From positions 13,590,347 to 13,654,346 of the forward strand of contig CAIIXF020000009.1 of the NCBI GenBank assembly GCA_903813345.2: a stretch of 64,000 nucleotides of DNA, in the 5' to 3' direction. Positions within the stretch are counted from its first letter, which is position 1; every line of letters starts with the position of its first letter. Made by a program: the position numbers and the translations under genes. A model generated the notes under the pieces. The model was not told the origin of the DNA, searched no databases, and saw nothing but the letters and a program-made list of their open reading frames with translations. The stretch comes from Owenia fusiformis (lineage: Eukaryota; Annelida; Polychaeta; Sabellida; Oweniidae). Below are positions 1 to 64,000 of this stretch, piece by piece.

Positions 1-2062
1 CTGATCATGAGAATAATGATGACTAAATAATGAACACTGGGCCCCTCCCACCCCCTTGGGCGGGGCCAGAAAAAAAATTGGGCCCCAAAAAGGCCTTAAG
101 GCCCCGAAAAGTAGGCCTTTTTGGTCATAAATGGGCCTTTTAAAGCCTTATTTTTTAATTGAAGAAAATGGGTCTCAATATTTCAAAATTTGGGCCCACT
201 TCAGGGTTTGAGGGGCCCAAAACTTTTTCCGCTGAAGTTTTTTTCTCAGACCTGACATTTGCCCCCCCCCCCTTGTTGGTTCCCATATCCGCCCCTGATG
301 AAGGCTGGTGATAGACAAGGTTGTAACTGATTGTTGTTACAACATAATAGTATTAAGCTTATTTAATCATCATTATTTTTTGCTCTCTATAAGTAAGACA
401 CATATATGAAGGTTAAGATTACAAAATTAAGGCAGCATTTTTGATAATGAACATAACATAATCGAACCAGGCCCTGTATAAAGACCAGGGATTTACTTTG
501 CGTTACACTAGTTAACTCAGGAGGATTTATTAATGTAGAAACCTTTTCCTCATTTTTTATTGAATTTCATCTTGAAATCGAACATTCTTCAGTTGAACTT
601 CTTCATTTCATTTCTCAATATCACTGTGTGGTTAAGAACACCTAAAGTCAAAAGTAACAATTTTTCCTTAATACAGGGCGAGCCAAAAAGGTAACCCAAA
701 CAAATCTTAATAATCCAGTCCAATCATCCTGCATGGATTTAGTGTCAAATTTGGTAGAATTGAGTCTTGGTCAATGTATTATCAATCTTCATTCTTATCT
801 CTTGTTTTAATGTTTCAAGTGTTGTTAGTATCGAAAAAAGGTCCACAGATAAAAAAAAAACTGGTGGTATTGATGTCCAGTCAGTTAGGCACATTTCGAT
901 ATTTTGAGCACATTTTGTAAATGGCCATAAAATCGTGACTATTAAGGATAGATCAATAACACTTAGTAGAATGAAAGAACATTGAACAAGGTAATTGTGC
1001 CAAATATGATGTCAAACCCATGCTGAATGACTGGGTTATTAACAAACATTTGGTTGGGTTACCTTTTTTGGCTCATATTAATAAACTGATGTCAGGGACA
1101 GGGATATTTAACATTTTGTTGCCTTTTCAAGGACATTTTTTGACCACTGATTGTAACAAATCGTTCTCTGTTTTACCAGAAAAGGTATATTATATATCAA
1201 ATTGAATTTAAAAGGAAAAAACATTTGATAATTTAACAGTTATCAACTAAAAGTAGGGCTTCCCCTATATTTCACCTGGCATTTGCTGTTTTTCTACTTT
1301 TTTTTACATAATCCTTTCCTGAAAACCTCAAAAACTAATGAACTAATTAAACAAAAGTAAGGTCACTCCAAAAGTGGGTGTGGTAAAATATTGAAATTTC
1401 AAATATTATTTTCACGCTCAATATTCACCTAATGACTCTGATACTTATCGAAGACAATGTTCAGGTGTACAATACCCTCCTTGATATTTTTCATGCAATT
1501 CTGATGAATTGATACAGAAATAAATACATTGTTATATTAAATTCGGGCTATTTGATGGCCTATTTTCAGATATTTGGCGCTAGAAATGCCAATTATTGCA
1601 CTCAAATAGTTGGTTAACAATTTTTAGTTGCTCTTATGTCAGTAAACTATCATAATATTACTCGTTTAGTTGACAAGAGTATTCCATTTTGAAATAAAAA
1701 AATATTTACTATCCCATACTCAAATTTGGAGGGGGGTACCTGGAATGTGACATTTCATATTTGTCCACTGCATATATTTTTCTATATTTTTGATATGTTT
1801 TTCAACTGGTATCAATATACAATATAAGCCTAATTTAAAAACTGTTGCAATTTTTGGGATGTTAAACTTCCATTTGCCTAGCCTATTATTACATTTTCCA
1901 TTGAGTGCTTAAAATTGTCTAATATAGTATAGCTAGATTGTGTTCTGATTGCTAAAATCTAGCACTGCGTAAAATGTGTTTTATGTCCCAATTTTCGACA
2001 ATATGTGATATTTGTTCGTCTAGTTCTGATTATAGTTCCTCAATAAATTTGAAAGATCTTAC
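1..2062. other. Non-coding stretch, no gene recognised
   Basis: I see no convincing exon here. Positions about 40-300 are rich in GGGCCC and GGCC runs and in a poly-C tract, which looks like the edge of an old repeat. The rest is AT-rich. It probably belongs to the intron downstream of the last visible exon of the minus-strand astacin-like gene, whose next exon should lie left of the window. Confidence 0.4.
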
Positions 2063-2106
2063 ATTTTCTTCACCTGGCCTAACAGCTATATCACCCTCGA
2101 GTTTAC
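2063..2106 (-). CDS. Astacin-like gene, exon 4
   Basis: The 44-nt exon lies between a pyrimidine-rich AG acceptor (TTTTTTTAACAG) and a GTAAGA donor. It adds GKLEGDIAVRPGEEN in the frame set by exon 3 and ends in phase 0. Confidence 0.45.
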
Positions 2107-5100
2107 CTGTTAAAAAAATTAAAAAATGCCACATGAAATATTGAAGGGATGATTTAAGTACGATGTTTTTGAATGATATTAAAACCAGCAAAGGCTAGCT
2201 TACAGAAGACAGATGAAGACGAGTGCTTTAAATCATCCGCAATTCGAGTCGTGTGCTCATTATTGTCACACAAAACATTTAGATTTTAAACAATTACAAT
2301 CGGTAAGAGAGTTTGGCTCAAGGTTTCGTAATAAAGTCTTGTTTAAGAATTTAGCTTCGGTTTGGAATTTGGTTTTTAAATGAAGTCGTAACTGATATAT
2401 TTAGTCCTTCGGATTTTGTTACATTGACGAGTCTTGAATAATATTACCAACGTTACTTGGACGTCGACCTTGCGTCAATGTAACAAAAGCGAGGGATTTA
2501 ATAATACATTGTGGCTTTATTTATCTGAAACTAGTCTATTTTCATGTCCGTAGCCAGCTTTTTGTAGGGGCATGTATATCCAAAATTATGGCATATTCTA
2601 TACTTTCTATACTTTCGAACTGCTTTTTTTTAAATGATACTTTTTTCAGTCTTAGACGATTGGACTCTCTAAAGTCTATACATGTCTATACTTTCTATAC
2701 TGTCTTTACTTTTGATTTTGGTGAATTCCCTATGTTTATACTTTCGATACTTTCTATACTTTACATTTTGGTGAAATCCCTATGTCTATACTTTCTATAC
2801 TTTCTATACATTGCAAAACAATATGTGACGTCATAAGTTTCTTGGTCACTTTCGATCGAAAGTATAGAAAGTATAGAAACTATAGACATTTGATTTGTCG
2901 AAGACAGTTATTAGTCAAATCACTAATGGGTTTCTAACATGGTGATAGTTCGCGATCATATATATTCTTAGATTTTCGGCACACAGACTAATATGGACAT
3001 TCTAAAAATTTTGATCCGCATTGCCAAGCGCGAATCGCACTCCTTCATGGTGAAAATTCAAGATGGCCGCCAAAAATATCGTCAAATATGTATATTTTTT
3101 TGATAATTTTTTTTACTGCCTTTATTTCAATAAAATGTGATAAATTAGTGTCTTCAGGTATTATCTAATAATATTCCTACCAAATGAAATTTTTATTAAG
3201 TATAAACATAAGAAATTGCTTTAAAAGCGCCATCTTTTGATAAAATTATACCAAAATTGACGTCAAAATAACAAACATTTCCCGTATTCACTACTTCTTT
3301 TCAATAAAAGTTGACAAGTTTATATTTTATCAAGGCTTACTGTTAATATTCAACATATATCCGTCAAAATATTTCATTATAATCAATAAAGAAGAGTGTT
3401 GGGTAGCCCCACCTATAGGTATATATGCATTGAACTGCTCTGAAACATAAATTAATGATTATTATTTTATTCATGCTGACCCAATTTGCTTATTCTTAAA
3501 TAACTGTTATCTGTAATGAAAATGTTAGATATTCGGCACACAGACTGATATGGATATTTTAAAGATCTCAATCCGCATTGCCAAGCACGATTCTCACTCC
3601 TTCGAGGTTAAAATTCAAGATGGCCGCCAAAATAATCGTCAAATAAGAATATTTTTTTGATAATTTTTTTTCTGCTTTTATTTCAATAAAATGTGATAAA
3701 TTAGTGTCTTCAGTTATTATTTAATAATATTCCCACCAAACAGTTTTTTATTAAGTATAAATATAAGAAATTGCTTTTGAGCGCCACCTTTTGATAAAAT
3801 TATACCAAAATTAACGTCAAAATAATAAACAATTCCCTTATTCACTTCTTCTTTTCAATAAAATTTGACAAATTTATATTTTATCAATGCTTAGTGATAA
3901 CATTCAACATATATCTGTCAAAATATTTCATTATAACCAATAAAGAAGTGTTGTGCAGCCCCACCTATAGGTATATGCATCAAACTGAAACATGAATTAA
4001 TAATTATTATTATTTTATTCATGCTGACCCAATTTGCTTATTCTTAATTAACTGTTATCTGGAATAAAAATGTTAATGTTTCTAGATTCAACAACATGTA
4101 AGTTGTAGAAAGTAGAAATGAGAGTTATATGAAGGGGGAGGGGGTATGTAAGTGGGGATAAGGTTTGTGGGTATATATTGAGGCATGTCACCCATCTTGA
4201 TTTTCTGAGTGTTTCTGCACTCTGAAGTATAACAGAACTGTATTACAATTTTCTTCATTTTAGTTATATTGAAGTCCGTTTAAAGTCTAATATTCATTGT
4301 CTCTCATGTTGATGTGTATAAAGTCAACAAATTACATCAACCCAGACCAAACACCTGTACTTGCTGCCGAACAGCCCCTCTTTGCAATGTTCAAGCAGTA
4401 ATAGTGGACAATTGCAAGAGATGGGAGAAAAAACGAAGCTGATAAGGATACTTGGTGGAATACACACTGAGATGGGAGCATTTCACATCTTGGGCAATCT
4501 ATGAGAGAATACTTGGATGGATAATCTCCCTCTCTCAAGCTGGCATAGCCACATCTGGTACAGCTGATTCCTTTATCAAAGTTAACCAACTCGCACTAAC
4601 TTGCAGAACACATCATATTACTGCCTGCCCTGTAGTCTTTATATTCTTGACAAAAAAGCCTGTGAGACACATTGTTTGTGCTGTGATATTGATGAATAAC
4701 CTCAGTTTGAGTTGGATGACTGGGTGAAAAAACAGTCCCAGCTGAATGGCTCTTCCCAATTTAAGTTCTGGTCGACGGTAATGGATCTTAAACTTTTGAG
4801 AGGGCAACTTCAGCCTATACAAAGACACCCTTTCAGAGTTGTTGCCATGCCTTTTTATACTCAATCACACAAACTAGTCAAAGTGGCTACCAGTTTTATC
4901 CGTGACATGAACCAATTTAATGCAACACACCAATCAGTGCTTGGTGAATTCATTAAGGGAAACTAAACATTGATTAAAACAACAAGGCACTTGACATGAA
5001 CGAAATCATACCATCTAGACATTGTTTTGGACAGTTATGAAACTACATGTAACAGTTTAGAGTCTGGTATAAGAAATAAGAGAGGAAACAGTAAAAGGAG

Positions 5101-8100
5101 GCATATTTATCCTGAAAATTCCCTACCTAGAAACTGGCAAGATTGTTTGTGCTTGGAGTAAAACAAGAGAGAACTGTTTCAAATCCTTACTGCAAATGTG
5201 AGCAATATAATTATTCATGAACGAAAAAGACTTCTCGCAACCTTTGATCAGGATGTCATGTGTCAATCCACAAAAACAATCCACCAAAGACAAATAACCT
5301 TGCACACAATCAACACATTTTTTCTGAATGAACCAATATGAGTTGGATTTGACAAGGGGAGACAGTTCAGGTACTTGGCAGCACATGAAATGGCGAATTC
5401 CATTGGGCCTCAAAAAGTCTATGTCTGCCATTATTCCACTCATTGACAAGTTACACCTGGATTTCATGGAAGCAGGGGCAGAATTATAGCATGGGACAGA
5501 TGAAACTCATTTTCACAACTGATGAATGCACTCCTCAGTCTAATAGATGATCCTTTATTAATGTTATGTTGCTGTATGATAAATTCAGCAATGACACCTC
5601 AATCAACACTGCAAGAAAGAATACATTTTTACTAAAGACTACTTCATTATTGACCACATTCCTCCAACAGCTGACGCCTTAATGCAACACTGCAAGGGAG
5701 CATTGTACCAAGGTGTGCATATCTGAGGTCAGTTTAACAAACCAAGTCCTATCATTTCCCGGGTATCATTCCATCTTCAAAGAACTGGGGCTGGAGAACA
5801 GAGCCAAGAGACAACACTCAGAAGCCACACAGGACTACCTTAAAGCAGATGGCTGATGCTAGTCAACCATTAGTGTGGTTGTCAGAAGCAGTGTTTCCCA
5901 TGAAGATGTACCATGTACCAGCTTGAAGGCTACTCTAGTATGCACATCATTGTGTGCCTGCAATGGAGAGTATTCATTAGAATAACTAAAGTAAGGGTTT
6001 AAATATGGTAATACTAGGCCTATATAAGATGCAAGATACCCCCTATTTACCTCCCCCCCCAAATTTATATGGTTGACATCTTAGAGTTGGCATTCTGCTG
6101 TAAAATAATACTATAGAATAGTTTTTTATTATGCATGGTACATGATACAGATCAAATCTTGGCTCTCCAAACCATTACACGCTTCCTTCAACAGTTCAAT
6201 ATATTATAAAAACACAGTTTTGATTTTTAACAATTTCACCAATAGGTGGCGCTATGGGAGACATTCTTCATTATGTGTTTATCTAAATATTGTTTGGAAA
6301 GGAATCAGTTTCTACTAAAACATACAAACCTAATATATTCTGATGAAAAAAGGATAGAGATATGATAGGTACAGTACTACAGTATATATGAAATGTACAT
6401 ATTTTAATGATTTATCGAAAATTTGGACGAAATCTTAAAAATGGGGGGAATGAACAACCAAAATCTTCTTATTTGATAATTTAAATATTTTTCAGGGTAG
6501 AAATATTATAAATTGATGTTGAAAAATTCTAATTAACCACATTTTATTGAAAAAAAGGAATGAAAAAAATTATCAAATGAATATTATATAATTGTCGGCA
6601 ATTTTGGCGGCCATCTTGGATTTTCACCAAGAAGGAGTGCGAACCGCGCTTGGCAATGCGGATCAAAATTTTTAGAATGTCCATATTAGTCTATGTGCCA
6701 AAAATCTAAGAATATATATGATCGCGAACTATCGAGCCATTATTGACTGGGCTATATGGGGAAAAGCAGATCGAAAGTATAGAAAGTATAGAAACTATAG
6801 ACATCTGATTTGTCGAAGACAGTTATGGGGAAAAGCAGATCGAAAGTATAGAAAGTATAGAAACTATAGACATCTGATTTGTCGAAGACAGTTATGGGGA
6901 AAAACAGATCGAAAGTATAGAAAGTATAGAAACTATAGACATCTGATTTGTCTAAGACATTTCTTGGAAAAAGCAGATCGAATGCATCTGATATGTCGGA
7001 TACAGTTCTGGGAAATAGCAGATAGAAAGTATAGAAACTATAGACATCTAATTTGTCAAAGACAGTTTTGTGAAAAGCAGATAGAAAGTATATAAAGTAT
7101 AGAAACTGTATACATCTGATTTGTCGAAGACAGTTATGGGAAAAAGCAGATCGAAAGTATAGAAAGTATAGACATCTGATATGTCGAAGACAGTTCTGGG
7201 AAAAGCAGATAGAAAGTATAGAAAGTATAGAAACTATAGACATCTGATTTGTCTAAGACAGTTATAGGAAAAAACAGATCGAAAGTATAGAAAATATAGA
7301 CATCTGCTTTGTCAAAGGCAGTTAGTATGAAAGGGCATTTCGAAAGTATAGAAACTATAGACATCTGATTTGTCAAATGCAGTTGGTATGAAAAAGCAGT
7401 TCGAAAGTATAGAAAGTATAGAAACGTCGAAGGCAGATAGTATGAAAAAGGAGATCGAAAGTATAGAAAGTATAGACAATGTATAGAAAGTATAGACATT
7501 GCCATAATTCTGGATATACCTCTGTAGGGGGGGGAGGGTTGAGCCAAAAGTCTTAAGCCCGGTATACACCAATGGGGCAAGTTGGGACCTCCATAGACTT
7601 AACATTGCGTGGGACCTCGTGGGACCTTTTGGGATTTTGCCCCATGAAGTCCGTGGGACTCCATGGGACTCCGTGGGATTTTGCCCCATCTTGCCCCATC
7701 GAGTCCCATGAGGTCCCATGAAGTCCCACGTGGGACTCGGTGGGACTCGATGGGGCAAAATCCCACGAAGTCCCATGGGGCATCGTGGGATTTTCGATCA
7801 TATGACGTGTTGTGTGAAGCCCGGCATACACCAATGGGGCACGGTGGGATTTGATGGGACTCCATGGGGCTTGATGGGACTCCATGGGGCACGATGGGGC
7901 AAAGTCATCAAGGTCCCATGGGATTTCGTGGGATTCGATGGGGCAAATTGGGATTCGATGGGGCAAGATGGGACTCGATGGGGCAAGTGGGATTTTGCCC
8001 CATTGGTGTATACCGGGCTTTATTTAACTCGAACAAGTTACGTTATTTAAAGCGGGCGTCAAAGTGAATATAAACGTATTCGGAATGTATGTGAGCATCG

Positions 8101-9219
8101 CATGACTATTCGTGTGCCATTTTATCATTAACATGTAAAACATAAAATGTATGTGTCATGAGTAACAGAGTAATGTAAGTTTCAATGTGTTACTTACCAG
8201 AGAATTCCTCAGGATGTAAACGCTTGTAGGCTGCAAAGTAAATGAACGTAGTTAAACCACAAAAACAATGAGAAGAGTAAATAAATTGATATGTGACAGA
8301 TCTCCATAATGAAACTCTCTAGTTTGAACTACAAGTATGATTAATTATATATTGTTACTTACATGTAGGAAATGTTGAATCCACCTTACCTAATGTAGTC
8401 TTTATAAAACAAGTTGTACTATTTTGGTTTTGGAATAAACCTACATTTAGCCTTAATGCTACACAATGTCCGTCTTCCTAGAGAAACCTTTACTTACTGT
8501 CAAAATCATCCTGAAATAAGAACAACATATTTTCTCAAGTAAACAAGAATAAACAAATTGGGAACGTGTTTGCATTCAAATGCCATATTAAGCAGGCCCG
8601 TATCCAGGATTTGCCAAGGGGGGTTCACTTTTTGAAAATTTCCGGGGGGTTCACTTTTGACAATTTTGGTCCAAAAATGTCCAATATCACTTAAAATGTG
8701 CTCAGAATGATGAAAAACTGCATGATTTTGAAAAAACTTTTGGCCAGGGGGGGGGGGGTCGAACCTCCCTGGCTACGGGCCTGTTTAGTTTTAAAGCTAC
8801 AATCCAATTAAAGCTTAGGGGTACGTGAACGTGAATTGCATGACCCGATTTCCTGGTTGAATATACAGAAGTTTCGCAAATCGTTTTTTTTTGTAAATGG
8901 ATGATGACATTTATATTCATTGGCGTGTGTTGATTTTTGATTACATAGAGTGATGTTTAACGAGGCGAAGTTCTTTTTATTATCATGAAACGCATTACTA
9001 TGATATTAAACAATAAACATTTTTTACATGTCGACGCACGGAGATACAGATGAATGTGTTTTACCCAAAAAATAATTCTCGTGATGATACAATTAACTTG
9101 AAGTTAATATTTCCCTAAGTTTGGTGAGAATTGTTGATAGGGAATGGGGACATCAAAGATAAAATCATTATACTTACCGCAAAGGCCGTAGCCACAAGAA
9201 CTAGAAGTAACAGCTTCAT
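2063..9219 (-). CDS. Secreted astacin-like metalloprotease, N-terminal exons only (partial)
   Basis: Four exons join in frame: 9219-9178, 8510-8498, 8230-8198 and 2106-2063, each with canonical GT donors and AG acceptors. The product begins MKLLLLVLVATAFA, a typical signal peptide, continues DDFDTYKRLHPEEFSG, then KLEGDIAVRPGEEN. The EGDI stretch resembles the F/Y-x-GD 'aspartate switch' of astacin propeptides (blastula protease, meprin, tolloid-like), where the Asp caps the catalytic zinc. The family assignment rests on that short motif and is tentative; the protease domain would lie left of the window. Exon phases (0, 1, 1, 0) agree with one another, which makes chance unlikely. The 6.1-kb intron between exons 3 and 4 holds a foldback element and a MITE. 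Another secreted protein with a similar leader is possible. Confidence 0.5.
2595..2890. repeat. Left array of CTATACTTTC / GAAAGTATAG words
   Basis: Irregular repeats of ATACTTTCTATACTTTC run from 2595 to about 2820. A short stretch in the opposite orientation (CGAAAGTATAGAAAGTATAG, 2855-2880) follows, so this arm can form its own hairpin. Confidence 0.6.
2955..4080 (+). repeat. Direct duplication of about 560 bp
   Basis: Two similar copies lie in tandem, about 2960-3520 and 3528-4080. Both start TTCGGCACACAGACT, carry CAAGATGGCCGCC, and end with CATGCTGACCCAATTTGCTTATTCTTAA-type sequence. They differ at many points, so the duplication is not recent. Confidence 0.7.
4325..5960 (+). pseudogene. 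Decayed gene of an uncharacterised invertebrate protein family with a Cys-rich tail
   Basis: Shifting between the three plus frames gives ordered fragments of one protein: PDQTPVLAAEQPLFAMFKQ (4340s), LGGIHTEMGAFHILGNL (4450s), IATSGTADSFIKVNQLALT (4540s), FIRDMNQFNATHQSVLGEFI (about 4895-4955), then TADALMQHCKGALYQGVHI (about 5670-5725) and CTSLCACNGE (about 5940-5970). From memory of the family, this order matches a large uncharacterised protein common in cnidarian and other marine invertebrate genomes, often multi-copy, whose C-terminus carries CGCKK/CRGRCKC and LCxC motifs. Stop codons and frameshifts throughout show it is dead. It lies in the middle of a foldback element and may have been carried by it. 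Function is unknown. Confidence 0.6.
6760..7505 (+). repeat. Minisatellite, GAAAGTATAG...CATCTGATTTGTCGAAGACAG
   Basis: About ten copies of a 60-70-bp unit run in tandem. Each reads roughly GCAGATCGAAAGTATAGAAA, a few more GAAAGTATAG words, ACATCTGATTTGTC, then GAAGACAGTTATGGG. Long readable frames across it are by-products of the repeat and are not genes. It is the right inverted arm of the foldback element. Confidence 0.85.
7556..8019. mobile_element. GGGACT-word MITE with TTA target duplication (Harbinger-like)
   Basis: Inverted termini are AGCCCGGTATACACCAATGGGGCA. TTA lies directly outside both ends (7553-7555 and 8020-8022), as expected of a PIF/Harbinger-type 3-bp duplication. The whole interior is variants of GGGACTCGATGGGGCA and GGGATTTTGCCCCAT in both orientations. 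A second terminus-like sequence, AGCCCGGCATACACCAATGG, lies at about 7818, so the copy is composite. No transposase is present. A degraded relative lies at about 47,360-47,820. Confidence 0.75.
8198..8230 (-). CDS. Astacin-like gene, exon 3
   Basis: The 33-nt exon lies between TTACTTTGCAG and GTAAGTAAC. It contributes the end of the Thr codon and YKRLHPEEFS, and ends in phase 1. Confidence 0.5.
8498..8510 (-). CDS. Astacin-like gene, exon 2 (13-nt microexon)
   Basis: The 13 bases GATGATTTTGACA lie between a CTTATTTCAG acceptor and a GTAAGTAA donor. They encode DDFD plus one base and are needed to keep exons 1 and 3 in frame. Confidence 0.45.
8594..8783. mobile_element. Small repeat with AGGCCCGTA(T/G)CCAGG inverted ends
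   Basis: Ends AGGCCCGTATCCAGG and CCTGGCTACGGGCCT are imperfect inverted repeats, and the interior contains GGGGGGTTCACTTTT and poly-G runs. Related edge sequences (TAGCCAG plus a G run) occur near 2550, 14,870, 40,670 and 46,620-46,960. Confidence 0.5.
9178..9219 (-). CDS. Astacin-like gene, exon 1 (signal peptide)
   Basis: ATG at 9219 opens 14 codons, MKLLLLVLVATAFA, ending exactly at a GTAAGTA donor. A Lys followed by a Leu/Val core and an Ala-x-Ala end is a textbook secretory signal with predicted cleavage at the exon junction. Confidence 0.6.
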
Positions 9220-9289
9220 GACCAACATTCAAGGAGATACCACACAAAACTAAAAACTAGGATTGGTCTGGGTGTTATTATACGAAAAA

Positions 9290-9765
9290 GGCTTTGTAGA
9301 AAGAACCTCCTACCTCATACCCACCTACGTGGGACATGATACGGTCATTGAAGGGTTCAATTTTAAAGATTTTTAATCTCAAAATAGCTCTAATTATTAA
9401 CATTTCTACAATTCCGGCTTTATTTTACCACTGGACAGATGATAGATCCATAAATAAAGGCATATGGGTGATTTGTAATGTGTAATGACCCGAGGGCGCC
9501 ACAGGGGAATAATTAACTAACGACCGCGAGCATAGGTCCAACAAGCCAGATAAAGAAATTGAAAATTTGCTAAATTCGATGCCCCAAGTGGGAACCGAAC
9601 CCAGCTGGGGTGTAGTAGCAACTTTCTATCAAGGGTTATGCACTATAATTCATCATAAACTATGATTTAATAAACAAAGATCTTTAAAATTGAACCTTTC
9701 AAAGACTGTATCATGTCCAACGTACGTGGGTAGGTGAGTATGAGGTTTATTACACAAAGCTTACA
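9290..9765. mobile_element. Foldback MITE, about 85-bp arms
   Basis: The left arm GGCTTTGTAGAAAGAACCTC...ATTTTAAAGAT (9290-9378) is inverted at about 9680-9765. A partial relative of the same family lies at 43,228-43,450, sharing CTACGTGGGACATGATAC, AAGGGTTCAATTTTAAA and a central AAAGCCGG(A)ATTG segment. No coding potential is seen. Confidence 0.6.
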
Positions 9766-11462
9766 AAAATGCTCCATCCCATTCAGAAACCATTCAAAAT
9801 GGTTTGTTACAATATTTCCCATATATAGATTCATAAGGTGAAAATATTCATTTCTTTTTTACAACAAACGGATCTATTGATAAGAAGTGTATTTTAAGAT
9901 TAAATTTACTACAGCTCAAAAACAGATTTCAGTTCAAAAATTATTCTCACAGTTACATTAAAACAGAATAGGTGAACATACAACTATTTTTGCAAAGCTG
10001 AATTGTCTTGCTATAAATCTATTTGGTAGCGATGACTGGTATATTGTTGATATTGCCCATTTCCATCTCTATGTTTTTTGTTCAAGTAACCCCGTTTTTT
10101 AATTGTGATTCCTGGATTTCTTTCTTTCCACACCAATCTTTGAAAACTGCTTCTGTAAACCTTTGTAAAATAGGCGGCTGTCTGTCATGTAAGAAACAAC
10201 GAAGACCTCATTGTGAACCCATGGAATGCTCTGGTGATGATTTAGTAGGGGATTTCATTTTTCAGACTTTTTTCTAATCAAGTTTGTAATTTGCTCACTT
10301 GGTCCCCTGGCACTGTCTCTGAACTTTGTCACAAATCAAAGACATATTGATCTGCCTAATAGGTGAATTTGATGAAAATCACTGAACATGGGTCCCAAAC
10401 ATGATGAATTGACACCTTCTGCAATTTTTAGATGACAATCAACATGGAAGTGAATATGCATCAGAAACTGCAGCGGGGCTCTAAAATTTGATACGGCTGG
10501 CATTTTTTGTTCTTGCTTTCTTCTACCAGGAGACCAACTGGGCAAATCAATAACTTGATCAGAAAAGTCCCAAAAAGACGAGCTATAATTTAGTTTAATC
10601 AACTTAAGTACATATAACCATTATAACTGATGGATAAAGCAAACTACTAATCCAAGGACATTTCCAATGGTATATCAACTCCTAACCTTAATAGCATTGG
10701 GGCCATAAATGTTTTGTTATCAATCTCATTACTAAATTAGGAGATAAAGATGTAATAAACATATATTTAGGAGTAATTTTTTCTGTTTTTATTACAAAGT
10801 TTAAAAGGGCAGTGTAGTGACTTTAACTCTGATTCTTCAATAACCCAATGTTTTTTTCAATTCATTAAACATTCTGTAACTAGCATCATCAAGAAAATGT
10901 TATCACTTTCTTTTCTGTAATATCAAAGTCTGAAAAATTGCTGACCAGCTACTTCATAATTTATTTTTCAAAAACCAACCTGATAATACTGCAAACCTCA
11001 TATATTGTTTATTAAAGAAATAATTTATTCCAATATTTGATTTTTCAGAAAGTATCAGATAATATAAATTACATGTTGCTGATATTTTGTTGCTGATATT
11101 TTGGTAAAGAAATTGTTGTAATCGTAAATATTAGGGCTAAAGATAAATCATTTTGACAATACATGTTTTAACCAATGTTTTTAAATTGTTGTTATATCTT
11201 TCTTTAAATACAATTCATGAAATATTTCCATTCAGATCAATTTAAGTTAGTACCATTGTACTTTGGAAGTCTCATATTCTGCAATTTGGCGTATCATATT
11301 GGATACCTTCCAATCGTAGACATGCATGTTATCAGAGTGTCCATTCAAAGGCATTCATCTCATCATTACTTTCTGTTGGCAATGCACATAAGATGAGATT
11401 AGATTCCAGTATAATTCATGAATTGCAATAATGTGTGTCCATGTAGCATGTGCACCGTGATG
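9766..11462. other. Flank downstream of PDAP1, no gene recognised
   Basis: This AT-rich stretch lies between the foldback MITE and the PDAP1 stop codon and should hold the PDAP1 3' UTR. Possible minus-strand AATAAA signals occur near 10,960 and 11,025, but I cannot choose between them. Confidence 0.35.
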
Positions 11463-11503
11463 TCATGACTTCTTGGCTTTAGCAGCGGCGGCAGCTTCTT
11501 TTG
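11463..11503 (-). CDS. PDAP1: PDAP1 exon 6 (last, stop TGA)
   Basis: The acceptor GGATGTTTCAG is followed by the end of an Ala codon, [12 protein letters not shown] and TGA at 11465-11463. Confidence 0.9.
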
Positions 11504-14500
11504 CTGAAACATCCAAAGTTATTATTTAGTCTTATATTTTCATGTAGAACATTACATAAACAGTAACCAAAGTTACTCTAAGTGAAATAGACCTGTTACA
11601 GGGATATGTTGGTTCATTTACATCCTATGTAAAGCTGGTTCATCGGAATTATCAGAAATATTTGAAGTAAAACCTCACTGACCTTTCTGTTCATCTGCTT
11701 TTTTCTTAGCTGCATCTTCCCTTTGTTTTCTAATGATTGCCAAACGTGCCAGATCCGCCCGAGCCTCATCAGTCTTACCTTCCTGATGTAGCTTCTGATA
11801 GCGTTCCTTTGCTTTCTGCTTTTCAATTTCTTCTCTACAATCACATGAGAGTCATTAAATTACCAGTTGACATGGCAACCTGCCTGCGTGAGTTTACTTT
11901 ATGAGTGGATGACTCTTAGAAGCCTTACCTTTCTTTTCTAGATAATTGTGGAGCATCATCAATCTGTAGATCTGTCACTTTTCTCGCCTTTTGTTTGATC
12001 CTATTTGGATTTTCTATTTCTATAAGACCACTTACACCCTTAGCCTTGGCATCCTGAAATATAGATAATACATGTCTAATACATAATAGACATTGTGGAT
12101 ATACTATAGACATACATGTATATGCTGTAGACATACATGTATATTCTATAGACATACACAAGTACACACTGCAGACATACATGGCCATATTGTAGACAAA
12201 CATATACATATGTAGATGTACATGTACAAAGTGTAAATATACTGGTACATTTACGTACTGTAGACAATGTGTACGAACATACTATAAACATACATGTGCA
12301 TGCTGTAGATATACCTCCCGGGGGGTTCACTGTGTACAAAATTTGTCAGGGGTCCTAGGCTGAACCCTCAGATATCAATATATTCCCATACCAAAATGTC
12401 AAAGAGCGAGGGAAAGTATCGCAACAGATTTTTGACAGTAAATAATTTTTTTCTAGTAGTTTCTGGCTGTACAAAAATGAATGCATATGAAAGGCCAATG
12501 TATAATCTTTAAGAAAAATTCAAAGAATGGTTTCAAGATCAATTGGATTATCTCATAAGCCATGTTTAATCCACCCATCAACAAGCTTTTTTCAAAATAC
12601 AATCGTCATTTTCACCATCGTCCCTCATTTTTTTTACAATTTTCATGCAAAGTTACATTGTACTTGAACACATGTTTCATCACTTAAAATATATAAGGAA
12701 CTCCTCGTGGATTAGGATTATGATAATCCAATATAAGGGGATCCAATGGGGATCTAAAAGCTATGTTTTTAGTACAGCACACTCATATAAGATGTCATTA
12801 GTGTGCCATAAAGTTAGTTCAAAATGTTTTCATAAATGAATGGTTGGACTTGTTTGATCCCCTGCTGTTTGATCCCCTATTTAATCAATGGAGCATAACC
12901 GCAGCATTTCCCCAAAAATTCTGAATACCTGTCAAGTTGACTGTTTAATGTTTGAGTGCAGTTAAACCTGTGTGTGTGTGTGCAAGTTGCTTTGTTTGTT
13001 TGTTTATATCCATCTGTACTAGGTGCTTTGATGCCACCTTTGTTTAGTCTCTGGTGCTTGTTTTTCACACTGTGCTATCACTTGTAAGTTTTACATTGAT
13101 GGTTTGTAGAAGTCTCTTTTTTTTATTATTTATAAGTTGCTAAGAAATTCTAAATACCTCTCTTTATGATAATTTCTATGATGCCTTATTATAGCATTTA
13201 CTTTGAACAGGTTTTCTGTATCTTGTTTATCAGTAATGATTCACGAGGTACAGTGCTATTAAAATCATAAATACAGTACAAGAATTTAGTACATCATACC
13301 TTTGCCAATAATTTTAGTAAGACAAATATTTTGATCCAGCTTCTGAAAAAACATTGAACATATATGATGATGTTTTATAACACACTTCCTTATTTGAGTT
13401 TATCTCCAGATTGATTATTCAAATAATGAAATGAAGGATGATATGCTAAGAATAATTTTTGCATATTCATCAATTCAAGAAATGTTATCCTAAGAAAATG
13501 TTATGAGTAACATACACTCTTACCTTAATGTTAACATTATGGAGATTAAGCTTGCATATAAAATCGAAACGCCAACCTATGACCAATCGCCCATACAAAT
13601 GCATCGCTAAATATTTTCCATTCACATTTAGGTTGTGAAAAACATTGCAAGCTTAAAGTCCCTATTGAGAGTCTCTGAAAACCACAATCAATACCATTGA
13701 GTGTGTGGTGTATACTACCTTTATCATTATTTCTAAGATTTACAATAACATCTTTTTAGCAAAATGTCCGATTTTCTTCCATATTAATGTGAACAAATAT
13801 AAACAAACATAGAATGATTCTATTGGTTGAGTCAACAATTTCAGTTATTAGGGAGGTTAAGATCGCACTATTTTGATGAACGTACACATGGAATGTGTAA
13901 ACTTATGGTCCCCTATTCACGGTGTTATAGCATGACGGTTACGTCAAGGCGATTTGCAAAATTTTGCGGTAACGATAACAAAAAATGGCGGATGGGAAAG
14001 GCAGCATGTCCTCTTTTTCGCATGTAGGAAATATTCACAGATAAGATTTCCTTTTAAACTAGTTCCATTCGGTGACGTATATATGGATGGTTATAAAGAC
14101 TGGGTCAAATCTGCCAGGTGGTCTACAAGAAACAGAATATAATCTGTAAACCTACCGACTGAGATATCAAAGTTTATAATATTTGGTCCATTCTCGTGTT
14201 GTCTCAGTACATGAGCCACTCAAAATATTAACTGTAAGTATAAGTAAACTGTGTATAACTACTGCAAATTCAAAATACATTATTATGGCTTGAGTAGAAC
14301 ATAGGTGGTTTCCAATGCTCAATTGGCTTTGTATGATCGTATGTAGGTTACATCTATATACCACAAGGTTTTTAGGCAATGTAGACCATGCCCTAACAAC
14401 AAAAACAAAAATAAAGAAATTACTAAATTTTTGTGTAGTTTTGAATTTCAAACTCGACAGTTTTTCTCTTATTTCATGTTATCCCCGGGCATCAATTTGC

Positions 14501-17500
14501 AAAGGCTACGTTCAAAATATACATTACTGAAAGTATCACCGAATGCGATTTTTACATAAATCGTTCATCCTTTCATTGATACACAGAAATTGAAAATAAT
14601 GCGCCAACCTTAGTTTTCTCTTCCATCGCGGCCATTTTATTGGATAAATTAGTGAACGTAGCTGTCCAACCTCGTTTTCAGAGGTGGCGTAACCGTCATG
14701 CTATTGACTATTTTCACATCACTGGCCTCTTTTTGTTGCCTGATTGATATAATGCCAATTGATGTAATGGTCCCCAGTTAAACCAGTTGAGAGATGGACA
14801 ACATTACTGGGAGTCATAACAGTACTCGTTCATGTTCAAGTTCTCACACAAGTGTTTTACACAGTCTGTAGCCAGCTTTTACCAAGGGGTAGGAGCAGTT
14901 TTACCAAGGGCAAAGCTTTTGCCTAGGGATGAACTTTTTGACAGTTTTGGCTAAAAAATCATGCGAAGTGCTCAGATTGGTGAGAAACTGCATCATTTTG
15001 AAAGAATCTCTTGGGGGAGCAGCAGCTCCCTTTATCTCTCCCCCTCTACCTGGCTAATTTTCACATTTTTTATATTTCTACTATTCAAATTGACCAATCC
15101 CCATTCATGTCATTTTAACAGGTCCCTTCATTACTTTACACCAATGTTCATTAATCCCTTGTTTTCTAGTCGTATGTGCTTTTATTATTCAGTTTCACTA
15201 TCTATTGTTTTGCCATGCCAGTTTTACATGTTTGCATGCTGAGTTTGTTTTATGTAATGTTTTTTGTTCCTTAAATGGTTTACACATTCACTCAGTTGAG
15301 TTGGGGTGTTGCCCCATTACTAGTTAATGTTGCCTAGAGTTTGTGACTGTACATACACAAAGTATTTCAAATATATATTTTAGAAAACATTTTATATTTG
15401 ATTCCCACCCAAGGGTCTTCCACTCACCCATTAACATAAACAAAACATGAACTCTAATAAAAATGCCAACAACACGGTGTTATAGCATGACGGATACGCC
15501 ACCTCTGAAAACGAGGTTAGTCGAATACGATCACTGATTTATCCAATAAAATGGCCACGATGAAACAGAAAGCTAAGGTAGGTGCATTATGTTCTACTAC
15601 TGCGTATCAATAAAAGCATGAAAGATTTATGTAAGCGTCGCATTCGGTGATGCATTCAGTAATGTTTATTCTGAACGTAGTCTTTGCAAATCGTCGCCCA
15701 TGGATAACATGAAATAAGCGAAAAACTGTCGAGTTTGGAATTCAAAACTTCATTAAATTTAGTAATTTGTTTCTTTTCCTCGTTAGGGCATGCTCTACAT
15801 TGCGCAACAACCTTGGTGTATATAAATGTAACCTACATACGATCATACAAAGCCAATTAAGCATTGTAAACCACTTAATATGTTCTACTCAAGCCATAAT
15901 AATGTATTTTGAATTTGCGGATACGCCAAAAATTGATAGACAGTTACGCGAACCTCGTTCATATATGTAAAACCGAATCATTTCATATCGCTTGTGATCC
16001 AAAATTGAAATGTTTTTCAACCGGATTTGAGTTTTGTAAGCTATAATAGATGAAATCGTATTATTACCACCTTGCAGGGCCTCTTCTAGGGGTTTTAGTA
16101 CCAGTTGAGAAGGCATTTAAATTTCTATATTTACGTGAGCAATATTGTGTCGGGCGTTAATGACTTTAGTCGGGCAATAATGATATTATCCGCCCGGCTA
16201 TGTTTCCCGGGAAAAGAGATATCGTTCAGTGCGTAAGATTTTCTATTTCAAATTTGCTATTTCAGCCCTGGGCATTAATTGTTATTATTATATACCTCAA
16301 ATGTATTCTAGATGCTCATTGGCTTATCCATGGTCACATGACATGGAATAGATGAACTAATTCCCTGGAAAGTCCTAAATCCCTGCTTTCAGGGAAGATG
16401 AATTGTACTAATCACCAGTTAGGTCATGTGACCAGTCAATAGTTCATTTTATCTTCCCCCAAATATGAGATTATAGGAGTTGAAAGGTAAAATGCCTTTA
16501 AATGCCAATAAGAACCTGTGAACATTTGATATTGAAATGAAAAGACTTCTCATTTTGTTTTTGTTTACAGAGTACTTATCAGGTATATAATAAAACAAAT
16601 AGTGACTGCCACATTTTCGGGAAATAGTGTAAAAATTTTCCTCTCGGGAATATCCTGTCCACTGACTTGTTCCCTCGGCCTGCAGCCTCGGGAACATGTC
16701 AGTGGACAGGATATTCCCTTGAGGAAAATATTTTGCACTATTTCCCTCAATGGCAGTCACTATTTGTACAATAATTAATAGTAATAACGTCATTTCTGCG
16801 GCCCTTGGTCCAATATTTCACTATATTGCCCTTTGAAATGACATTATTGTACTATTATGAAGATGGTGACATAAACAGCTGAATATGATTTGTAATACAG
16901 TAATGGTAATATATGTCTAATGTCACTCATGACATCATCAATTAATTTGGAGTTGTTTTCTTCCGTCGCCTGTTCGTTGTTACTAATTTCTTCCTTTGCC
17001 TCTTCATTACAATCATTCTCACTTTCATTGGCTTTCGCTATTTTTTCCTTGCCCCATAGAGGCTCAAGCAAGAGCGTCTCTTGCGAGTCCTGAAAACAAC
17101 AAATATAGGCAGTTCACACATAGAGAGCTATCCATCTAGGGACCTTGACTTGACAGGCACTTGCATGTAACCGTCCGCTAACATCTAATGTAAAACTAAT
17201 ACAATGCGTTGCTGTCCATAAAAAAGCATGCAATACATACGTATCTGTCTAACGACCTTGCGATCGAAACCTTATTATCTACAATATTCACCACATTTCT
17301 GTTCTGCATTTGTCATTTTATGGCTTGTTTATACACAGTTTACGTACAGTTAGTATTTTGAGTGGCTCTGAGGCACATATACTGAGAAAACACGAAAAAG
17401 GACTAAAAATTATGAAGTTCGAAATCTCAGCTGGGTAGGTTTACAGCTTATATTCTGCTTCTTGTAGACCACACGACAGATTTAACTCAATCTTTATAAC

Positions 17501-20500
17501 CATTCACATATGCATCACCGAATGGAACTAGTTGAAAAGGAAAACTTACCCGTGAATCTTGCCTACAGGCGAAAAAGAGGACATGCTGTCTTTCCCGTCC
17601 GCCATTTTTTGTTATCGTTACCGCAAAATTTGGCCAATTGCCTTGTCGTATCTGTCATGCTATAACACCGTGAACAAGACTGCAAGGGAAACTTAATCTA
17701 TGAATTGGACTTTGCCATATCACATGTATTAGTCCCGTGATCAGGGAGGGGGTGGAGGGGGGTTGAGAGACGACCCTCTCCCCTAGGCACATTTTCTGTC
17801 AACATCCTGCAATTTTTCACCACTTTAGTACTTTTCAAGTGATGTTCGGATGATGCTTTCATTTAATTGCTTGCACTGATGGTTTCTCTTGAAAATTCAT
17901 GCACATAAGGTGATCTAGTATTTCAACACAGGACCCTGAAAGCGCTATTTGAGCTTGAAGTAGAAGTATTCATAGTATTACTGTTTGTATTATTAATCTC
18001 TACGATTTTTCAATGGGCTAACTCAGTCAGTGAAGGCAGGATTAAAACACAACACACATGAGTAATTCACCCACCTATGCATGTTATTATTGAAAAACAT
18101 TGCCATCTTTTACATCACTCCTAAATTATTTTTGTAAACATGCATTTTAAGAGGTTCATTTTTTCAAAAAAAACTCAAAAACAAACTTCATGGAGTTCCT
18201 TACATATTTTACTTGATGAAACATGTGTTCAAGTACAATGTAACTTTGCATGAAAAATTGTAAAAAAAATGAGGGACGATAGTGAAAATGACGAATGTAT
18301 ATTGAAAAAGCTTGTTGATGGGTGGATTAAACATGGATTATAAGATAATCCAATTGATCTGGAAACTATTCTTTGAACTTTTCTTGAAGATTATAGATTC
18401 GCCTTTCCCAAGCATTTACTTTTTACAGCCAGAAACTACTCACAAAAAAATTATCAACTGTCAAAATTATCAAAAGTCTGTTGCGATACTTTCCCTGCTC
18501 CTTTGAATGTGTTCCCATACCAACTGATATTTTGCCCAAAAGCCATCCCAAATGCCCAAATATGAAACCAATGCCACACCAAATGTCAAAATATAGGACC
18601 AATGCCATACCAATGCCATGACTGGTCCAAAGTAGAATATTTCCTGGGAAAAAAGCAATTTATTTAAACTGAAGAAGGTCCCAAGAAGAAGGCGATCTTT
18701 GAGGAAAACGAACCAAAACAACCTCATATTAGAATATGTGTAACTACTAGACCAATTCCATACCATAATTGTGAGATAACATATTTTCCATGACCATTCT
18801 CATACCAGAAAGTTGAAAAATCTGACCATTTCCATCCATCAAAAGATTAATGAGGGGGCATTCTCATACCACATCCTAAAATTTGGGTCCATTGCCATAC
18901 CAAATGTCCAAAAAGGTACCCCATGTGCGCCGAGGATCCCCGTCAAGGTTTATATACAGTGAACCCCCCGGGATATACCTGTACATACTGTAGACATGCA
19001 TGTACTCCACACTGTACACATACATGTTGTAGACATATGTACAAGAAGTACATGCTGTAGATATACATGTTCATATTGTAGACATATATGTACATGTTGT
19101 AAAACACGCTGTAGACATACATGATAAGTGGTCAAATTAGAGAGGTGTACAGTACCAGTTTTACTGTATAATTTTGTTTTTTGGATGCACAATGACAATT
19201 GAAAAAAAATTAAACTGCATCCCGCAATAATGCCCTAAAACGAATACTGTTGAGTTATGTACAAAGAAACATCGCTGAAAATTTAAATTAATCGATCAAA
19301 ATGGTTGACATGGAAACATACAGACTCCTCATGTAGACAAAACTTAATTTAAGGACCAAAAATGGCTTAAAATTTTGACATACCTCATCGTCACTACTGT
19401 CATATTCACTAGAGCTTCCTGTTGGGGGAAGTCCCCTGGCTGCAGCATTAGCGACATCTGCAGCATCTTCCTCTTCACTGGAGAGACCTTGCTTTTGCTG
19501 AAAGATAATATCCCATGATAACTAGGGATTACACTTGCTTGTGCTATAACACAATATTTCATGATAACTATGCATAACACTTGCTCTTGCTGAAAGATAA
19601 TATCCCATGATAACTAGGGATCATACAAACTTGTACTGTAATACATATAGAATATCTCATGATAACTGGAGATTGTGCTGTGCTGTGATACAATATTTCA
19701 TGATAACTTGAGATTATACTTGCTTGTGCTGTATCATTATATCCCATGATAACAATGGATAACACGTGCTTGTGCTGTAAGACAATATCGCAAGATAACT
19801 GGTGATAACATTTGCTTGTGCTGTGAGACAATTTCTCATGATAACTACGAATAACACTTGCTTGTTCTGTAAGACACTATCTCATGATATGTATGAATAA
19901 CATTTGTTTGTTCTGTAAGACAATCCCTCAATAATAACTAGGGATAACACTTGCTTGTGCTGTAAGACAATTTTTATCTCATGATAACTAGCTAGGGATA
20001 ACACTTGCTTGTGCTGTAAGACAATATCTCATGATAACTATGAATAACACTTGCTTGTGATGTAATACGATGTTTCATGATAATTGGGGATTACACTTGT
20101 TTGTGCTGTACCGGATTTTCTCGCATATACGCCCCCCTAAATTTAGGCCCATGGGCCAAAAATCGAATGTAGTACACTTATACGCCCATGGGCCTATAAA
20201 AAATGATTATTTATTGATTTTTTCAATAAATTCAAGAGTATTTTGTCACTGGCAGATAGTTCTGTCGTTACTTTGTTTCAACATTAAGTTCAACGCTGTG
20301 CCGTAAGTGGCAGTGGTGGATCGTTCTGTTGTTACTTTGTTTCAACATTAAGTCCAAGGTTGTAGGTGACATTTCCTTTATAATTCTTACAAAACATGCG
20401 GTAGGACTACAACAGTAGGCATGGTAGTCTTTGAGGAACCATTGTATTCATCAGCTCTTCTCACCTTTACGCCCACTGGGCCAAAAATCGAAAGTAGTAC

Positions 20501-23176
20501 ACTTATACGCCCATGGGCGAAAAATAAGAGGTAAAATAACAGACGAAATTACCCCTTCTTTCAGTTATACGCCCAGGGCTTATATGCGAGAAAATCCGGT
20601 AATGCAATATCTCATGATAATTATGTATCACACTTGCTTGCGATGTAATACAATAATTCATGAAAATTGGATAACATTTGCTTTTGCTGTAAGATAATAT
20701 CTCATGATCCCTTATTTATGCTGGAATACAATATATCATGTGAAATAGAGATACTTTACCTGTTTTTCGTGTATAGTTGGACCCCTGTAAAAGAAATTAT
20801 GGTCCCCTGGGGATTATGATCCCTTTTCCATACGGCCCTTACTGTGTATAAATAATAAGGTCACCATATAAATCAAGAGAGAGTAGGACCAAAATTCGAT
20901 AGGACCACCTACCCTTTTACACCCCCGTGATAATAGCCAGGGATAACTTACTTGTGAAATATTTGATGATCAAGAAAGAGTTGACATTTTATGTCCAGCT
21001 TTCACATGATACAAAGCATGAATAGTGAGAAAGTGTATAATGCCTGAAATTTTGAAATACCTGGACTAGGAAATTCTCAACTGATACCATAATGTATTAA
21101 TAGTAGCCATTTCTTACCCTCCATTCTCTTTGCTTCCTTTCTGCTTCGTTTTGTGCTTCTATTTCCTCAGGACTTGTGAAATGCCTAGCTCTGCCTTTCT
21201 TATTGCTCTTTGCACCCCGGCCACCTCCTCTTCCACCACCTGCATAAATTAAACATCTAACATGTTAAACAAACATTTCATACTAAGCAAATATTTCATT
21301 CTATGGAGGGCAACACCTGTTCATCTTTCAATGATTTTTGCAGTATGTATTGCCCGCAGCCCGAAGGAAATATATGCTGCATAAAATCATTGAAATCATT
21401 TAGTTCACTGCACTTCACAACTTCTTGTTTACAATTGAAGTCCAGTCTTATTTCAATGCATCATTTCAGGTCTTTAGGTATTAATTAGTCAATAAGCAGA
21501 CAACGCCTTACTGGAATCTTCCAGGCATAAGATATCCAGTATAGTCAACCAGCTCATCAGTGGACATACCTAACTCAATAGCAAACAAGCTAAAATTAAC
21601 CCAAATATCAAATCAAATCTTGAGTTCTGGGATAAACTTGAAACAGTTGACCATTACATTAATGCACGTAGGTCGTAGGCCATCTCAAAAGTAGACAGTT
21701 GACCAGCCTCTTGAAACATAAATCCACCCCTGATCTACAAACTCGTAGTGGCCTAAATGCAAACTTGTCAAAATCAACAAATAGGAAATATATGATGCCT
21801 TTTTGTGACTACTAAGGCAAACAAGGATATTCTTCTATGTAAGTTCATCTCTCTGGTTAATATATCAGAAACAAGTCAAATTCTTTACTTCAGAGAATAT
21901 TTTTAATTTATTGAGACTTTCGACTAATATCCCTTAGTCTTTTTCAAAATATAACAGCATGTATACATTTATGTGACGTCATAAACAGACAATGGAAAAT
22001 TTAATTATGTAACAATTATTGCTTGATTTGATATATTGATTTTTATATTTCATATTGATTTTTTTTAGGTTACTAGGTCATTTGTTACATAATTAAATTT
22101 TCCATTGTCTGTTTATGACGTCACATAAATGTATACATGCTGTTATATTTTGAAAAAGACTAAGGGATATTAGTCGAAAGTCTCAATAAATTAAAAATAT
22201 TCTCTGAAGTAAAGGATATTCTTATTGAGCACATATAAAAACTGTATAAAATAATATAATCATCTTCATTAATGTCATGCTTGAGTGACATGTCAACACA
22301 ATTGCATTTTGGGACAGTCCTTTGATTGTTCATTTTTTAGATTCAAAATATTCCATGAAAAAATCGAACGCATTCCACTCTGACTTTTCACACAAATTCT
22401 GTATATATGTCACTCAATTGCTTCGAAATGTTTTGTATTATTTTGATATATTTTAACCAAAGTGTCCACAATTTGAAGGAAGGTGTTCAACATTTGTAAG
22501 TCACTCATGTTAGGTACTCTTACACCTGAGGAGATAGGAGCATTCTCGGCCACGGTAGAGCCCATGGTATCAGGTGAAAATCTGGGGTATTGTTATTAGA
22601 CTTTTTACAATATATAGAACCCCATGGATAATATGATGTGTCTAATTCAAAGTTTCAATAAAGAAACCATATAAAACAAAGAATTATTGAAGATGGTCCA
22701 ACAATGCCCCGTGTCCGAGAATGCTCCTATCTCCTCTAGATAGGCCTAAAGTTGGAGACATTAATAAATCTCAACCATCAAAAGTTGTCACAATAAGCTA
22801 AATTCTAAGTTTCGTGTCTCAAACTCTCGGGCTCCAAAATCACCTCAACATTTGAAGAGTCAACATAACATGTGAATATCCACTTCAAATTTTTAGTCCT
22901 TATTTTTCATTATGGACACAAATTCCACAATTTTTGGACTTACAAGGACGGAGAAAATAGAGCACTGATTACAATGAGGTAAGAATTTATTACATGTGCG
23001 ACAGTTCTTAATGTTCCCCACAGTATCACTTGAGGACCAAAGTTGAAAGTTGTCAAGGAAATTCTATTATTTTTGAAAACGAGATTTATGACTACTCTCT
23101 GACTTCCTAAGCAACAAAAATCAATGAATAAATAAATACACAGTACAGACAAGCACTCCTACCTACCTCTTGGCAT
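11463..23176 (-). CDS. PDAP1: PDAP1 / HASPP28 homologue (28 kDa heat- and acid-stable phosphoprotein), six exons
   Basis: The product is a small charged phosphoprotein; in mammals it is reported to bind PDGF A-chain, and its molecular role is poorly defined. Six exons with canonical GT-AG borders join in frame: 23176-23167, 21239-21118, 19497-19384, 12053-11929, 11834-11683, 11503-11463 (564 nt, 187 residues; human protein about 181). Diagnostic segments are [12 protein letters not shown] at the start, [14 protein letters not shown], an acidic Ser-rich middle ([12 protein letters not shown]), [32 protein letters not shown] and [14 protein letters not shown], then a Lys/Ala tail ending KAKKS. 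The order matches the vertebrate protein throughout. Its start codon faces BUD31 across a 176-bp shared promoter. Intron 3 is 7.3 kb because of a large transposon; introns 2 and 3 have minisatellites touching the acceptor. Confidence 0.95.
11683..11834 (-). CDS. PDAP1: PDAP1 exon 5
   Basis: Runs between GATTGTAG and GTCAGT. It encodes [29 protein letters not shown] and [10 protein letters not shown], the most conserved part of the family. Confidence 0.93.
11929..12053 (-). CDS. PDAP1: PDAP1 exon 4
   Basis: Runs between ATATTTCAG and GTAAGG. It encodes [18 protein letters not shown] and [16 protein letters not shown]. The intron just upstream begins with a tandem repeat that starts within about 15 bp of the acceptor. 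Confidence 0.93.
12066..12307. repeat. Minisatellite GTAGACATACATGTA(C/T)AT, left half
   Basis: About ten copies of a 24-bp-like unit, (C/T)TGTAGACATACATGTATATG and variants. It continues at 18,981-19,125 on the far side of the transposon inserted at 12,317-18,971. Confidence 0.8.
12318..12850. repeat. Left terminal inverted repeat of the 6.7-kb element
   Basis: This is the inverse complement of about 18,180-18,971, with scattered mismatches and indels. Shared landmarks include the TTGAAAAA...CAATCGTCATTTTC segment and GGAACTCC. Confidence 0.65.
12851..13917. other. Interior of the 6.7-kb element, nothing recognised
   Basis: AT-rich with a short GT run (about 12,970). No open frame resembles a known protein. 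Confidence 0.35.
13918..14707. mobile_element. CACGGTG-ended element, copy 1 (Transib/RAG-like, non-autonomous)
   Basis: The left end CACGGTGTTATAGCATGACG begins at 13,918. The right end retains GGCGTAACCGTCATGCTAT but its last bases are eroded. CTATT lies directly before the left end (13913-13917) and after the eroded right end (14708-14712), fitting a 5-bp duplication. The interior is colinear with copies 2 and 3 (TGGCTTGAGTAGAACATAGG, AAACTCGACAGTTTTTCTC). No transposase is seen. Confidence 0.65.
14870..15065. repeat. Remnant of the TAGCCAG / G-run repeat family
   Basis: GTAGCCAGCTTTTACCAAGGGG, TTTTGGCTAAAAAATCATGCG and AAGTGCTCAGATTGGTGA resemble sequence at 8620-8760, 17,735-17,850 and 56,600-56,720. 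It is a degenerate piece without clear ends. Confidence 0.4.
16597..16765. repeat. Near-perfect hairpin with about 80-bp arms
   Basis: AATAGTGACTGCCA at the left returns inverted at the right, centred near 16,681 on CTCGGCCTGCAGCCTCGG with almost no loop. It contains TCCTGTCCACTGAC in both arms. Confidence 0.75.
16905..17088 (-). other. Exon-like segment inside copy 2 (acidic, function unknown)
   Basis: On the minus strand TTGTTGTTTTCAG is followed by an open frame [16 protein letters not shown], then about 40 mostly acidic and Asn-rich residues. The same segment, frameshifted, is present in copy 3 at about 54,370-54,530, so it belongs to the element family and was not captured by this copy alone. 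It could be a decayed piece of the family's original protein or an ancient captured exon. I do not recognise it. Confidence 0.3.
18180..18971. repeat. Right terminal inverted repeat of the 6.7-kb element
   Basis: Inverse of about 12,318-12,850, ending in TACAGTGAACCCCCCGG before the GATATACCT duplication. Confidence 0.65.
18981..19125. repeat. Minisatellite GTAGACATACATGTACAT, right half
   Basis: Continuation of the array at 12,066-12,307 beyond the inserted element; about six units. Confidence 0.75.
19384..19497 (-). CDS. PDAP1: PDAP1 exon 3
   Basis: Runs between ATTATCTTTCAG and GTATGT. It encodes [20 protein letters not shown] and ends [12 protein letters not shown], the acidic casein-kinase-like region of the family. 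Its first 10 bases and acceptor are reiterated in the array just upstream. Confidence 0.92.
19498..20745. repeat. Minisatellite (about 47-bp unit) derived from the exon 3 acceptor, split by a MITE
   Basis: About 14 units of GATAACACTTGCTTGTGCTG and TAAGACAATATCTCAT run from the exon 3 border to 20,110 and from 20,602 to about 20,745. On the minus strand most units read GATATTGTCTTACAG|CACAAGCAAG, the same layout as the true acceptor ATTATCTTTCAG|CAAAAGCAAG. The unit at about 19,580-19,625 matches the real junction almost exactly. Confidence 0.85.
20111..20599. mobile_element. CCGGATTTTCTCGCATATACGCC MITE, copy 1 (TA duplication)
   Basis: Ends CCGGATTTTCTCGCATATACG and its inverse are flanked by TA on both sides (20109-20110 and 20600-20601), as in Tc1/mariner/pogo elements. 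It is 489 bp and non-coding. It preserves the empty site CAACATTAAGTTCAACGCTG that is occupied in copy 2. It is inserted in the PDAP1 intron 2 minisatellite. Confidence 0.8.
21118..21239 (-). CDS. PDAP1: PDAP1 exon 2
   Basis: Runs between TTTATGCAG and GTAAGA. It encodes a Gly/Arg-rich start, then [16 protein letters not shown] and AERKQREWR. Confidence 0.93.
21883..22214. mobile_element. Palindromic MITE with 133-bp arms that look identical
   Basis: Arm 21,883-22,015 is the inverse of 22,082-22,214 with no difference that I can find by eye; the loop is 66 bp. Both arms contain TTATGTGACGTCATAAACAG, with a CRE-like TGACGTCA core. It lies in PDAP1 intron 1 and is non-coding. Confidence 0.8.
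22526..22734. mobile_element. Small MITE with GAGGAGATAGGAGCATTCTCGG ends
   Basis: A 22-bp terminus at 22,526 is inverted at about 22,712-22,734. It is about 210 bp and non-coding. Confidence 0.55.
23167..23176 (-). CDS. PDAP1: PDAP1 exon 1 (start codon)
   Basis: ATGCCAAGAG followed by the donor GTAGGT gives MPR and the first base of Gly. The ten-base coding part is confirmed by phase with exon 2. Confidence 0.8.
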
Positions 23177-23352
23177 ATTTGACAAGTAAATAAGGTGAAA
23201 GTAAAAATGTGTAAAATCTTGAAAAAGGACTTGTTACATGCGCATGCGCAAATCTACACTCACTTCCTGTTTGTAATCAACTTCCGGTTCGATAAAATAT
23301 TTAAAAATACTCACGTTTTAGACCGTTTTTCATTAACTAGACATCGTACAGA
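23177..23352. promoter_or_regulatory. Shared PDAP1/BUD31 bidirectional promoter
   Basis: There are only 176 bp between the two start codons. It contains TGCGCATGCGCA (23239-23250), the exact palindromic NRF1 consensus, ACTTCCTG (23262-23269) and ACTTCCGG (23280-23287), both ETS/GABP-type sites. I see no convincing TATA box at a sensible position. NRF1 plus ETS is the classic composition of metazoan housekeeping bidirectional promoters. Confidence 0.8.
23239..23250. promoter_or_regulatory. NRF1 site, perfect palindrome
   Basis: TGCGCATGCGCA is the consensus for nuclear respiratory factor 1 (NRF1). It lies 63 bp from the PDAP1 start codon and 103 bp from the BUD31 start codon. Confidence 0.8.
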
Positions 23353-23446
23353 ATGCCCAAAGTTAAACGAAGTAAAAAACCTCCCCCAGAAGGATGGGAG
23401 TTAATAGAACCGACCATAGATGAACTTGATCAAAAATTAAGAGAAG
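23353..23446 (+). CDS. BUD31: BUD31 exon 1
   Basis: ATG at 23,353; MPKVKRSKK to DQKLRE and one base, then donor GTAAGC. Reading past the donor gives unrelated residues. Confidence 0.95.
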
Positions 23447-26400
23447 GTAAGCGTGTATTTTTTAATTTTTTTGTTTGCAGAAAATTATTCATGAAATTGA
23501 AATTCAAAATGAAATTCGTACAGAACAAAAGCAGTCAATATAAGACTGGAAAAATCACGGACCTCTGCCAGATAAGCTCCTCTGTGTCTAGGCTCAATAA
23601 ATATACTCAAGGACAAGACACGCCATCTTCGGAAAATTTATTTTTCCTTGATTTTGGAGTCAGTTTATCAATAAATATCACATGCCATACCTCAAACAAT
23701 GCATACTGTTGTTAGCTTCAACTCCAATCACTAAAGCCAAACATCCAAGAAAGCGTCTGTTGATAAAAGCATAAAATAAGCGAGCGTATATTTAATGGAG
23801 ACTTCGGCTATCTCCGTTGTTCAAATGATTATTCCCGAAGTCAAATGCCTTTTCTGAGAATGTGACGCCACTCCGGATGACGTCACATCAGAGATTACCG
23901 AGAAGTCCCATGACGTTTCCGTAGAAACAATAACGACGGTTTATTAGGCTACGCGATTCTTTACTTTCATTGGCTGTTTGTTGCGATGTGACGTAATTTG
24001 AGAGACGAACAACATCGGACACTGCCAAAAATTACCGAAGTGCTCCATTATCTTTACGCTCTGAAAATTTGAAATAAATGTCCCGGGAAAAGTCGAATTA
24101 CAGCGTCAATAATGGATAGCATGCAACCATTCAAACTAATACATAAAGAAGAGATTACAGGGTAATATTGATCAATCTATGTCTGACAGATGGAAAAATT
24201 AAGGTCAGTACGAGGGTCATATTTTTGGGTGGTCATTTTTTTGATGTGCCATTTTTGGCTCGTGTCTCATCTTCCCATTTATCCTTTGAGCCTACTACCA
24301 ATAGGGGCTGGATCTGGCTCCGGATCTGTGGGAAAAATAATTAATTTGTGTCTGACATCTGGATTTATCAGGTCGCTCTCAGGCAATTTACATGTTTACT
24401 ATTTTTTCATGGCCTGCTAAAGTAGATTTCATGGCCTGACTTCGTCGGTAGAACTTGAAAAATAAGATTTATCTGAAGATAAGGAGTCTTACTTACCCTC
24501 TAAAGGTTGGGAAGATGTGAGTAGGTAGTTACCAGTTTCATCACCAGGTGGCTCATTCGGGTCAGATAGCATGGCGGGTAAAGTAGAAAGTTCCCTTTAA
24601 CTTAAATAACATTAAATCTGTTTTAGTGGTTCAATTTTCATAATACCCTTATGTATCTAATAGTTGTGCAAATCAAAATATGTCCAGTAAAAGAAAATGT
24701 TATCTGTCCAATACAAGAAAAGATATTTCACTTTTTGTGAATTTGTAACATGGGGTCTACAGGTCTATGCGGAATCCACCCGAATTTTGCGTTATAAACA
24801 ACAGTTGATGAACAATTTTCCAAACCATATTGCTCGATGTACTTTTACATGTAGATTTCAAATGTAACATCACTTTGACTGAATTTTGAATATTTATTTT
24901 AATGACGTAAATCAAGATTATTTCAACTCGCATCTAGTCTATTCCTTTAAAACAATATTACAGGGTAGTTCTATTTAGTTTCAGTTCTACGTTTTACACA
25001 TCTAATCTGTTTGGTTTTTTGACAAATTTCAGAAACAATGCACTTTAATAACCACTTTTAATTCCAGGAAGCGTTTGACCGACATAATCATATGTAAATT
25101 TTCTATTTTTAGCTGAAACAGATCCACATGAAGGCAAACGTAAAGTGGAGGCCATGTGGCCAATATTCCGCATACACCACCAGAAGTCACGTTATATATA
25201 TGACCTCTTCTACCGACGGAAAGCTATAAGTAGAGGTAAGAATATAACGCAAAATAATATAAATTTCATGTAGTAATGATAGCAAAAACAACATTATGCT
25301 ATATTGTTCCACCTTTTGTATTTTTGGGTATATCCTGTAAATATACAGTCATAATTTATGTATGCAATCATAGAAGGAGCTCTGTGTTCTTTTATGTGCA
25401 CTCATACATAGTCATACAAGTACACACCGTGGTCTTTTGTACAAGTTGTGGACCACTCAATCAAACACCCTGAAGTACTTACGCAAACAAGCAAATTAAA
25501 TCTTTCCTGAACCGGGGATCGAATCCGGGACCTATTGTATAAGCAGTACATCCGCTACTGCTGAGCGATACAGTGTGCACCTTACCAATCTATTTTTTTA
25601 TTAATATTTTTGAATATCATTTTTGCACATAAAAGATAAGCAGAAAAACAAAATACATGCAGTGTTCTCCCCAGCATTTCATCTTAAAGGGACATTCCTC
25701 CCCAGACCATTTCTCTTCTGATATGGTAGCTATTATTAATAAATATACTTTCCATATTTAGCAAAACATGGGAAAATGTTTTAATATGGTCAATATTGAT
25801 CATTTAAGTATGTAGTGCTCATAATAATTTCAAGTGAGCTGCCATCTTTCAAGATTTCTAGAAGGAAGTGATGTCATCAACTCTCAACTTGTATAACCTT
25901 GCCCATAACAGTGTAGGAAAGTAGCACAAAATTACTTCTAGACAAGTGATCCTTAATTTCTGTGCAAAAAACATTTTCAGAGCTTGTCAACTTAGAATAA
26001 AAGAAGAGATTTTCAGAAGAATTAAATCAGATACAAAATTGAAAAAGAATATTCAGCTGTTTTTGTAATTCTTAATAGCTCCTTCCCTAATGCTATATGC
26101 AAAGTTGAGAGTCAATGACATCTTTTTGTGTTAAATGTTAAACAATGGCAGCTTACAGGAATTGGGTATCCCATTTCTAAGTGTTCAATTTTGACCATAT
26201 CTAAACATTTTTGCGTGTTTTGCTAAACATGGCAAGTATACATATGGTTATAGCTACTATATGAGGAGAGAGATGGTTTGGCAAGGAATATACCTTCAAC
26301 CTCTTTACTATCTGGAGTGACAAGATTTCTTGTCACCTCAAAAATGACCTTGAAACCCAGAGTGACGAGAAAGTTTGCCACAAAATTTTTCACTTAAATT

Positions 26401-27460
26401 GCTCTTATCTGAACAATTTTCATCCAATTTACACAAAAATTGTTTTGAAATGTGTAGAAATGATATCTGCCATCTAATTTTACTAAATTAAGCATCTAAA
26501 GTTGTAAAGATATGTAATAAAATGTCAAGGTGGCAAAAAAGAAAAATTCTCTGGTTTCAACCCATTTTAGAGCCTGGGATTCAAGAGGATAAGTTGGTGC
26601 AAATTTCTTATTTCACAATTTAAACCAGATTTAGTCAAAATAAACCTAAAGTGGGTGCAAATGAATTCTCAGGTGGGTGCATGCCTAATATTAAAATCTC
26701 AAGAGGGAGCAGTATCCACTTGCTTTAATGTTAGGGAGACCACTGACATGTAATGACTGTAAAAACATAATTTATTTTACAAGAAAAGAATTTGCTTTGA
26801 AATAGTATGATCACTTCAAATTACTTACAGAGCTGTATGAGTACTGTCTAAAAGAGAGAATTGCTGATAAAAATCTCATTGCAAAGTGGAAGAAACAGGG
26901 ATATGAAAACCTTTGCTGTTTACGTTGCATTCAGACTAGGGACACAAACTTTGCAACAAACTGTATCTGTAGAGTACCAAAGGCCAAGTTAGAGGAGGTG
27001 AGTTAAAGATAGTTCTCCTTTCCTATATTTTTATATATATACAAGATATATACATGTCTCAATCCAGATTATGTGTTCAATGTTCTATAAAGGACGATTT
27101 TGAGTTTGGAGAACCAAATTCATCTGCATATTGCGATGTTATCAATGTCACCAAAAGTTTTCATATATATTTCAGTAACAAAAAGTTTCCGATAGCGTTG
27201 CTCACATTAATATTGCTCACATTACATTGCTCACATTATTATTGCTCACATTGCATTGCTCACATTATTATTGCTCACATTACATTGCTCACATTATTAT
27301 TGCTCACATTACATTGCTCACATTATTATTGCTCACATTGCATTGCTCACATTATTATTGCTCACATTACATTGCTCACATTATTATTGCTCACATTGTA
27401 TTCTTTCAGGGCAAGATTGTTGAATGCGTACACTGTGGATGTCGGGGATGCTCAGGATAG
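23353..27460 (+). CDS. BUD31: BUD31 / G10 homologue, spliceosome component, four exons
   Basis: BUD31 is a nuclear protein of the spliceosome core (NTC-related). Exons 23353-23446, 25113-25235, 26831-26997 and 27410-27460 join with GT-AG borders to give 435 nt, 144 residues, the exact length of the human protein. Landmarks: [20 protein letters not shown] at the start, [51 protein letters not shown], then the zinc-binding tail TNCICRV and [11 protein letters not shown]. All the family cysteines I can recall are present. The start is in the shared promoter with PDAP1. Intron 3 ends in a minisatellite, intron 2 holds a SINE and a MITE. Confidence 0.97.
23447..24496. other. BUD31 intron 1, first part
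   Basis: No repeat with clear ends. Contains a CRE-like TGACGTCA at about 23,878 and several CpG-containing stretches between 23,780 and 24,110. Nothing else recognised. Confidence 0.3.
24497..24572 (-). CDS. Possible antisense first exon of an unknown gene
   Basis: On the minus strand CCGCCATGC opens 25 codons ([20 protein letters not shown], then SQPLE) and stops at a perfect G|GTAAGTAAG donor. The start context is good and the composition is protein-like, acidic and Pro-rich. I found no second exon. It lies inside BUD31 intron 1 on the opposite strand. It could be the first exon of an overlapping gene, a TE-borne exon, or chance. Confidence 0.3.
25113..25235 (+). CDS. BUD31: BUD31 exon 2
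   Basis: Runs between TTCTATTTTTAG and GTAAGA. Encodes [20 protein letters not shown] and [15 protein letters not shown]. Confidence 0.95.
25505..25585 (-). repeat. tRNA-derived SINE head
   Basis: On the minus strand TATCGCTCAGCAGTAGCGGA resembles a pol III A box (TAGCTCAGTNGGTAGAG) and GGTCCCGGATTCGATCCCCG resembles a B box, with suitable spacing. The acceptor stem does not pair, so it is a SINE or tRNA pseudogene. Confidence 0.6.
25657..26745. mobile_element. Nested inverted-repeat element in BUD31 intron 2
   Basis: Outer ends CAGTGTTCTCCCC and AGGGAGACCACTG are roughly inverted. Inside, 25,689-25,820 (CATTCCTCCCCAGACCATTTC) is inverted at about 26,165-26,292. Non-coding. Confidence 0.5.
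26831..26997 (+). CDS. BUD31: BUD31 exon 3
   Basis: Runs between TTACTTACAG and GTGAGT. Encodes [40 protein letters not shown] and [12 protein letters not shown]. Confidence 0.95.
27198..27397 (+). repeat. Minisatellite of 29-bp unit at the BUD31 exon 4 acceptor
   Basis: About seven copies of TTGCTCACATTATTA plus TTGCTCACATTACA. It ends about 12 bp before exon 4. Long open frames through it are repeat artefacts. Confidence 0.9.
27410..27460 (+). CDS. BUD31: BUD31 exon 4 (last, stop TAG)
   Basis: TTGTATTCTTTCAG is followed by [16 protein letters not shown] and TAG. It supplies the final zinc-binding cysteines. Confidence 0.95.
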   Translation, partial: GKIVECVHCGCRGCSG

Positions 27461-29199
27461 CAAACAACAAACAATAACATTCAAACAAACATTCAACAAA
27501 CACCTTGTTTACAACAGTCAGAGACATTGAGATTAATAAGAATTAACTGATGAATGACTGCACTGTTTTGTACTCACCTACAGGTGTAAACTTGGTCTCT
27601 TAATGACACTTTTCGGGCCACTTCCCATCTCTCCATTAAAGCCTACAACATGTATCGGAGCTTGACATCATTAGAAACATGTTTCTTACAAGTTGATCAT
27701 AACCTTTATGTATAGATGAGCCTTGCAAATGATGAACTTGGTCTGTGATATCATTGCAGTCTCTTTGTGTTGATATTGGAGACTTCTTCTGGCACAACCG
27801 AAACACAACAGATTTCAATATTTGCTTGAAGAATTTGAAACTTTTAACCCTATTTTAACAATCAATTTAAAGTTCCATTTTCAATGTCATAATTTGACTT
27901 GTCAGTTTAAGACAAAAGATACTGAGTGTAGATTTGAAAAAAAGAGAAATTGAAATTGATCAAACTTTGAAATTATACAAAAATTCAGCATTTGACTTGT
28001 ATTAAAATGTATTGTAGATTTCACAAAAGATAAGATATTCAATATTAATTGATTTTGTTCATTATACATTGTAGCTCACTAAAGGTATTAGTGACAAACT
28101 CTAAATGAAAGGGGTGGTATCAATATGGTGAACTTTTTGAACACACGTTTCTCTTAAACCATTCATCAAAAATTTCTGAAAATTTTACACATCGTCAATT
28201 TAATGGTTATCTTTTGAATGGTAATAATATGATTTGAAAAAATATATACTTTTCTCTATATTTTTTAAGAAAACACATCAGACACTTCTTTTGTTCATAT
28301 GTTCGGAATGAAATGAAACATCTATCCGAATCTCATTGGAACAAAACGACATTAACACAACGTGTTAAGGTCTCTCAATATTGTAATTGTACAAAGGAAA
28401 TTTGGATTGATTTTAAAAAAGTATCTTGTTTATGAAATAAAAGGTTGAACTAAATGTACAATTTCTTTCCAACCTGGCCACAGTTGTGTGAGGTCATTCT
28501 GAAGAGCATGTGCTGTAAATAATGAAAAACATGATTGTATAAACAATAAAGAAACAAGAATCAACTGAAGTGTAATCTGTAAACTACTTCTAAATAAATA
28601 GTTCACTCAATAGCTGTGCGTGATCATCCATTCTCACACCAACTACCTGAAATCCTCACGAAAAGGCCCATGGGCATTTATTTGAAAGAGGGCTGTGTGA
28701 AGCCCATGGTATGTGGTAATGTCAGGTGGTGAAAACATTCGAGAAAAGGATCGAAATTGCTTAAAAATAACATGATATGTACGGTAATACGGGCAATTTT
28801 GGAAAAAGCCTGCTATTGATATTAAAGTTCTAGTAAACGGTATTACTCGATTTAGCGTATGAAGGACACAATTTATGATGGTGAACCACCAACACTTCCA
28901 AAAGTTCATTTTATCATGATATCTGAGATGTAAAGTAAGCACGTGTCTGTTTTCGCGGCAAAACTGATTTCATTTTCAGAGCAGAACTTTTATGTAACGT
29001 GACATGACGTGTGTGGTGGAAAGATCAACAACCTTTTAGTATAGGGACCCTGCAAACTGGAACTGTATTTGCACATGGTAACTTTCAGCTATCGCTATTT
29101 GATTTGTTTCAGGAGCGTTTGTATCACATAAGCAAGGGTGACTTCATGAATGTCTTGGAAAAAAAGTGAAAAAAATATTTTTGAAAAATGTTTTTTCTA
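27461..29199. other. BUD31 3' flank, no further gene recognised
   Basis: The start is A/C-rich 3' UTR-like sequence. AATAAA occurs near 28,437 and 28,544 on the plus strand as possible poly(A) signals, though neither is close to the stop. Confidence 0.35.
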
Positions 29200-30480
29200 A
29201 TTTTTTGCATTGACTCATATACTTTGAAAATGCAAAGAAAGTACAAAATAGCACCTTTAAATTGTGTTATTTTCTAGAGGGAGTGGGCCACCCCTAACAC
29301 TCCACCCCCACAAAACACTTGAAAAAATCTGAATTTATTTCATGTATTGTAGACACGTTTGTGCCCATACATCATCAAATAGCACCTTGATATTGTCAAT
29401 GTGATTAAAAAAATTATTGACTCGTACTTTTTGCATTTGTTCGAAAGTGCCGAGAAAGAACCAAATGGCATCTTAAAATTATAAAATTGTCTACGAAAGC
29501 GTGCCAGCCCTCACATCGCCCACAAATCAATTGAAAGAATTCTGAATTTATCCCCCCCCACAAAGTAATTGAAAAGTTTGGAAGCTGCATTTGTTAATTG
29601 AAACATACACTTTTAAAGTGCCAAAGCACCAAATAGCATCTTAGAATTGTAAAAATTTCTAGGGGAGTGGGACCCTCACATCTCCCACAAAACAATTGAA
29701 TGAATTCTGAATTTATTTTATGTATTGTCTTTGTATCAGATACTTTTAAAGTGCCCAGATATCATCAAATAGCACCTTTATATGGGCAATGTTTCTGCGG
29801 GACAAACACTTACACTCCCACCCCACACACCCCTCTGGTACACCCTTTGACACCCCCTTTGAAGTTTGAAAAAAGTGATTTAAAAAATAATTTATTAACT
29901 CATACAGTTGGCATTTGTTTGGAATTACCGAGAAAACACCAAATAGCGTCTTAAAATTGTAAAATTGTTTAGGGAAGTGGGCCACCCCTCACATCGCCCA
30001 CAAAACAATTGAATGAATTCTGAATTTATTTCATTTGTCTCAAACGCTTTAAAGTGCCCCGATTTGATCAAACAGGCCTAGCACCTTGGTATGGTCAATG
30101 TTTCTAGGGGACAACCCCTTGCTCCCCCTCTGGCACCATACCCCACCTCAACCTCTGGCACCCCCTTTACACCCCAAAAAATAAATTCACATTTTTTATT
30201 GACTCATAATCTTGGAAGTGCCGAAAAACCATTAAATAGCATCTCAATTGTGTAAAATTGTCTAGGGGAAGTGGGCTACTCCTCACCCCCACAAAACAAT
30301 TGAAAAGTTTAAAAGTCGCATTTGTTAATTATTTAAACATACACTTTGAAAGTGCCGAGAAAGTACAAAATAGCAACTGACATTACAATTTTCTCGGGGA
30401 GTGGGCATCTCCCACAAAACAATTGAAAAAAATCTGAATATATTTCATGTATTGTCTCTGAATATAATATTTTATTGACT
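29200..30480 (+). repeat. Degenerate tandem repeat, about 300-bp unit
   Basis: CTAGGGGAGTGGGCCACCCC, CCCACAAAACAATTGAA, TTCTGAATTTATTTCATG and CAAATAGCACCTT recur in the same order four to five times (for example 29,280, 29,660, 29,970, 30,260, 30,400). Units are diverged and partly alternate two variants. Confidence 0.75.
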
Positions 30481-31156
30481 CTTTAGATATCATGACCTGA
30501 CCTATTAGTATTTATTTTGAAATGCCTCCGTATCATGATTTAGATTAATGAAGTTATGTTGAGCCAATTCTTGCATGATTGAGCTATTCTCATCAATTTT
30601 GCAAAGGGTATAATATCACTTGCAATTGAGTGCGGAATCAAACGAGCTGAGACGCTATTGAAAGCATGTATGTTATTTATGTGGCTATTGGCCATGGAAT
30701 GCGTGCGAATGTGGAACTAATGTATATTTCTACTTTGGTCCAGCCTTCGTATTAGTCTGCAACAACAACTTTTCAATTTAGCGCCATAATAACTTGGCAC
30801 ACGGTATGTCATGGTCAGGTGACCTCAAAAAGTGCGCAAAATAACAACATTTGAGAGGTTGACAGTCTTATCTTAATAAATCGTGTTGTATTGTAGTATT
30901 GTATTGTATAACTTTTATTCCTTCATATATTGAAGAGTACAATATTAAGCTATTTAGTTAAAAAAGGAAAAACATGTATAATCTACAATTATTTACATTA
31001 AATCGTTATATACAGTATTTAATTTATAGTATCTACAAGAGAGGGGGCCAGTTCTTTTTCTACAAGAATTTATATCGTGAAGTCCAGTCAATTAAAGTTT
31101 ATTTATTTTGTTATTGGATTTTCCTACTCGTCTATATATATAGTATATTTCTACTA
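30481..31156. other. No feature recognised
   Basis: AT-rich single-copy-looking sequence with no exon or repeat ends that I can define. Confidence 0.3.
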
Positions 31157-31955
31157 ACCCTACTATCACACCAAACTAGTTCTCACTACGTTCTCAAAAA
31201 CGGGCTTCAACTGTGTACGAACGGACTGGACCTACTAAGAACCGTTTGGGATCTATTAACAAACTTCATCGAACGTACTCGAACGGGTAGGTCCTCTAGA
31301 ACTTGGACAATGCTCAAAATATTCTCGTGGTCGTCACGTTCTACAATTAGAACGAGTGACAACGTACTAACGACGAGCTGGACGTACTACGAACGGAACC
31401 GTCGTACTTCAATCCTACTAGGGACGTTTTAACAACGAGTTGAATTGTCTGAGGACGTGTTGAGAACGAGGTAGAACTAATTGCAAACGGATTTATACTG
31501 ATTGAGAACGTATTTAACACTGCTTATGAACGAGTTAGCAAAAATATAGCTATCACACCAAACAAGTTGCCACTGCGTTCTTCAAAACTGTGTGCGAACG
31601 GAATGAACGTAGCTGCAACTTTCTAAGGTCTATTTACGAACTTTACGATCGTTCTCAGACGGGAATGTGATTTTAGAATTTTGAATCGATTTAAAATTCG
31701 ATGGCGACCATAACGTTCTGTAATCAGGTCATGTTGACCTTCTAGACTAAGGGACGCGTTCTACTACGTTGCACACCGACGTGGTGCGACCTGAACGAAC
31801 TGCGAACGAGAAGGACGTATTGAAGACTGTTTAAGAACGAAGAAGCTAATTATTTCAGACATATTTCCCGACCACAGCCAGATTGAGCCCGTTTTACGAC
31901 GTTTTCGTAGGACTGGCAAGAACGGGTAAGAACGAGTTTGGTGTGATAGGGGGGT
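31157..31955. mobile_element. AACG-word MITE, copy A
   Basis: Ends (A)CCCTACTATCACACCAAACT and the inverse. TAA flanks the left and TTA the right, compatible with a TA or TWA duplication. The interior is largely short words such as ACGTTCT, GAACG and ACGAG. Copy B (54,635-55,435) is the same size in the opposite orientation. No transposase. Confidence 0.75.
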
Positions 31956-32999
31956 TAGGTTCATATGTACTTATGTAAATGAGTATTACAATTACTACAG
32001 TAAGTATTTCAATTTCTCTCCTTGCATTAGTAAATTCACCATAAATGAATTACTTAAAAAATATTCAGTAGTTCAAGATTATTTAAGTAATTTTTGACTT
32101 AAAATGAGTAGTACAATTTCTCAATATAAGGAAATCCAAGTAATAATTTTTAAGAGTGCAAAAGTGATCACAATGCACTTACATTTGAATAAAGGAGTAG
32201 TATGCAGCTCCTTATATAAGTCAACGATTTTTCGAATACATTTCTTTTGAATCGTGTGAATTTGTTAAATCTTCCTTAAAGGTGCAACAATTAATGCAGA
32301 TGAGACATTCAACGATCATGGACCAGTGTCAAAATGTATTTAAGTTTTGATATTTCATCAAGACTAACATATACTTTTATCTCCCCTGGATGAATGTTAT
32401 TTTCAGCTGATATTCCTTTATAGAAGCTTTGAACTGAATTTACACTTCTTATTGCTGAGCTTGTTTATCATTACATTTTAAGAAAATAAGTATGTCAAAG
32501 ATGTCAAGGCAAATGTTGCCCTGATAGCTCAAAAAAAGTGAGAAATTCCGAATTTTCCCTCTACAGGTCTTGTTGCCCCTTTAAAAACGTTCTAAAATCA
32601 AGAGGTGAAAAGTGATGAAAATGGCTTCGAAGCTCTGTAAATTTAGTGTTCACAAAGTAACTTAGCATCCAAAAAGGTTTAACAATTCAATTTTCTACAT
32701 AGAAATATTTTTTGGATCTTTTACTGAATAGATATCCTGAAATTTAATTTGTCACGAAAACACCATTTCACATTGGTTACGTGTAAATCAGTATTTTCAA
32801 AAATAGTCAATTTTTCGACTTAACTTTCGGGTTAACCCTTTGCCTCCCATATTGTTATTTTTATTGGAAAAATGGTGGAAAATTTGCAGATAAAGACAAA
32901 TTACATCTCCCATTTTATTACATATATACATATAAGTATTTTTATCGCAGGTAAGTAAATATGTATTCAAACATGAAAAAGCTTTAACATGTAATCCAA
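31956..32999. other. No feature recognised
   Basis: AT-rich stretch without clear coding or repeat structure. Confidence 0.3.
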
Positions 33000-33029
33000 T
33001 GTAGCAGCTAAGATTGTTATCCCACCGAA

Positions 33030-33640
33030 AGAAGTTCGAGGCGATATGGAAAAGTCGTTCGTCCGTCCGTTCTGTTCGTCAGTCTCTTCGGGCGATAACT
33101 CAAATGCCGGTTGACGGATTTGACAAAATATTTGATTTAAAATTTATAGGCTTATACCTTATGGGTGCATGACCTCTGATCATGAAGGCATTTTCAATAT
33201 GGCCGCCATTTTTATAATAAACGTAATGTTTGATAACTCAAATACCAGTGGACGGATTTGGTTCAAATTTCATATGCTTATGCCTTGAGACACAAACCTC
33301 TGATCGAGAAGGATTTACAAGATGGCAACTAAAATGGACGCCATTTCTCTAAAAGAACGTTCCCATATCTTTGATAACTGAAATACCAGTTGACGGATTC
33401 GGTTCAAATTGTATATGCTGATGCCTAGAGAGAAAGGAACTCTGCTGAAAAGACAAGATTGCAATTGAATTTCAAAATGGCTGCAATTTTTGTAAAAAGA
33501 GTAATCTGTTATAACTCAAATACCAGTTGACAGATTTCGCCTGCTTGAGAAGAACATATCAAGATGACAGATGAATATCAAAATGGCCACCATTTTTCGT
33601 CAAAAAACGTAATCGTTGATAACTCAAATACTAGCACACG
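33030..33640 (+). repeat. Tandem repeat, about 125-bp unit
   Basis: GATAACTCAAATACCAGTTG, ACGGATTTGGTTCAAATT, ATATGCTTATGCCT and AAAATGGC(C/T)GCCATTTTT recur in order about five times. Confidence 0.75.
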
Positions 33641-33979
33641 CCCGGTGATCGTACAAAATGGATGGAGGGGGGGGGAGTAGGCGATTTCTGCAAAAAAAAC
33701 TCAACAAATTTGGAAGATTTATTTTTTCAAGAGAAAATTTACAACTGAATTGCCAAACGAATAGGCGCAGTGCATGGCAAAACATGTTAGGTCTTCTAGT
33801 ATTTTTTTTGAACTGATACGCTTCTAAGATATGAGATCTATTAAAAAAGGCGCATCATCACCAACGTGCAAAAGTCAATGTTTTTGCTATAAATCAGGCA
33901 CCAATGGTGTACACTACCAGTTATAAATAGGTATAGGGGACGTTATTATCACAACACTAATGACATTGCTCACTTTATA

Positions 33980-34070
33980 ACTAGCTAGTGTCCATGCGTT
34001 ATACAAAAAATAATCGAAATGAATTAATATTGGATGGAGGGGGGAGTGGATGGAGGGGGGAGGTAACGTG
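33980..34070. repeat. G-rich inverted repeat, left arm
   Basis: GTCCATGCGTTATACAAAAA, AATTAATATTGGATGGAGGG and further GGGGGG runs match the inverse of 40,262-40,345. The two arms enclose the whole 34,113-40,134 nest. Confidence 0.65.
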
Positions 34071-34287
34071 TATATAAGAAATGATAAGATATGCTACTTG
34101 AATTTATTCTTACTGGATTTTCTCGCATATACGCCCCCTAAATTTAGGCCCATGGGCCAAAAATCGAATGTAGTCTACGCTTATACGCCCATGGCCCAAA
34201 AAATGACTATTTATTGATTTTTTCAATAAATTCAAGAGTATTTTGTCACTGGCAGATCGTTCTGTTGTTACTTTGTTTCAACATTAA

Positions 34288-35704
34288 AGGTACGTTCACA
34301 CCAACGGCGCTTTGATGGCGCTTTAAAGCGGCTTGTAAAGCGGCACCAAAGCGTAACAAAGCTTAATTAAAGCGTCGGGGTCGTAATAGGTCGTAGAAAA
34401 GCTCGGGAGTAAAGCGGGATATTCGGCAAGAGCGCTAAAAAATTTAAACTGTTTAAGCGTTCGCACCAACGGCGCTTTGATGGCGCTTTAAAGCGGCTTG
34501 TAAAGCGGCACCAAAGCGTAACAAAGCTTGATTAAAGCGTCGGGGTCGTAATAAGTCGTAGAAAAGTTCGGAGTAAAGCGGAATATTCGGCAAGAGCGCC
34601 AAAAAATGTTAAACTGTTTAAAAATTTTGGGCGTTCTGTTACGAATTGCTTAAAGCGCCGAGAGCGTATCAAAGCTTAAAAACCGTAACAAAGCTCAGCA
34701 AAGCTTGACCCAAAGCGTAGGAAAGCTTAACAGAGCTTGGTTTAAAGCGGGGACCCCAGTCTCTTCACGGTCTGTTATCACTTTACACGCTTCGTTAAGA
34801 TGCCTCAGGATTTGTTACGATCTGGCATGAAGATCTGACACGAGGTCAGACGCTTTCATCAATATCTGACACTCTTTGTTACGCTTTCATGAAGGACTCT
34901 CAAGCTTTCCAGCAAATTGAGACGCTTACATCAGGAATTGAAACGCTTTGTTAGGCTTTGTTACGCTTGACAAGCTTCCTCATACTCTCTCACGCTCTTT
35001 CACGCCGTGCGTCAAACGTCATGTCTTATTCAGATAGGTCATGCTCTGGTCCATCTGGAATTTATGGATCTTGTTGTTCTGCCATCGTGTTCTCGAGTCA
35101 AAGATGCAATGGTTTTATGGATATACTGCATCTTTATATAGTCATTGGATCAAAAGCGGCATGAAATCGGCGATCTCGACATTTTCCAATGCGTGACAGA
35201 GCTTAACAGAGCGTAACAATGGACAACAGAGCTTGACAATCGTATCAGAGCCTGATTCAAAGCGTCATCATCGCATCAAAGCGTAATAATGCTTATCAAA
35301 GCATGATTTCAAGCGTAACAAAGCCTGGTCACAGCGTGAGGAACCTATCAGCGCTATGTTAAGCTTTCCTACGCTTTGGGTCAAGCTTTTCTGAGCCTTG
35401 TTACGGTTTGTTCAAGTTTGATACGCTCTCGGCGATTTAATCAATTCGTAGCAGAGCGCCCAAAATTTTTAAACAGTTCAAATTTTTTTTGCGCTCTTGC
35501 CGAATATCCCGCTTTACTCCGAGCTTTCCTAAGACCTATTACGACCCCGCCGCTTTAATCAAGCTTTGCTACGCTTTGGTGCCGCTTTACAGGCCGCTTT
35601 AAAGCGCCATCAAAGCGCCGTTGGTATGAACAACAATGACAAAAGTGACGGCGCTTTGTTCGCCGATTTAAAGCGTGGCATTCGCCGTTGGTGTGAACAT
35701 AGCT
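34288..35704 (-). mobile_element. AAGCG-word element a
   Basis: Termini AGGTACGTTCACACCAACGG and CCGTTGGTGTGAACATAGCT. Flanked by TTAA-type sequence and directly followed by element b. The body is words such as CAAAGCG, AAAGCTT and their inverses, with a unique core at about 35,010-35,165 holding TATA (35133-35140) and ATG (35085). In this copy the frame MAEQQDP meets a stop at codon 8. Confidence 0.75.
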
Positions 35705-35708
35705 TTAA

Positions 35709-37126
35709 AGCTACGTTCACACCAACGGCGCTTTGATGGCGCTTTAAAGCGGCTTGTAAAGCGGCACCAAAGCGTAGCAAAGCTTGATTAAAGCGTCGGG
35801 GTCGTAATAGGTCGTAGAAAAGCTCGGGAGTAAAGCGGAATATTCGGTAAGAGCGCTAAAAAATTTAAACTGTTTAAGCGTTCGCACCAACGGCGCTTTG
35901 ATGGCGCTTTAAAGCGGCTTGTAAAGCGGCACCAAAGCGTAACAAAGCTTGATTAAAGCGTCGGGGTCGTAATAGGTCGTAGAAAAGTTCGGAGTAAAGC
36001 GGGATATTCGGCAAGAGCGCCAAAAAATTTTAAACTGTTTAAAAATTTTGGGCGTTCTGTTACGAATTGATTAAAGCGCCGAGAGCGTATCAAAGCTTAA
36101 AAAACCGTAACAAAGCTCAGCAAAGCTTGACCCAAAGCGTAGGAAAGCTTAACAGAGCTTGGTTCAAAGCGGGGACCCCAGTCTCTTCACGGTCTGTTAC
36201 CACTTTACACGCTTCGTTAAGATGTCTCAAGATTTGTTACGATCTGGCATGAAGATCTGACACGAGGGCAGACGCTTTCATCAATATCTGACACTCTTTG
36301 TTACGCTTTCATGAAGGACCCTCAAGCTTTCCAACAAATTGAGACGCTTACATCAAGAATTGAAACGCTTTGTTAGGCTTTGTTACGCTTGACAAGCTTC
36401 CTCATGTTCTCTCACGCTCTTTCACGCCGTGCGTCAAACATCATGTCTTATTCAGATAGGTCATGCTCTGGTCCATCTGGAATTTCAGGATCTTGTTGGT
36501 CTGCCATCGTGTTCTCGAGTCAAAGATGCAATGGTTTTATGGATCTACTGCATCTTTATATAGTCATTGGATCAAAAGCGGCATGAAATCGGCGATCTCG
36601 ACATTTTCCAATGCGTGACAGAGCTTTACAGAGCGTAACAATGCACAACAGGGCTTGGCAATCGTATCAGAGCCTGATTTAAAGCGTCATAATCGCATCA
36701 AAGCGTAATAATGCTTATCAAAGCGTGATTTCAAGCGTAACAAAGCCTGGTCAAAGCGTGAGGAACCTATCAGAGCTATGTTAAGCTTTCCCACGCTTTG
36801 GATCAAGCTTTTCTGAGCTTTGTTACGGTTTGTTGAGCTTTGATACGCTCTCGGCGCTTAATCGAAATTGTAACAGAGCGCCCAAAATTTTTAAAAAGTT
36901 TAACATTTTTTGGCGCTCTTGCCGAATATCCTGCTTTACTCTGAGCTTTTCTACGACCTATTACGACCCCGACGCTTTAATCAAGCTTTGTTACGCTTTG
37001 GTGCCGCTTTACAAGCCGCTTTAAAGCGCCATCAAAGCGCCGTTTGTATGAAGAAAAATGACAGAAATGACGGCGCTTTGCTCGCCGATTTAAAGCGTGG
37101 CATTCGCCGTTGGTGTATACGTACCT
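35709..37126 (-). mobile_element. AAGCG-word element b
   Basis: Left end AGCTACGTTCACACCAACGG, right end with GTGTATACGTACCT, then TTA. Core with TATA (36555-36562) and ATG (36507) reading MADQQDPEIPDGPEHDLSE before a stop. Confidence 0.75.
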
Positions 37127-37977
37127 TTAGTTCAACGCTGTGCCGTAAAGCTACGTTCACACCAATGGCGCTTTGATGGCGCTTCAAAGCGGCTTGTAAA
37201 GCGGCACCAAAGCGTAACAAAGTTTGATTAAAGCGTCGGGGTCGTAATAGGTAGTAGAACAGCTCGGAGTTAAGCGGGATATTCGGCAAGAGCACTAAAA
37301 ATGTAAACTGTTCAAGCTACGTCCGCACCAACGGCGCTTTGATGGCGCTTTAAAGCGGCTTGTAAAGCGGCACCAAAGCGTAACAAAGCTTGATTAAAGC
37401 GTCGGGGTCGTAATAGGTCGTAGAAAAGCTCGGAGTAAAGCGGGATAATCGGCAAGAGCGCCAAAAAATGTTAAACTGTTTAAGAATTTTGGGCGCTCTG
37501 TTACGAATTGATTGAAGCGCCGAGAGCGTATCAAAGCTTAACAAACCGTAACAAAGCTCAACAAAGCTTGACTCAAAGCGTAGGAAAGCTTAACAGAGCT
37601 TGGTTCAAAGCGGGGACCCCAGTCTGTTCACGGTCTCTTACCACTTGACACGCTTCGTTAAGATGTCTCAAGATTAGCTACGATCTGGCATGAAGATCTG
37701 ACACGAGGTCAGACGCTATCATCAATATCTGACACTCTTTGTTACACTTTCATGAAGGACTATCAAGCTTTCCAACGAATTGAGACGCTTTAATCAAGGA
37801 TTGAAACGCTTTGCTGTACGCTTGACAAGTTTCCACACGCTATATCACGCCGTGCGGCAAACGTCATGTCTTCTTCAGATAGGTCATGCTCTGGTCCATC
37901 TGGAATTTCTGGATCTCGTTGTTCTGCCATCGTGTTCTCGAGTCAAAGATGCAATGGTTTTATGGATCTACTGCATC

Positions 37978-37985
37978 TTTATATA
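37978..37985 (-). promoter_or_regulatory. TATA box of the element c micro-gene
   Basis: On the minus strand CCAATGACTATATAAAGATG lies about 48 bases upstream of the ATG at 37,930. The same arrangement is kept in elements a, b and d. Confidence 0.55.
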
Positions 37986-38306
37986 GTCATTGGATCAAAA
38001 GCGGCATGGAATCGGCGATCTCGACATTTTCCAATGCGTGACAGAGCTTAACAGAGCGTAACAATGCACAACAGAGTTTTGCAATCGTATCAGAGCCTGA
38101 TTTAAAGCGTCATAATCGCATCAAAGCGTAATAATGCTTATCAAAGCGTGATTTCAAGCGTAACAAAGCCTGATCAAAGCAAGATCAAAGCGTGAGGAAC
38201 CTTTTAGAGCTATGTTAAGCTTTCCTACGCTTTGGATCAAGCTTTTCTGAGCTTTGTTACGGTTTGTTAAGCTTTGATACGCTATCGGCGCTTAATCGAT
38301 TCGTTA

Positions 38307-39629
38307 AGGTACGTTCACACCAACAGCGCTTTGATGGCGCTTGAAAGCGGCTTGTAAAGCGGCAACAAAGCGTAACAAAGCTTGATTAAAGCGTCGGGGT
38401 CGTAATAGGTCGTAGATAAGCTCGGGAGTAAAGCGGGATATTCGGCAAGAGCGCTAAAAATTTTAAACTGTTTAAGTGTTCGCACCAACGGCGCTTTGAT
38501 GGCGCTTTAAAGCAGCTTGTAAAGCGGCACCAAAGCGTAACAAAGCTTGATTAAAGCGTCGGGGTCGTAATAGGTCGTAGAAAAGTTCGGAGTAAAGCGG
38601 GATATTCGGCAAGAGCGCCAAAAAATTTTAAACTGTTTAAACATTTTGGGCGTGGACCCCAGTCTCTTCATGGTCTGTTACCACTTTACACGCTTCGTTA
38701 AGATGTCTCAGGATTTGTTACGATCTGGCATGAAGATCTGACACGAGGTCAGACGCTTTCATCAATATCTGACACTCTTTGTTACGCTTTCATGAAGGAC
38801 TCTCAAGCTTTCCAACAAATTGAGACGCTTACATCAAGAATTGAAACGTTTTGTTATGCTTTGTTACGCTTGACAAGCTTTCTCATGCTCTCTCACGCTA
38901 TTTCACGCCGTGCGTCAAACGTCATGTCTTATTCAGATAGGTCATGCTCTGGTCCATCTGGAATTTATGGATCTTGTTGTTCTGCCATCGTGTTCTCGAG
39001 TCAAAGATGCAATGGTTTTATGGATCTACTGCATCTTTATATAGTCATTGGATCAAAAGCGGCATGAAATCGGCGATCTCGACATTTTCCAATGCGTGAC
39101 AGAGCTTAACAGAGCGTAACAATGCACAACAGAGCTTGGCAATCGTATCAGAGCCTGATTTAAAGCGTCATAATCGCATCCAAGCGTAATAATGCTTATC
39201 AAAGCGTGATTTCAAGCGTAACAAAGCCTGATCAAAGCGGGATCAAAGCGTGAGGAACCTATTAGAGCTCTGTTAAGCTTTCCTACGCTTTGGATCAAGC
39301 TTTTCTGAGCTTTGTTACGGTTTGTTGGGCTTTGATACGCTCTCGGTGCTTTAATCAATTCGTAACAGAGCGCCCAAAATTTTTAAAAAGTTTCAAATTT
39401 TTTGGCGCTCTTGCCGAATATCCCGCTTTACTCTGAGCTTTTTTACGACCTATTACGACCCCGACGCTTTAATCAAGCTTTGTTACGCTTTGGTGCCGCT
39501 TTACAAGCCGCTTTAAAGCGCCATCAAAGCGCCATCAAAGCGCCGTTGGTATGAAGAAAAATGACAAAAATGACGGCGCTTTGCTCGCCGATTTAAAGCG
39601 TGGCATTCGCCGTTGGTGTGAACGTAGCT
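38307..39629 (-). mobile_element. AAGCG-word element d, nested in c
   Basis: Ends AGGTACGTTCACACCAACAG and GTGTGAACGTAGCT. The c sequence resumes after it with TAACAGAGCGCCC. Core with TATA (39036-39043) and ATG (38998), stop at codon 8 as in element a. Confidence 0.75.
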
Positions 39630-40261
39630 TAACAGAGCGCCCAAAATTTTTAAAAAGTTAAACATTTTTTGGCGCTCTTGCCGAATATCCCGCTTTACTC
39701 TGAGCTTTTCTACGACCTATTACGACCCCGACGCTTTAATCAAGCTTTGTTGCGCTTTGGTGCCGCTTTACAAGCCGCTTTAAAGCGCCATCAAAGCGCC
39801 GTTGGTATGAAGAAAAATGACAAAAATGACGGCGCTTTGCTCGCCGATTTTAAGCGTGGCATTCGCCGTTGGTGTGAACGTACCTTAAGTGGCAGTGGTG
39901 TATCGTTCTGTTGTTACTTTGTTTCAACATTAAGTCCAATATTGTAGGTGACATTTCCTTTATACTTCTTACAAAACATGCGGTAGGACTACAACAGTAG
40001 GTATGGTAGTCTTTTGAGGAAGATGGGTGATTCTCACTTATACGCACATGGGCGAAAAATAAGAGGTAAAATAACAGACGAAATTAACCCTTCTTTCAGT
40101 TATACGCCCAGGGCTTATATGCGAGAAAATCTGGTATAACTGTTTTTTATGTCTCTGTCCACGTCCAGAGATATAATATCCAGTTTCTTACTAGGGTATT
40201 GAGTTTAGTTTTTTTTCAAATACACGAGCCCTTGTGAATTTGTTCCATCGTAAAGACATAT

Positions 40262-40345
40262 AACTCCCCCCTCCATCCACCCCCCCTCCATCCAATATTA
40301 ATTTATGTCGATTATTTTTTGCATAACGCATGGAAACTAACTTTA
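40262..40345. repeat. G/C-rich inverted repeat, right arm
   Basis: CCCCCCTCCATCCACC, TCCAATATTAATT and GCATAACGCATGGA are the inverse of 33,980-34,070. Confidence 0.65.
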
Positions 40346-41072
40346 AAAAGAAGGAACGTGTATATATCTCGGTACTAAACCTCCCAGTATTACATACATT
40401 GTATATACTTATTTAGACCTCATCTCATAGGACAGGAATCATCTTTCTGCAGTGTTCTGTAAATGATTCCAACTTGGGCGAAAAATATCATTTAAAATGA
40501 CAGCGAGGTAACTTGAAGAGATTATTAATAGCATAATATGTTTCAATTTCTTTCAAATACAGTTACATTTACTAAAGGGAGTCGTTTTTAGCACAATTGC
40601 TTCAAAATCATGCTGCTGGACATATTGCCAAGAAATTTAAAGTGCAATTATAGGTTTAGACTTTATCCACATAGCCGTAGGGACTGGGGGGTTCGATAGG
40701 TTTGGACGAACCTCAGGCAGGGAGCTAAGGTTGCCAAACTTTTGAAGGGAGTGTAGACGAGATGATTAGCCTACCACAAATTTCAAATCGTGTGTCTAAA
40801 AAGGATTTGACAGCATTCTTTAATTCTTTCCTATTCTATCCTATCGTTCCTTCCTTCCTATTCTATTCTTCCTTCCTATTTCATCTATCGATCAATCTTT
40901 TTCTGGATGACTCGGCTTTTTCTGGACGACTCGGCTTAAAAAAGTCTAAATCTGGAGTCTGAAATTGTTCAATTTCCAAGGTCTAGTTATTATTCTATTA
41001 CCTCTATTACATTTAGTATACATCCTTAAAGTTTTTGGTCACCCTTCCTTTTCGGCATCTGTGCTTTAAATA
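40346..41072. other. No gene recognised
   Basis: Holds a small TAGCC...GGGGGGTTCG repeat edge near 40,670 and a pyrimidine-rich TTCCT run near 40,830-40,880. Confidence 0.3.
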
Positions 41073-42212
41073 CGAGGGTTGATCCAAAAGTTCCGAACCG
41101 TTTGCTCCAAAAATCTTAATACTTTATGAAAATTGTTCATATTTGGCCACAACTACCCCATATATAGTAGTTTCATTTTGTGTAAAAATAAACAATAAGT
41201 TTGACCAGTAACATAGGTATCTGGTTACCATAGTAACATGACAACAGGGTATGTGGAGCAAGAGTACGACATATTGTAGAGGTGGAAAAAAGTTGATTCG
41301 AAAAGAGTGTTACAGGGTGCCAAATTTCAAATGTGTCAGTCATGCTTGCCTATTAATACCCTTTGCATTCGTTTGACTTCACTTCTTAAAAGAGAGCTTC
41401 GTTTAACTAGACTCTGCACGCAGGGTAGCCTATTAACCAATTATTTTTTCAATTTGTCCATATTGCATTGTTAGTTCTTGATTTAATTTCGCAAAATAGT
41501 CTCTTATCCCCTTATATACACTTGGTATATCTGCTGGCCCTTTGATCAAACACATCTTTAAATTCACCATCAGCTGTCTCAGAAAGCCACTCAAGAACAG
41601 CAAGACAGACATCATTTAATGTTCAAAAGCATGTCTTGTCTTGTAATTTGTACTTCAGGTCACTATAAAGATTAACATCAGAGGAAGGCAGATATAGTGA
41701 GATGGATGCAAGGGTAAGCTAAGGCATGCACATATTTTCATTGACATTTGAGTACGTATTGAGGTATGGAATTGCGCATTGTCGAAATCGAACTGGATTT
41801 TATGCTTTACTTTGACTACTTTTGGCGCAAGGCATTCTTCTGGTCAATGACATCACAGTTGCCAACTATAGCTGGTATGATATCAGATCACACATATAGC
41901 GTTGGTCTAATGAAAGAATAATTCATTATAATAGGCATGACTAACAAATTTGAGATACATTTGGTACGCTGTCTACACCCTTCAAGCGTCAACTTTTTTC
42001 CAATTCTACAATGTGTCGTTCTCTTGCTCCACATACCCTGTTGTCATGTTGCTATGGTAACCAGATACCTATGTTACTTGTCAAATTAATTGTTTATTTT
42101 TACACAAAACGGATTTTCTATATATGGGGTGGTTAAGGCCAAATATGAACACTATTCATAAAATATTAAGATCTTTAGAGTAAACGGTTCGGAACTTTTG
42201 GATCAACCCTCG
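41073..42212. mobile_element. Mariner-like element with about 240-bp inverted repeats
   Basis: Ends CGAGGGTTGATCCAAAAGTT and the inverse are flanked by TA. The arms (41,073-41,310 and 41,975-42,212) agree over almost their whole length, including GGTATCTGGTTACCATAG. The 660-bp middle has no recognisable transposase; a 60-codon minus-strand frame there is unconvincing. Confidence 0.75.
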
Positions 42213-43227
42213 TATATACATAATGAAATAGCAAATAAAATCCTTTTGATTTGGAATCTTTCAAAAATCATCTAAACGTGTGGGAATAGCATGTGTCTTT
42301 GAATGAACTCTGAATGAACTCTGAACTTTGAATGAAAGAGTTGTCAATGATAGCTCGTTAAAAATATATTCCTTAAAGATATGTTATAATTTGGTTGGCT
42401 CAATGTATGCTAACCCTTGATTTGGATTTCATTGAACAATTAAGCAAGTGTTATATTAAAATGTATGATTTCGCTTCCAGATTTCAATATCTTTTCAGTA
42501 AAAGATTCACCAAAAACTACTTCAATTTAGAAAATCAAATTTTTGCCAAACTTTTAGCGGGTTGTAAATTGTATGAAGAACAAATACAAAAAATGCTTTT
42601 ATGCGATATACGTCGTACACCGATGATGGGGGAGATTTGTGGATACATAAGAAATCGGGCCCTGGTCACCTATTGCTGGCTATTGCACTGATCCAACACT
42701 GTTTATGAACACTATCACTACGGGAACTATTTCGCTAATGGCTGGAGCAGTGATCGTGAATAATACGTCCAGTTGAAAATATGACGAAATTTAGTCGAAT
42801 CTCTCTACAAACATGAGGGGATCTAATACTATTATGCAGCATAAAATTTAAAGTGTTCAAAAGGTTAAAATGAAGCTGGTATTGAAGGCGTTAAAAGGAA
42901 GCTGAAGCGAATGCTATTGAAGTTAAAACATTTCCGTCGGACGACGTAGCTTGTGCACATATAACTGACATGGGGACGCATGAAAAAACTGGTGTGAGTA
43001 ACATGAACCTTTTTATACTATTTTTTTTACAGAACAATATTGTATACAGAATAAAGGTCAATAAATGGATATATGGGCCAATTTACGTAATTGATATTTC
43101 AAAAAAATACAAAATTCGAAAATTAAAATATTCATATGGCGATGTTTTTTTCTTGAATTGCAGAGGAAACACATTATATTTTATAAATTCGTAAGCGACA
43201 TCATTGGAACTATATTGGCATTTCGCA
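42213..43227. other. No gene recognised
   Basis: A plus-strand frame of about 94 codons from the ATG at 42,407 to 42,691 resembles no family I know. No splice sites frame it convincingly. Confidence 0.25.
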
Positions 43228-43540
43228 GGCTTTGTATAAAAAACCTCCTACCTCGTACCCACCTACCCGAGTACGTGGGACATGATACAGTCTTTGAAGG
43301 GTTCAATTTTAAAAGAAGTTATTAAATCTTAGTTTATGATGAAATATAGATGAATTAATGCACCCATGTGCCTTTATTTATGGACCTGTCATCTATCTAG
43401 TCATAAAATAAAGCCGGAATTGCAAAAATGTTAATTAATGATTTTTTAAATTTTGATTTCATGTCTGCTTTTGATTTCTCGAAATGATTTTTGTTGATCG
43501 GGCAGTCTTGACTGTATGAAACCCTCATACCCACGTATGT
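43228..43540. mobile_element. Relative of the 9,290-9,765 foldback MITE (partial)
   Basis: Shares GGCTTTGTA, ACCTCCTACCTC, ACGTGGGACATGATAC, AAGGGTTCAATTTTAAA and the ATAAAGCCGGAATTG segment with the first copy. The far end is rearranged. Confidence 0.5.
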
Positions 43541-44064
43541 AGGTCTTGAGAAATTTCTTGAAAATCACACAATCTCTATATGGTTTCATAGAATAAAAAT
43601 ATAAGCTGGTTCTTTTTACTTTATTTTGGATATAGACCATATAGTATAGTATATATCCTTTCAAACAAGGCATATCACAAGGTAATCTGACTAGTTTTAT
43701 TGACTGAGATACGAAGTTTTCAATATCATATTGTGGTCCACGACTCGCGTTTCGATCTAAGTAATTTTAACATCCAACCCTCCCCCTCTAGCCTACTCCT
43801 GTCCATTAGAGTTATAAAAATACGTTGTACACATTAGGATTAAGAAATGGGCAAGATAAGTTCATACAATTTGATATGTACAGTTTTTCCCCGATGCCTT
43901 CACTTTAGGACAAAGTTTGTGGCTTCATTTAATATGGGTTTTTTCAGAAAAGGGTGTCTAATAATCATGAATTCTTCAATACATCTGGGATGATGCATTT
44001 ATATTAGACTCCATTAATCATTCCAAGTATACCCCTAATATTACTTGACCGTGAATTTTAGAGT

Positions 44065-44215
44065 TCAAACTTCACAAACTATCAATGTAGTATATGGTAT
44101 AATGCGCGGTTACGGTAAGGTACAACACAAACGACTTGAATTTGCGTTGCACCGTATCTCAGGTTTTGTACCCGCGCGTTTACCGTATACTACATTCGGA
44201 GTTAGTGAAGCTTTA
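44065..44215. mobile_element. Short inverted-repeat element
   Basis: CTTCACAAACTATCAATGTAG followed by TATGGTATAATGCGCGG is roughly inverted as CCGCGCGTTTACCGTATACT and CGGAGTTAGTGAAG. About 150 bp, non-coding. Confidence 0.5.
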
Positions 44216-46616
44216 ACTATGAAATTCACTGTAAAGGTCAAATGTCTTTGATTTGTGACAAAATCTCTTGCGATGGTTCGTTCCTTCATTTCTGCGAAAA
44301 TAATTGTTTTATGCTCCCGTTAAAAAGAGAGACTTTAAATTGCCTCTCACACAATGGATTAATTAATGCTTAAAAAATTATTTTCTCAGAAATGAGGCAA
44401 AGTACCAACTCCTGGGTTTTACTATGGATCGAGAACATATTGAACAACATTTTAAATAAAGGTGTAGGTTACATAAGCACGGTGTTATAGCATGACGGTT
44501 ACGTCAAGGCGATTTGCAAAATTTTGCGGTAACGATAACAAAAAAATGGCGGATGGGAAAGGCATCATGTCTTCTTTCTCGCCTGTAGGCAATATTCACA
44601 GATAAGATTTCCTTTTAAACTAGTTCCATTCGCTGACGTATATATTGATGGTTATAAAGACTGGGTCAAATATGCCAAGTGGTCTACAAGAAACAGAATA
44701 TAAACTGTAAACCTACCGACTGAGAAATCCAATTTCATAATTTTTGGTCCATTCACGTGTTTTCTCAGTACATGTGCCTTAGAGCCACTCAAAATATTAA
44801 CTGTAAGTAAACTGTGTATAAACAAGGCATAAAATGACAAATCCAGAACAGGCAGGAACGTGGTGAATATCGTAAATAATAAGGTTTCAAACGCAATGTC
44901 GTTAGACGACTGCGTATGACTTCTATCGAATTCTATTGACGGTAACGTATTGTATTAGTTGTACATAAGATATTTAGCGGATGGTTACGTGCCTGTACAT
45001 CTGTCAAGTCAAGGTTGCTAGGTCTGATAGCCTCTTTCCATGTTTAGTACTACGGCCAAGGCGATTTGTGTCCAAAACACCAAGATTCAATTTGACTTTA
45101 GATTCTTGTAGGGGACCCCAAGGCATGTAAAAAAAGTTGTGAACCCTTGCAAAGCAGGCTCAAAAGTGCTGAGTCAGCAAATTTTTATCATTTTCGAGTC
45201 GGAGTTTGACCATATGCTTGAAACTATTTAATTTCTCATTTGAGGATGATGCAATTGTAATGAAACATTGTTAGTATATCAATAAGGCATGTGTGAATAA
45301 TTCCTGAAAGTTTGGGTCTTATCCAACAAAATTTGGTAGAGATATGGGATAATTTGTCCCTAAAAGTACATACTTTCTCCTCAAAATGTCTTAATCAGTC
45401 GATAGTTAAGCAGTCATTTAAAAAACAGTAAGGGCCTATGGTGTATAAAACCTGATTAAAAACGTCAGTGATGATGTTAGCAAATATTTCTTGCATAAGT
45501 TTCAATAAAAAGTGCATGCATCTATTTTTCTGATTTTTCTCTTTACCTTCCCCTAAAAATTCAAGAAAGGGGGCGTGGCACCTTACACTTCAGTTGTTGA
45601 ACTTTTTGCTAGGGTCAAATAGAAAATATGTATCATTATAGCAAAAAGTGTTATTCTAAATAAATCTTAACACTATATGTGAGATCATAATATGCTAAAC
45701 ATATTCATTATCTATCATTTTATATTTTTTAAAGCTTATCATTGCCATAAACCATAAAACCATTTAGGGTATGTGTGGTCAGCAATTGGAAATACATGTA
45801 TGTGTACTCATAACATTTTTCAAAACTGTATTTCGGGTGCCATTCTTTCCTAATGTTGTTCATGTAGTTATACCCTATCCAGAAATTGGTTAAATGCATT
45901 GCCATATACATGTTTAATCAAGTTTAGGTCCTTTGACCTTTCTTATATCTGATTCTTGAAATCCTGCCAAATACGCCAAATTACCATGTTTCTAGGCCTG
46001 TGGTCTCCTCAATTGATACAATGTAAAAATTTGTGAGATTGATTGACATGTGTTAGATATATGCCAATCAACGTAACTTTGGAAGACCTTTCCAATGGTA
46101 TATTACACTTGGTACCAAATATCTTGGTTTTGGCTGTAGAGGGGGGACGGGACTTATTTGACACCCTGTAGTTTATGTTTATGAATGATAGCACTTCCCA
46201 TCATAGGTTTGGCAACTCAAACCCCTTTTTATTTTAGCCTGTTTATTTTTGGCATATATATGAAATCGAAATATCTGAAATATGGTAATAAGGAACATAA
46301 TCAAGGTTTAAACATTGACAGACTTTGATATGCTATCATATAATAACTTCCAGTTGCCAAACTTATGGAGCGGATGTACATGCTTTATAGTATAGGGTCC
46401 ATGTAAACTGCAACAAGACTCCTATTGTTGCTGCAAATAATTAGCTATATAATAACAAATTGTAACACCAAATGATTAAGAGCCAGAGTTTCTCAGAGCC
46501 TGGTTGCAGTTTGCACATTTCGTATTGTATATATGTCATAAATTGTTTAGTTGTAGTCTGTAGAACATAACAAGATGTGTATGTTTTGTTTATGTCAAAA
46601 TAATACATCTTGTCCA

Positions 46617-46960
46617 TGGGCTTAGCCAGGGGATGCAATGGGATCGCAACCCCATCCCCCCACAACCAATAAAAATATAACCATGAGATAGAATAAGAGT
46701 TTTAAAATTAATGCTTTTTATTTTAAGCTTCTAGCCTTATTTTGAAGGAAGTTGAAATGGTCAACTTTCTGTTCAGTAATGATGGCATGGTCTCATTTGA
46801 TAACATTTGTATCGCAGTCTAAGTTGAATCAAGATTTGTAAAATTCAAGATAGATCTTAATTTTTCGCTTTTTTATGCCACAGTTGCATCCCCCTGACTG
46901 AAAACCGAAAATATTTGGCGATCAAACCCCCACTGAACCAAAGCTGGCTACGCCCCTATT
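46617..46960. mobile_element. TAGCCAG-family repeat copy
   Basis: GGGCTTAGCCAGGGGATGCA at the left and AAAGCTGGCTACGCCCC at the right are roughly inverted, as in the 8,594-8,783 repeat. Confidence 0.45.
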
Positions 46961-47359
46961 GTCCCTAAGGAATTGGAGATAATGTTTCACTGCTAGTCTA
47001 GCACCCGATACTTCACATAGTATCGAGGGAATTGATTGTACTTTGTACAGGAAACAATAGACTAGATGCGAGTAGAAATAATCTTGATTTACGTCATCAA
47101 AAATTCTAACTTCAGTCAAACTGATGTCATATTTGGAATCTACATGAAGAATTACATCTAGAAATGTGGTTTTGAAAAGAGTTAATCAACTTTGAAAATT
47201 TAATTTTCTTGGAAAATGGGACTTCTAGGTCGGGGGGATTCCCCATAGAGCCCATGTTGCAAAATCACAAAAAGTGAAATATCTTTTCTTGTGTTGGGCA
47301 GATAATATTTTCTTTTACTGGGCATATTTTAATTTGTATAACTATCAGATACAAAAGGG

Positions 47360-47820
47360 AGGTCCCACCATGCCAATACGGCATGGTGGGACCTCCATTG
47401 ATTTAACATTGGGTGGGACCTCATGGAAATCCATTGGACTTCATTGAGCTTTGCCCGATGGAACTCCTTGGGATTCCTTGGGATTTACCCCATGAAGCCC
47501 CATTGAGTCACATGAGATTCGATGGGGTATCATTTGGCGAAGTCTCACTGAGAATGAACCTATTCATTCTTTCCATTGGGCATCGCGGGACTTGGATCAT
47601 GGGATGTGTCAGCTAACTTGAAATCAAAATGACCTTGACATTACCTTCTAATTCTAAATTACATCATATCCATGGGACTTTGTGGGATATGGAGGGACTC
47701 GATGAGACTCCATGGGGCAAAGTAAACAAGGTCTCTTGGGACATTGTGGGACTCGATATGGCATGGTGGGACTTGATGGGGCAACTGGGATTCTGCACCA
47801 TTGGAATATGTTGGCCTTAA
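47360..47820. mobile_element. Degraded GGGACT-word MITE
   Basis: GGTGGGACCTCCATTGATTT, GGGACTCGAT and ATGGGGCAA words match 7,556-8,019, but the termini are eroded. Confidence 0.6.
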
Positions 47821-48277
47821 GACCAAACTCGCGTAATGTCACATATCATATAAGTAATGTCAACAAACCCAGTGCCACGGAATTGATCACTGTCTTTGAG
47901 AGAATGTAAAGCATTATTTCCTTTGGCTTCAGGTTTCTACAACTAATCAATTTATGACACATATAATACTTAAACACCCCCTCCATAAGGTTGGCAACTG
48001 CAAGTTTTCATATGATTACATATTAAGGTCCGTCAATGTTTGAACCTTGATTTTGTTCCTTATTGCTTTATTCCAAAAGCTTGATGTATTGTTTAAAATT
48101 GCCAAACAGCATGACAAGCTTTAATAAGTGATTCAAATGGGGACTTCCAGTTACAAAACTTATGATGGTGAGTGTAATATAACATATTATCATCATAATT
48201 CATTCTTAACATACCATAACTACATGAACAACATTAGGAAAGGATGGCATCTGAAATGCAATTTTGAAAAATGTTAT

Positions 48278-48300
48278 AAGATAAGATAAGATAAGATAGT
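48278..48300 (-). repeat. LINE 3'-terminal (AAGAT)n microsatellite
   Basis: AAGATAAGATAAGATAAGATAG on the plus strand lies precisely at the junction with the foldback arm. Confidence 0.8.
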
Positions 48301-48476
48301 ACTTTATTGTTCCGTATCTCCTTCTGGAGTATTGGTAATTTACAATAAAGGAACATGCATACATAAGATAAAGGTATAATATATATGGTTGTTTACAAAA
48401 AAACATGCATACAAAGACACAAAGGGTATAATAATATTTATGAGCAGTATATAAATGAGATAATCATATTGCTTGC

Positions 48477-51400
48477 TTACTTGGCATCACCTTTCTTTTG
48501 GAACCATTTCAGTAAATCATTTTTATTTCTCAGTATTTTATGAGTGTCAACAGTAAGGTTCATTTTGTTTAGGAATTCACCCCATGGATTCATTAGTTCA
48601 TTATCATGGCTCATAAGTAGATAACTAAATAGCTGTTTGTTATTAAATTGTATAAATTGTTCTTTAATCTGTCTTATACCAGAAATAAAGTCTTTACGTA
48701 TATTTATAAGTTTTTCATAGTTGCATTCGAAAAGTACATGGTACTCATCACCAATTTCTTTGGAGTCACATAAATAGCAATATCGCTTTTCTTTAGCAAT
48801 TTTGAATCTCCTTCCCATTTCTATAGGAAAGTTATGACATGAGATCCTAGTCCTTGTTATAGCCTTTCTGTGGGAATCATTATTAATATTAAGGTATTTC
48901 TCTTGTTTATACATTTTCTTTACTGTTCTATACACTCTGGTTTTAGATGGTATATTTTCAGCTACATTGATTTTTTGAAAGAAAAGTTCTTGATATTTAT
49001 TAAATAATTTGTTTTTCAAGGTTTTGATTAATATGCTTGCATCTGTTTGATCAAAAATATCTTTATCTTCTATAAAAGTTGATATTCCACAGAAGTCACA
49101 GATAGCCTTTACAACAGTATAATAATTCGAGGTATTGTTGGCAATATCTAGAGTTGTTACTTTCGAAATCAGTGAAGTTTTGGGAGCTTTCCTAGCGTGT
49201 ACCCAATATTTTATGATCCCAATACAGATATTAATAAATAAGGGATACCTTCCCAATTCAGATTTAGCTAGTATGTTTGTACATTTTGAATTAACTTGTA
49301 GTATGAATTTGCAAAATTTTGTATGCAGTTGTTCAAATGGGAGTTTGTCATTTAATAACATTTCTTCTATGGATTTAGATTTCCAATTAAATCCATATGC
49401 GCCCCATATCTCTGAGCCATATAATGATATTGGTTTTATGAGGGAATCATAAAGCTTCATTTGTATCCTTACTGGCATTCTATAAAAACTTTGTTTAATG
49501 GCAAAATGAGCTTTCATTGCCTTACTATTCAGTAAATTCATGGCTGATACAAAAGAACCATTTTTCTTAAAGGTGATGCCAAGGTATACATAACTTTTAG
49601 TTTCAATAATCTTATTATTACCAAAATAAAATACATGGTTCGTACTAGTGGTATTAAAGACCATAACTTTTGTTTTACTAAGATTAACCTGTAATTTCCA
49701 GTCAGAACAATACTTTCTAAATGCATTTAAGCAGTTCTGTAGGCCAGACTCTGATGAACTCATAAGTACAATATCATCGGCAAAGGCCAGAAAGTTTGTG
49801 GATATATCATCTAATCGTATAGCTTTACATTTTTTCTTACATAAGTATGATTCTAAATCATTTATAAATATATTCAGCATTGTGGGACTGAGACAGTCAC
49901 CTTGCCTTGTACCAACCGTGGTTTCAAAATATTCTGTAAATACCTTGTTACCATTAGCATCAGCACACTTAACTCGTGACTGTGTACATGCATACATGTT
50001 TTGCACTATTCTGATAAATTGAGAGCTAATACCACTTTCATACATTTTAAAGAATATACCATTTCGCCAGAGTGAATCAAAACACTTCTTTAGATCCACA
50101 AAACATGTGTACAGTTTCTTTTTCTGAGACTTAAATTTTCTAATAATAAAATTAAGAACATATATGTGATCCGTACATCTTTTGTTTTTTTGAAAGCCTA
50201 TTTGATTGGCAGTCAATACATTTTCCATTGTGAGATATTTGTTTAATCTATTGTTCATTATTGAGGTAAATACTTTTCCTAGCAAGCTGGATAGAGTGAG
50301 GCCTCTATAGTTTTTAGGGTCTAATGTGTTGCCTGATTTAAATATTGAAACTATATCTCCTCGTGACCACATTTTAGGAAAATGTGTTGAATTAATGATT
50401 AAGTTAAAAAGCCTTAGTATGGGAGTTGTCATATGTTGTAGAGCACACTTGATCATGTTATTGTTTATTCTATCTGTGGCACCTGATTTAGTTAACTTTA
50501 GCTCTTTGCACACTTCCAAAATTTCACAAGTTTTGATATTTTCATCAAGAACTTCAATTTTGTTTTGATCATGTAACATTATATTGAGTTTTTCCTCAAC
50601 AATTTTGTCTATATTTGTATTGTGGTCATTTATCTGCATATCCATGTTGCTTAGATCTTTAAAATAATTAAGCCATATCTCAGGATCAATAGCATCAGCT
50701 TTGTTGTTTTTCTGCTCTTCATTTCTAATTTTATTAACAATATTCCAAAATTCTTTAGGGTTAGATTTGTCCATTGCCTCAATTTTTTCAAGTAGGTTTT
50801 TCTTAAACATTTTTTGAGTTTTACGTACAAGTTGTTTGTATCGTTTCTTGTCATGACAAAATTTACCCCTTAGATAGGAGTCTTTAGGGTGTTTTTGAAC
50901 CAATTTGCCAAGGTATATTATTTGTTTCTTTGCAAGATCACAGTCTCTATTGAACCAAATTTTTCCTCGATTTTTCTTTTTACTCCTTATTTTTAGTGCA
51001 ATTGTTGAAGCTTTGTTGAAAATATTGGTAATTTTTTCACAGCACATGTCTACTCCATCTTGGGAGGATTCAAAATGTACATTATTAAATTCATCAATGA
51101 TATGTTTATTGGCTTCAATTGCTCTTATAAAGCACGCCTTTGAGTCAATACCCCAATGAAATTCTGCATCATTTTTTGTAAGGGTATTGGAGTTGATTTT
51201 TGTTTGAATTAAGACTTTTTCTGGGAGTTCAAAGCTTGTACTGATCATTGCATGATCAGATAAATGGTTAGGTGGGTATACTTTGAAGATTGATATATTT
51301 TGTAATAGGAGTTCACTGGCTAAACAGTAATCTACTGTACTACACCCATTTTCTTTAAAGCATGTGTATTGACCCAAGTAATCACCCAGTGTTCTACCAT

Positions 51401-52076
51401 TTAAGATTCTTATTTGGCATGTATGACATAGCTGAATTAAGGATTTACCATACGAGTTCAATTTTGTATCTCTATTTAATCTTTGATTAATTGGCAGATC
51501 AACATTATATTGAACATTATTTATAGGTAAGTGGTTATTACAGTCATCTACGATAAAATCATTTAGATTTGAAGTCCGTGCATTGAAGTCACCCATTATA
51601 ATAATTTGTCCAGAGTCTGAGTATTTTCTTATACTGTTCTCTAAGAGATTAAATGCATTGTTATCCATCATATATGTAGAGTTTTGTGGAGGAAAATATA
51701 CACCACATATAAATATGTCATTCACGAGATTAAAGTTAGATTTCTTAATTTTTAACCATACACATTCTTCAGTTTTTTCTACAATAGATATGCCTGATTT
51801 AATGTTTTCTTTAATCAGTACTGAAATCCCACCAGAGTTTCGTTTAGCCGATTTAGCTTTTTCCCGTATTATATTATAGCAAGAGAAGTCTTTGAGATTA
51901 TCGATGGCTTTTGAAAACCATGTTTCACACAGAAATACAATATCATGATGTTTAATCATGCTATAAAAACTAGGATCTTCCATTTTTGTTCTACTAAGAC
52001 CTTGTATATTCCATCCTGCTATCTTTAAAGATGCTTTGCAATGAACTTTTGGGAATTTAAGACTCTTATTTGTCAT
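48477..52076 (-). CDS. LINE ORF2: AP-type endonuclease and reverse transcriptase
   Basis: From the ATG at 52,076 the frame runs 1,199 codons without interruption. Residues about 18-285 form an exonuclease-endonuclease-phosphatase domain: GWNIQGL, LCETW, GVYFPP, MGDFNAR, VDYCLAS and LSDHA carry the expected Asn, Glu, Asp and His. The reverse transcriptase spans about 570-850 with NYRGLTLSS, DLKKCFDSLWR, GTRQGDCLSP and the catalytic LAFADDIVLM near 770. Near 1,100 lies CYLCDSKEIGDEYHVLFEC, a C-x2-C-x9-H-x4-C zinc-knuckle-like motif. The enzyme nicks target DNA and primes reverse transcription there. Two in-frame codons before the ATG are not start codons in eukaryotes. The uninterrupted frame implies recent activity. 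Exact clade (L2, CR1, Daphne) is uncertain. Confidence 0.93.
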   Translation of the reverse strand: MTNKSLKFPKVHCKASLKIAGWNIQGLSRTKMEDPSFYSMIKHHDIVFLCETWFSKAIDNLKDFSCYNIIREKAKSAKRNSGGISVLIKENIKSGISIVEKTEECVWLKIKKSNFNLVNDIFICGVYFPPQNSTYMMDNNAFNLLENSIRKYSDSGQIIIMGDFNARTSNLNDFIVDDCNNHLPINNVQYNVDLPINQRLNRDTKLNSYGKSLIQLCHTCQIRILNGRTLGDYLGQYTCFKENGCSTVDYCLASELLLQNISIFKVYPPNHLSDHAMISTSFELPEKVLIQTKINSNTLTKNDAEFHWGIDSKACFIRAIEANKHIIDEFNNVHFESSQDGVDMCCEKITNIFNKASTIALKIRSKKKNRGKIWFNRDCDLAKKQIIYLGKLVQKHPKDSYLRGKFCHDKKRYKQLVRKTQKMFKKNLLEKIEAMDKSNPKEFWNIVNKIRNEEQKNNKADAIDPEIWLNYFKDLSNMDMQINDHNTNIDKIVEEKLNIMLHDQNKIEVLDENIKTCEILEVCKELKLTKSGATDRINNNMIKCALQHMTTPILRLFNLIINSTHFPKMWSRGDIVSIFKSGNTLDPKNYRGLTLSSLLGKVFTSIMNNRLNKYLTMENVLTANQIGFQKNKRCTDHIYVLNFIIRKFKSQKKKLYTCFVDLKKCFDSLWRNGIFFKMYESGISSQFIRIVQNMYACTQSRVKCADANGNKVFTEYFETTVGTRQGDCLSPTMLNIFINDLESYLCKKKCKAIRLDDISTNFLAFADDIVLMSSSESGLQNCLNAFRKYCSDWKLQVNLSKTKVMVFNTTSTNHVFYFGNNKIIETKSYVYLGITFKKNGSFVSAMNLLNSKAMKAHFAIKQSFYRMPVRIQMKLYDSLIKPISLYGSEIWGAYGFNWKSKSIEEMLLNDKLPFEQLHTKFCKFILQVNSKCTNILAKSELGRYPLFINICIGIIKYWVHARKAPKTSLISKVTTLDIANNTSNYYTVVKAICDFCGISTFIEDKDIFDQTDASILIKTLKNKLFNKYQELFFQKINVAENIPSKTRVYRTVKKMYKQEKYLNINNDSHRKAITRTRISCHNFPIEMGRRFKIAKEKRYCYLCDSKEIGDEYHVLFECNYEKLINIRKDFISGIRQIKEQFIQFNNKQLFSYLLMSHDNELMNPWGEFLNKMNLTVDTHKILRNKNDLLKWFQKKGDAK

Positions 52077-52510
52077 TGTCAATTGTGTTTCTAATAGATT
52101 TCAAATTGATGGCAAGATGGAGTAATAGGCCTACTAGAAGTACAATGTACAAAATGTTAACAGGAGAGATATCTTCAGCAGAAGATCTTACAAACATACA
52201 TATTTACATATAGACATGGGACTATTAAGAATTATATGTTATCATTACAAATAGGTTGATAACCAACTTCTAATAAGAAAATACAGCCATTGATGGTTCG
52301 AATTTTCCTATTAGGGTGAGCTGAATTAACTGTTTTGTGCACTACAAAGTATATGTACTATTAAGCGCATGGAGAAATCAGAGGTAATATATTGTACATG
52401 CACTTGTTTCCAAAAATTGTTCAATCAAAGTACATGTACTTAGTGCATAGATAAATCAGTAGCAATATATAGTACCTCTAACTGTAACTTTTGTATTTTA
52501 TATACATATA

Positions 52511-53605
52511 CTAATTAGTTGTGACTTGAATGTTGGGTTTCCAGATGTGTGGCTCCTGAGCCAAGTACCCTTGTACTCTCTGAACTGGGTAATTATGTAC
52601 TCCCTGTACTGGGGTTACTTGTGCTCCTTGAGTAGGATATAGTTGGGGTAGTTGGGTATTGGCTGCCATAGGTAAATGTTGCATATTTTGCAAGAATGGG
52701 TTTTGTACATAGTAATGCTGAGTTGGTTGTTGCCAGTTATTGATATAGGGGATATTCATATTGGGTACATTCTGCATTTCACTGGCACCATTTTGTTGCA
52801 CTAATGGCCGTTGATTAGTATAATCCCCATTCACATAATTAGATGGCTGTGATGTATCCTGTGATTTATCAGATTTATCCTGTTGGTGTTTGGGCTGAGA
52901 TTGCTCCCCATTTATAATGGCACTTTGGGTTGCTGTCATGGAGTCTTGCATGACTTGGGGATTGGCATTGTTTGGAAATTCATGCTTGGGCTGTGGGCGT
53001 TGAGGCCGCTGTGGGCGTGGCCTAGGTCTTGTCGAGTTCACTCTGCGGTCATCAAATTCCCTGTTGCTGGGCTGGACATAGTGGCGTATAACCATGGCTA
53101 GTTTTATCCATCCCGATTTGGTGGGGTGGGAGCCATGTTCTTGTACATATATTCCAGGGGAGGACTTTATAAAACTTGTGTATGTGTCAATATATGACAA
53201 CTTGTCTACTAGATTGCACATATTTTGTATAGCATAATTTAGGGCTGTGATGTCATCATTGCTGACATGATCATATCGGGGTAGAACACTGCAGGCATAT
53301 ATATTGGCATGTGGGTCTTTCAATTGTATTGTGTGTATCAAGTCATTATATTTCCCCACTGTCGATTGTACACTTTGGTTGTCAGCCAGATGGTTAGTGC
53401 CAATGGCTATTATATAGTTATCTTTGTGTACTTCAGAGTTCTTTAGCTTGTCAATTGCTTCATCCAATGTGTACGCAATTGTTTTGCTGATGGTTTTACC
53501 CTTCAGTATGAGTCTTTTGTCGATGCGTTTTGCTGTAGAGTCGTGAATCAATACAGTATCCGTTTGATTTTCTGAGTCACTTATAGTCACTATTGCTGAC
53601 CACAC
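52511..53605 (-). CDS. LINE ORF1: SGNH/GDSL-esterase-like protein, 5' truncated
   Basis: An open frame of about 364 codons precedes ORF2. The N-terminal half is SGNH-hydrolase-like: VLIHDSTAKRID in place of GDS (block I), IIAIGTNHLAD (GxN, block III) and HGSHPTKSGW (block V, with His where Asp is usual). The C-terminal half is Pro/Gln/Asn-rich with RPRPRPQRPQRPQ, typical of a disordered RNA-binding tail. Esterase ORF1s are known in CR1/L2-type LINEs. There is no ATG at the start: the frame begins with codons from the flanking foldback arm (a GTG at 53,605; a TAA lies at 53,621-53,623), so the true N-terminus was lost at insertion. Confidence 0.75.
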   Translation of the reverse strand: MWSAIVTISDSENQTDTVLIHDSTAKRIDKRLILKGKTISKTIAYTLDEAIDKLKNSEVHKDNYIIAIGTNHLADNQSVQSTVGKYNDLIHTIQLKDPHANIYACSVLPRYDHVSNDDITALNYAIQNMCNLVDKLSYIDTYTSFIKSSPGIYVQEHGSHPTKSGWIKLAMVIRHYVQPSNREFDDRRVNSTRPRPRPQRPQRPQPKHEFPNNANPQVMQDSMTATQSAIINGEQSQPKHQQDKSDKSQDTSQPSNYVNGDYTNQRPLVQQNGASEMQNVPNMNIPYINNWQQPTQHYYVQNPFLQNMQHLPMAANTQLPQLYPTQGAQVTPVQGVHNYPVQRVQGYLAQEPHIWKPNIQVTTN

Positions 53606-54634
53606 ATACCCTAAACGGTTTTATGGGGTATGGCAATGATAAGGTGTAAAAATATAAAATGGTAGATAATGAATATGTTTAGCATATAATGATGTCACAT
53701 ATAGTGTTAAGATTTATTTAGAATAACACTTTTTGCTATAATGATGCACATTTTCTATTTGACCCTAGCAACAAGTTCAACAACTGAAGTGTTATGTGCC
53801 ACGTCCCCTTTCTTGAATTTTTAGGGGAAGGTAAAGAGAAAAATCAGAAAAATAGATACTTGCACTTTTTATTGAAACTTATTCAAGAAATATTTGCTAA
53901 CATCATCAGTGAAGTTTTAAATTAGGTTTTATACACCATAGGCCCCTACTGTTTTTTAAACGACTGATTAACTATCGACTGATTAAGAAATTTTGAAGAG
54001 AAATTATGTACTTTTAGGGACAAATTATCCCATATCTCAACCAAATTTTGTTGGTTAAGACCGAAACTTTCAGGAATTCTTCATACATGCCTTATTGATA
54101 TATTGACAATGTTTCATATAATTGCAACATCCTGAAATGAGATATTAATAGTTTCAAGCATATGGTCAAATTCAGACTCAAAAATAATAAAATTTGCTGA
54201 CTCAGCACTTTTGAGCCTGCTTTGCAAGGGTTCACAAACTTTTTTTACATGCCTTGGGGTCCCCTACAAGAATCTAAAGTCAAATTGAATCTAGGTGTTT
54301 TGGACACAAATCGCTTTGGCCGTAGTACTTGTTATTGTTATAATGGGTAAGAAATAGAATATTGAATATTGACTCGCAAGAAACGCTCTTGTATCAGCCT
54401 CTATAGGGCAAGGAACAAAACTGTCGTTCGCTTTATTTATGAAACCAATGAAAGTGTAAAAGATAGCAATGAAGAGGCAAAAGAAGATTAAGGATTAAGT
54501 ACTGATGAAGATGACAAAATTAATGACAATGAATCCGGGTTTCATTTTTGAATCAGGTTCGCGTAACCGTCCATCAATTTTTCACGTTACCGCAAATTCA
54601 AAATACATTATTTTGGCTTGAGTAGAACATATTA

Positions 54635-55435
54635 CTCCCCTATCACACCAAACTAGTTCTTACCCGTTCTTGCCAGTCCTACGAAAACGTCGTAAAACGG
54701 GCTCAATCTGGCTGTGGTCGGGAAATATGTCTGAAATAATTAGCTTATTCGTTCTTAAACAGTCTTCAATACGTCCATCTCGTTCGCAGTTCGTTCAGGT
54801 CGCACCACGTCGGTGTGCAACGTCGTAGAACGCGTCCCTTAGTCTAGAAGGTCAACATGACCTGATTACAGAACGGTATGGTCCCCATCGATTTTGAATC
54901 GATTCAAAATTCTAAAATCACATTCCCGTCTGACAACGTTCATAAAGTTCGTAAATAGACCTTAGAAAGTTGCAGCTACGTTCATTCCGTTCGCACACAG
55001 TTTAAAACCAGTTTTGAAGAACGCAGTGGCAACTTGTTTGGTGTGATAGCTATATTTTTGCTAACTCGTTCATAAGCAGTGTTAAATACGTTCTTAATCA
55101 GTTTAAACCCGTTTGCAATTAGTTCTACCTCGTTCTCAACACGTCCTCAGACAGTTCAACTCGTTGTTAAAACGTCACTAGTAGGATTGAAGTAGGACGG
55201 TTCCGTTCGAAGTACGTCCAGCTCGTCGTTAGTACGTTGTCACTCGTTCTAATTGTAGAACGTGACGACCACGAGAACATTTTTGTTTCAGTTCTAGAGG
55301 ACCTACCCGTTCGAGTACGTTCGATGAAGTTTGTAAATAGGTCCCAAACGGTTCTTAGTAGGTCCAGTCCGTTCCTAAACAGTTGAAGCCCGTTTTCGAG
55401 AACGTAGTGAGAACTAGTTTGGTGTGATAGTAGGG
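54635..55435. mobile_element. AACG-word MITE, copy B
   Basis: 801 bp, inverted relative to copy A. TTA flanks both sides (54632-54634 and 55436-55438). The empty site is visible in copy 2 of the host element (inverse of 15,860-15,900 reads GTAGAACATATTAAGTGG), matching the interrupted sequence here. Non-coding. Confidence 0.8.
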
Positions 55436-55847
55436 TTAGGTGGTTTCTAATGCTCAATTGGCTTTGTGTGATCGTATGTAGGTTACATCTATATACCCCA
55501 AGGTTTTTAGGCAATTTAGACAATGCCCTATCAACAAAAATAAACAAATTCCTATATTTTGTGTAGTTTTGAATTTCAAACTCGACAGTTTTTCTCTTAT
55601 TTCATGTTATCCCCGGGCATCAATTTGCAAAGACTAGGTTCAAAATATACATTACTGAATGCATCACCGAATGCGACCCTTACATTTAAATCGTTCATCC
55701 TTTCATTGATTCACAGTAGAAGAAAATAATGCACCAACCTTAGTTTTCACTTCATCGCGGCAATTTTATTGGATAAATCAGTGAACGTAGCCGTCCAACC
55801 TCGTTTTCAAAGGTGGCGTAACCGTCATGCTATAACGCCGTGATAAG

Positions 55848-56734
55848 CTTAAATTGAATCCTAGTGTGGTTGAAATGAAAGGCTGTTACGTCGCCAGTAT
55901 TGACATACAATTATTTTTGAAATTAGGCTCTCGTGTTCCTGGAAAATGTGCGTGTATGGCAAGGGTCTAAAATCCCAAATATTTTGAAGTATTTTTACAA
56001 AGTACAAAATCAAATTGGAAATTAAATGAAAATTATAACAACAAAAGTGAATTTGCTATGTTTTAAATCATTAATAATATATTTAATTCATATTTTTCAA
56101 CGCCATTCATGTAAATCTCTATATAGTATTTATAATGTAATATATCCTATCTTGTATAAGCTAAAAATTATATTGTTACCATTCAAAAGATGACCATTAA
56201 ATTGACGATGTGTTAAATTTTTAGATTTTTCCCTTTCCCTAAATGTATAATTTTAGTAATCCAAATATGTAATCATGTATGTCGTGCCAATTTTGATGAA
56301 GTAATAGGCTTATCTGTCGATAAAGATTATTAGTGGGTGGCCTGCAATTTTTACAAATAAAGCTTTAGTCATATTTGTTGGTAGGCAGCCGTACGGTCTA
56401 TAATTTCTAAGATCAATAGTAATATCGTAGTCAATTTCTTATGGACATCAAACCAGTGGTTAGCAACTAGGTCACCCGATTTTATACTTTGTGCCTAATA
56501 AGTCACGCTCTTAATTCATATAGCAGGGTTTGGACTTGTTTGAGTATGGCAGCTTGGTCCTGACTTCAACTATGAATGTGATATTGGGTCTAAAGGTGCC
56601 GAACGTGTCCCCTATCCTGTTTTTGCCAAGGGAGAGCTTTTTGTCAATTTTGGCTAAAAGAACTCACGAAAAGTGCTCAGGATGATCATAAAATTTCGAA
56701 CCAGGGAGCTTCTTCCCCTGGTATGACTTGAACA
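55848..56734. other. No gene recognised; TAGCCAG-type remnant near 56,600-56,720
   Basis: AT-rich. The end contains TTTTGCCAAGGGAGAGC and AAAAGTGCTCAGGATGATC, as in other remnants. Confidence 0.3.
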
Positions 56735-57060
56735 CGCATCAAGTCATGCGATCTGTGTCAAATAGTAAGCAGCCTCGTTTGGGGGACAGGAAGACCAGTG
56801 CCCTAAAGATTAGTGCCCAAGCTTCCCCGAACCACCGTCAGTGATTATGTGACAGGGAGTACTTAATTGATCATAGGATGATGATAATGGCGTGTCATTT
56901 CCTGTTTTCATTTTTTTAAGAAAGGGCTGACATCCCGATCCCGAAACGGACTTTCTCCCTTACATATAAGTCATGGTAGGGGCCCTAGATGTATCTAACT
57001 CTTGGGTGGTGGTCCATGTTATGCTCTCTTCATCAACAGCCTTGTGATGATAGGGAAAGG
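56735..57060 (+). repeat. Conserved module preceding a GTTGTG array, copy 1
   Basis: AAGTCATGCGATCTGTGT, CTTCCCCGAACCACCGTCAG, TGATTATGTGACAGG and GGTGGTCCATG recur in the same order at 61,965-62,290. Confidence 0.75.
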
Positions 57061-58050
57061 GGTCGTGGTTGCAATTCAAGTAGATATCGGCTTTGTCCCC
57101 TATAGTGTTTTGCGGTTGTCTCCAGTTGTTAGTTGAGTATATCGGTATCCCGGGATCGGTATCAACGTTTCGCTGTGGTTTATTGGTTGTGTTTTGATGG
57201 GTTGATTAGATCGTTTAGTATTTAGTTGAGCCTGGTTGTGTAATGGTGGGTTACTGTCAGGTAGATATTGCCGATTTTTATTGTATCAGTTTGAGAGTCG
57301 GTTGTCTTTTGATGGTTGTTAGTCTGGTGATTTAGTATCGGGTTGTGCCCCATTGTGTTATGCTAATTTTATAATGGGTTGTGTTCTCTTTTGAATATGT
57401 TATGTTGGTTGAGTAGCTGGTTGTAGCTAATCAGGTATGTGGTTGTGTCTGATTGTGTTGTGTGATTGGCGTTGCCTCCAATTGGAGTTGTGTATATTGG
57501 TATTGCAATTTGATTGTGTTTTATTGCTTGTGCCTGATTTTGTTTTGATTGTTTTGTTTTTGGTTTTGGAAAATTGTGTTGTGTTACTTGAACAATGGGT
57601 TGTGTTTTCTTTAGTTGGTTTATCATTGGGTTGTGCCAAATTGTGTGGTGATAATTTCACAGTTCGTTGTGTTTTCGCGATTGTTATTTTAGTTGTGTTT
57701 CATTTGCTGTGCCCGATTGTGTTTTAATTGTTTAGTGTTGGGTTGTGCACAATTGTGTTGAGTTAGCTCAACAATTGGTTGTGTTTGACTTTGTTGTTTT
57801 ATCATTAGGTTGTGACATATTTTTTGACAGTTGGTTGTGTTTTGGTGTTGAAATGCAGGTTGCGCTATGCTGGCTTTGGTGCTAGGTTATGCTCTGTTGC
57901 GTTCCGTGTATGTTGTCACTTGGTTATGTTCTATTGTACTGTTGAATGATTGGTGACCCAGGTTGCGTTTGGTTGTAATAGGTTATATATGTCGTGCTAC
58001 GGGCTGTGTCGATGGGGTTGTGGTGTCTTATTGGGTTAAGAAATGGCCGG
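57061..58050 (+). repeat. GTTGTG-rich degenerate array, copy 1
   Basis: About 1 kb strongly biased to G and T on the plus strand, with GGTTGTGTTTTG, GGGTTGTGCC and ATTGTGTTG words at irregular 15-40-bp spacing. Open frames in it are compositional. Confidence 0.8.
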
Positions 58051-60856
58051 TTTAAGGTATTATGTTGTTGGTATATCAGTTGATTGGTATATTCAGGGTA
58101 GAATCAAAGAGTATAATGATATGTTTGTACACATTATTAGTATGGTATAGGTATGGTACCTACATGTATTCATATATAATACAATCTCTTGTGTGAGATA
58201 TTCAACTGGTATGATTGGCGTTAGCTTTGAGTCGTTCTCTGATTCTCTGATGAGGGGTCTCCTGTTGTTCAATGAATCCAAGAAAAACAATGCTAATTTA
58301 TCTTTTGACATTATATATTTTTGTTGATTTTTCATACAAAACAGGGGAGGTGTACTTTTATTGCATAAATAATATATTTGTGTCACTTTCTATGATCAAA
58401 TATGTTACTTTGCTTTCACCAAGTCGGTATTTTTTACTTATTTGATCTTAAAGTATAACCAAAATATACAGCTGCAAAAACATGAAATTAAAGGTCCATG
58501 TGCAGTATGGCAAGTGATTTTTTTATCTTTTACCATGGGATAGAAATCAAGATAAGAGATCGACTCGGGCAAGGCTACGAATGCCTATATGCTATGATAT
58601 GAGTAAATAGGTGTTGCAATAGAGTTCAAATATTTGGCTGGATGGATTTCACTCAAGCTTGATATGACATAATGAATCACTTATACCATTTATTTAGATT
58701 GTGTGTGCTCTTTCGGAACTAATTATAGCATTGATAAGTATACTTATAAGGCCATACTTAAAAAGATAATGAGGTCAAAAGGGATATGAAGATGTTGCGT
58801 CAAGCGTGCATGCTTTCATGTTAAGTCAAAACGCACTTGCTGCACTTTTAATAGTCTCGGGAAAAAATAAGTAAACGCAAATGTACACACTAATTTCAAA
58901 TATCAAATATCATTTCTACCGAAAACAGAAATGTTTAGGCATTTTATAGCATAATGCAGTCACTGCACTTCACTTAATGACCACTATATCAGCCTTTATG
59001 TGTTCAAACCCTTAAATATTCCCCAAAGTATAGTTTGACAATGAATTGGTTATTGTAAACCTAAAAATATTACCTTTTCTGGCCTAAGGGATATTCTCCA
59101 TTTTGAAATTGATTTCATGAAATTCATAAATGACCCTTGGGGATGAAAGGGTTAATATGTATTTTTGCATTCACCAATGATACTGAAAGCTGACACTCTC
59201 AATGGTGTATTGAAACCAAAATTAATTATCTTATTTGACCCTAGTTTTCACTGCTATTAAACACGGATTGAGATGCATTTATGGTTACATACTTCAAAAA
59301 ACGAACTACGAAAGGAAAATTATCGAAAAACGTTTCCGTAAACGTAACGGGATACTAATGCGGATACGTTTTAGCTAACCCGTTTCGCGAAACCTCTCTA
59401 ATATCATGAAAAAACACACAGCGTGGGCAATGAGAAACATCATTCAAATCAAATAAAAAGAAGGCATATCATGTTGAATAGAAATGTAGAGGTTGAGTGC
59501 ATCGCTATTCCCACAAAGTTATAACATGATCATATGTGACACTGAGAGTGAAATATATTGTTTCCTGGTTTGGCAATGACTCATACTTTGCTGTAATTTA
59601 AATATAAACATAAAAATAGGAATGCAACTAACTTTTGATTGTAATTTTATATTTACTTAATTTTAAAGTAATTCTGTATCCTCCAACACATGCTAAATAA
59701 AGTTTTACAAAGACAATTGAAATAATTCAAAAATCAAATAATGATGATCTAAACGCTTCTATTAAGTACTTTCATTTCTTAAAATAAAATTCTCGAAATA
59801 TTTTTTTACCAAAGATATTTTAATGTTTGGAGGATACAAAATATTGGACAGCCTAAATTTGAGTTCACGACAGAAATGCCTACACTCAATCAAATATCTC
59901 CATTGTCTGCAATTTAAGATATGTTATCAAAATGCATCTTGTGGCATAGCTTTCACCAAATAATGCATCAATGGTGTATATTAATATGGCCGATGTGTTG
60001 GAGGATACAAATATTTGACAAATCGTATACATATAGTAAAACATACTAAATTATGTGACTAAGACATGTCAAACATCCCGCTTTCAAGAGTTGGTAGCAC
60101 ATACATTTTATTAACATGCTCAAAAATATCAACGCAATCGTTACATTTTAGGTTAAGAAATCCGAATTTATATTTGTCCAAAAAATAAAATATCTCTTCA
60201 TTGTCTAAAATTCCATCATTAAAGGCAGAATTAGATCTATGGGGGTGAAATAATTGGTTGACCAGTCTATTCCTTACAATCTAAAATACAATATAACCCT
60301 AAAGATTCACAATATGTTATAGATTGGTGAAGTTATAATGGATTCATAAGTGAAAAAATGGGTAAAAATGTTTAAATTGTCCTAAATAATAAGAATGGTA
60401 ACCATTCTTATAGAAAAATACTACATTGTTGTAAAAATCTTTAGTTTCCCTGAATTAAAGGGCGCATTTTTGGGGATTTTTAGAAAATGGACATGAAAAG
60501 GAATGACATAAGCAAGATATATTCTAAAATTGAAACAATTTTTTGTTAGGCAGCTCGCAATATCTGAATCTCTCTTTAAAGTGATATTTTTAAAAAGATA
60601 AGCAATATTCCAAACAGATACCTTGTGGTAATGATTGCTTAATTATAAAGTCTTGTCAACAAAAATATAAACCTTGTCCATGTAATCAACATATATGTCG
60701 CAGTCTCTAGTACAACAACAGATTTTTAAAATATCAATTATCGTAAATTGGCCCATATACAGTACGATGTTCTATGTTGATAAGTTTTAAAAACAGACAA
60801 AGTACGACTTATCAATGTATTTATATGTCTTCATCGGGTAAATTTGGGTCTTCCAG
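58051..60856. other. Upstream flank or first intron of the SLC2A-type gene
   Basis: AT-rich, no convincing exon found. GTATCCTCCAACACATG (59,680) and its inverse (59,995) form a weak spaced inverted pair. Confidence 0.3.
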
Positions 60857-60955
60857 GGTCTCAACATCAAGTTGGTGTTCACTGCATTCATCATTTGCTT
60901 TGGATCATCATTCATCATCGGCTACAACATCGGCGTTCTAAATCAACCTGCAAAG
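60857..60955 (+). CDS. GLUT/SLC2A-type sugar transporter, one early exon
   Basis: GGGTCTTCCAG is followed by exactly 33 codons and the donor GTAAGT, phase 0 at both ends. The residues GLNIKLVFTAFIICFG and SSFIIGYNIGVLNQPAK match the first membrane helix of facilitative glucose transporters, including the GYNxGVxNxP signature (GYNTGVINAP in vertebrates). These major-facilitator proteins carry hexoses across the plasma membrane. The start codon exon should lie upstream and the rest beyond the window or in unrecognised exons to the right. A single exon cannot tell which subclass it is. Confidence 0.8.
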
Positions 60956-61550
60956 GTAAGTTCCCTCTAAAGGCTATGAGAATAATATAACATATTATGC
61001 TTGTAAGATGCTCCATCTTTAGAAGCTGTCAAAAACACAGCTAATACACGTTACTTCAATCAAATGCTTTTTGTATTCTTTAGATCGGCTTAAACACCTA
61101 CTGGGGTCTTAAAACTAAAAAAAAATTGCACCAAGGCCAATTGCTCTAGTAGCTCATGCTGGTTGAGTATGCACTTCTATGTCCAGAGATTTTCTCTTCA
61201 GAAATCATCTATGTGAAGGTCATTGATCAATTTTGGCTTGGTAACGTATTTGCCATTGAAGGCGAAATAGGTCAAATGGCCACGCCCGATGTGAATACTC
61301 CCCCCCCCATTTTTGTATCTCCGGAACCGTTGGACATAGAAGGTTGTGTGACCACTCAAAATGTCCGGAATGGCCACATTATAGGGGGTCAATGATTCAT
61401 ATGTATTTAAAAAAGTCAATGGTTCTCAAGATATTTGCCAAAAACTGATTTTAGCATGTTACGCACAACAGTTTTCATCTATCCTGCATCATTTAAGACT
61501 GAATCCACAGCCTCTATCTAGTCAGATCAGCGAAGGAAACAAACTTTTTT
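60956..61550. other. Intron of the SLC2A-type gene, nothing recognised
   Basis: Contains a poly-C run and CCGGAACCGTTGG/TGTCCGGAATGGCC segments near 61,300-61,380. No second exon found. Confidence 0.3.
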
Positions 61551-61557
61551 GTTTGTT

Positions 61558-61650
61558 GAGTTGGCCAAGAGGTCTTAGGTGAATGGGGACCCTAAACCAC
61601 GAGGTTGCGAGTTTGAGACACGTGTGCTCCGTATGTTCATTCTTTTATGA
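61558..61650 (+). repeat. tRNA-derived SINE head
   Basis: TTGGCCAAGAGGTCTTAGGTG is A-box-like and GAGGTTGCGAGTTTGAGACA is B-box-like, as in Leu/Ser-type tRNAs. The B-box half (AAACCACGAGGTTGTGAGTT) and tail recur at about 61,722-61,790. Confidence 0.55.
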
Positions 61651-61949
61651 GTACCATATCTAGTATCTACAAGGAATGCTGATGTATTATGAGTATTGAA
61701 TATCGATTGAGTTTAATTATAAACCACGAGGTTGTGAGTTTGAGACACATGTGCTCCTTGTGTTCATTCTTTAATGAGTACTAGTATCTACAACTAGTTA
61801 TCACTAGTTTTCATGTTATGTGTGGCTATCAATTGAGTTTATCTATGCGGATTTCTACACTTTGTGCCTTTACTACATCCACAAAACACAACACATTTTA
61901 TGTCCATTGCTCTGCATTTTTTTTTGAGTGGTGACTTAGACCATGTCTT

Positions 61950-62300
61950 GAGACATCACCCGTTGTGAACACGCACAAGTCATGCAATCTGTGTTAAATG
62001 GTGAGCGGTCTCGTTTGGGGGACCTGGGAGACATAGTCTAGTGTCTAAGCTTCCCCGAACCACCGTCAGTGATTATGTGACAGGTAGAGTATATTTAGTT
62101 GATCCTAGGATGATGACATTGGTGGTGTCACTCCTTTTGTCATTTTTGTAGAGAAAGGCCGGACATCCCGAACCAGTAGTGGATCTTCTCCCTTACTTGT
62201 GAGTCACAGTAAGGGCCCAAGATGTTTCAAACTCATGGTTGGTGGTCCATGATATGTTCTTCATCAGCAGCCCAATGAGGGGGAGGGGGGATGGGTTGTC
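61950..62300 (+). repeat. Conserved module preceding a GTTGTG array, copy 2
   Basis: Same ordered landmarks as 56,735-57,060, with base differences throughout. Confidence 0.75.
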
Positions 62301-62719
62301 CCCGATTTGGTTTTGTTTTGGGATTGTCTCCAGTTGGAGACAATTATACAATTAGTTGGGTACTAAGTAAATTGGTATCATAGTTTGGTTGTGTTTGTAG
62401 ATTGTGCCTGATTGTATTTAATAGTGTAGTTTAATTGATTCAGTATTGGGTTGTGACTGACTCTGTTACGGTGGTTGGTGTCAGGTTGTGTTGTGATGAT
62501 TCAAAAATGGGTTGATTTGAATTTGGTCTCGTTGGCTATGTTGTATTGTGTTGGTTTGTTGTTTGGTTGTGCTCCATTGTGTTAGTTTGATAGTCGATTG
62601 TGTTTTGGTGGTTGTTTGTCTGGTTGAGCCTGGTTGTGTTGTATAAGTTTGGTATCGGGTTGTGTCTCATTAAGTTATGTTAATTTCAAAGTGGTTGTGT
62701 TATGTTGTAATTGTGTTGT
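62301..62719 (+). repeat. GTTGTG-rich array, copy 2 (first part)
   Basis: Words as in the first array; continues at 63,080-63,425 after an insertion. Confidence 0.75.
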
Positions 62720-63078
62720 GTGTATATATATTTATTGCCCTTTATAAAAAGGAGATACATTCATCCAATTATAAAAGATCAATATGTACAAACAATCAAA
62801 CAAACAAGCACAAAACAAATTCTAATCCATATAAATTGCCAACGTCAGGCTACCGCGTTGACGTTCGTACAAAATATATCAGATTAAAACAGTTATACAT
62901 GAATACGAAGAATAAACTTTCCCCAAGGTTGGTTATTCAGAATAATTACCTAAAATGTCCAGTGAGTTTTAAATCATACAGAGTGTACCTTCCCCAAGGT
63001 TGGTACATCCAGTTATGATCGTTTACGTATATCATACACATAAAATAATATGAGCATCAGTCAATAAAAAAGTACCAT
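62720..63078 (-). mobile_element. 3' end of a LINE or LINE-tailed element
   Basis: The plus-strand start TATATATATTTATTGCCC then AAGGAGATACATTC resembles the 3' end of the LINE at 48,290 (TACTTTATTGTTCCGTATCTCC), read from the minus strand. The insert interrupts a GTTGTG array. An internal CCTTCCCCAAGGTTGGT-type motif occurs twice. No coding sequence is recognised. Confidence 0.4.
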
Positions 63079-63079
63079 C

Positions 63080-63425
63080 AGTTGTGCTGGTCGGTAGCGG
63101 GTTGTGCCCAGTAGGATGAAGTATGTGGTTGTGTCAGATTGTGTTGCCTGATTGGTGTTGTTTTCAGAGAGTGTTGGTTGGGTGTTTTGGTATTCCAGTT
63201 TGGTTGTGCCTGATTGTGTTTTTGATTGTTTTGTGTAAAATTGTGTTGTTCTTCGTCAATAATGGGTTGTGTTTTGGTTTTGTTGTTTTATTATTTGGTT
63301 GTGCCAAATTGTGTTGTGTATATTTGACAATTGGTTGTGTTTTCGGAGGTTAAAATAAGGTTGTAGTATTGGGTTGTGTCGTATTGTGTTGTTGGCTTGT
63401 AGTTGGGTTGTGTCTGGTTGCTTAC
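63080..63425 (+). repeat. GTTGTG-rich array, copy 2 (second part)
   Basis: GGTTGTGCC and ATTGTGTTG words resume after the insertion. Confidence 0.75.
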
Positions 63426-63429
63426 ACAG

Positions 63430-64000
63430 CAAAAAATGCGTATGAATACAATGAATCCTGACATCAGGATTCATACAGGATATGCACGCAGTGTGCCAAA
63501 CCGGTATAAATCCTGACGCCTGGATTCATACAAGATATGCACACGGTGTGCCAATCCTGTACGTATCCTGAGTCAAGATTTATACAGGATACGCTCGCAG
63601 TGTGCCAAACCTGTATAAATCCTGACACCTGGATTCATACAAGATATGCACATAGTGTGCCAATCCTGTACGTATCCTGAGTCAAGATTCACACAGGAAA
63701 CGCTCGCAGTGTGCCAATCCTGTATGAATCCTGACGCCTGGATTCATACAGGATATGCACGCAGTGTGCCAATCCTGTACGTATCCTGAGTCAAGATTCA
63801 TACAGGATATGCTCGTTGGAGCGAAACCTGTATGAATCCTGACACCTGGATACATACAGGATTGACACACTGTGTGCATATCCTGAACATATCCTGTATC
63901 AGGATTTATACAGGATTTGCGCGTGTAGGAATCCAGTATGAATCCTGCCTCCTGGATTCATACAGGATACACTTGCAGTGTGTCTATCCTGTATGAATCC
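63430..64000 (+). repeat. Satellite of alternating 55- and 54-bp monomers, open at the window edge
   Basis: GTGTGCC occurs at 63,491, 63,546, 63,600, 63,655, 63,709 and 63,764, giving alternate steps of 55 and 54. One monomer has CCTGACGCCTGGATTCATAC, the other GTACGTATCCTGAGTCAAGA. Each holds CCTGTATGAATCC-like and GGATTCATACAGG-like halves that are inverses. Frames through it are artefacts. Confidence 0.85.

Follow-up and report, generated by a model that had tools for sequence, protein, structure and literature searches.

Short words repeated once per helical turn in MITEs and related Harbinger-type elements of Owenia fusiformis

A stretch of 64,000 nucleotides of the Owenia fusiformis genome (the window) contains three MITE families, F1, F2 and F3, built from GGGAC, AACG and AAGCG words, respectively. 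In all three, the heptamer ACACCAA lies ten bases in from the element end and the flank is TWA. This locus raises the question of what reads these ends and what the words are for. The original prediction was that one Harbinger-type transposase system reads the common core, the words diverging between families like dialects and perhaps binding a second protein or spreading by gene conversion. The genome searched comprised 498 Mb in 525 contigs.

ACACCAA was present 31 times in the window, whereas 100 shuffles averaged 12.45 and always fell short of that count. Of these occurrences, 17 were within F1-F3 and 14 elsewhere. Sharing of the core by chance, which the original prediction had named as grounds for its own rejection, was ruled out, as three families, all with many copies, have the identical 7-mer at one and the same offset: F1 with 279+282 (561) genome-wide end matches at up to two mismatches, F2 with 1382+1386 (2768) exact end matches, and F3 with at least 150 places scored out of 318 first-look candidates. 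The predicted core, offset and TWA flanks stood, and the exact coordinates, the outer end of F2 and the reading of the F3 span were corrected as follows.

The F1 MITE occupies positions 7556-8019 (forward strand, 464 bp), with a TTA duplication on both sides and TGGGAC/TGGGGC words 10 bp apart. F2 is represented by copy 1 at 31158-31954 (forward strand, 797 bp, AACG words, flanks TAA and TTA) and by copy 2 at 54635-55435 (reverse strand, 801 bp, TTA duplication), the outer end of which at 54635 reads CTCCCCTATC and the opposite end CCCTACTATC. The F3 region at 34288-39885, with AAAGCG words and an outer TAA/TAA duplication, is a cluster of several adjacent or nested elements rather than one element, since inner ends were located near 35704/35709, 37126/37149, 38307 and 39629. 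Copy a (34288-35704, forward strand) is 1417 bp, copy b (35709-37126, forward strand) begins 4 bp (TTAA) past the end of copy a, and copy c with nested F3 material (37149-39885, forward strand) includes the further end at 38307 and the inner right end at 39629. A gene-start remnant was recognized in F3 at 37815-37990 (reverse strand), consisting of a TATATAAAG box and an ATG (37930) opening MAEQRDPEIPDGPEHDLSEEDMTF. Similar remnants were found at 35085, 36507 and 38988, some with early stops. Each family was also found to carry an internal copy of its own end, a feature absent from the original prediction: AGCCCGGCATACACCAATGGGGC in F1 (7818-7840, forward strand, core at 7828), CTATCACACCAAACAAG in F2 copy 1 (31550-31566, forward strand, core at 31555), its equivalent in F2 copy 2 (55033-55049, reverse strand, core at 55044) and a degenerate GTTCGCACCAA in F3 (core at 34459).

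That the interiors are saturated with words was borne out by the counts in the window copies, set against the average over 100 dinucleotide shuffles and the highest count that any 4-mer reached in one shuffle (maximum). TGGG/CCCA was counted 38 times in F1 (mean 15.4, maximum 34), AACG 32 and 31 times in the two F2 copies (means 14.7 and 14.8, maxima 24 and 26) and AAGC 71 times in F3 copy a (mean 25.4, maximum 56). Many F3 words hold a CpG, and F1 is without a CpG word.

Among the copies read, the target duplications were equal in five of eight F1 copies and in three of four F3 rows, the fourth row not being a true pair. For F2, TWA was found on each side in all 14 copies of a set that excluded the degenerate F2-like copy in L007, the middle base agreeing in seven and differing in seven. 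A 2-bp TA duplication was considered for F2 and rejected, as it did not fit all copies and the base beyond TA made TWA at every end read. Under the TA rule, the base beyond TA would be free at the CCC ends of F2. Among the matches listed, the distance between F2 pattern ends was 804 bp in 16 of 33 pairs of up to 1 kb.

To what coding element, then, do the F2 MITEs belong? An element of approximately 5.62 kb with F2 ends was found at C8:36401971-36407588, spanning locus L048 and the adjacent L051. It has TAA on both sides and the F2 end CCCTACTATCACACCAAACTAG, and its order is end, about 500 bp of words, transposase, a gene on the opposite strand, words including the internal end copy also seen in the MITEs, and end. 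The transposase matches DDE_Tnp_4 (PF13359, 1.9e-31), with its reading interrupted between two long frames by an intron or damage. The left end is 83.6% identical to MITE copy 1 and 80.3% to copy 2 (299 bp each), and the right end 89.2% (399 bp) and 87.8% (476 bp), respectively. Because this coding partner has the same ends and words, the F2 MITE is an internal-deletion derivative of a Harbinger-type coding element of about 5.6 kb. The second gene matched nothing in Pfam (best E 0.05-0.1, to unrelated families); based on its appearance and place we call it putatively Myb/SANT-like. A second copy, L076, is broken; the F2-type enzyme genes comprise the one on C8 and a broken relative at C1:25061308.

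Among the candidates scored, F2 was the only family for which the expected coding partner with the same words was obtained. No transposase with F1 ends was found in one search in which 150 of 269 first-look candidates were scored, so an F1 enzyme may exist, and the same holds for F3 among the candidates scored. A gene of DNA-binding type at C3:18945263, 2.6 kb from an F1 end, was rejected as the F1 partner, as the 3.1 kb around it (L101) was without an F1 end; the known F1 end nearby falls outside those 3.1 kb. The F3 gene-start remnant did not lead to a coding copy, the longest open frame being 87 aa in 150 scored of 318 candidates and the one copy examined reading through words. The 16 strongest PF13359 loci (L008-L023), and then L039-L044, were likewise set aside as partners, with no convincing TWA ends; L045, searched along with them, proved to be a T2 element (see below).

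Three further transposase lineages were informative about the ends. Element T (L036, 3087 bp) has HARBI1-like exons, one of which matches DDE_Tnp_4 (1.5e-9), and both of its ends were read. For T2 (L045, L046, L047 and L073) and T3 (L049 and L074), only the end upstream of the transposase was found, and the flank was read on the left only. After TWA, the ends read AGCCCCCC-TCACATATG in T, AGTAGCGG-TCACACTAG in T2, CACCCCAG-TCACATTTG in T3, CCCTACTA-TCACACCAA in F2, AGGTACGT-TCACACCAA in F3 and AGCCCGGT-ATACACCAA in F1. A wider signature, TWA-N8-TCACAY, is therefore common to F2, F3, T, T2 and T3, with F1 off at two positions, and ACACCAA is the F1-F3 form of it: after ACA, CCAA is found only in F1-F3, with TATG in T, CTAG in T2 and TTTG in T3. 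The T and T2 transposases are approximately 61% identical in one exon, and that of the F2 partner is approximately 45-55% identical to those of T, T2 and T3 over at least 100 residues, and up to 73% in short pieces. Since four lineages only ~45-61% identical carry the signature (the F2 partner, T, T2 and T3), it marks a branch of the superfamily and not one enzyme, and the predicted single transposase reading the core is not supported in that form.

A narrower version is that the F2 partner transposase alone moves F1, F2 and F3 through ACACCAA. Restriction of CCAA to these families agrees with it, as does the existence of F2-type enzyme genes (on C8, and the broken relative on C1), and because the candidates scored included no enzyme bearing F1 or F3 ends, the F2 enzyme could still move both. 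We nevertheless consider this version doubtful: the outer eight bases differ among F1, F2 and F3, tblastn, with its matches viewed only in summary, turned up nothing in the F2 partner for the F3 gene start, a hint that F3 may have a separate coding partner, and the duplications are equal in most F1 and F3 copies versus only half of the F2 copies.

In phased segments the words recur every ~10.0-10.8 bp, about one helical turn, which the original prediction had not noted. Same-strand spacings were 10, 20, 30 and 40 bp for TGGG in F1, 10, 21, 31 and 42 bp for AACG in F2, and 10-11, 20-22, 32 and 41-44 bp for AAGC in F3. For two copies each of F2 and F3, the autocorrelation of exact 4-mers had its maximum at 10.1-10.6 bp, and none of 200 shuffles was as strong. 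In the free-band scan, F1 peaked at 9.25 bp (0/200), although its commonest distances are 10 and 20; the 9.25 peak probably results from a 4-bp phase jump. The same scan gave 10.3 bp (0/200) for the left part of T, 10.0 bp (4/200) for the right, 17.35 bp (14/200) for the gene and 183/200 for the middle, while of two plain stretches of the window used as controls, one gave 3/200 (at 8.65 bp) and the other 140/200. With 4/200 for the right of T and 3/200 for a plain control, the free-band scan alone is not decisive. When the 10-bp band was examined with 200 shuffles, the left and right ends of the F2 partner, the left and right ends of T and the left end of T2 (one copy each) all gave 0/200, versus 47, 150, 119 and 36/200 for coding or middle segments. 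The T3 ends were unphased in this band (111/200 and 81/200).

Words in both orientations lie near the same face of the helix, their phases agreeing within ~2 bp. Compared to random positions, the phase statistic R was 0.58 over 1.4 kb in F3 (0/300), 0.72 in T2 (0/300) and 0.51 in F1 (1/300); the test was weak for the F2 window copy (0.48, 8/300), the left end of the F2 partner (0.64, 10/300), the left end of T (0.63, 22/300) and the right end of the F2 partner (0.51, 49/300). Helical phasing of the words extends throughout the MITEs and is also present at the ends of the F2 partner, T and T2.

Such phasing could serve DNA shape, by rotational setting of nucleosomes or a bend for end pairing, with word identity of minor importance. 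The periods of 10.0-10.8 bp match this expectation, and the authors of a study of mPing, who judged the effects of its internal sequence not to be sequence-specific, suggested nucleosome effects, as far as the available excerpts of that paper go (PMC9921582). We regard this reading as quite improbable, as exact short words are used rather than a simple alternation of A/T and G/C, and exact words are conserved in F3.

This conservation was assessed by counting changes in words and in spacers between aligned copies, each with a shift control (value in parentheses). For F3, L024 differed from window copy a at 7/292 word and 77/1112 spacer positions (0.001; the alignment in unreversed orientation was left out) and from L001 at 4/246 and 66/971 (0.001). 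With the reverse word definitions the counts were 6/298 versus 78/1106 (0.000) and 6/259 versus 64/958 (0.005). F3 words thus diverge approximately three times less than spacers. For F2, words defined on the coding partner changed at 2/62 versus 28/219 (0.014), 6/62 versus 35/213 (0.131), 2/64 versus 45/374 (0.016) and 4/69 versus 45/369 (0.071), clearing the shift control in two of four comparisons. With words defined on the MITE, the counts were 6/71 versus 24/210 (0.350), 5/67 versus 36/208 (0.036), 10/86 versus 37/352 (0.673) and 9/80 versus 40/358 (0.577), so that conservation over spacers was absent in three of four. Word positions were more numerous on the MITE side than on the F2 partner in all four comparisons. 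The T2 copies were highly similar, with few changes between them.

These data also bear on whether the words are functionless by-products of mutation (slippage, unequal exchange or gap repair) with a favoured unit of ~10 bp. F1 fits that description: among the matches listed, leaving out one 59-bp pair, 22 of 32 paired copies had lengths of 2 modulo 10, in 7 of 16 length classes, and its 10-mer unit is informative over its whole length. In Medicago MtPH-A6-4 Harbingers, moreover, 60-bp tandem repeats, each holding a triplicated 12-bp motif, can fill the element and have been linked to abortive gap repair, according to the part of the report available (PMC2213677). Elsewhere the pattern is different. 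Bases beside the F2, T and T2 words mostly carry 0-0.5 bits versus 1.7-2.2 within the word, so they do not look like repeats of a single unit; the orientation of the words alternates and yet the phase is kept; and in F3 the words change less than the spacers do, despite the CpG present in many of them. A by-product origin for the words is therefore considered unlikely. The predicted gene conversion fares similarly, in that the 10-bp length steps of F1 fit gain or loss of units, while the spacers of F2, T and T2 share little sequence, which speaks against unit copying in those lineages.

The spelling of the words differs between most lineages, as the dialect comparison implied, with CGAA enriched in T (16 versus 7.5 and 12 versus 5.3). 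In T2, however, the enriched words are AACGG (10 versus 2.3) and GAACG (9 versus 2.0), the latter also an F2 word, and since the words overlap, spelling is not strictly one per lineage. The canonical Myb site is AAC[GT]G. It was tried as a general word and dismissed, being enriched in F2, the F2 partner and T2 and not in F1, F3 or T.

The places where T has inserted add a further observation. Of 30 T places, 28 were examined, leaving out two fragmentary ones. Three were dropped for having no junction in the stretch (L052, L056 and L063) and two for a truncated left end (L062 and L003), leaving 23 with a readable left end and flank (42 bp in L065, more than 100 bp in the others). TWA was present at 21 of the 23 left junctions, the exceptions being L050 and L070. 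T was inside F3 in four (L001, L002, L053 and L061) and inside F2 in one (L036). It lay at the exact F3 edge in L058, ~20 bp beyond an F3 end in L059, adjoining or near a segment like the F2 partner in L055 (47 bp), and near a T2-like segment in L070 (131 bp, ending 46 bp from the junction). The remaining 14 junctions matched none of these elements. T splits F3 with TAA duplicated on both sides in L053/L097 and L061/L098; for the T copy inside F2 at L036, the duplication is less clear. The expected number of T insertions in F3 is 0.02-0.07 (P 6e-9 to 6e-7, depending on the copy number assumed), and for F3 and F2 together five were observed versus 0.12 expected even with 1000 F3 copies (P 1e-7). 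F3 and background are equally rich in TWA (103.8 and 104.1 per kb), and TTAA density in F3 is twice that of background (30.9 versus 15.9 per kb).

Because T is directly bordered by F3 words in L001 and L002, it was considered as the F3 coding partner. This was ruled out because L036 shows T's own ends inside F2, and L053/L097 and L061/L098 show T splitting F3. For F2, none of 16 flanks (eight copies) lay in these elements, so nesting is demonstrated for T alone. The F1 flanks matched these elements in 2 of 17 cases, both at L030 (F1 beside F1), many of the flanks being shorter than 100 bp, and F3 flanks matched in 1 of 10, the window cluster itself, of the same family.

Taken together, F1-F3 are non-autonomous PIF/Harbinger elements. 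Membership is demonstrated for F2 by a coding element that has its ends and words, and it is probable for F1 and F3, so the Harbinger-type system of the original prediction holds to that extent. Based on the sequence patterns, we lean towards reading the words as phased arrays to which a transposon protein would bind. Each word would be a putative site of a protein encoded by the transposon, most likely the second, Myb/SANT-type protein, a kind that characterised PIF/Harbinger elements require. In a reconstructed zebrafish Harbinger, the ends are bound by a Myb-type protein that also interacts with the transposase, and excision was abolished when the Myb domain of rice ORF1 was mutated, according to the excerpt available (PMC2836001). 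With sites one turn apart on one face, many protein copies could line up cooperatively, load transposase and pair the ends. More and better-phased sites would give more movement, words would be kept by selection against spacers until MITEs end up made of words, and the spelling would drift along with each lineage's own protein. Once coated, the arrays may in addition draw other transposition complexes, which would explain T in F3 and F2. Against this reading stand the unphased T3 ends, the weak phase tests, the lack of conservation of MITE-defined F2 words in three of four comparisons, the overlap in spelling between T2 and F2, the missing CpG word of F1 and the mPing effects judged not to be sequence-specific. 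The full proposal might be called a Harbinger code: rows of words one turn apart on one face would be read by an element protein lined up along them, selection would turn MITEs into such arrays as spellings diverge, and foreign Harbinger complexes would land on the coated arrays, as with T into F3 and F2. We offer it as a tentative possibility only.

To our knowledge, there is no settled account of how PIF/Harbinger elements discriminate their own ends or how MITE bursts arise. The coding element and its natural MITE, together with related lineages, offer candidate binding sites that are countable and phased, so that recognition, cross-mobilisation and MITE success become approachable through word number, spelling and phase. 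The insertion of T into word arrays may also reflect targeting. New here are the word phasing, the F2 coding partner, the phased T and T2 words, the wider signature, the conservation of F3 words and the nesting of T.

Compared to known systems, the 3-bp TWA duplication characteristic of PIF/Harbinger was found in F1, F3 and T, the DDE_Tnp_4/HARBI1-type transposase in the F2 partner and T, and, in the F2 MITE, homology of the ends and subterminal DNA to those of a coding element. ISL2EU elements make a 2-bp TA duplication, which F1, F3 and T do not. Loci L020 and L021 of the same genome, which we take to be ISL2EU-type elements, have a PF13359 transposase like the F2 partner and differ by their TA duplication and TTCACCTTTCCCCAAAGTC ends. 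We know of no rule that all PIF/Harbinger elements carry the plant-type terminal motif G(N)5GTT, which is absent here, the ends reading N8-TCACAY. The available part of the Medicago report gives that motif as a search criterion for the elements of that plant (PMC2213677). The families resemble PIF/Harbinger and Tourist-like MITEs (mPing/Ping/Pong and Harbinger3_DR) in the TWA duplication, short inverted ends, DDE_Tnp_4, the second gene (of the F2 partner) and high-copy deletion derivatives. They differ in the end signature TWA-N8-TCACAY and in the helix-phased word arrays, which the excerpts of those descriptions do not mention; a literature search at the level of titles and abstract openings also found no published description of helix-phased words in Harbinger elements.

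Beyond this superfamily, Galileo and Foldback-like elements have many short sites for the transposase (THAP) in long ends (PMC3688188), and maize Spm likewise has subterminal transposase-binding sites (cited in PMC9921582). In both, which belong to other superfamilies, binding has been shown and the excerpts state no helical phasing, whereas the sites described here are putative and derived from sequence. Coral CMITEs, as far as the excerpt describes them, also combine distinctive interiors with tandem MITE arrays; they are piggyBac-related, and their interior is conserved between families while the ends vary, the reverse of F1-F3 (PMC2872659). The nearest precedent is Medicago MtPH-A6-4, where, in the part of the report available, the repeats are 60-bp, tandem and confined to one subfamily (PMC2213677), whereas here short words with largely unrelated spacers keep a phase of one helical turn in several lineages.

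The F3 elements (the MITE family filled with AAGCG words) were found to retain a TATA-box promoter followed by an ATG and a short coding start (MAEQRDPEIPDGPEHDLSEEDMTFVARRDIACEN...). In the window, these gene-start remnants were located on the minus strand at 35085, 36507, 37930 and 38988, and further remnants were present at L001:4373 and L002:593 in stretches taken from elsewhere in the genome. A 41-aa open frame was seen in many of the 150 F3 genome copies scored (of 318 candidates). Within the F3 cluster of the window, copies a (34288-35704) and b (35709-37126) were separated by only 4 bp, TTAA (35705-35708). The cluster itself was flanked by a direct repeat of ~30 bp (GTTCTGTTGTTACTTTGTTTCAACATTAA; 34252-34287 and 39903-39936), which extends past the 3-bp duplication.

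For F2 (AACG words), the flanks were compared in 14 copies: 31158 and 54635 of the window, L006, L077 (two copies), L079-L094 (eight copies) and the transposase-encoding F2 partner. All 14 exhibited TWA flanks; however, the middle base was unequal between the two sides in seven, a mismatch absent from most F1 (GGGAC words) and F3 copies. Back-to-back F2 elements were also observed, in L095 (C1:591880), in L096 (C1:5176620), where one TTA was common to both elements, and at C1:11161629/11161647.

Besides its transposase, the F2 partner carries a second gene, for which weak matches (30-31%, E about 0.003) were obtained at C1:42019538, C8:31383675 and C4:15690375. As each lay 2-5 kb from fragments or copies of the transposase of lineage T, longer T elements may carry a gene of this type. 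Another gene of the same type was found at C3:18945263 in L101 (51% over 41 aa), with an F1 end 2.6 kb away, outside the L101 stretch. Among the matches listed, C1:16159224-16163375 had facing F2 ends with 4.15 kb between them and is perhaps a longer F2 element.

A further lineage with the transposase domain PF13359 was represented by L020 and L021; its ends read TTCACCTTTCCCCAAAGTC, its target duplication was TA, and its open frames measured 577 and 419 aa. Enrichment of AAC[GT]G was checked in F1, F3 and T, and none was found. In F2, the F2 partner and the ends of the T2 transposase lineage, this motif, which is the classical Myb site, was over-represented (12 vs 5.0, 9 vs 3.1, 12 vs 4.2 and 13 vs 3.4).
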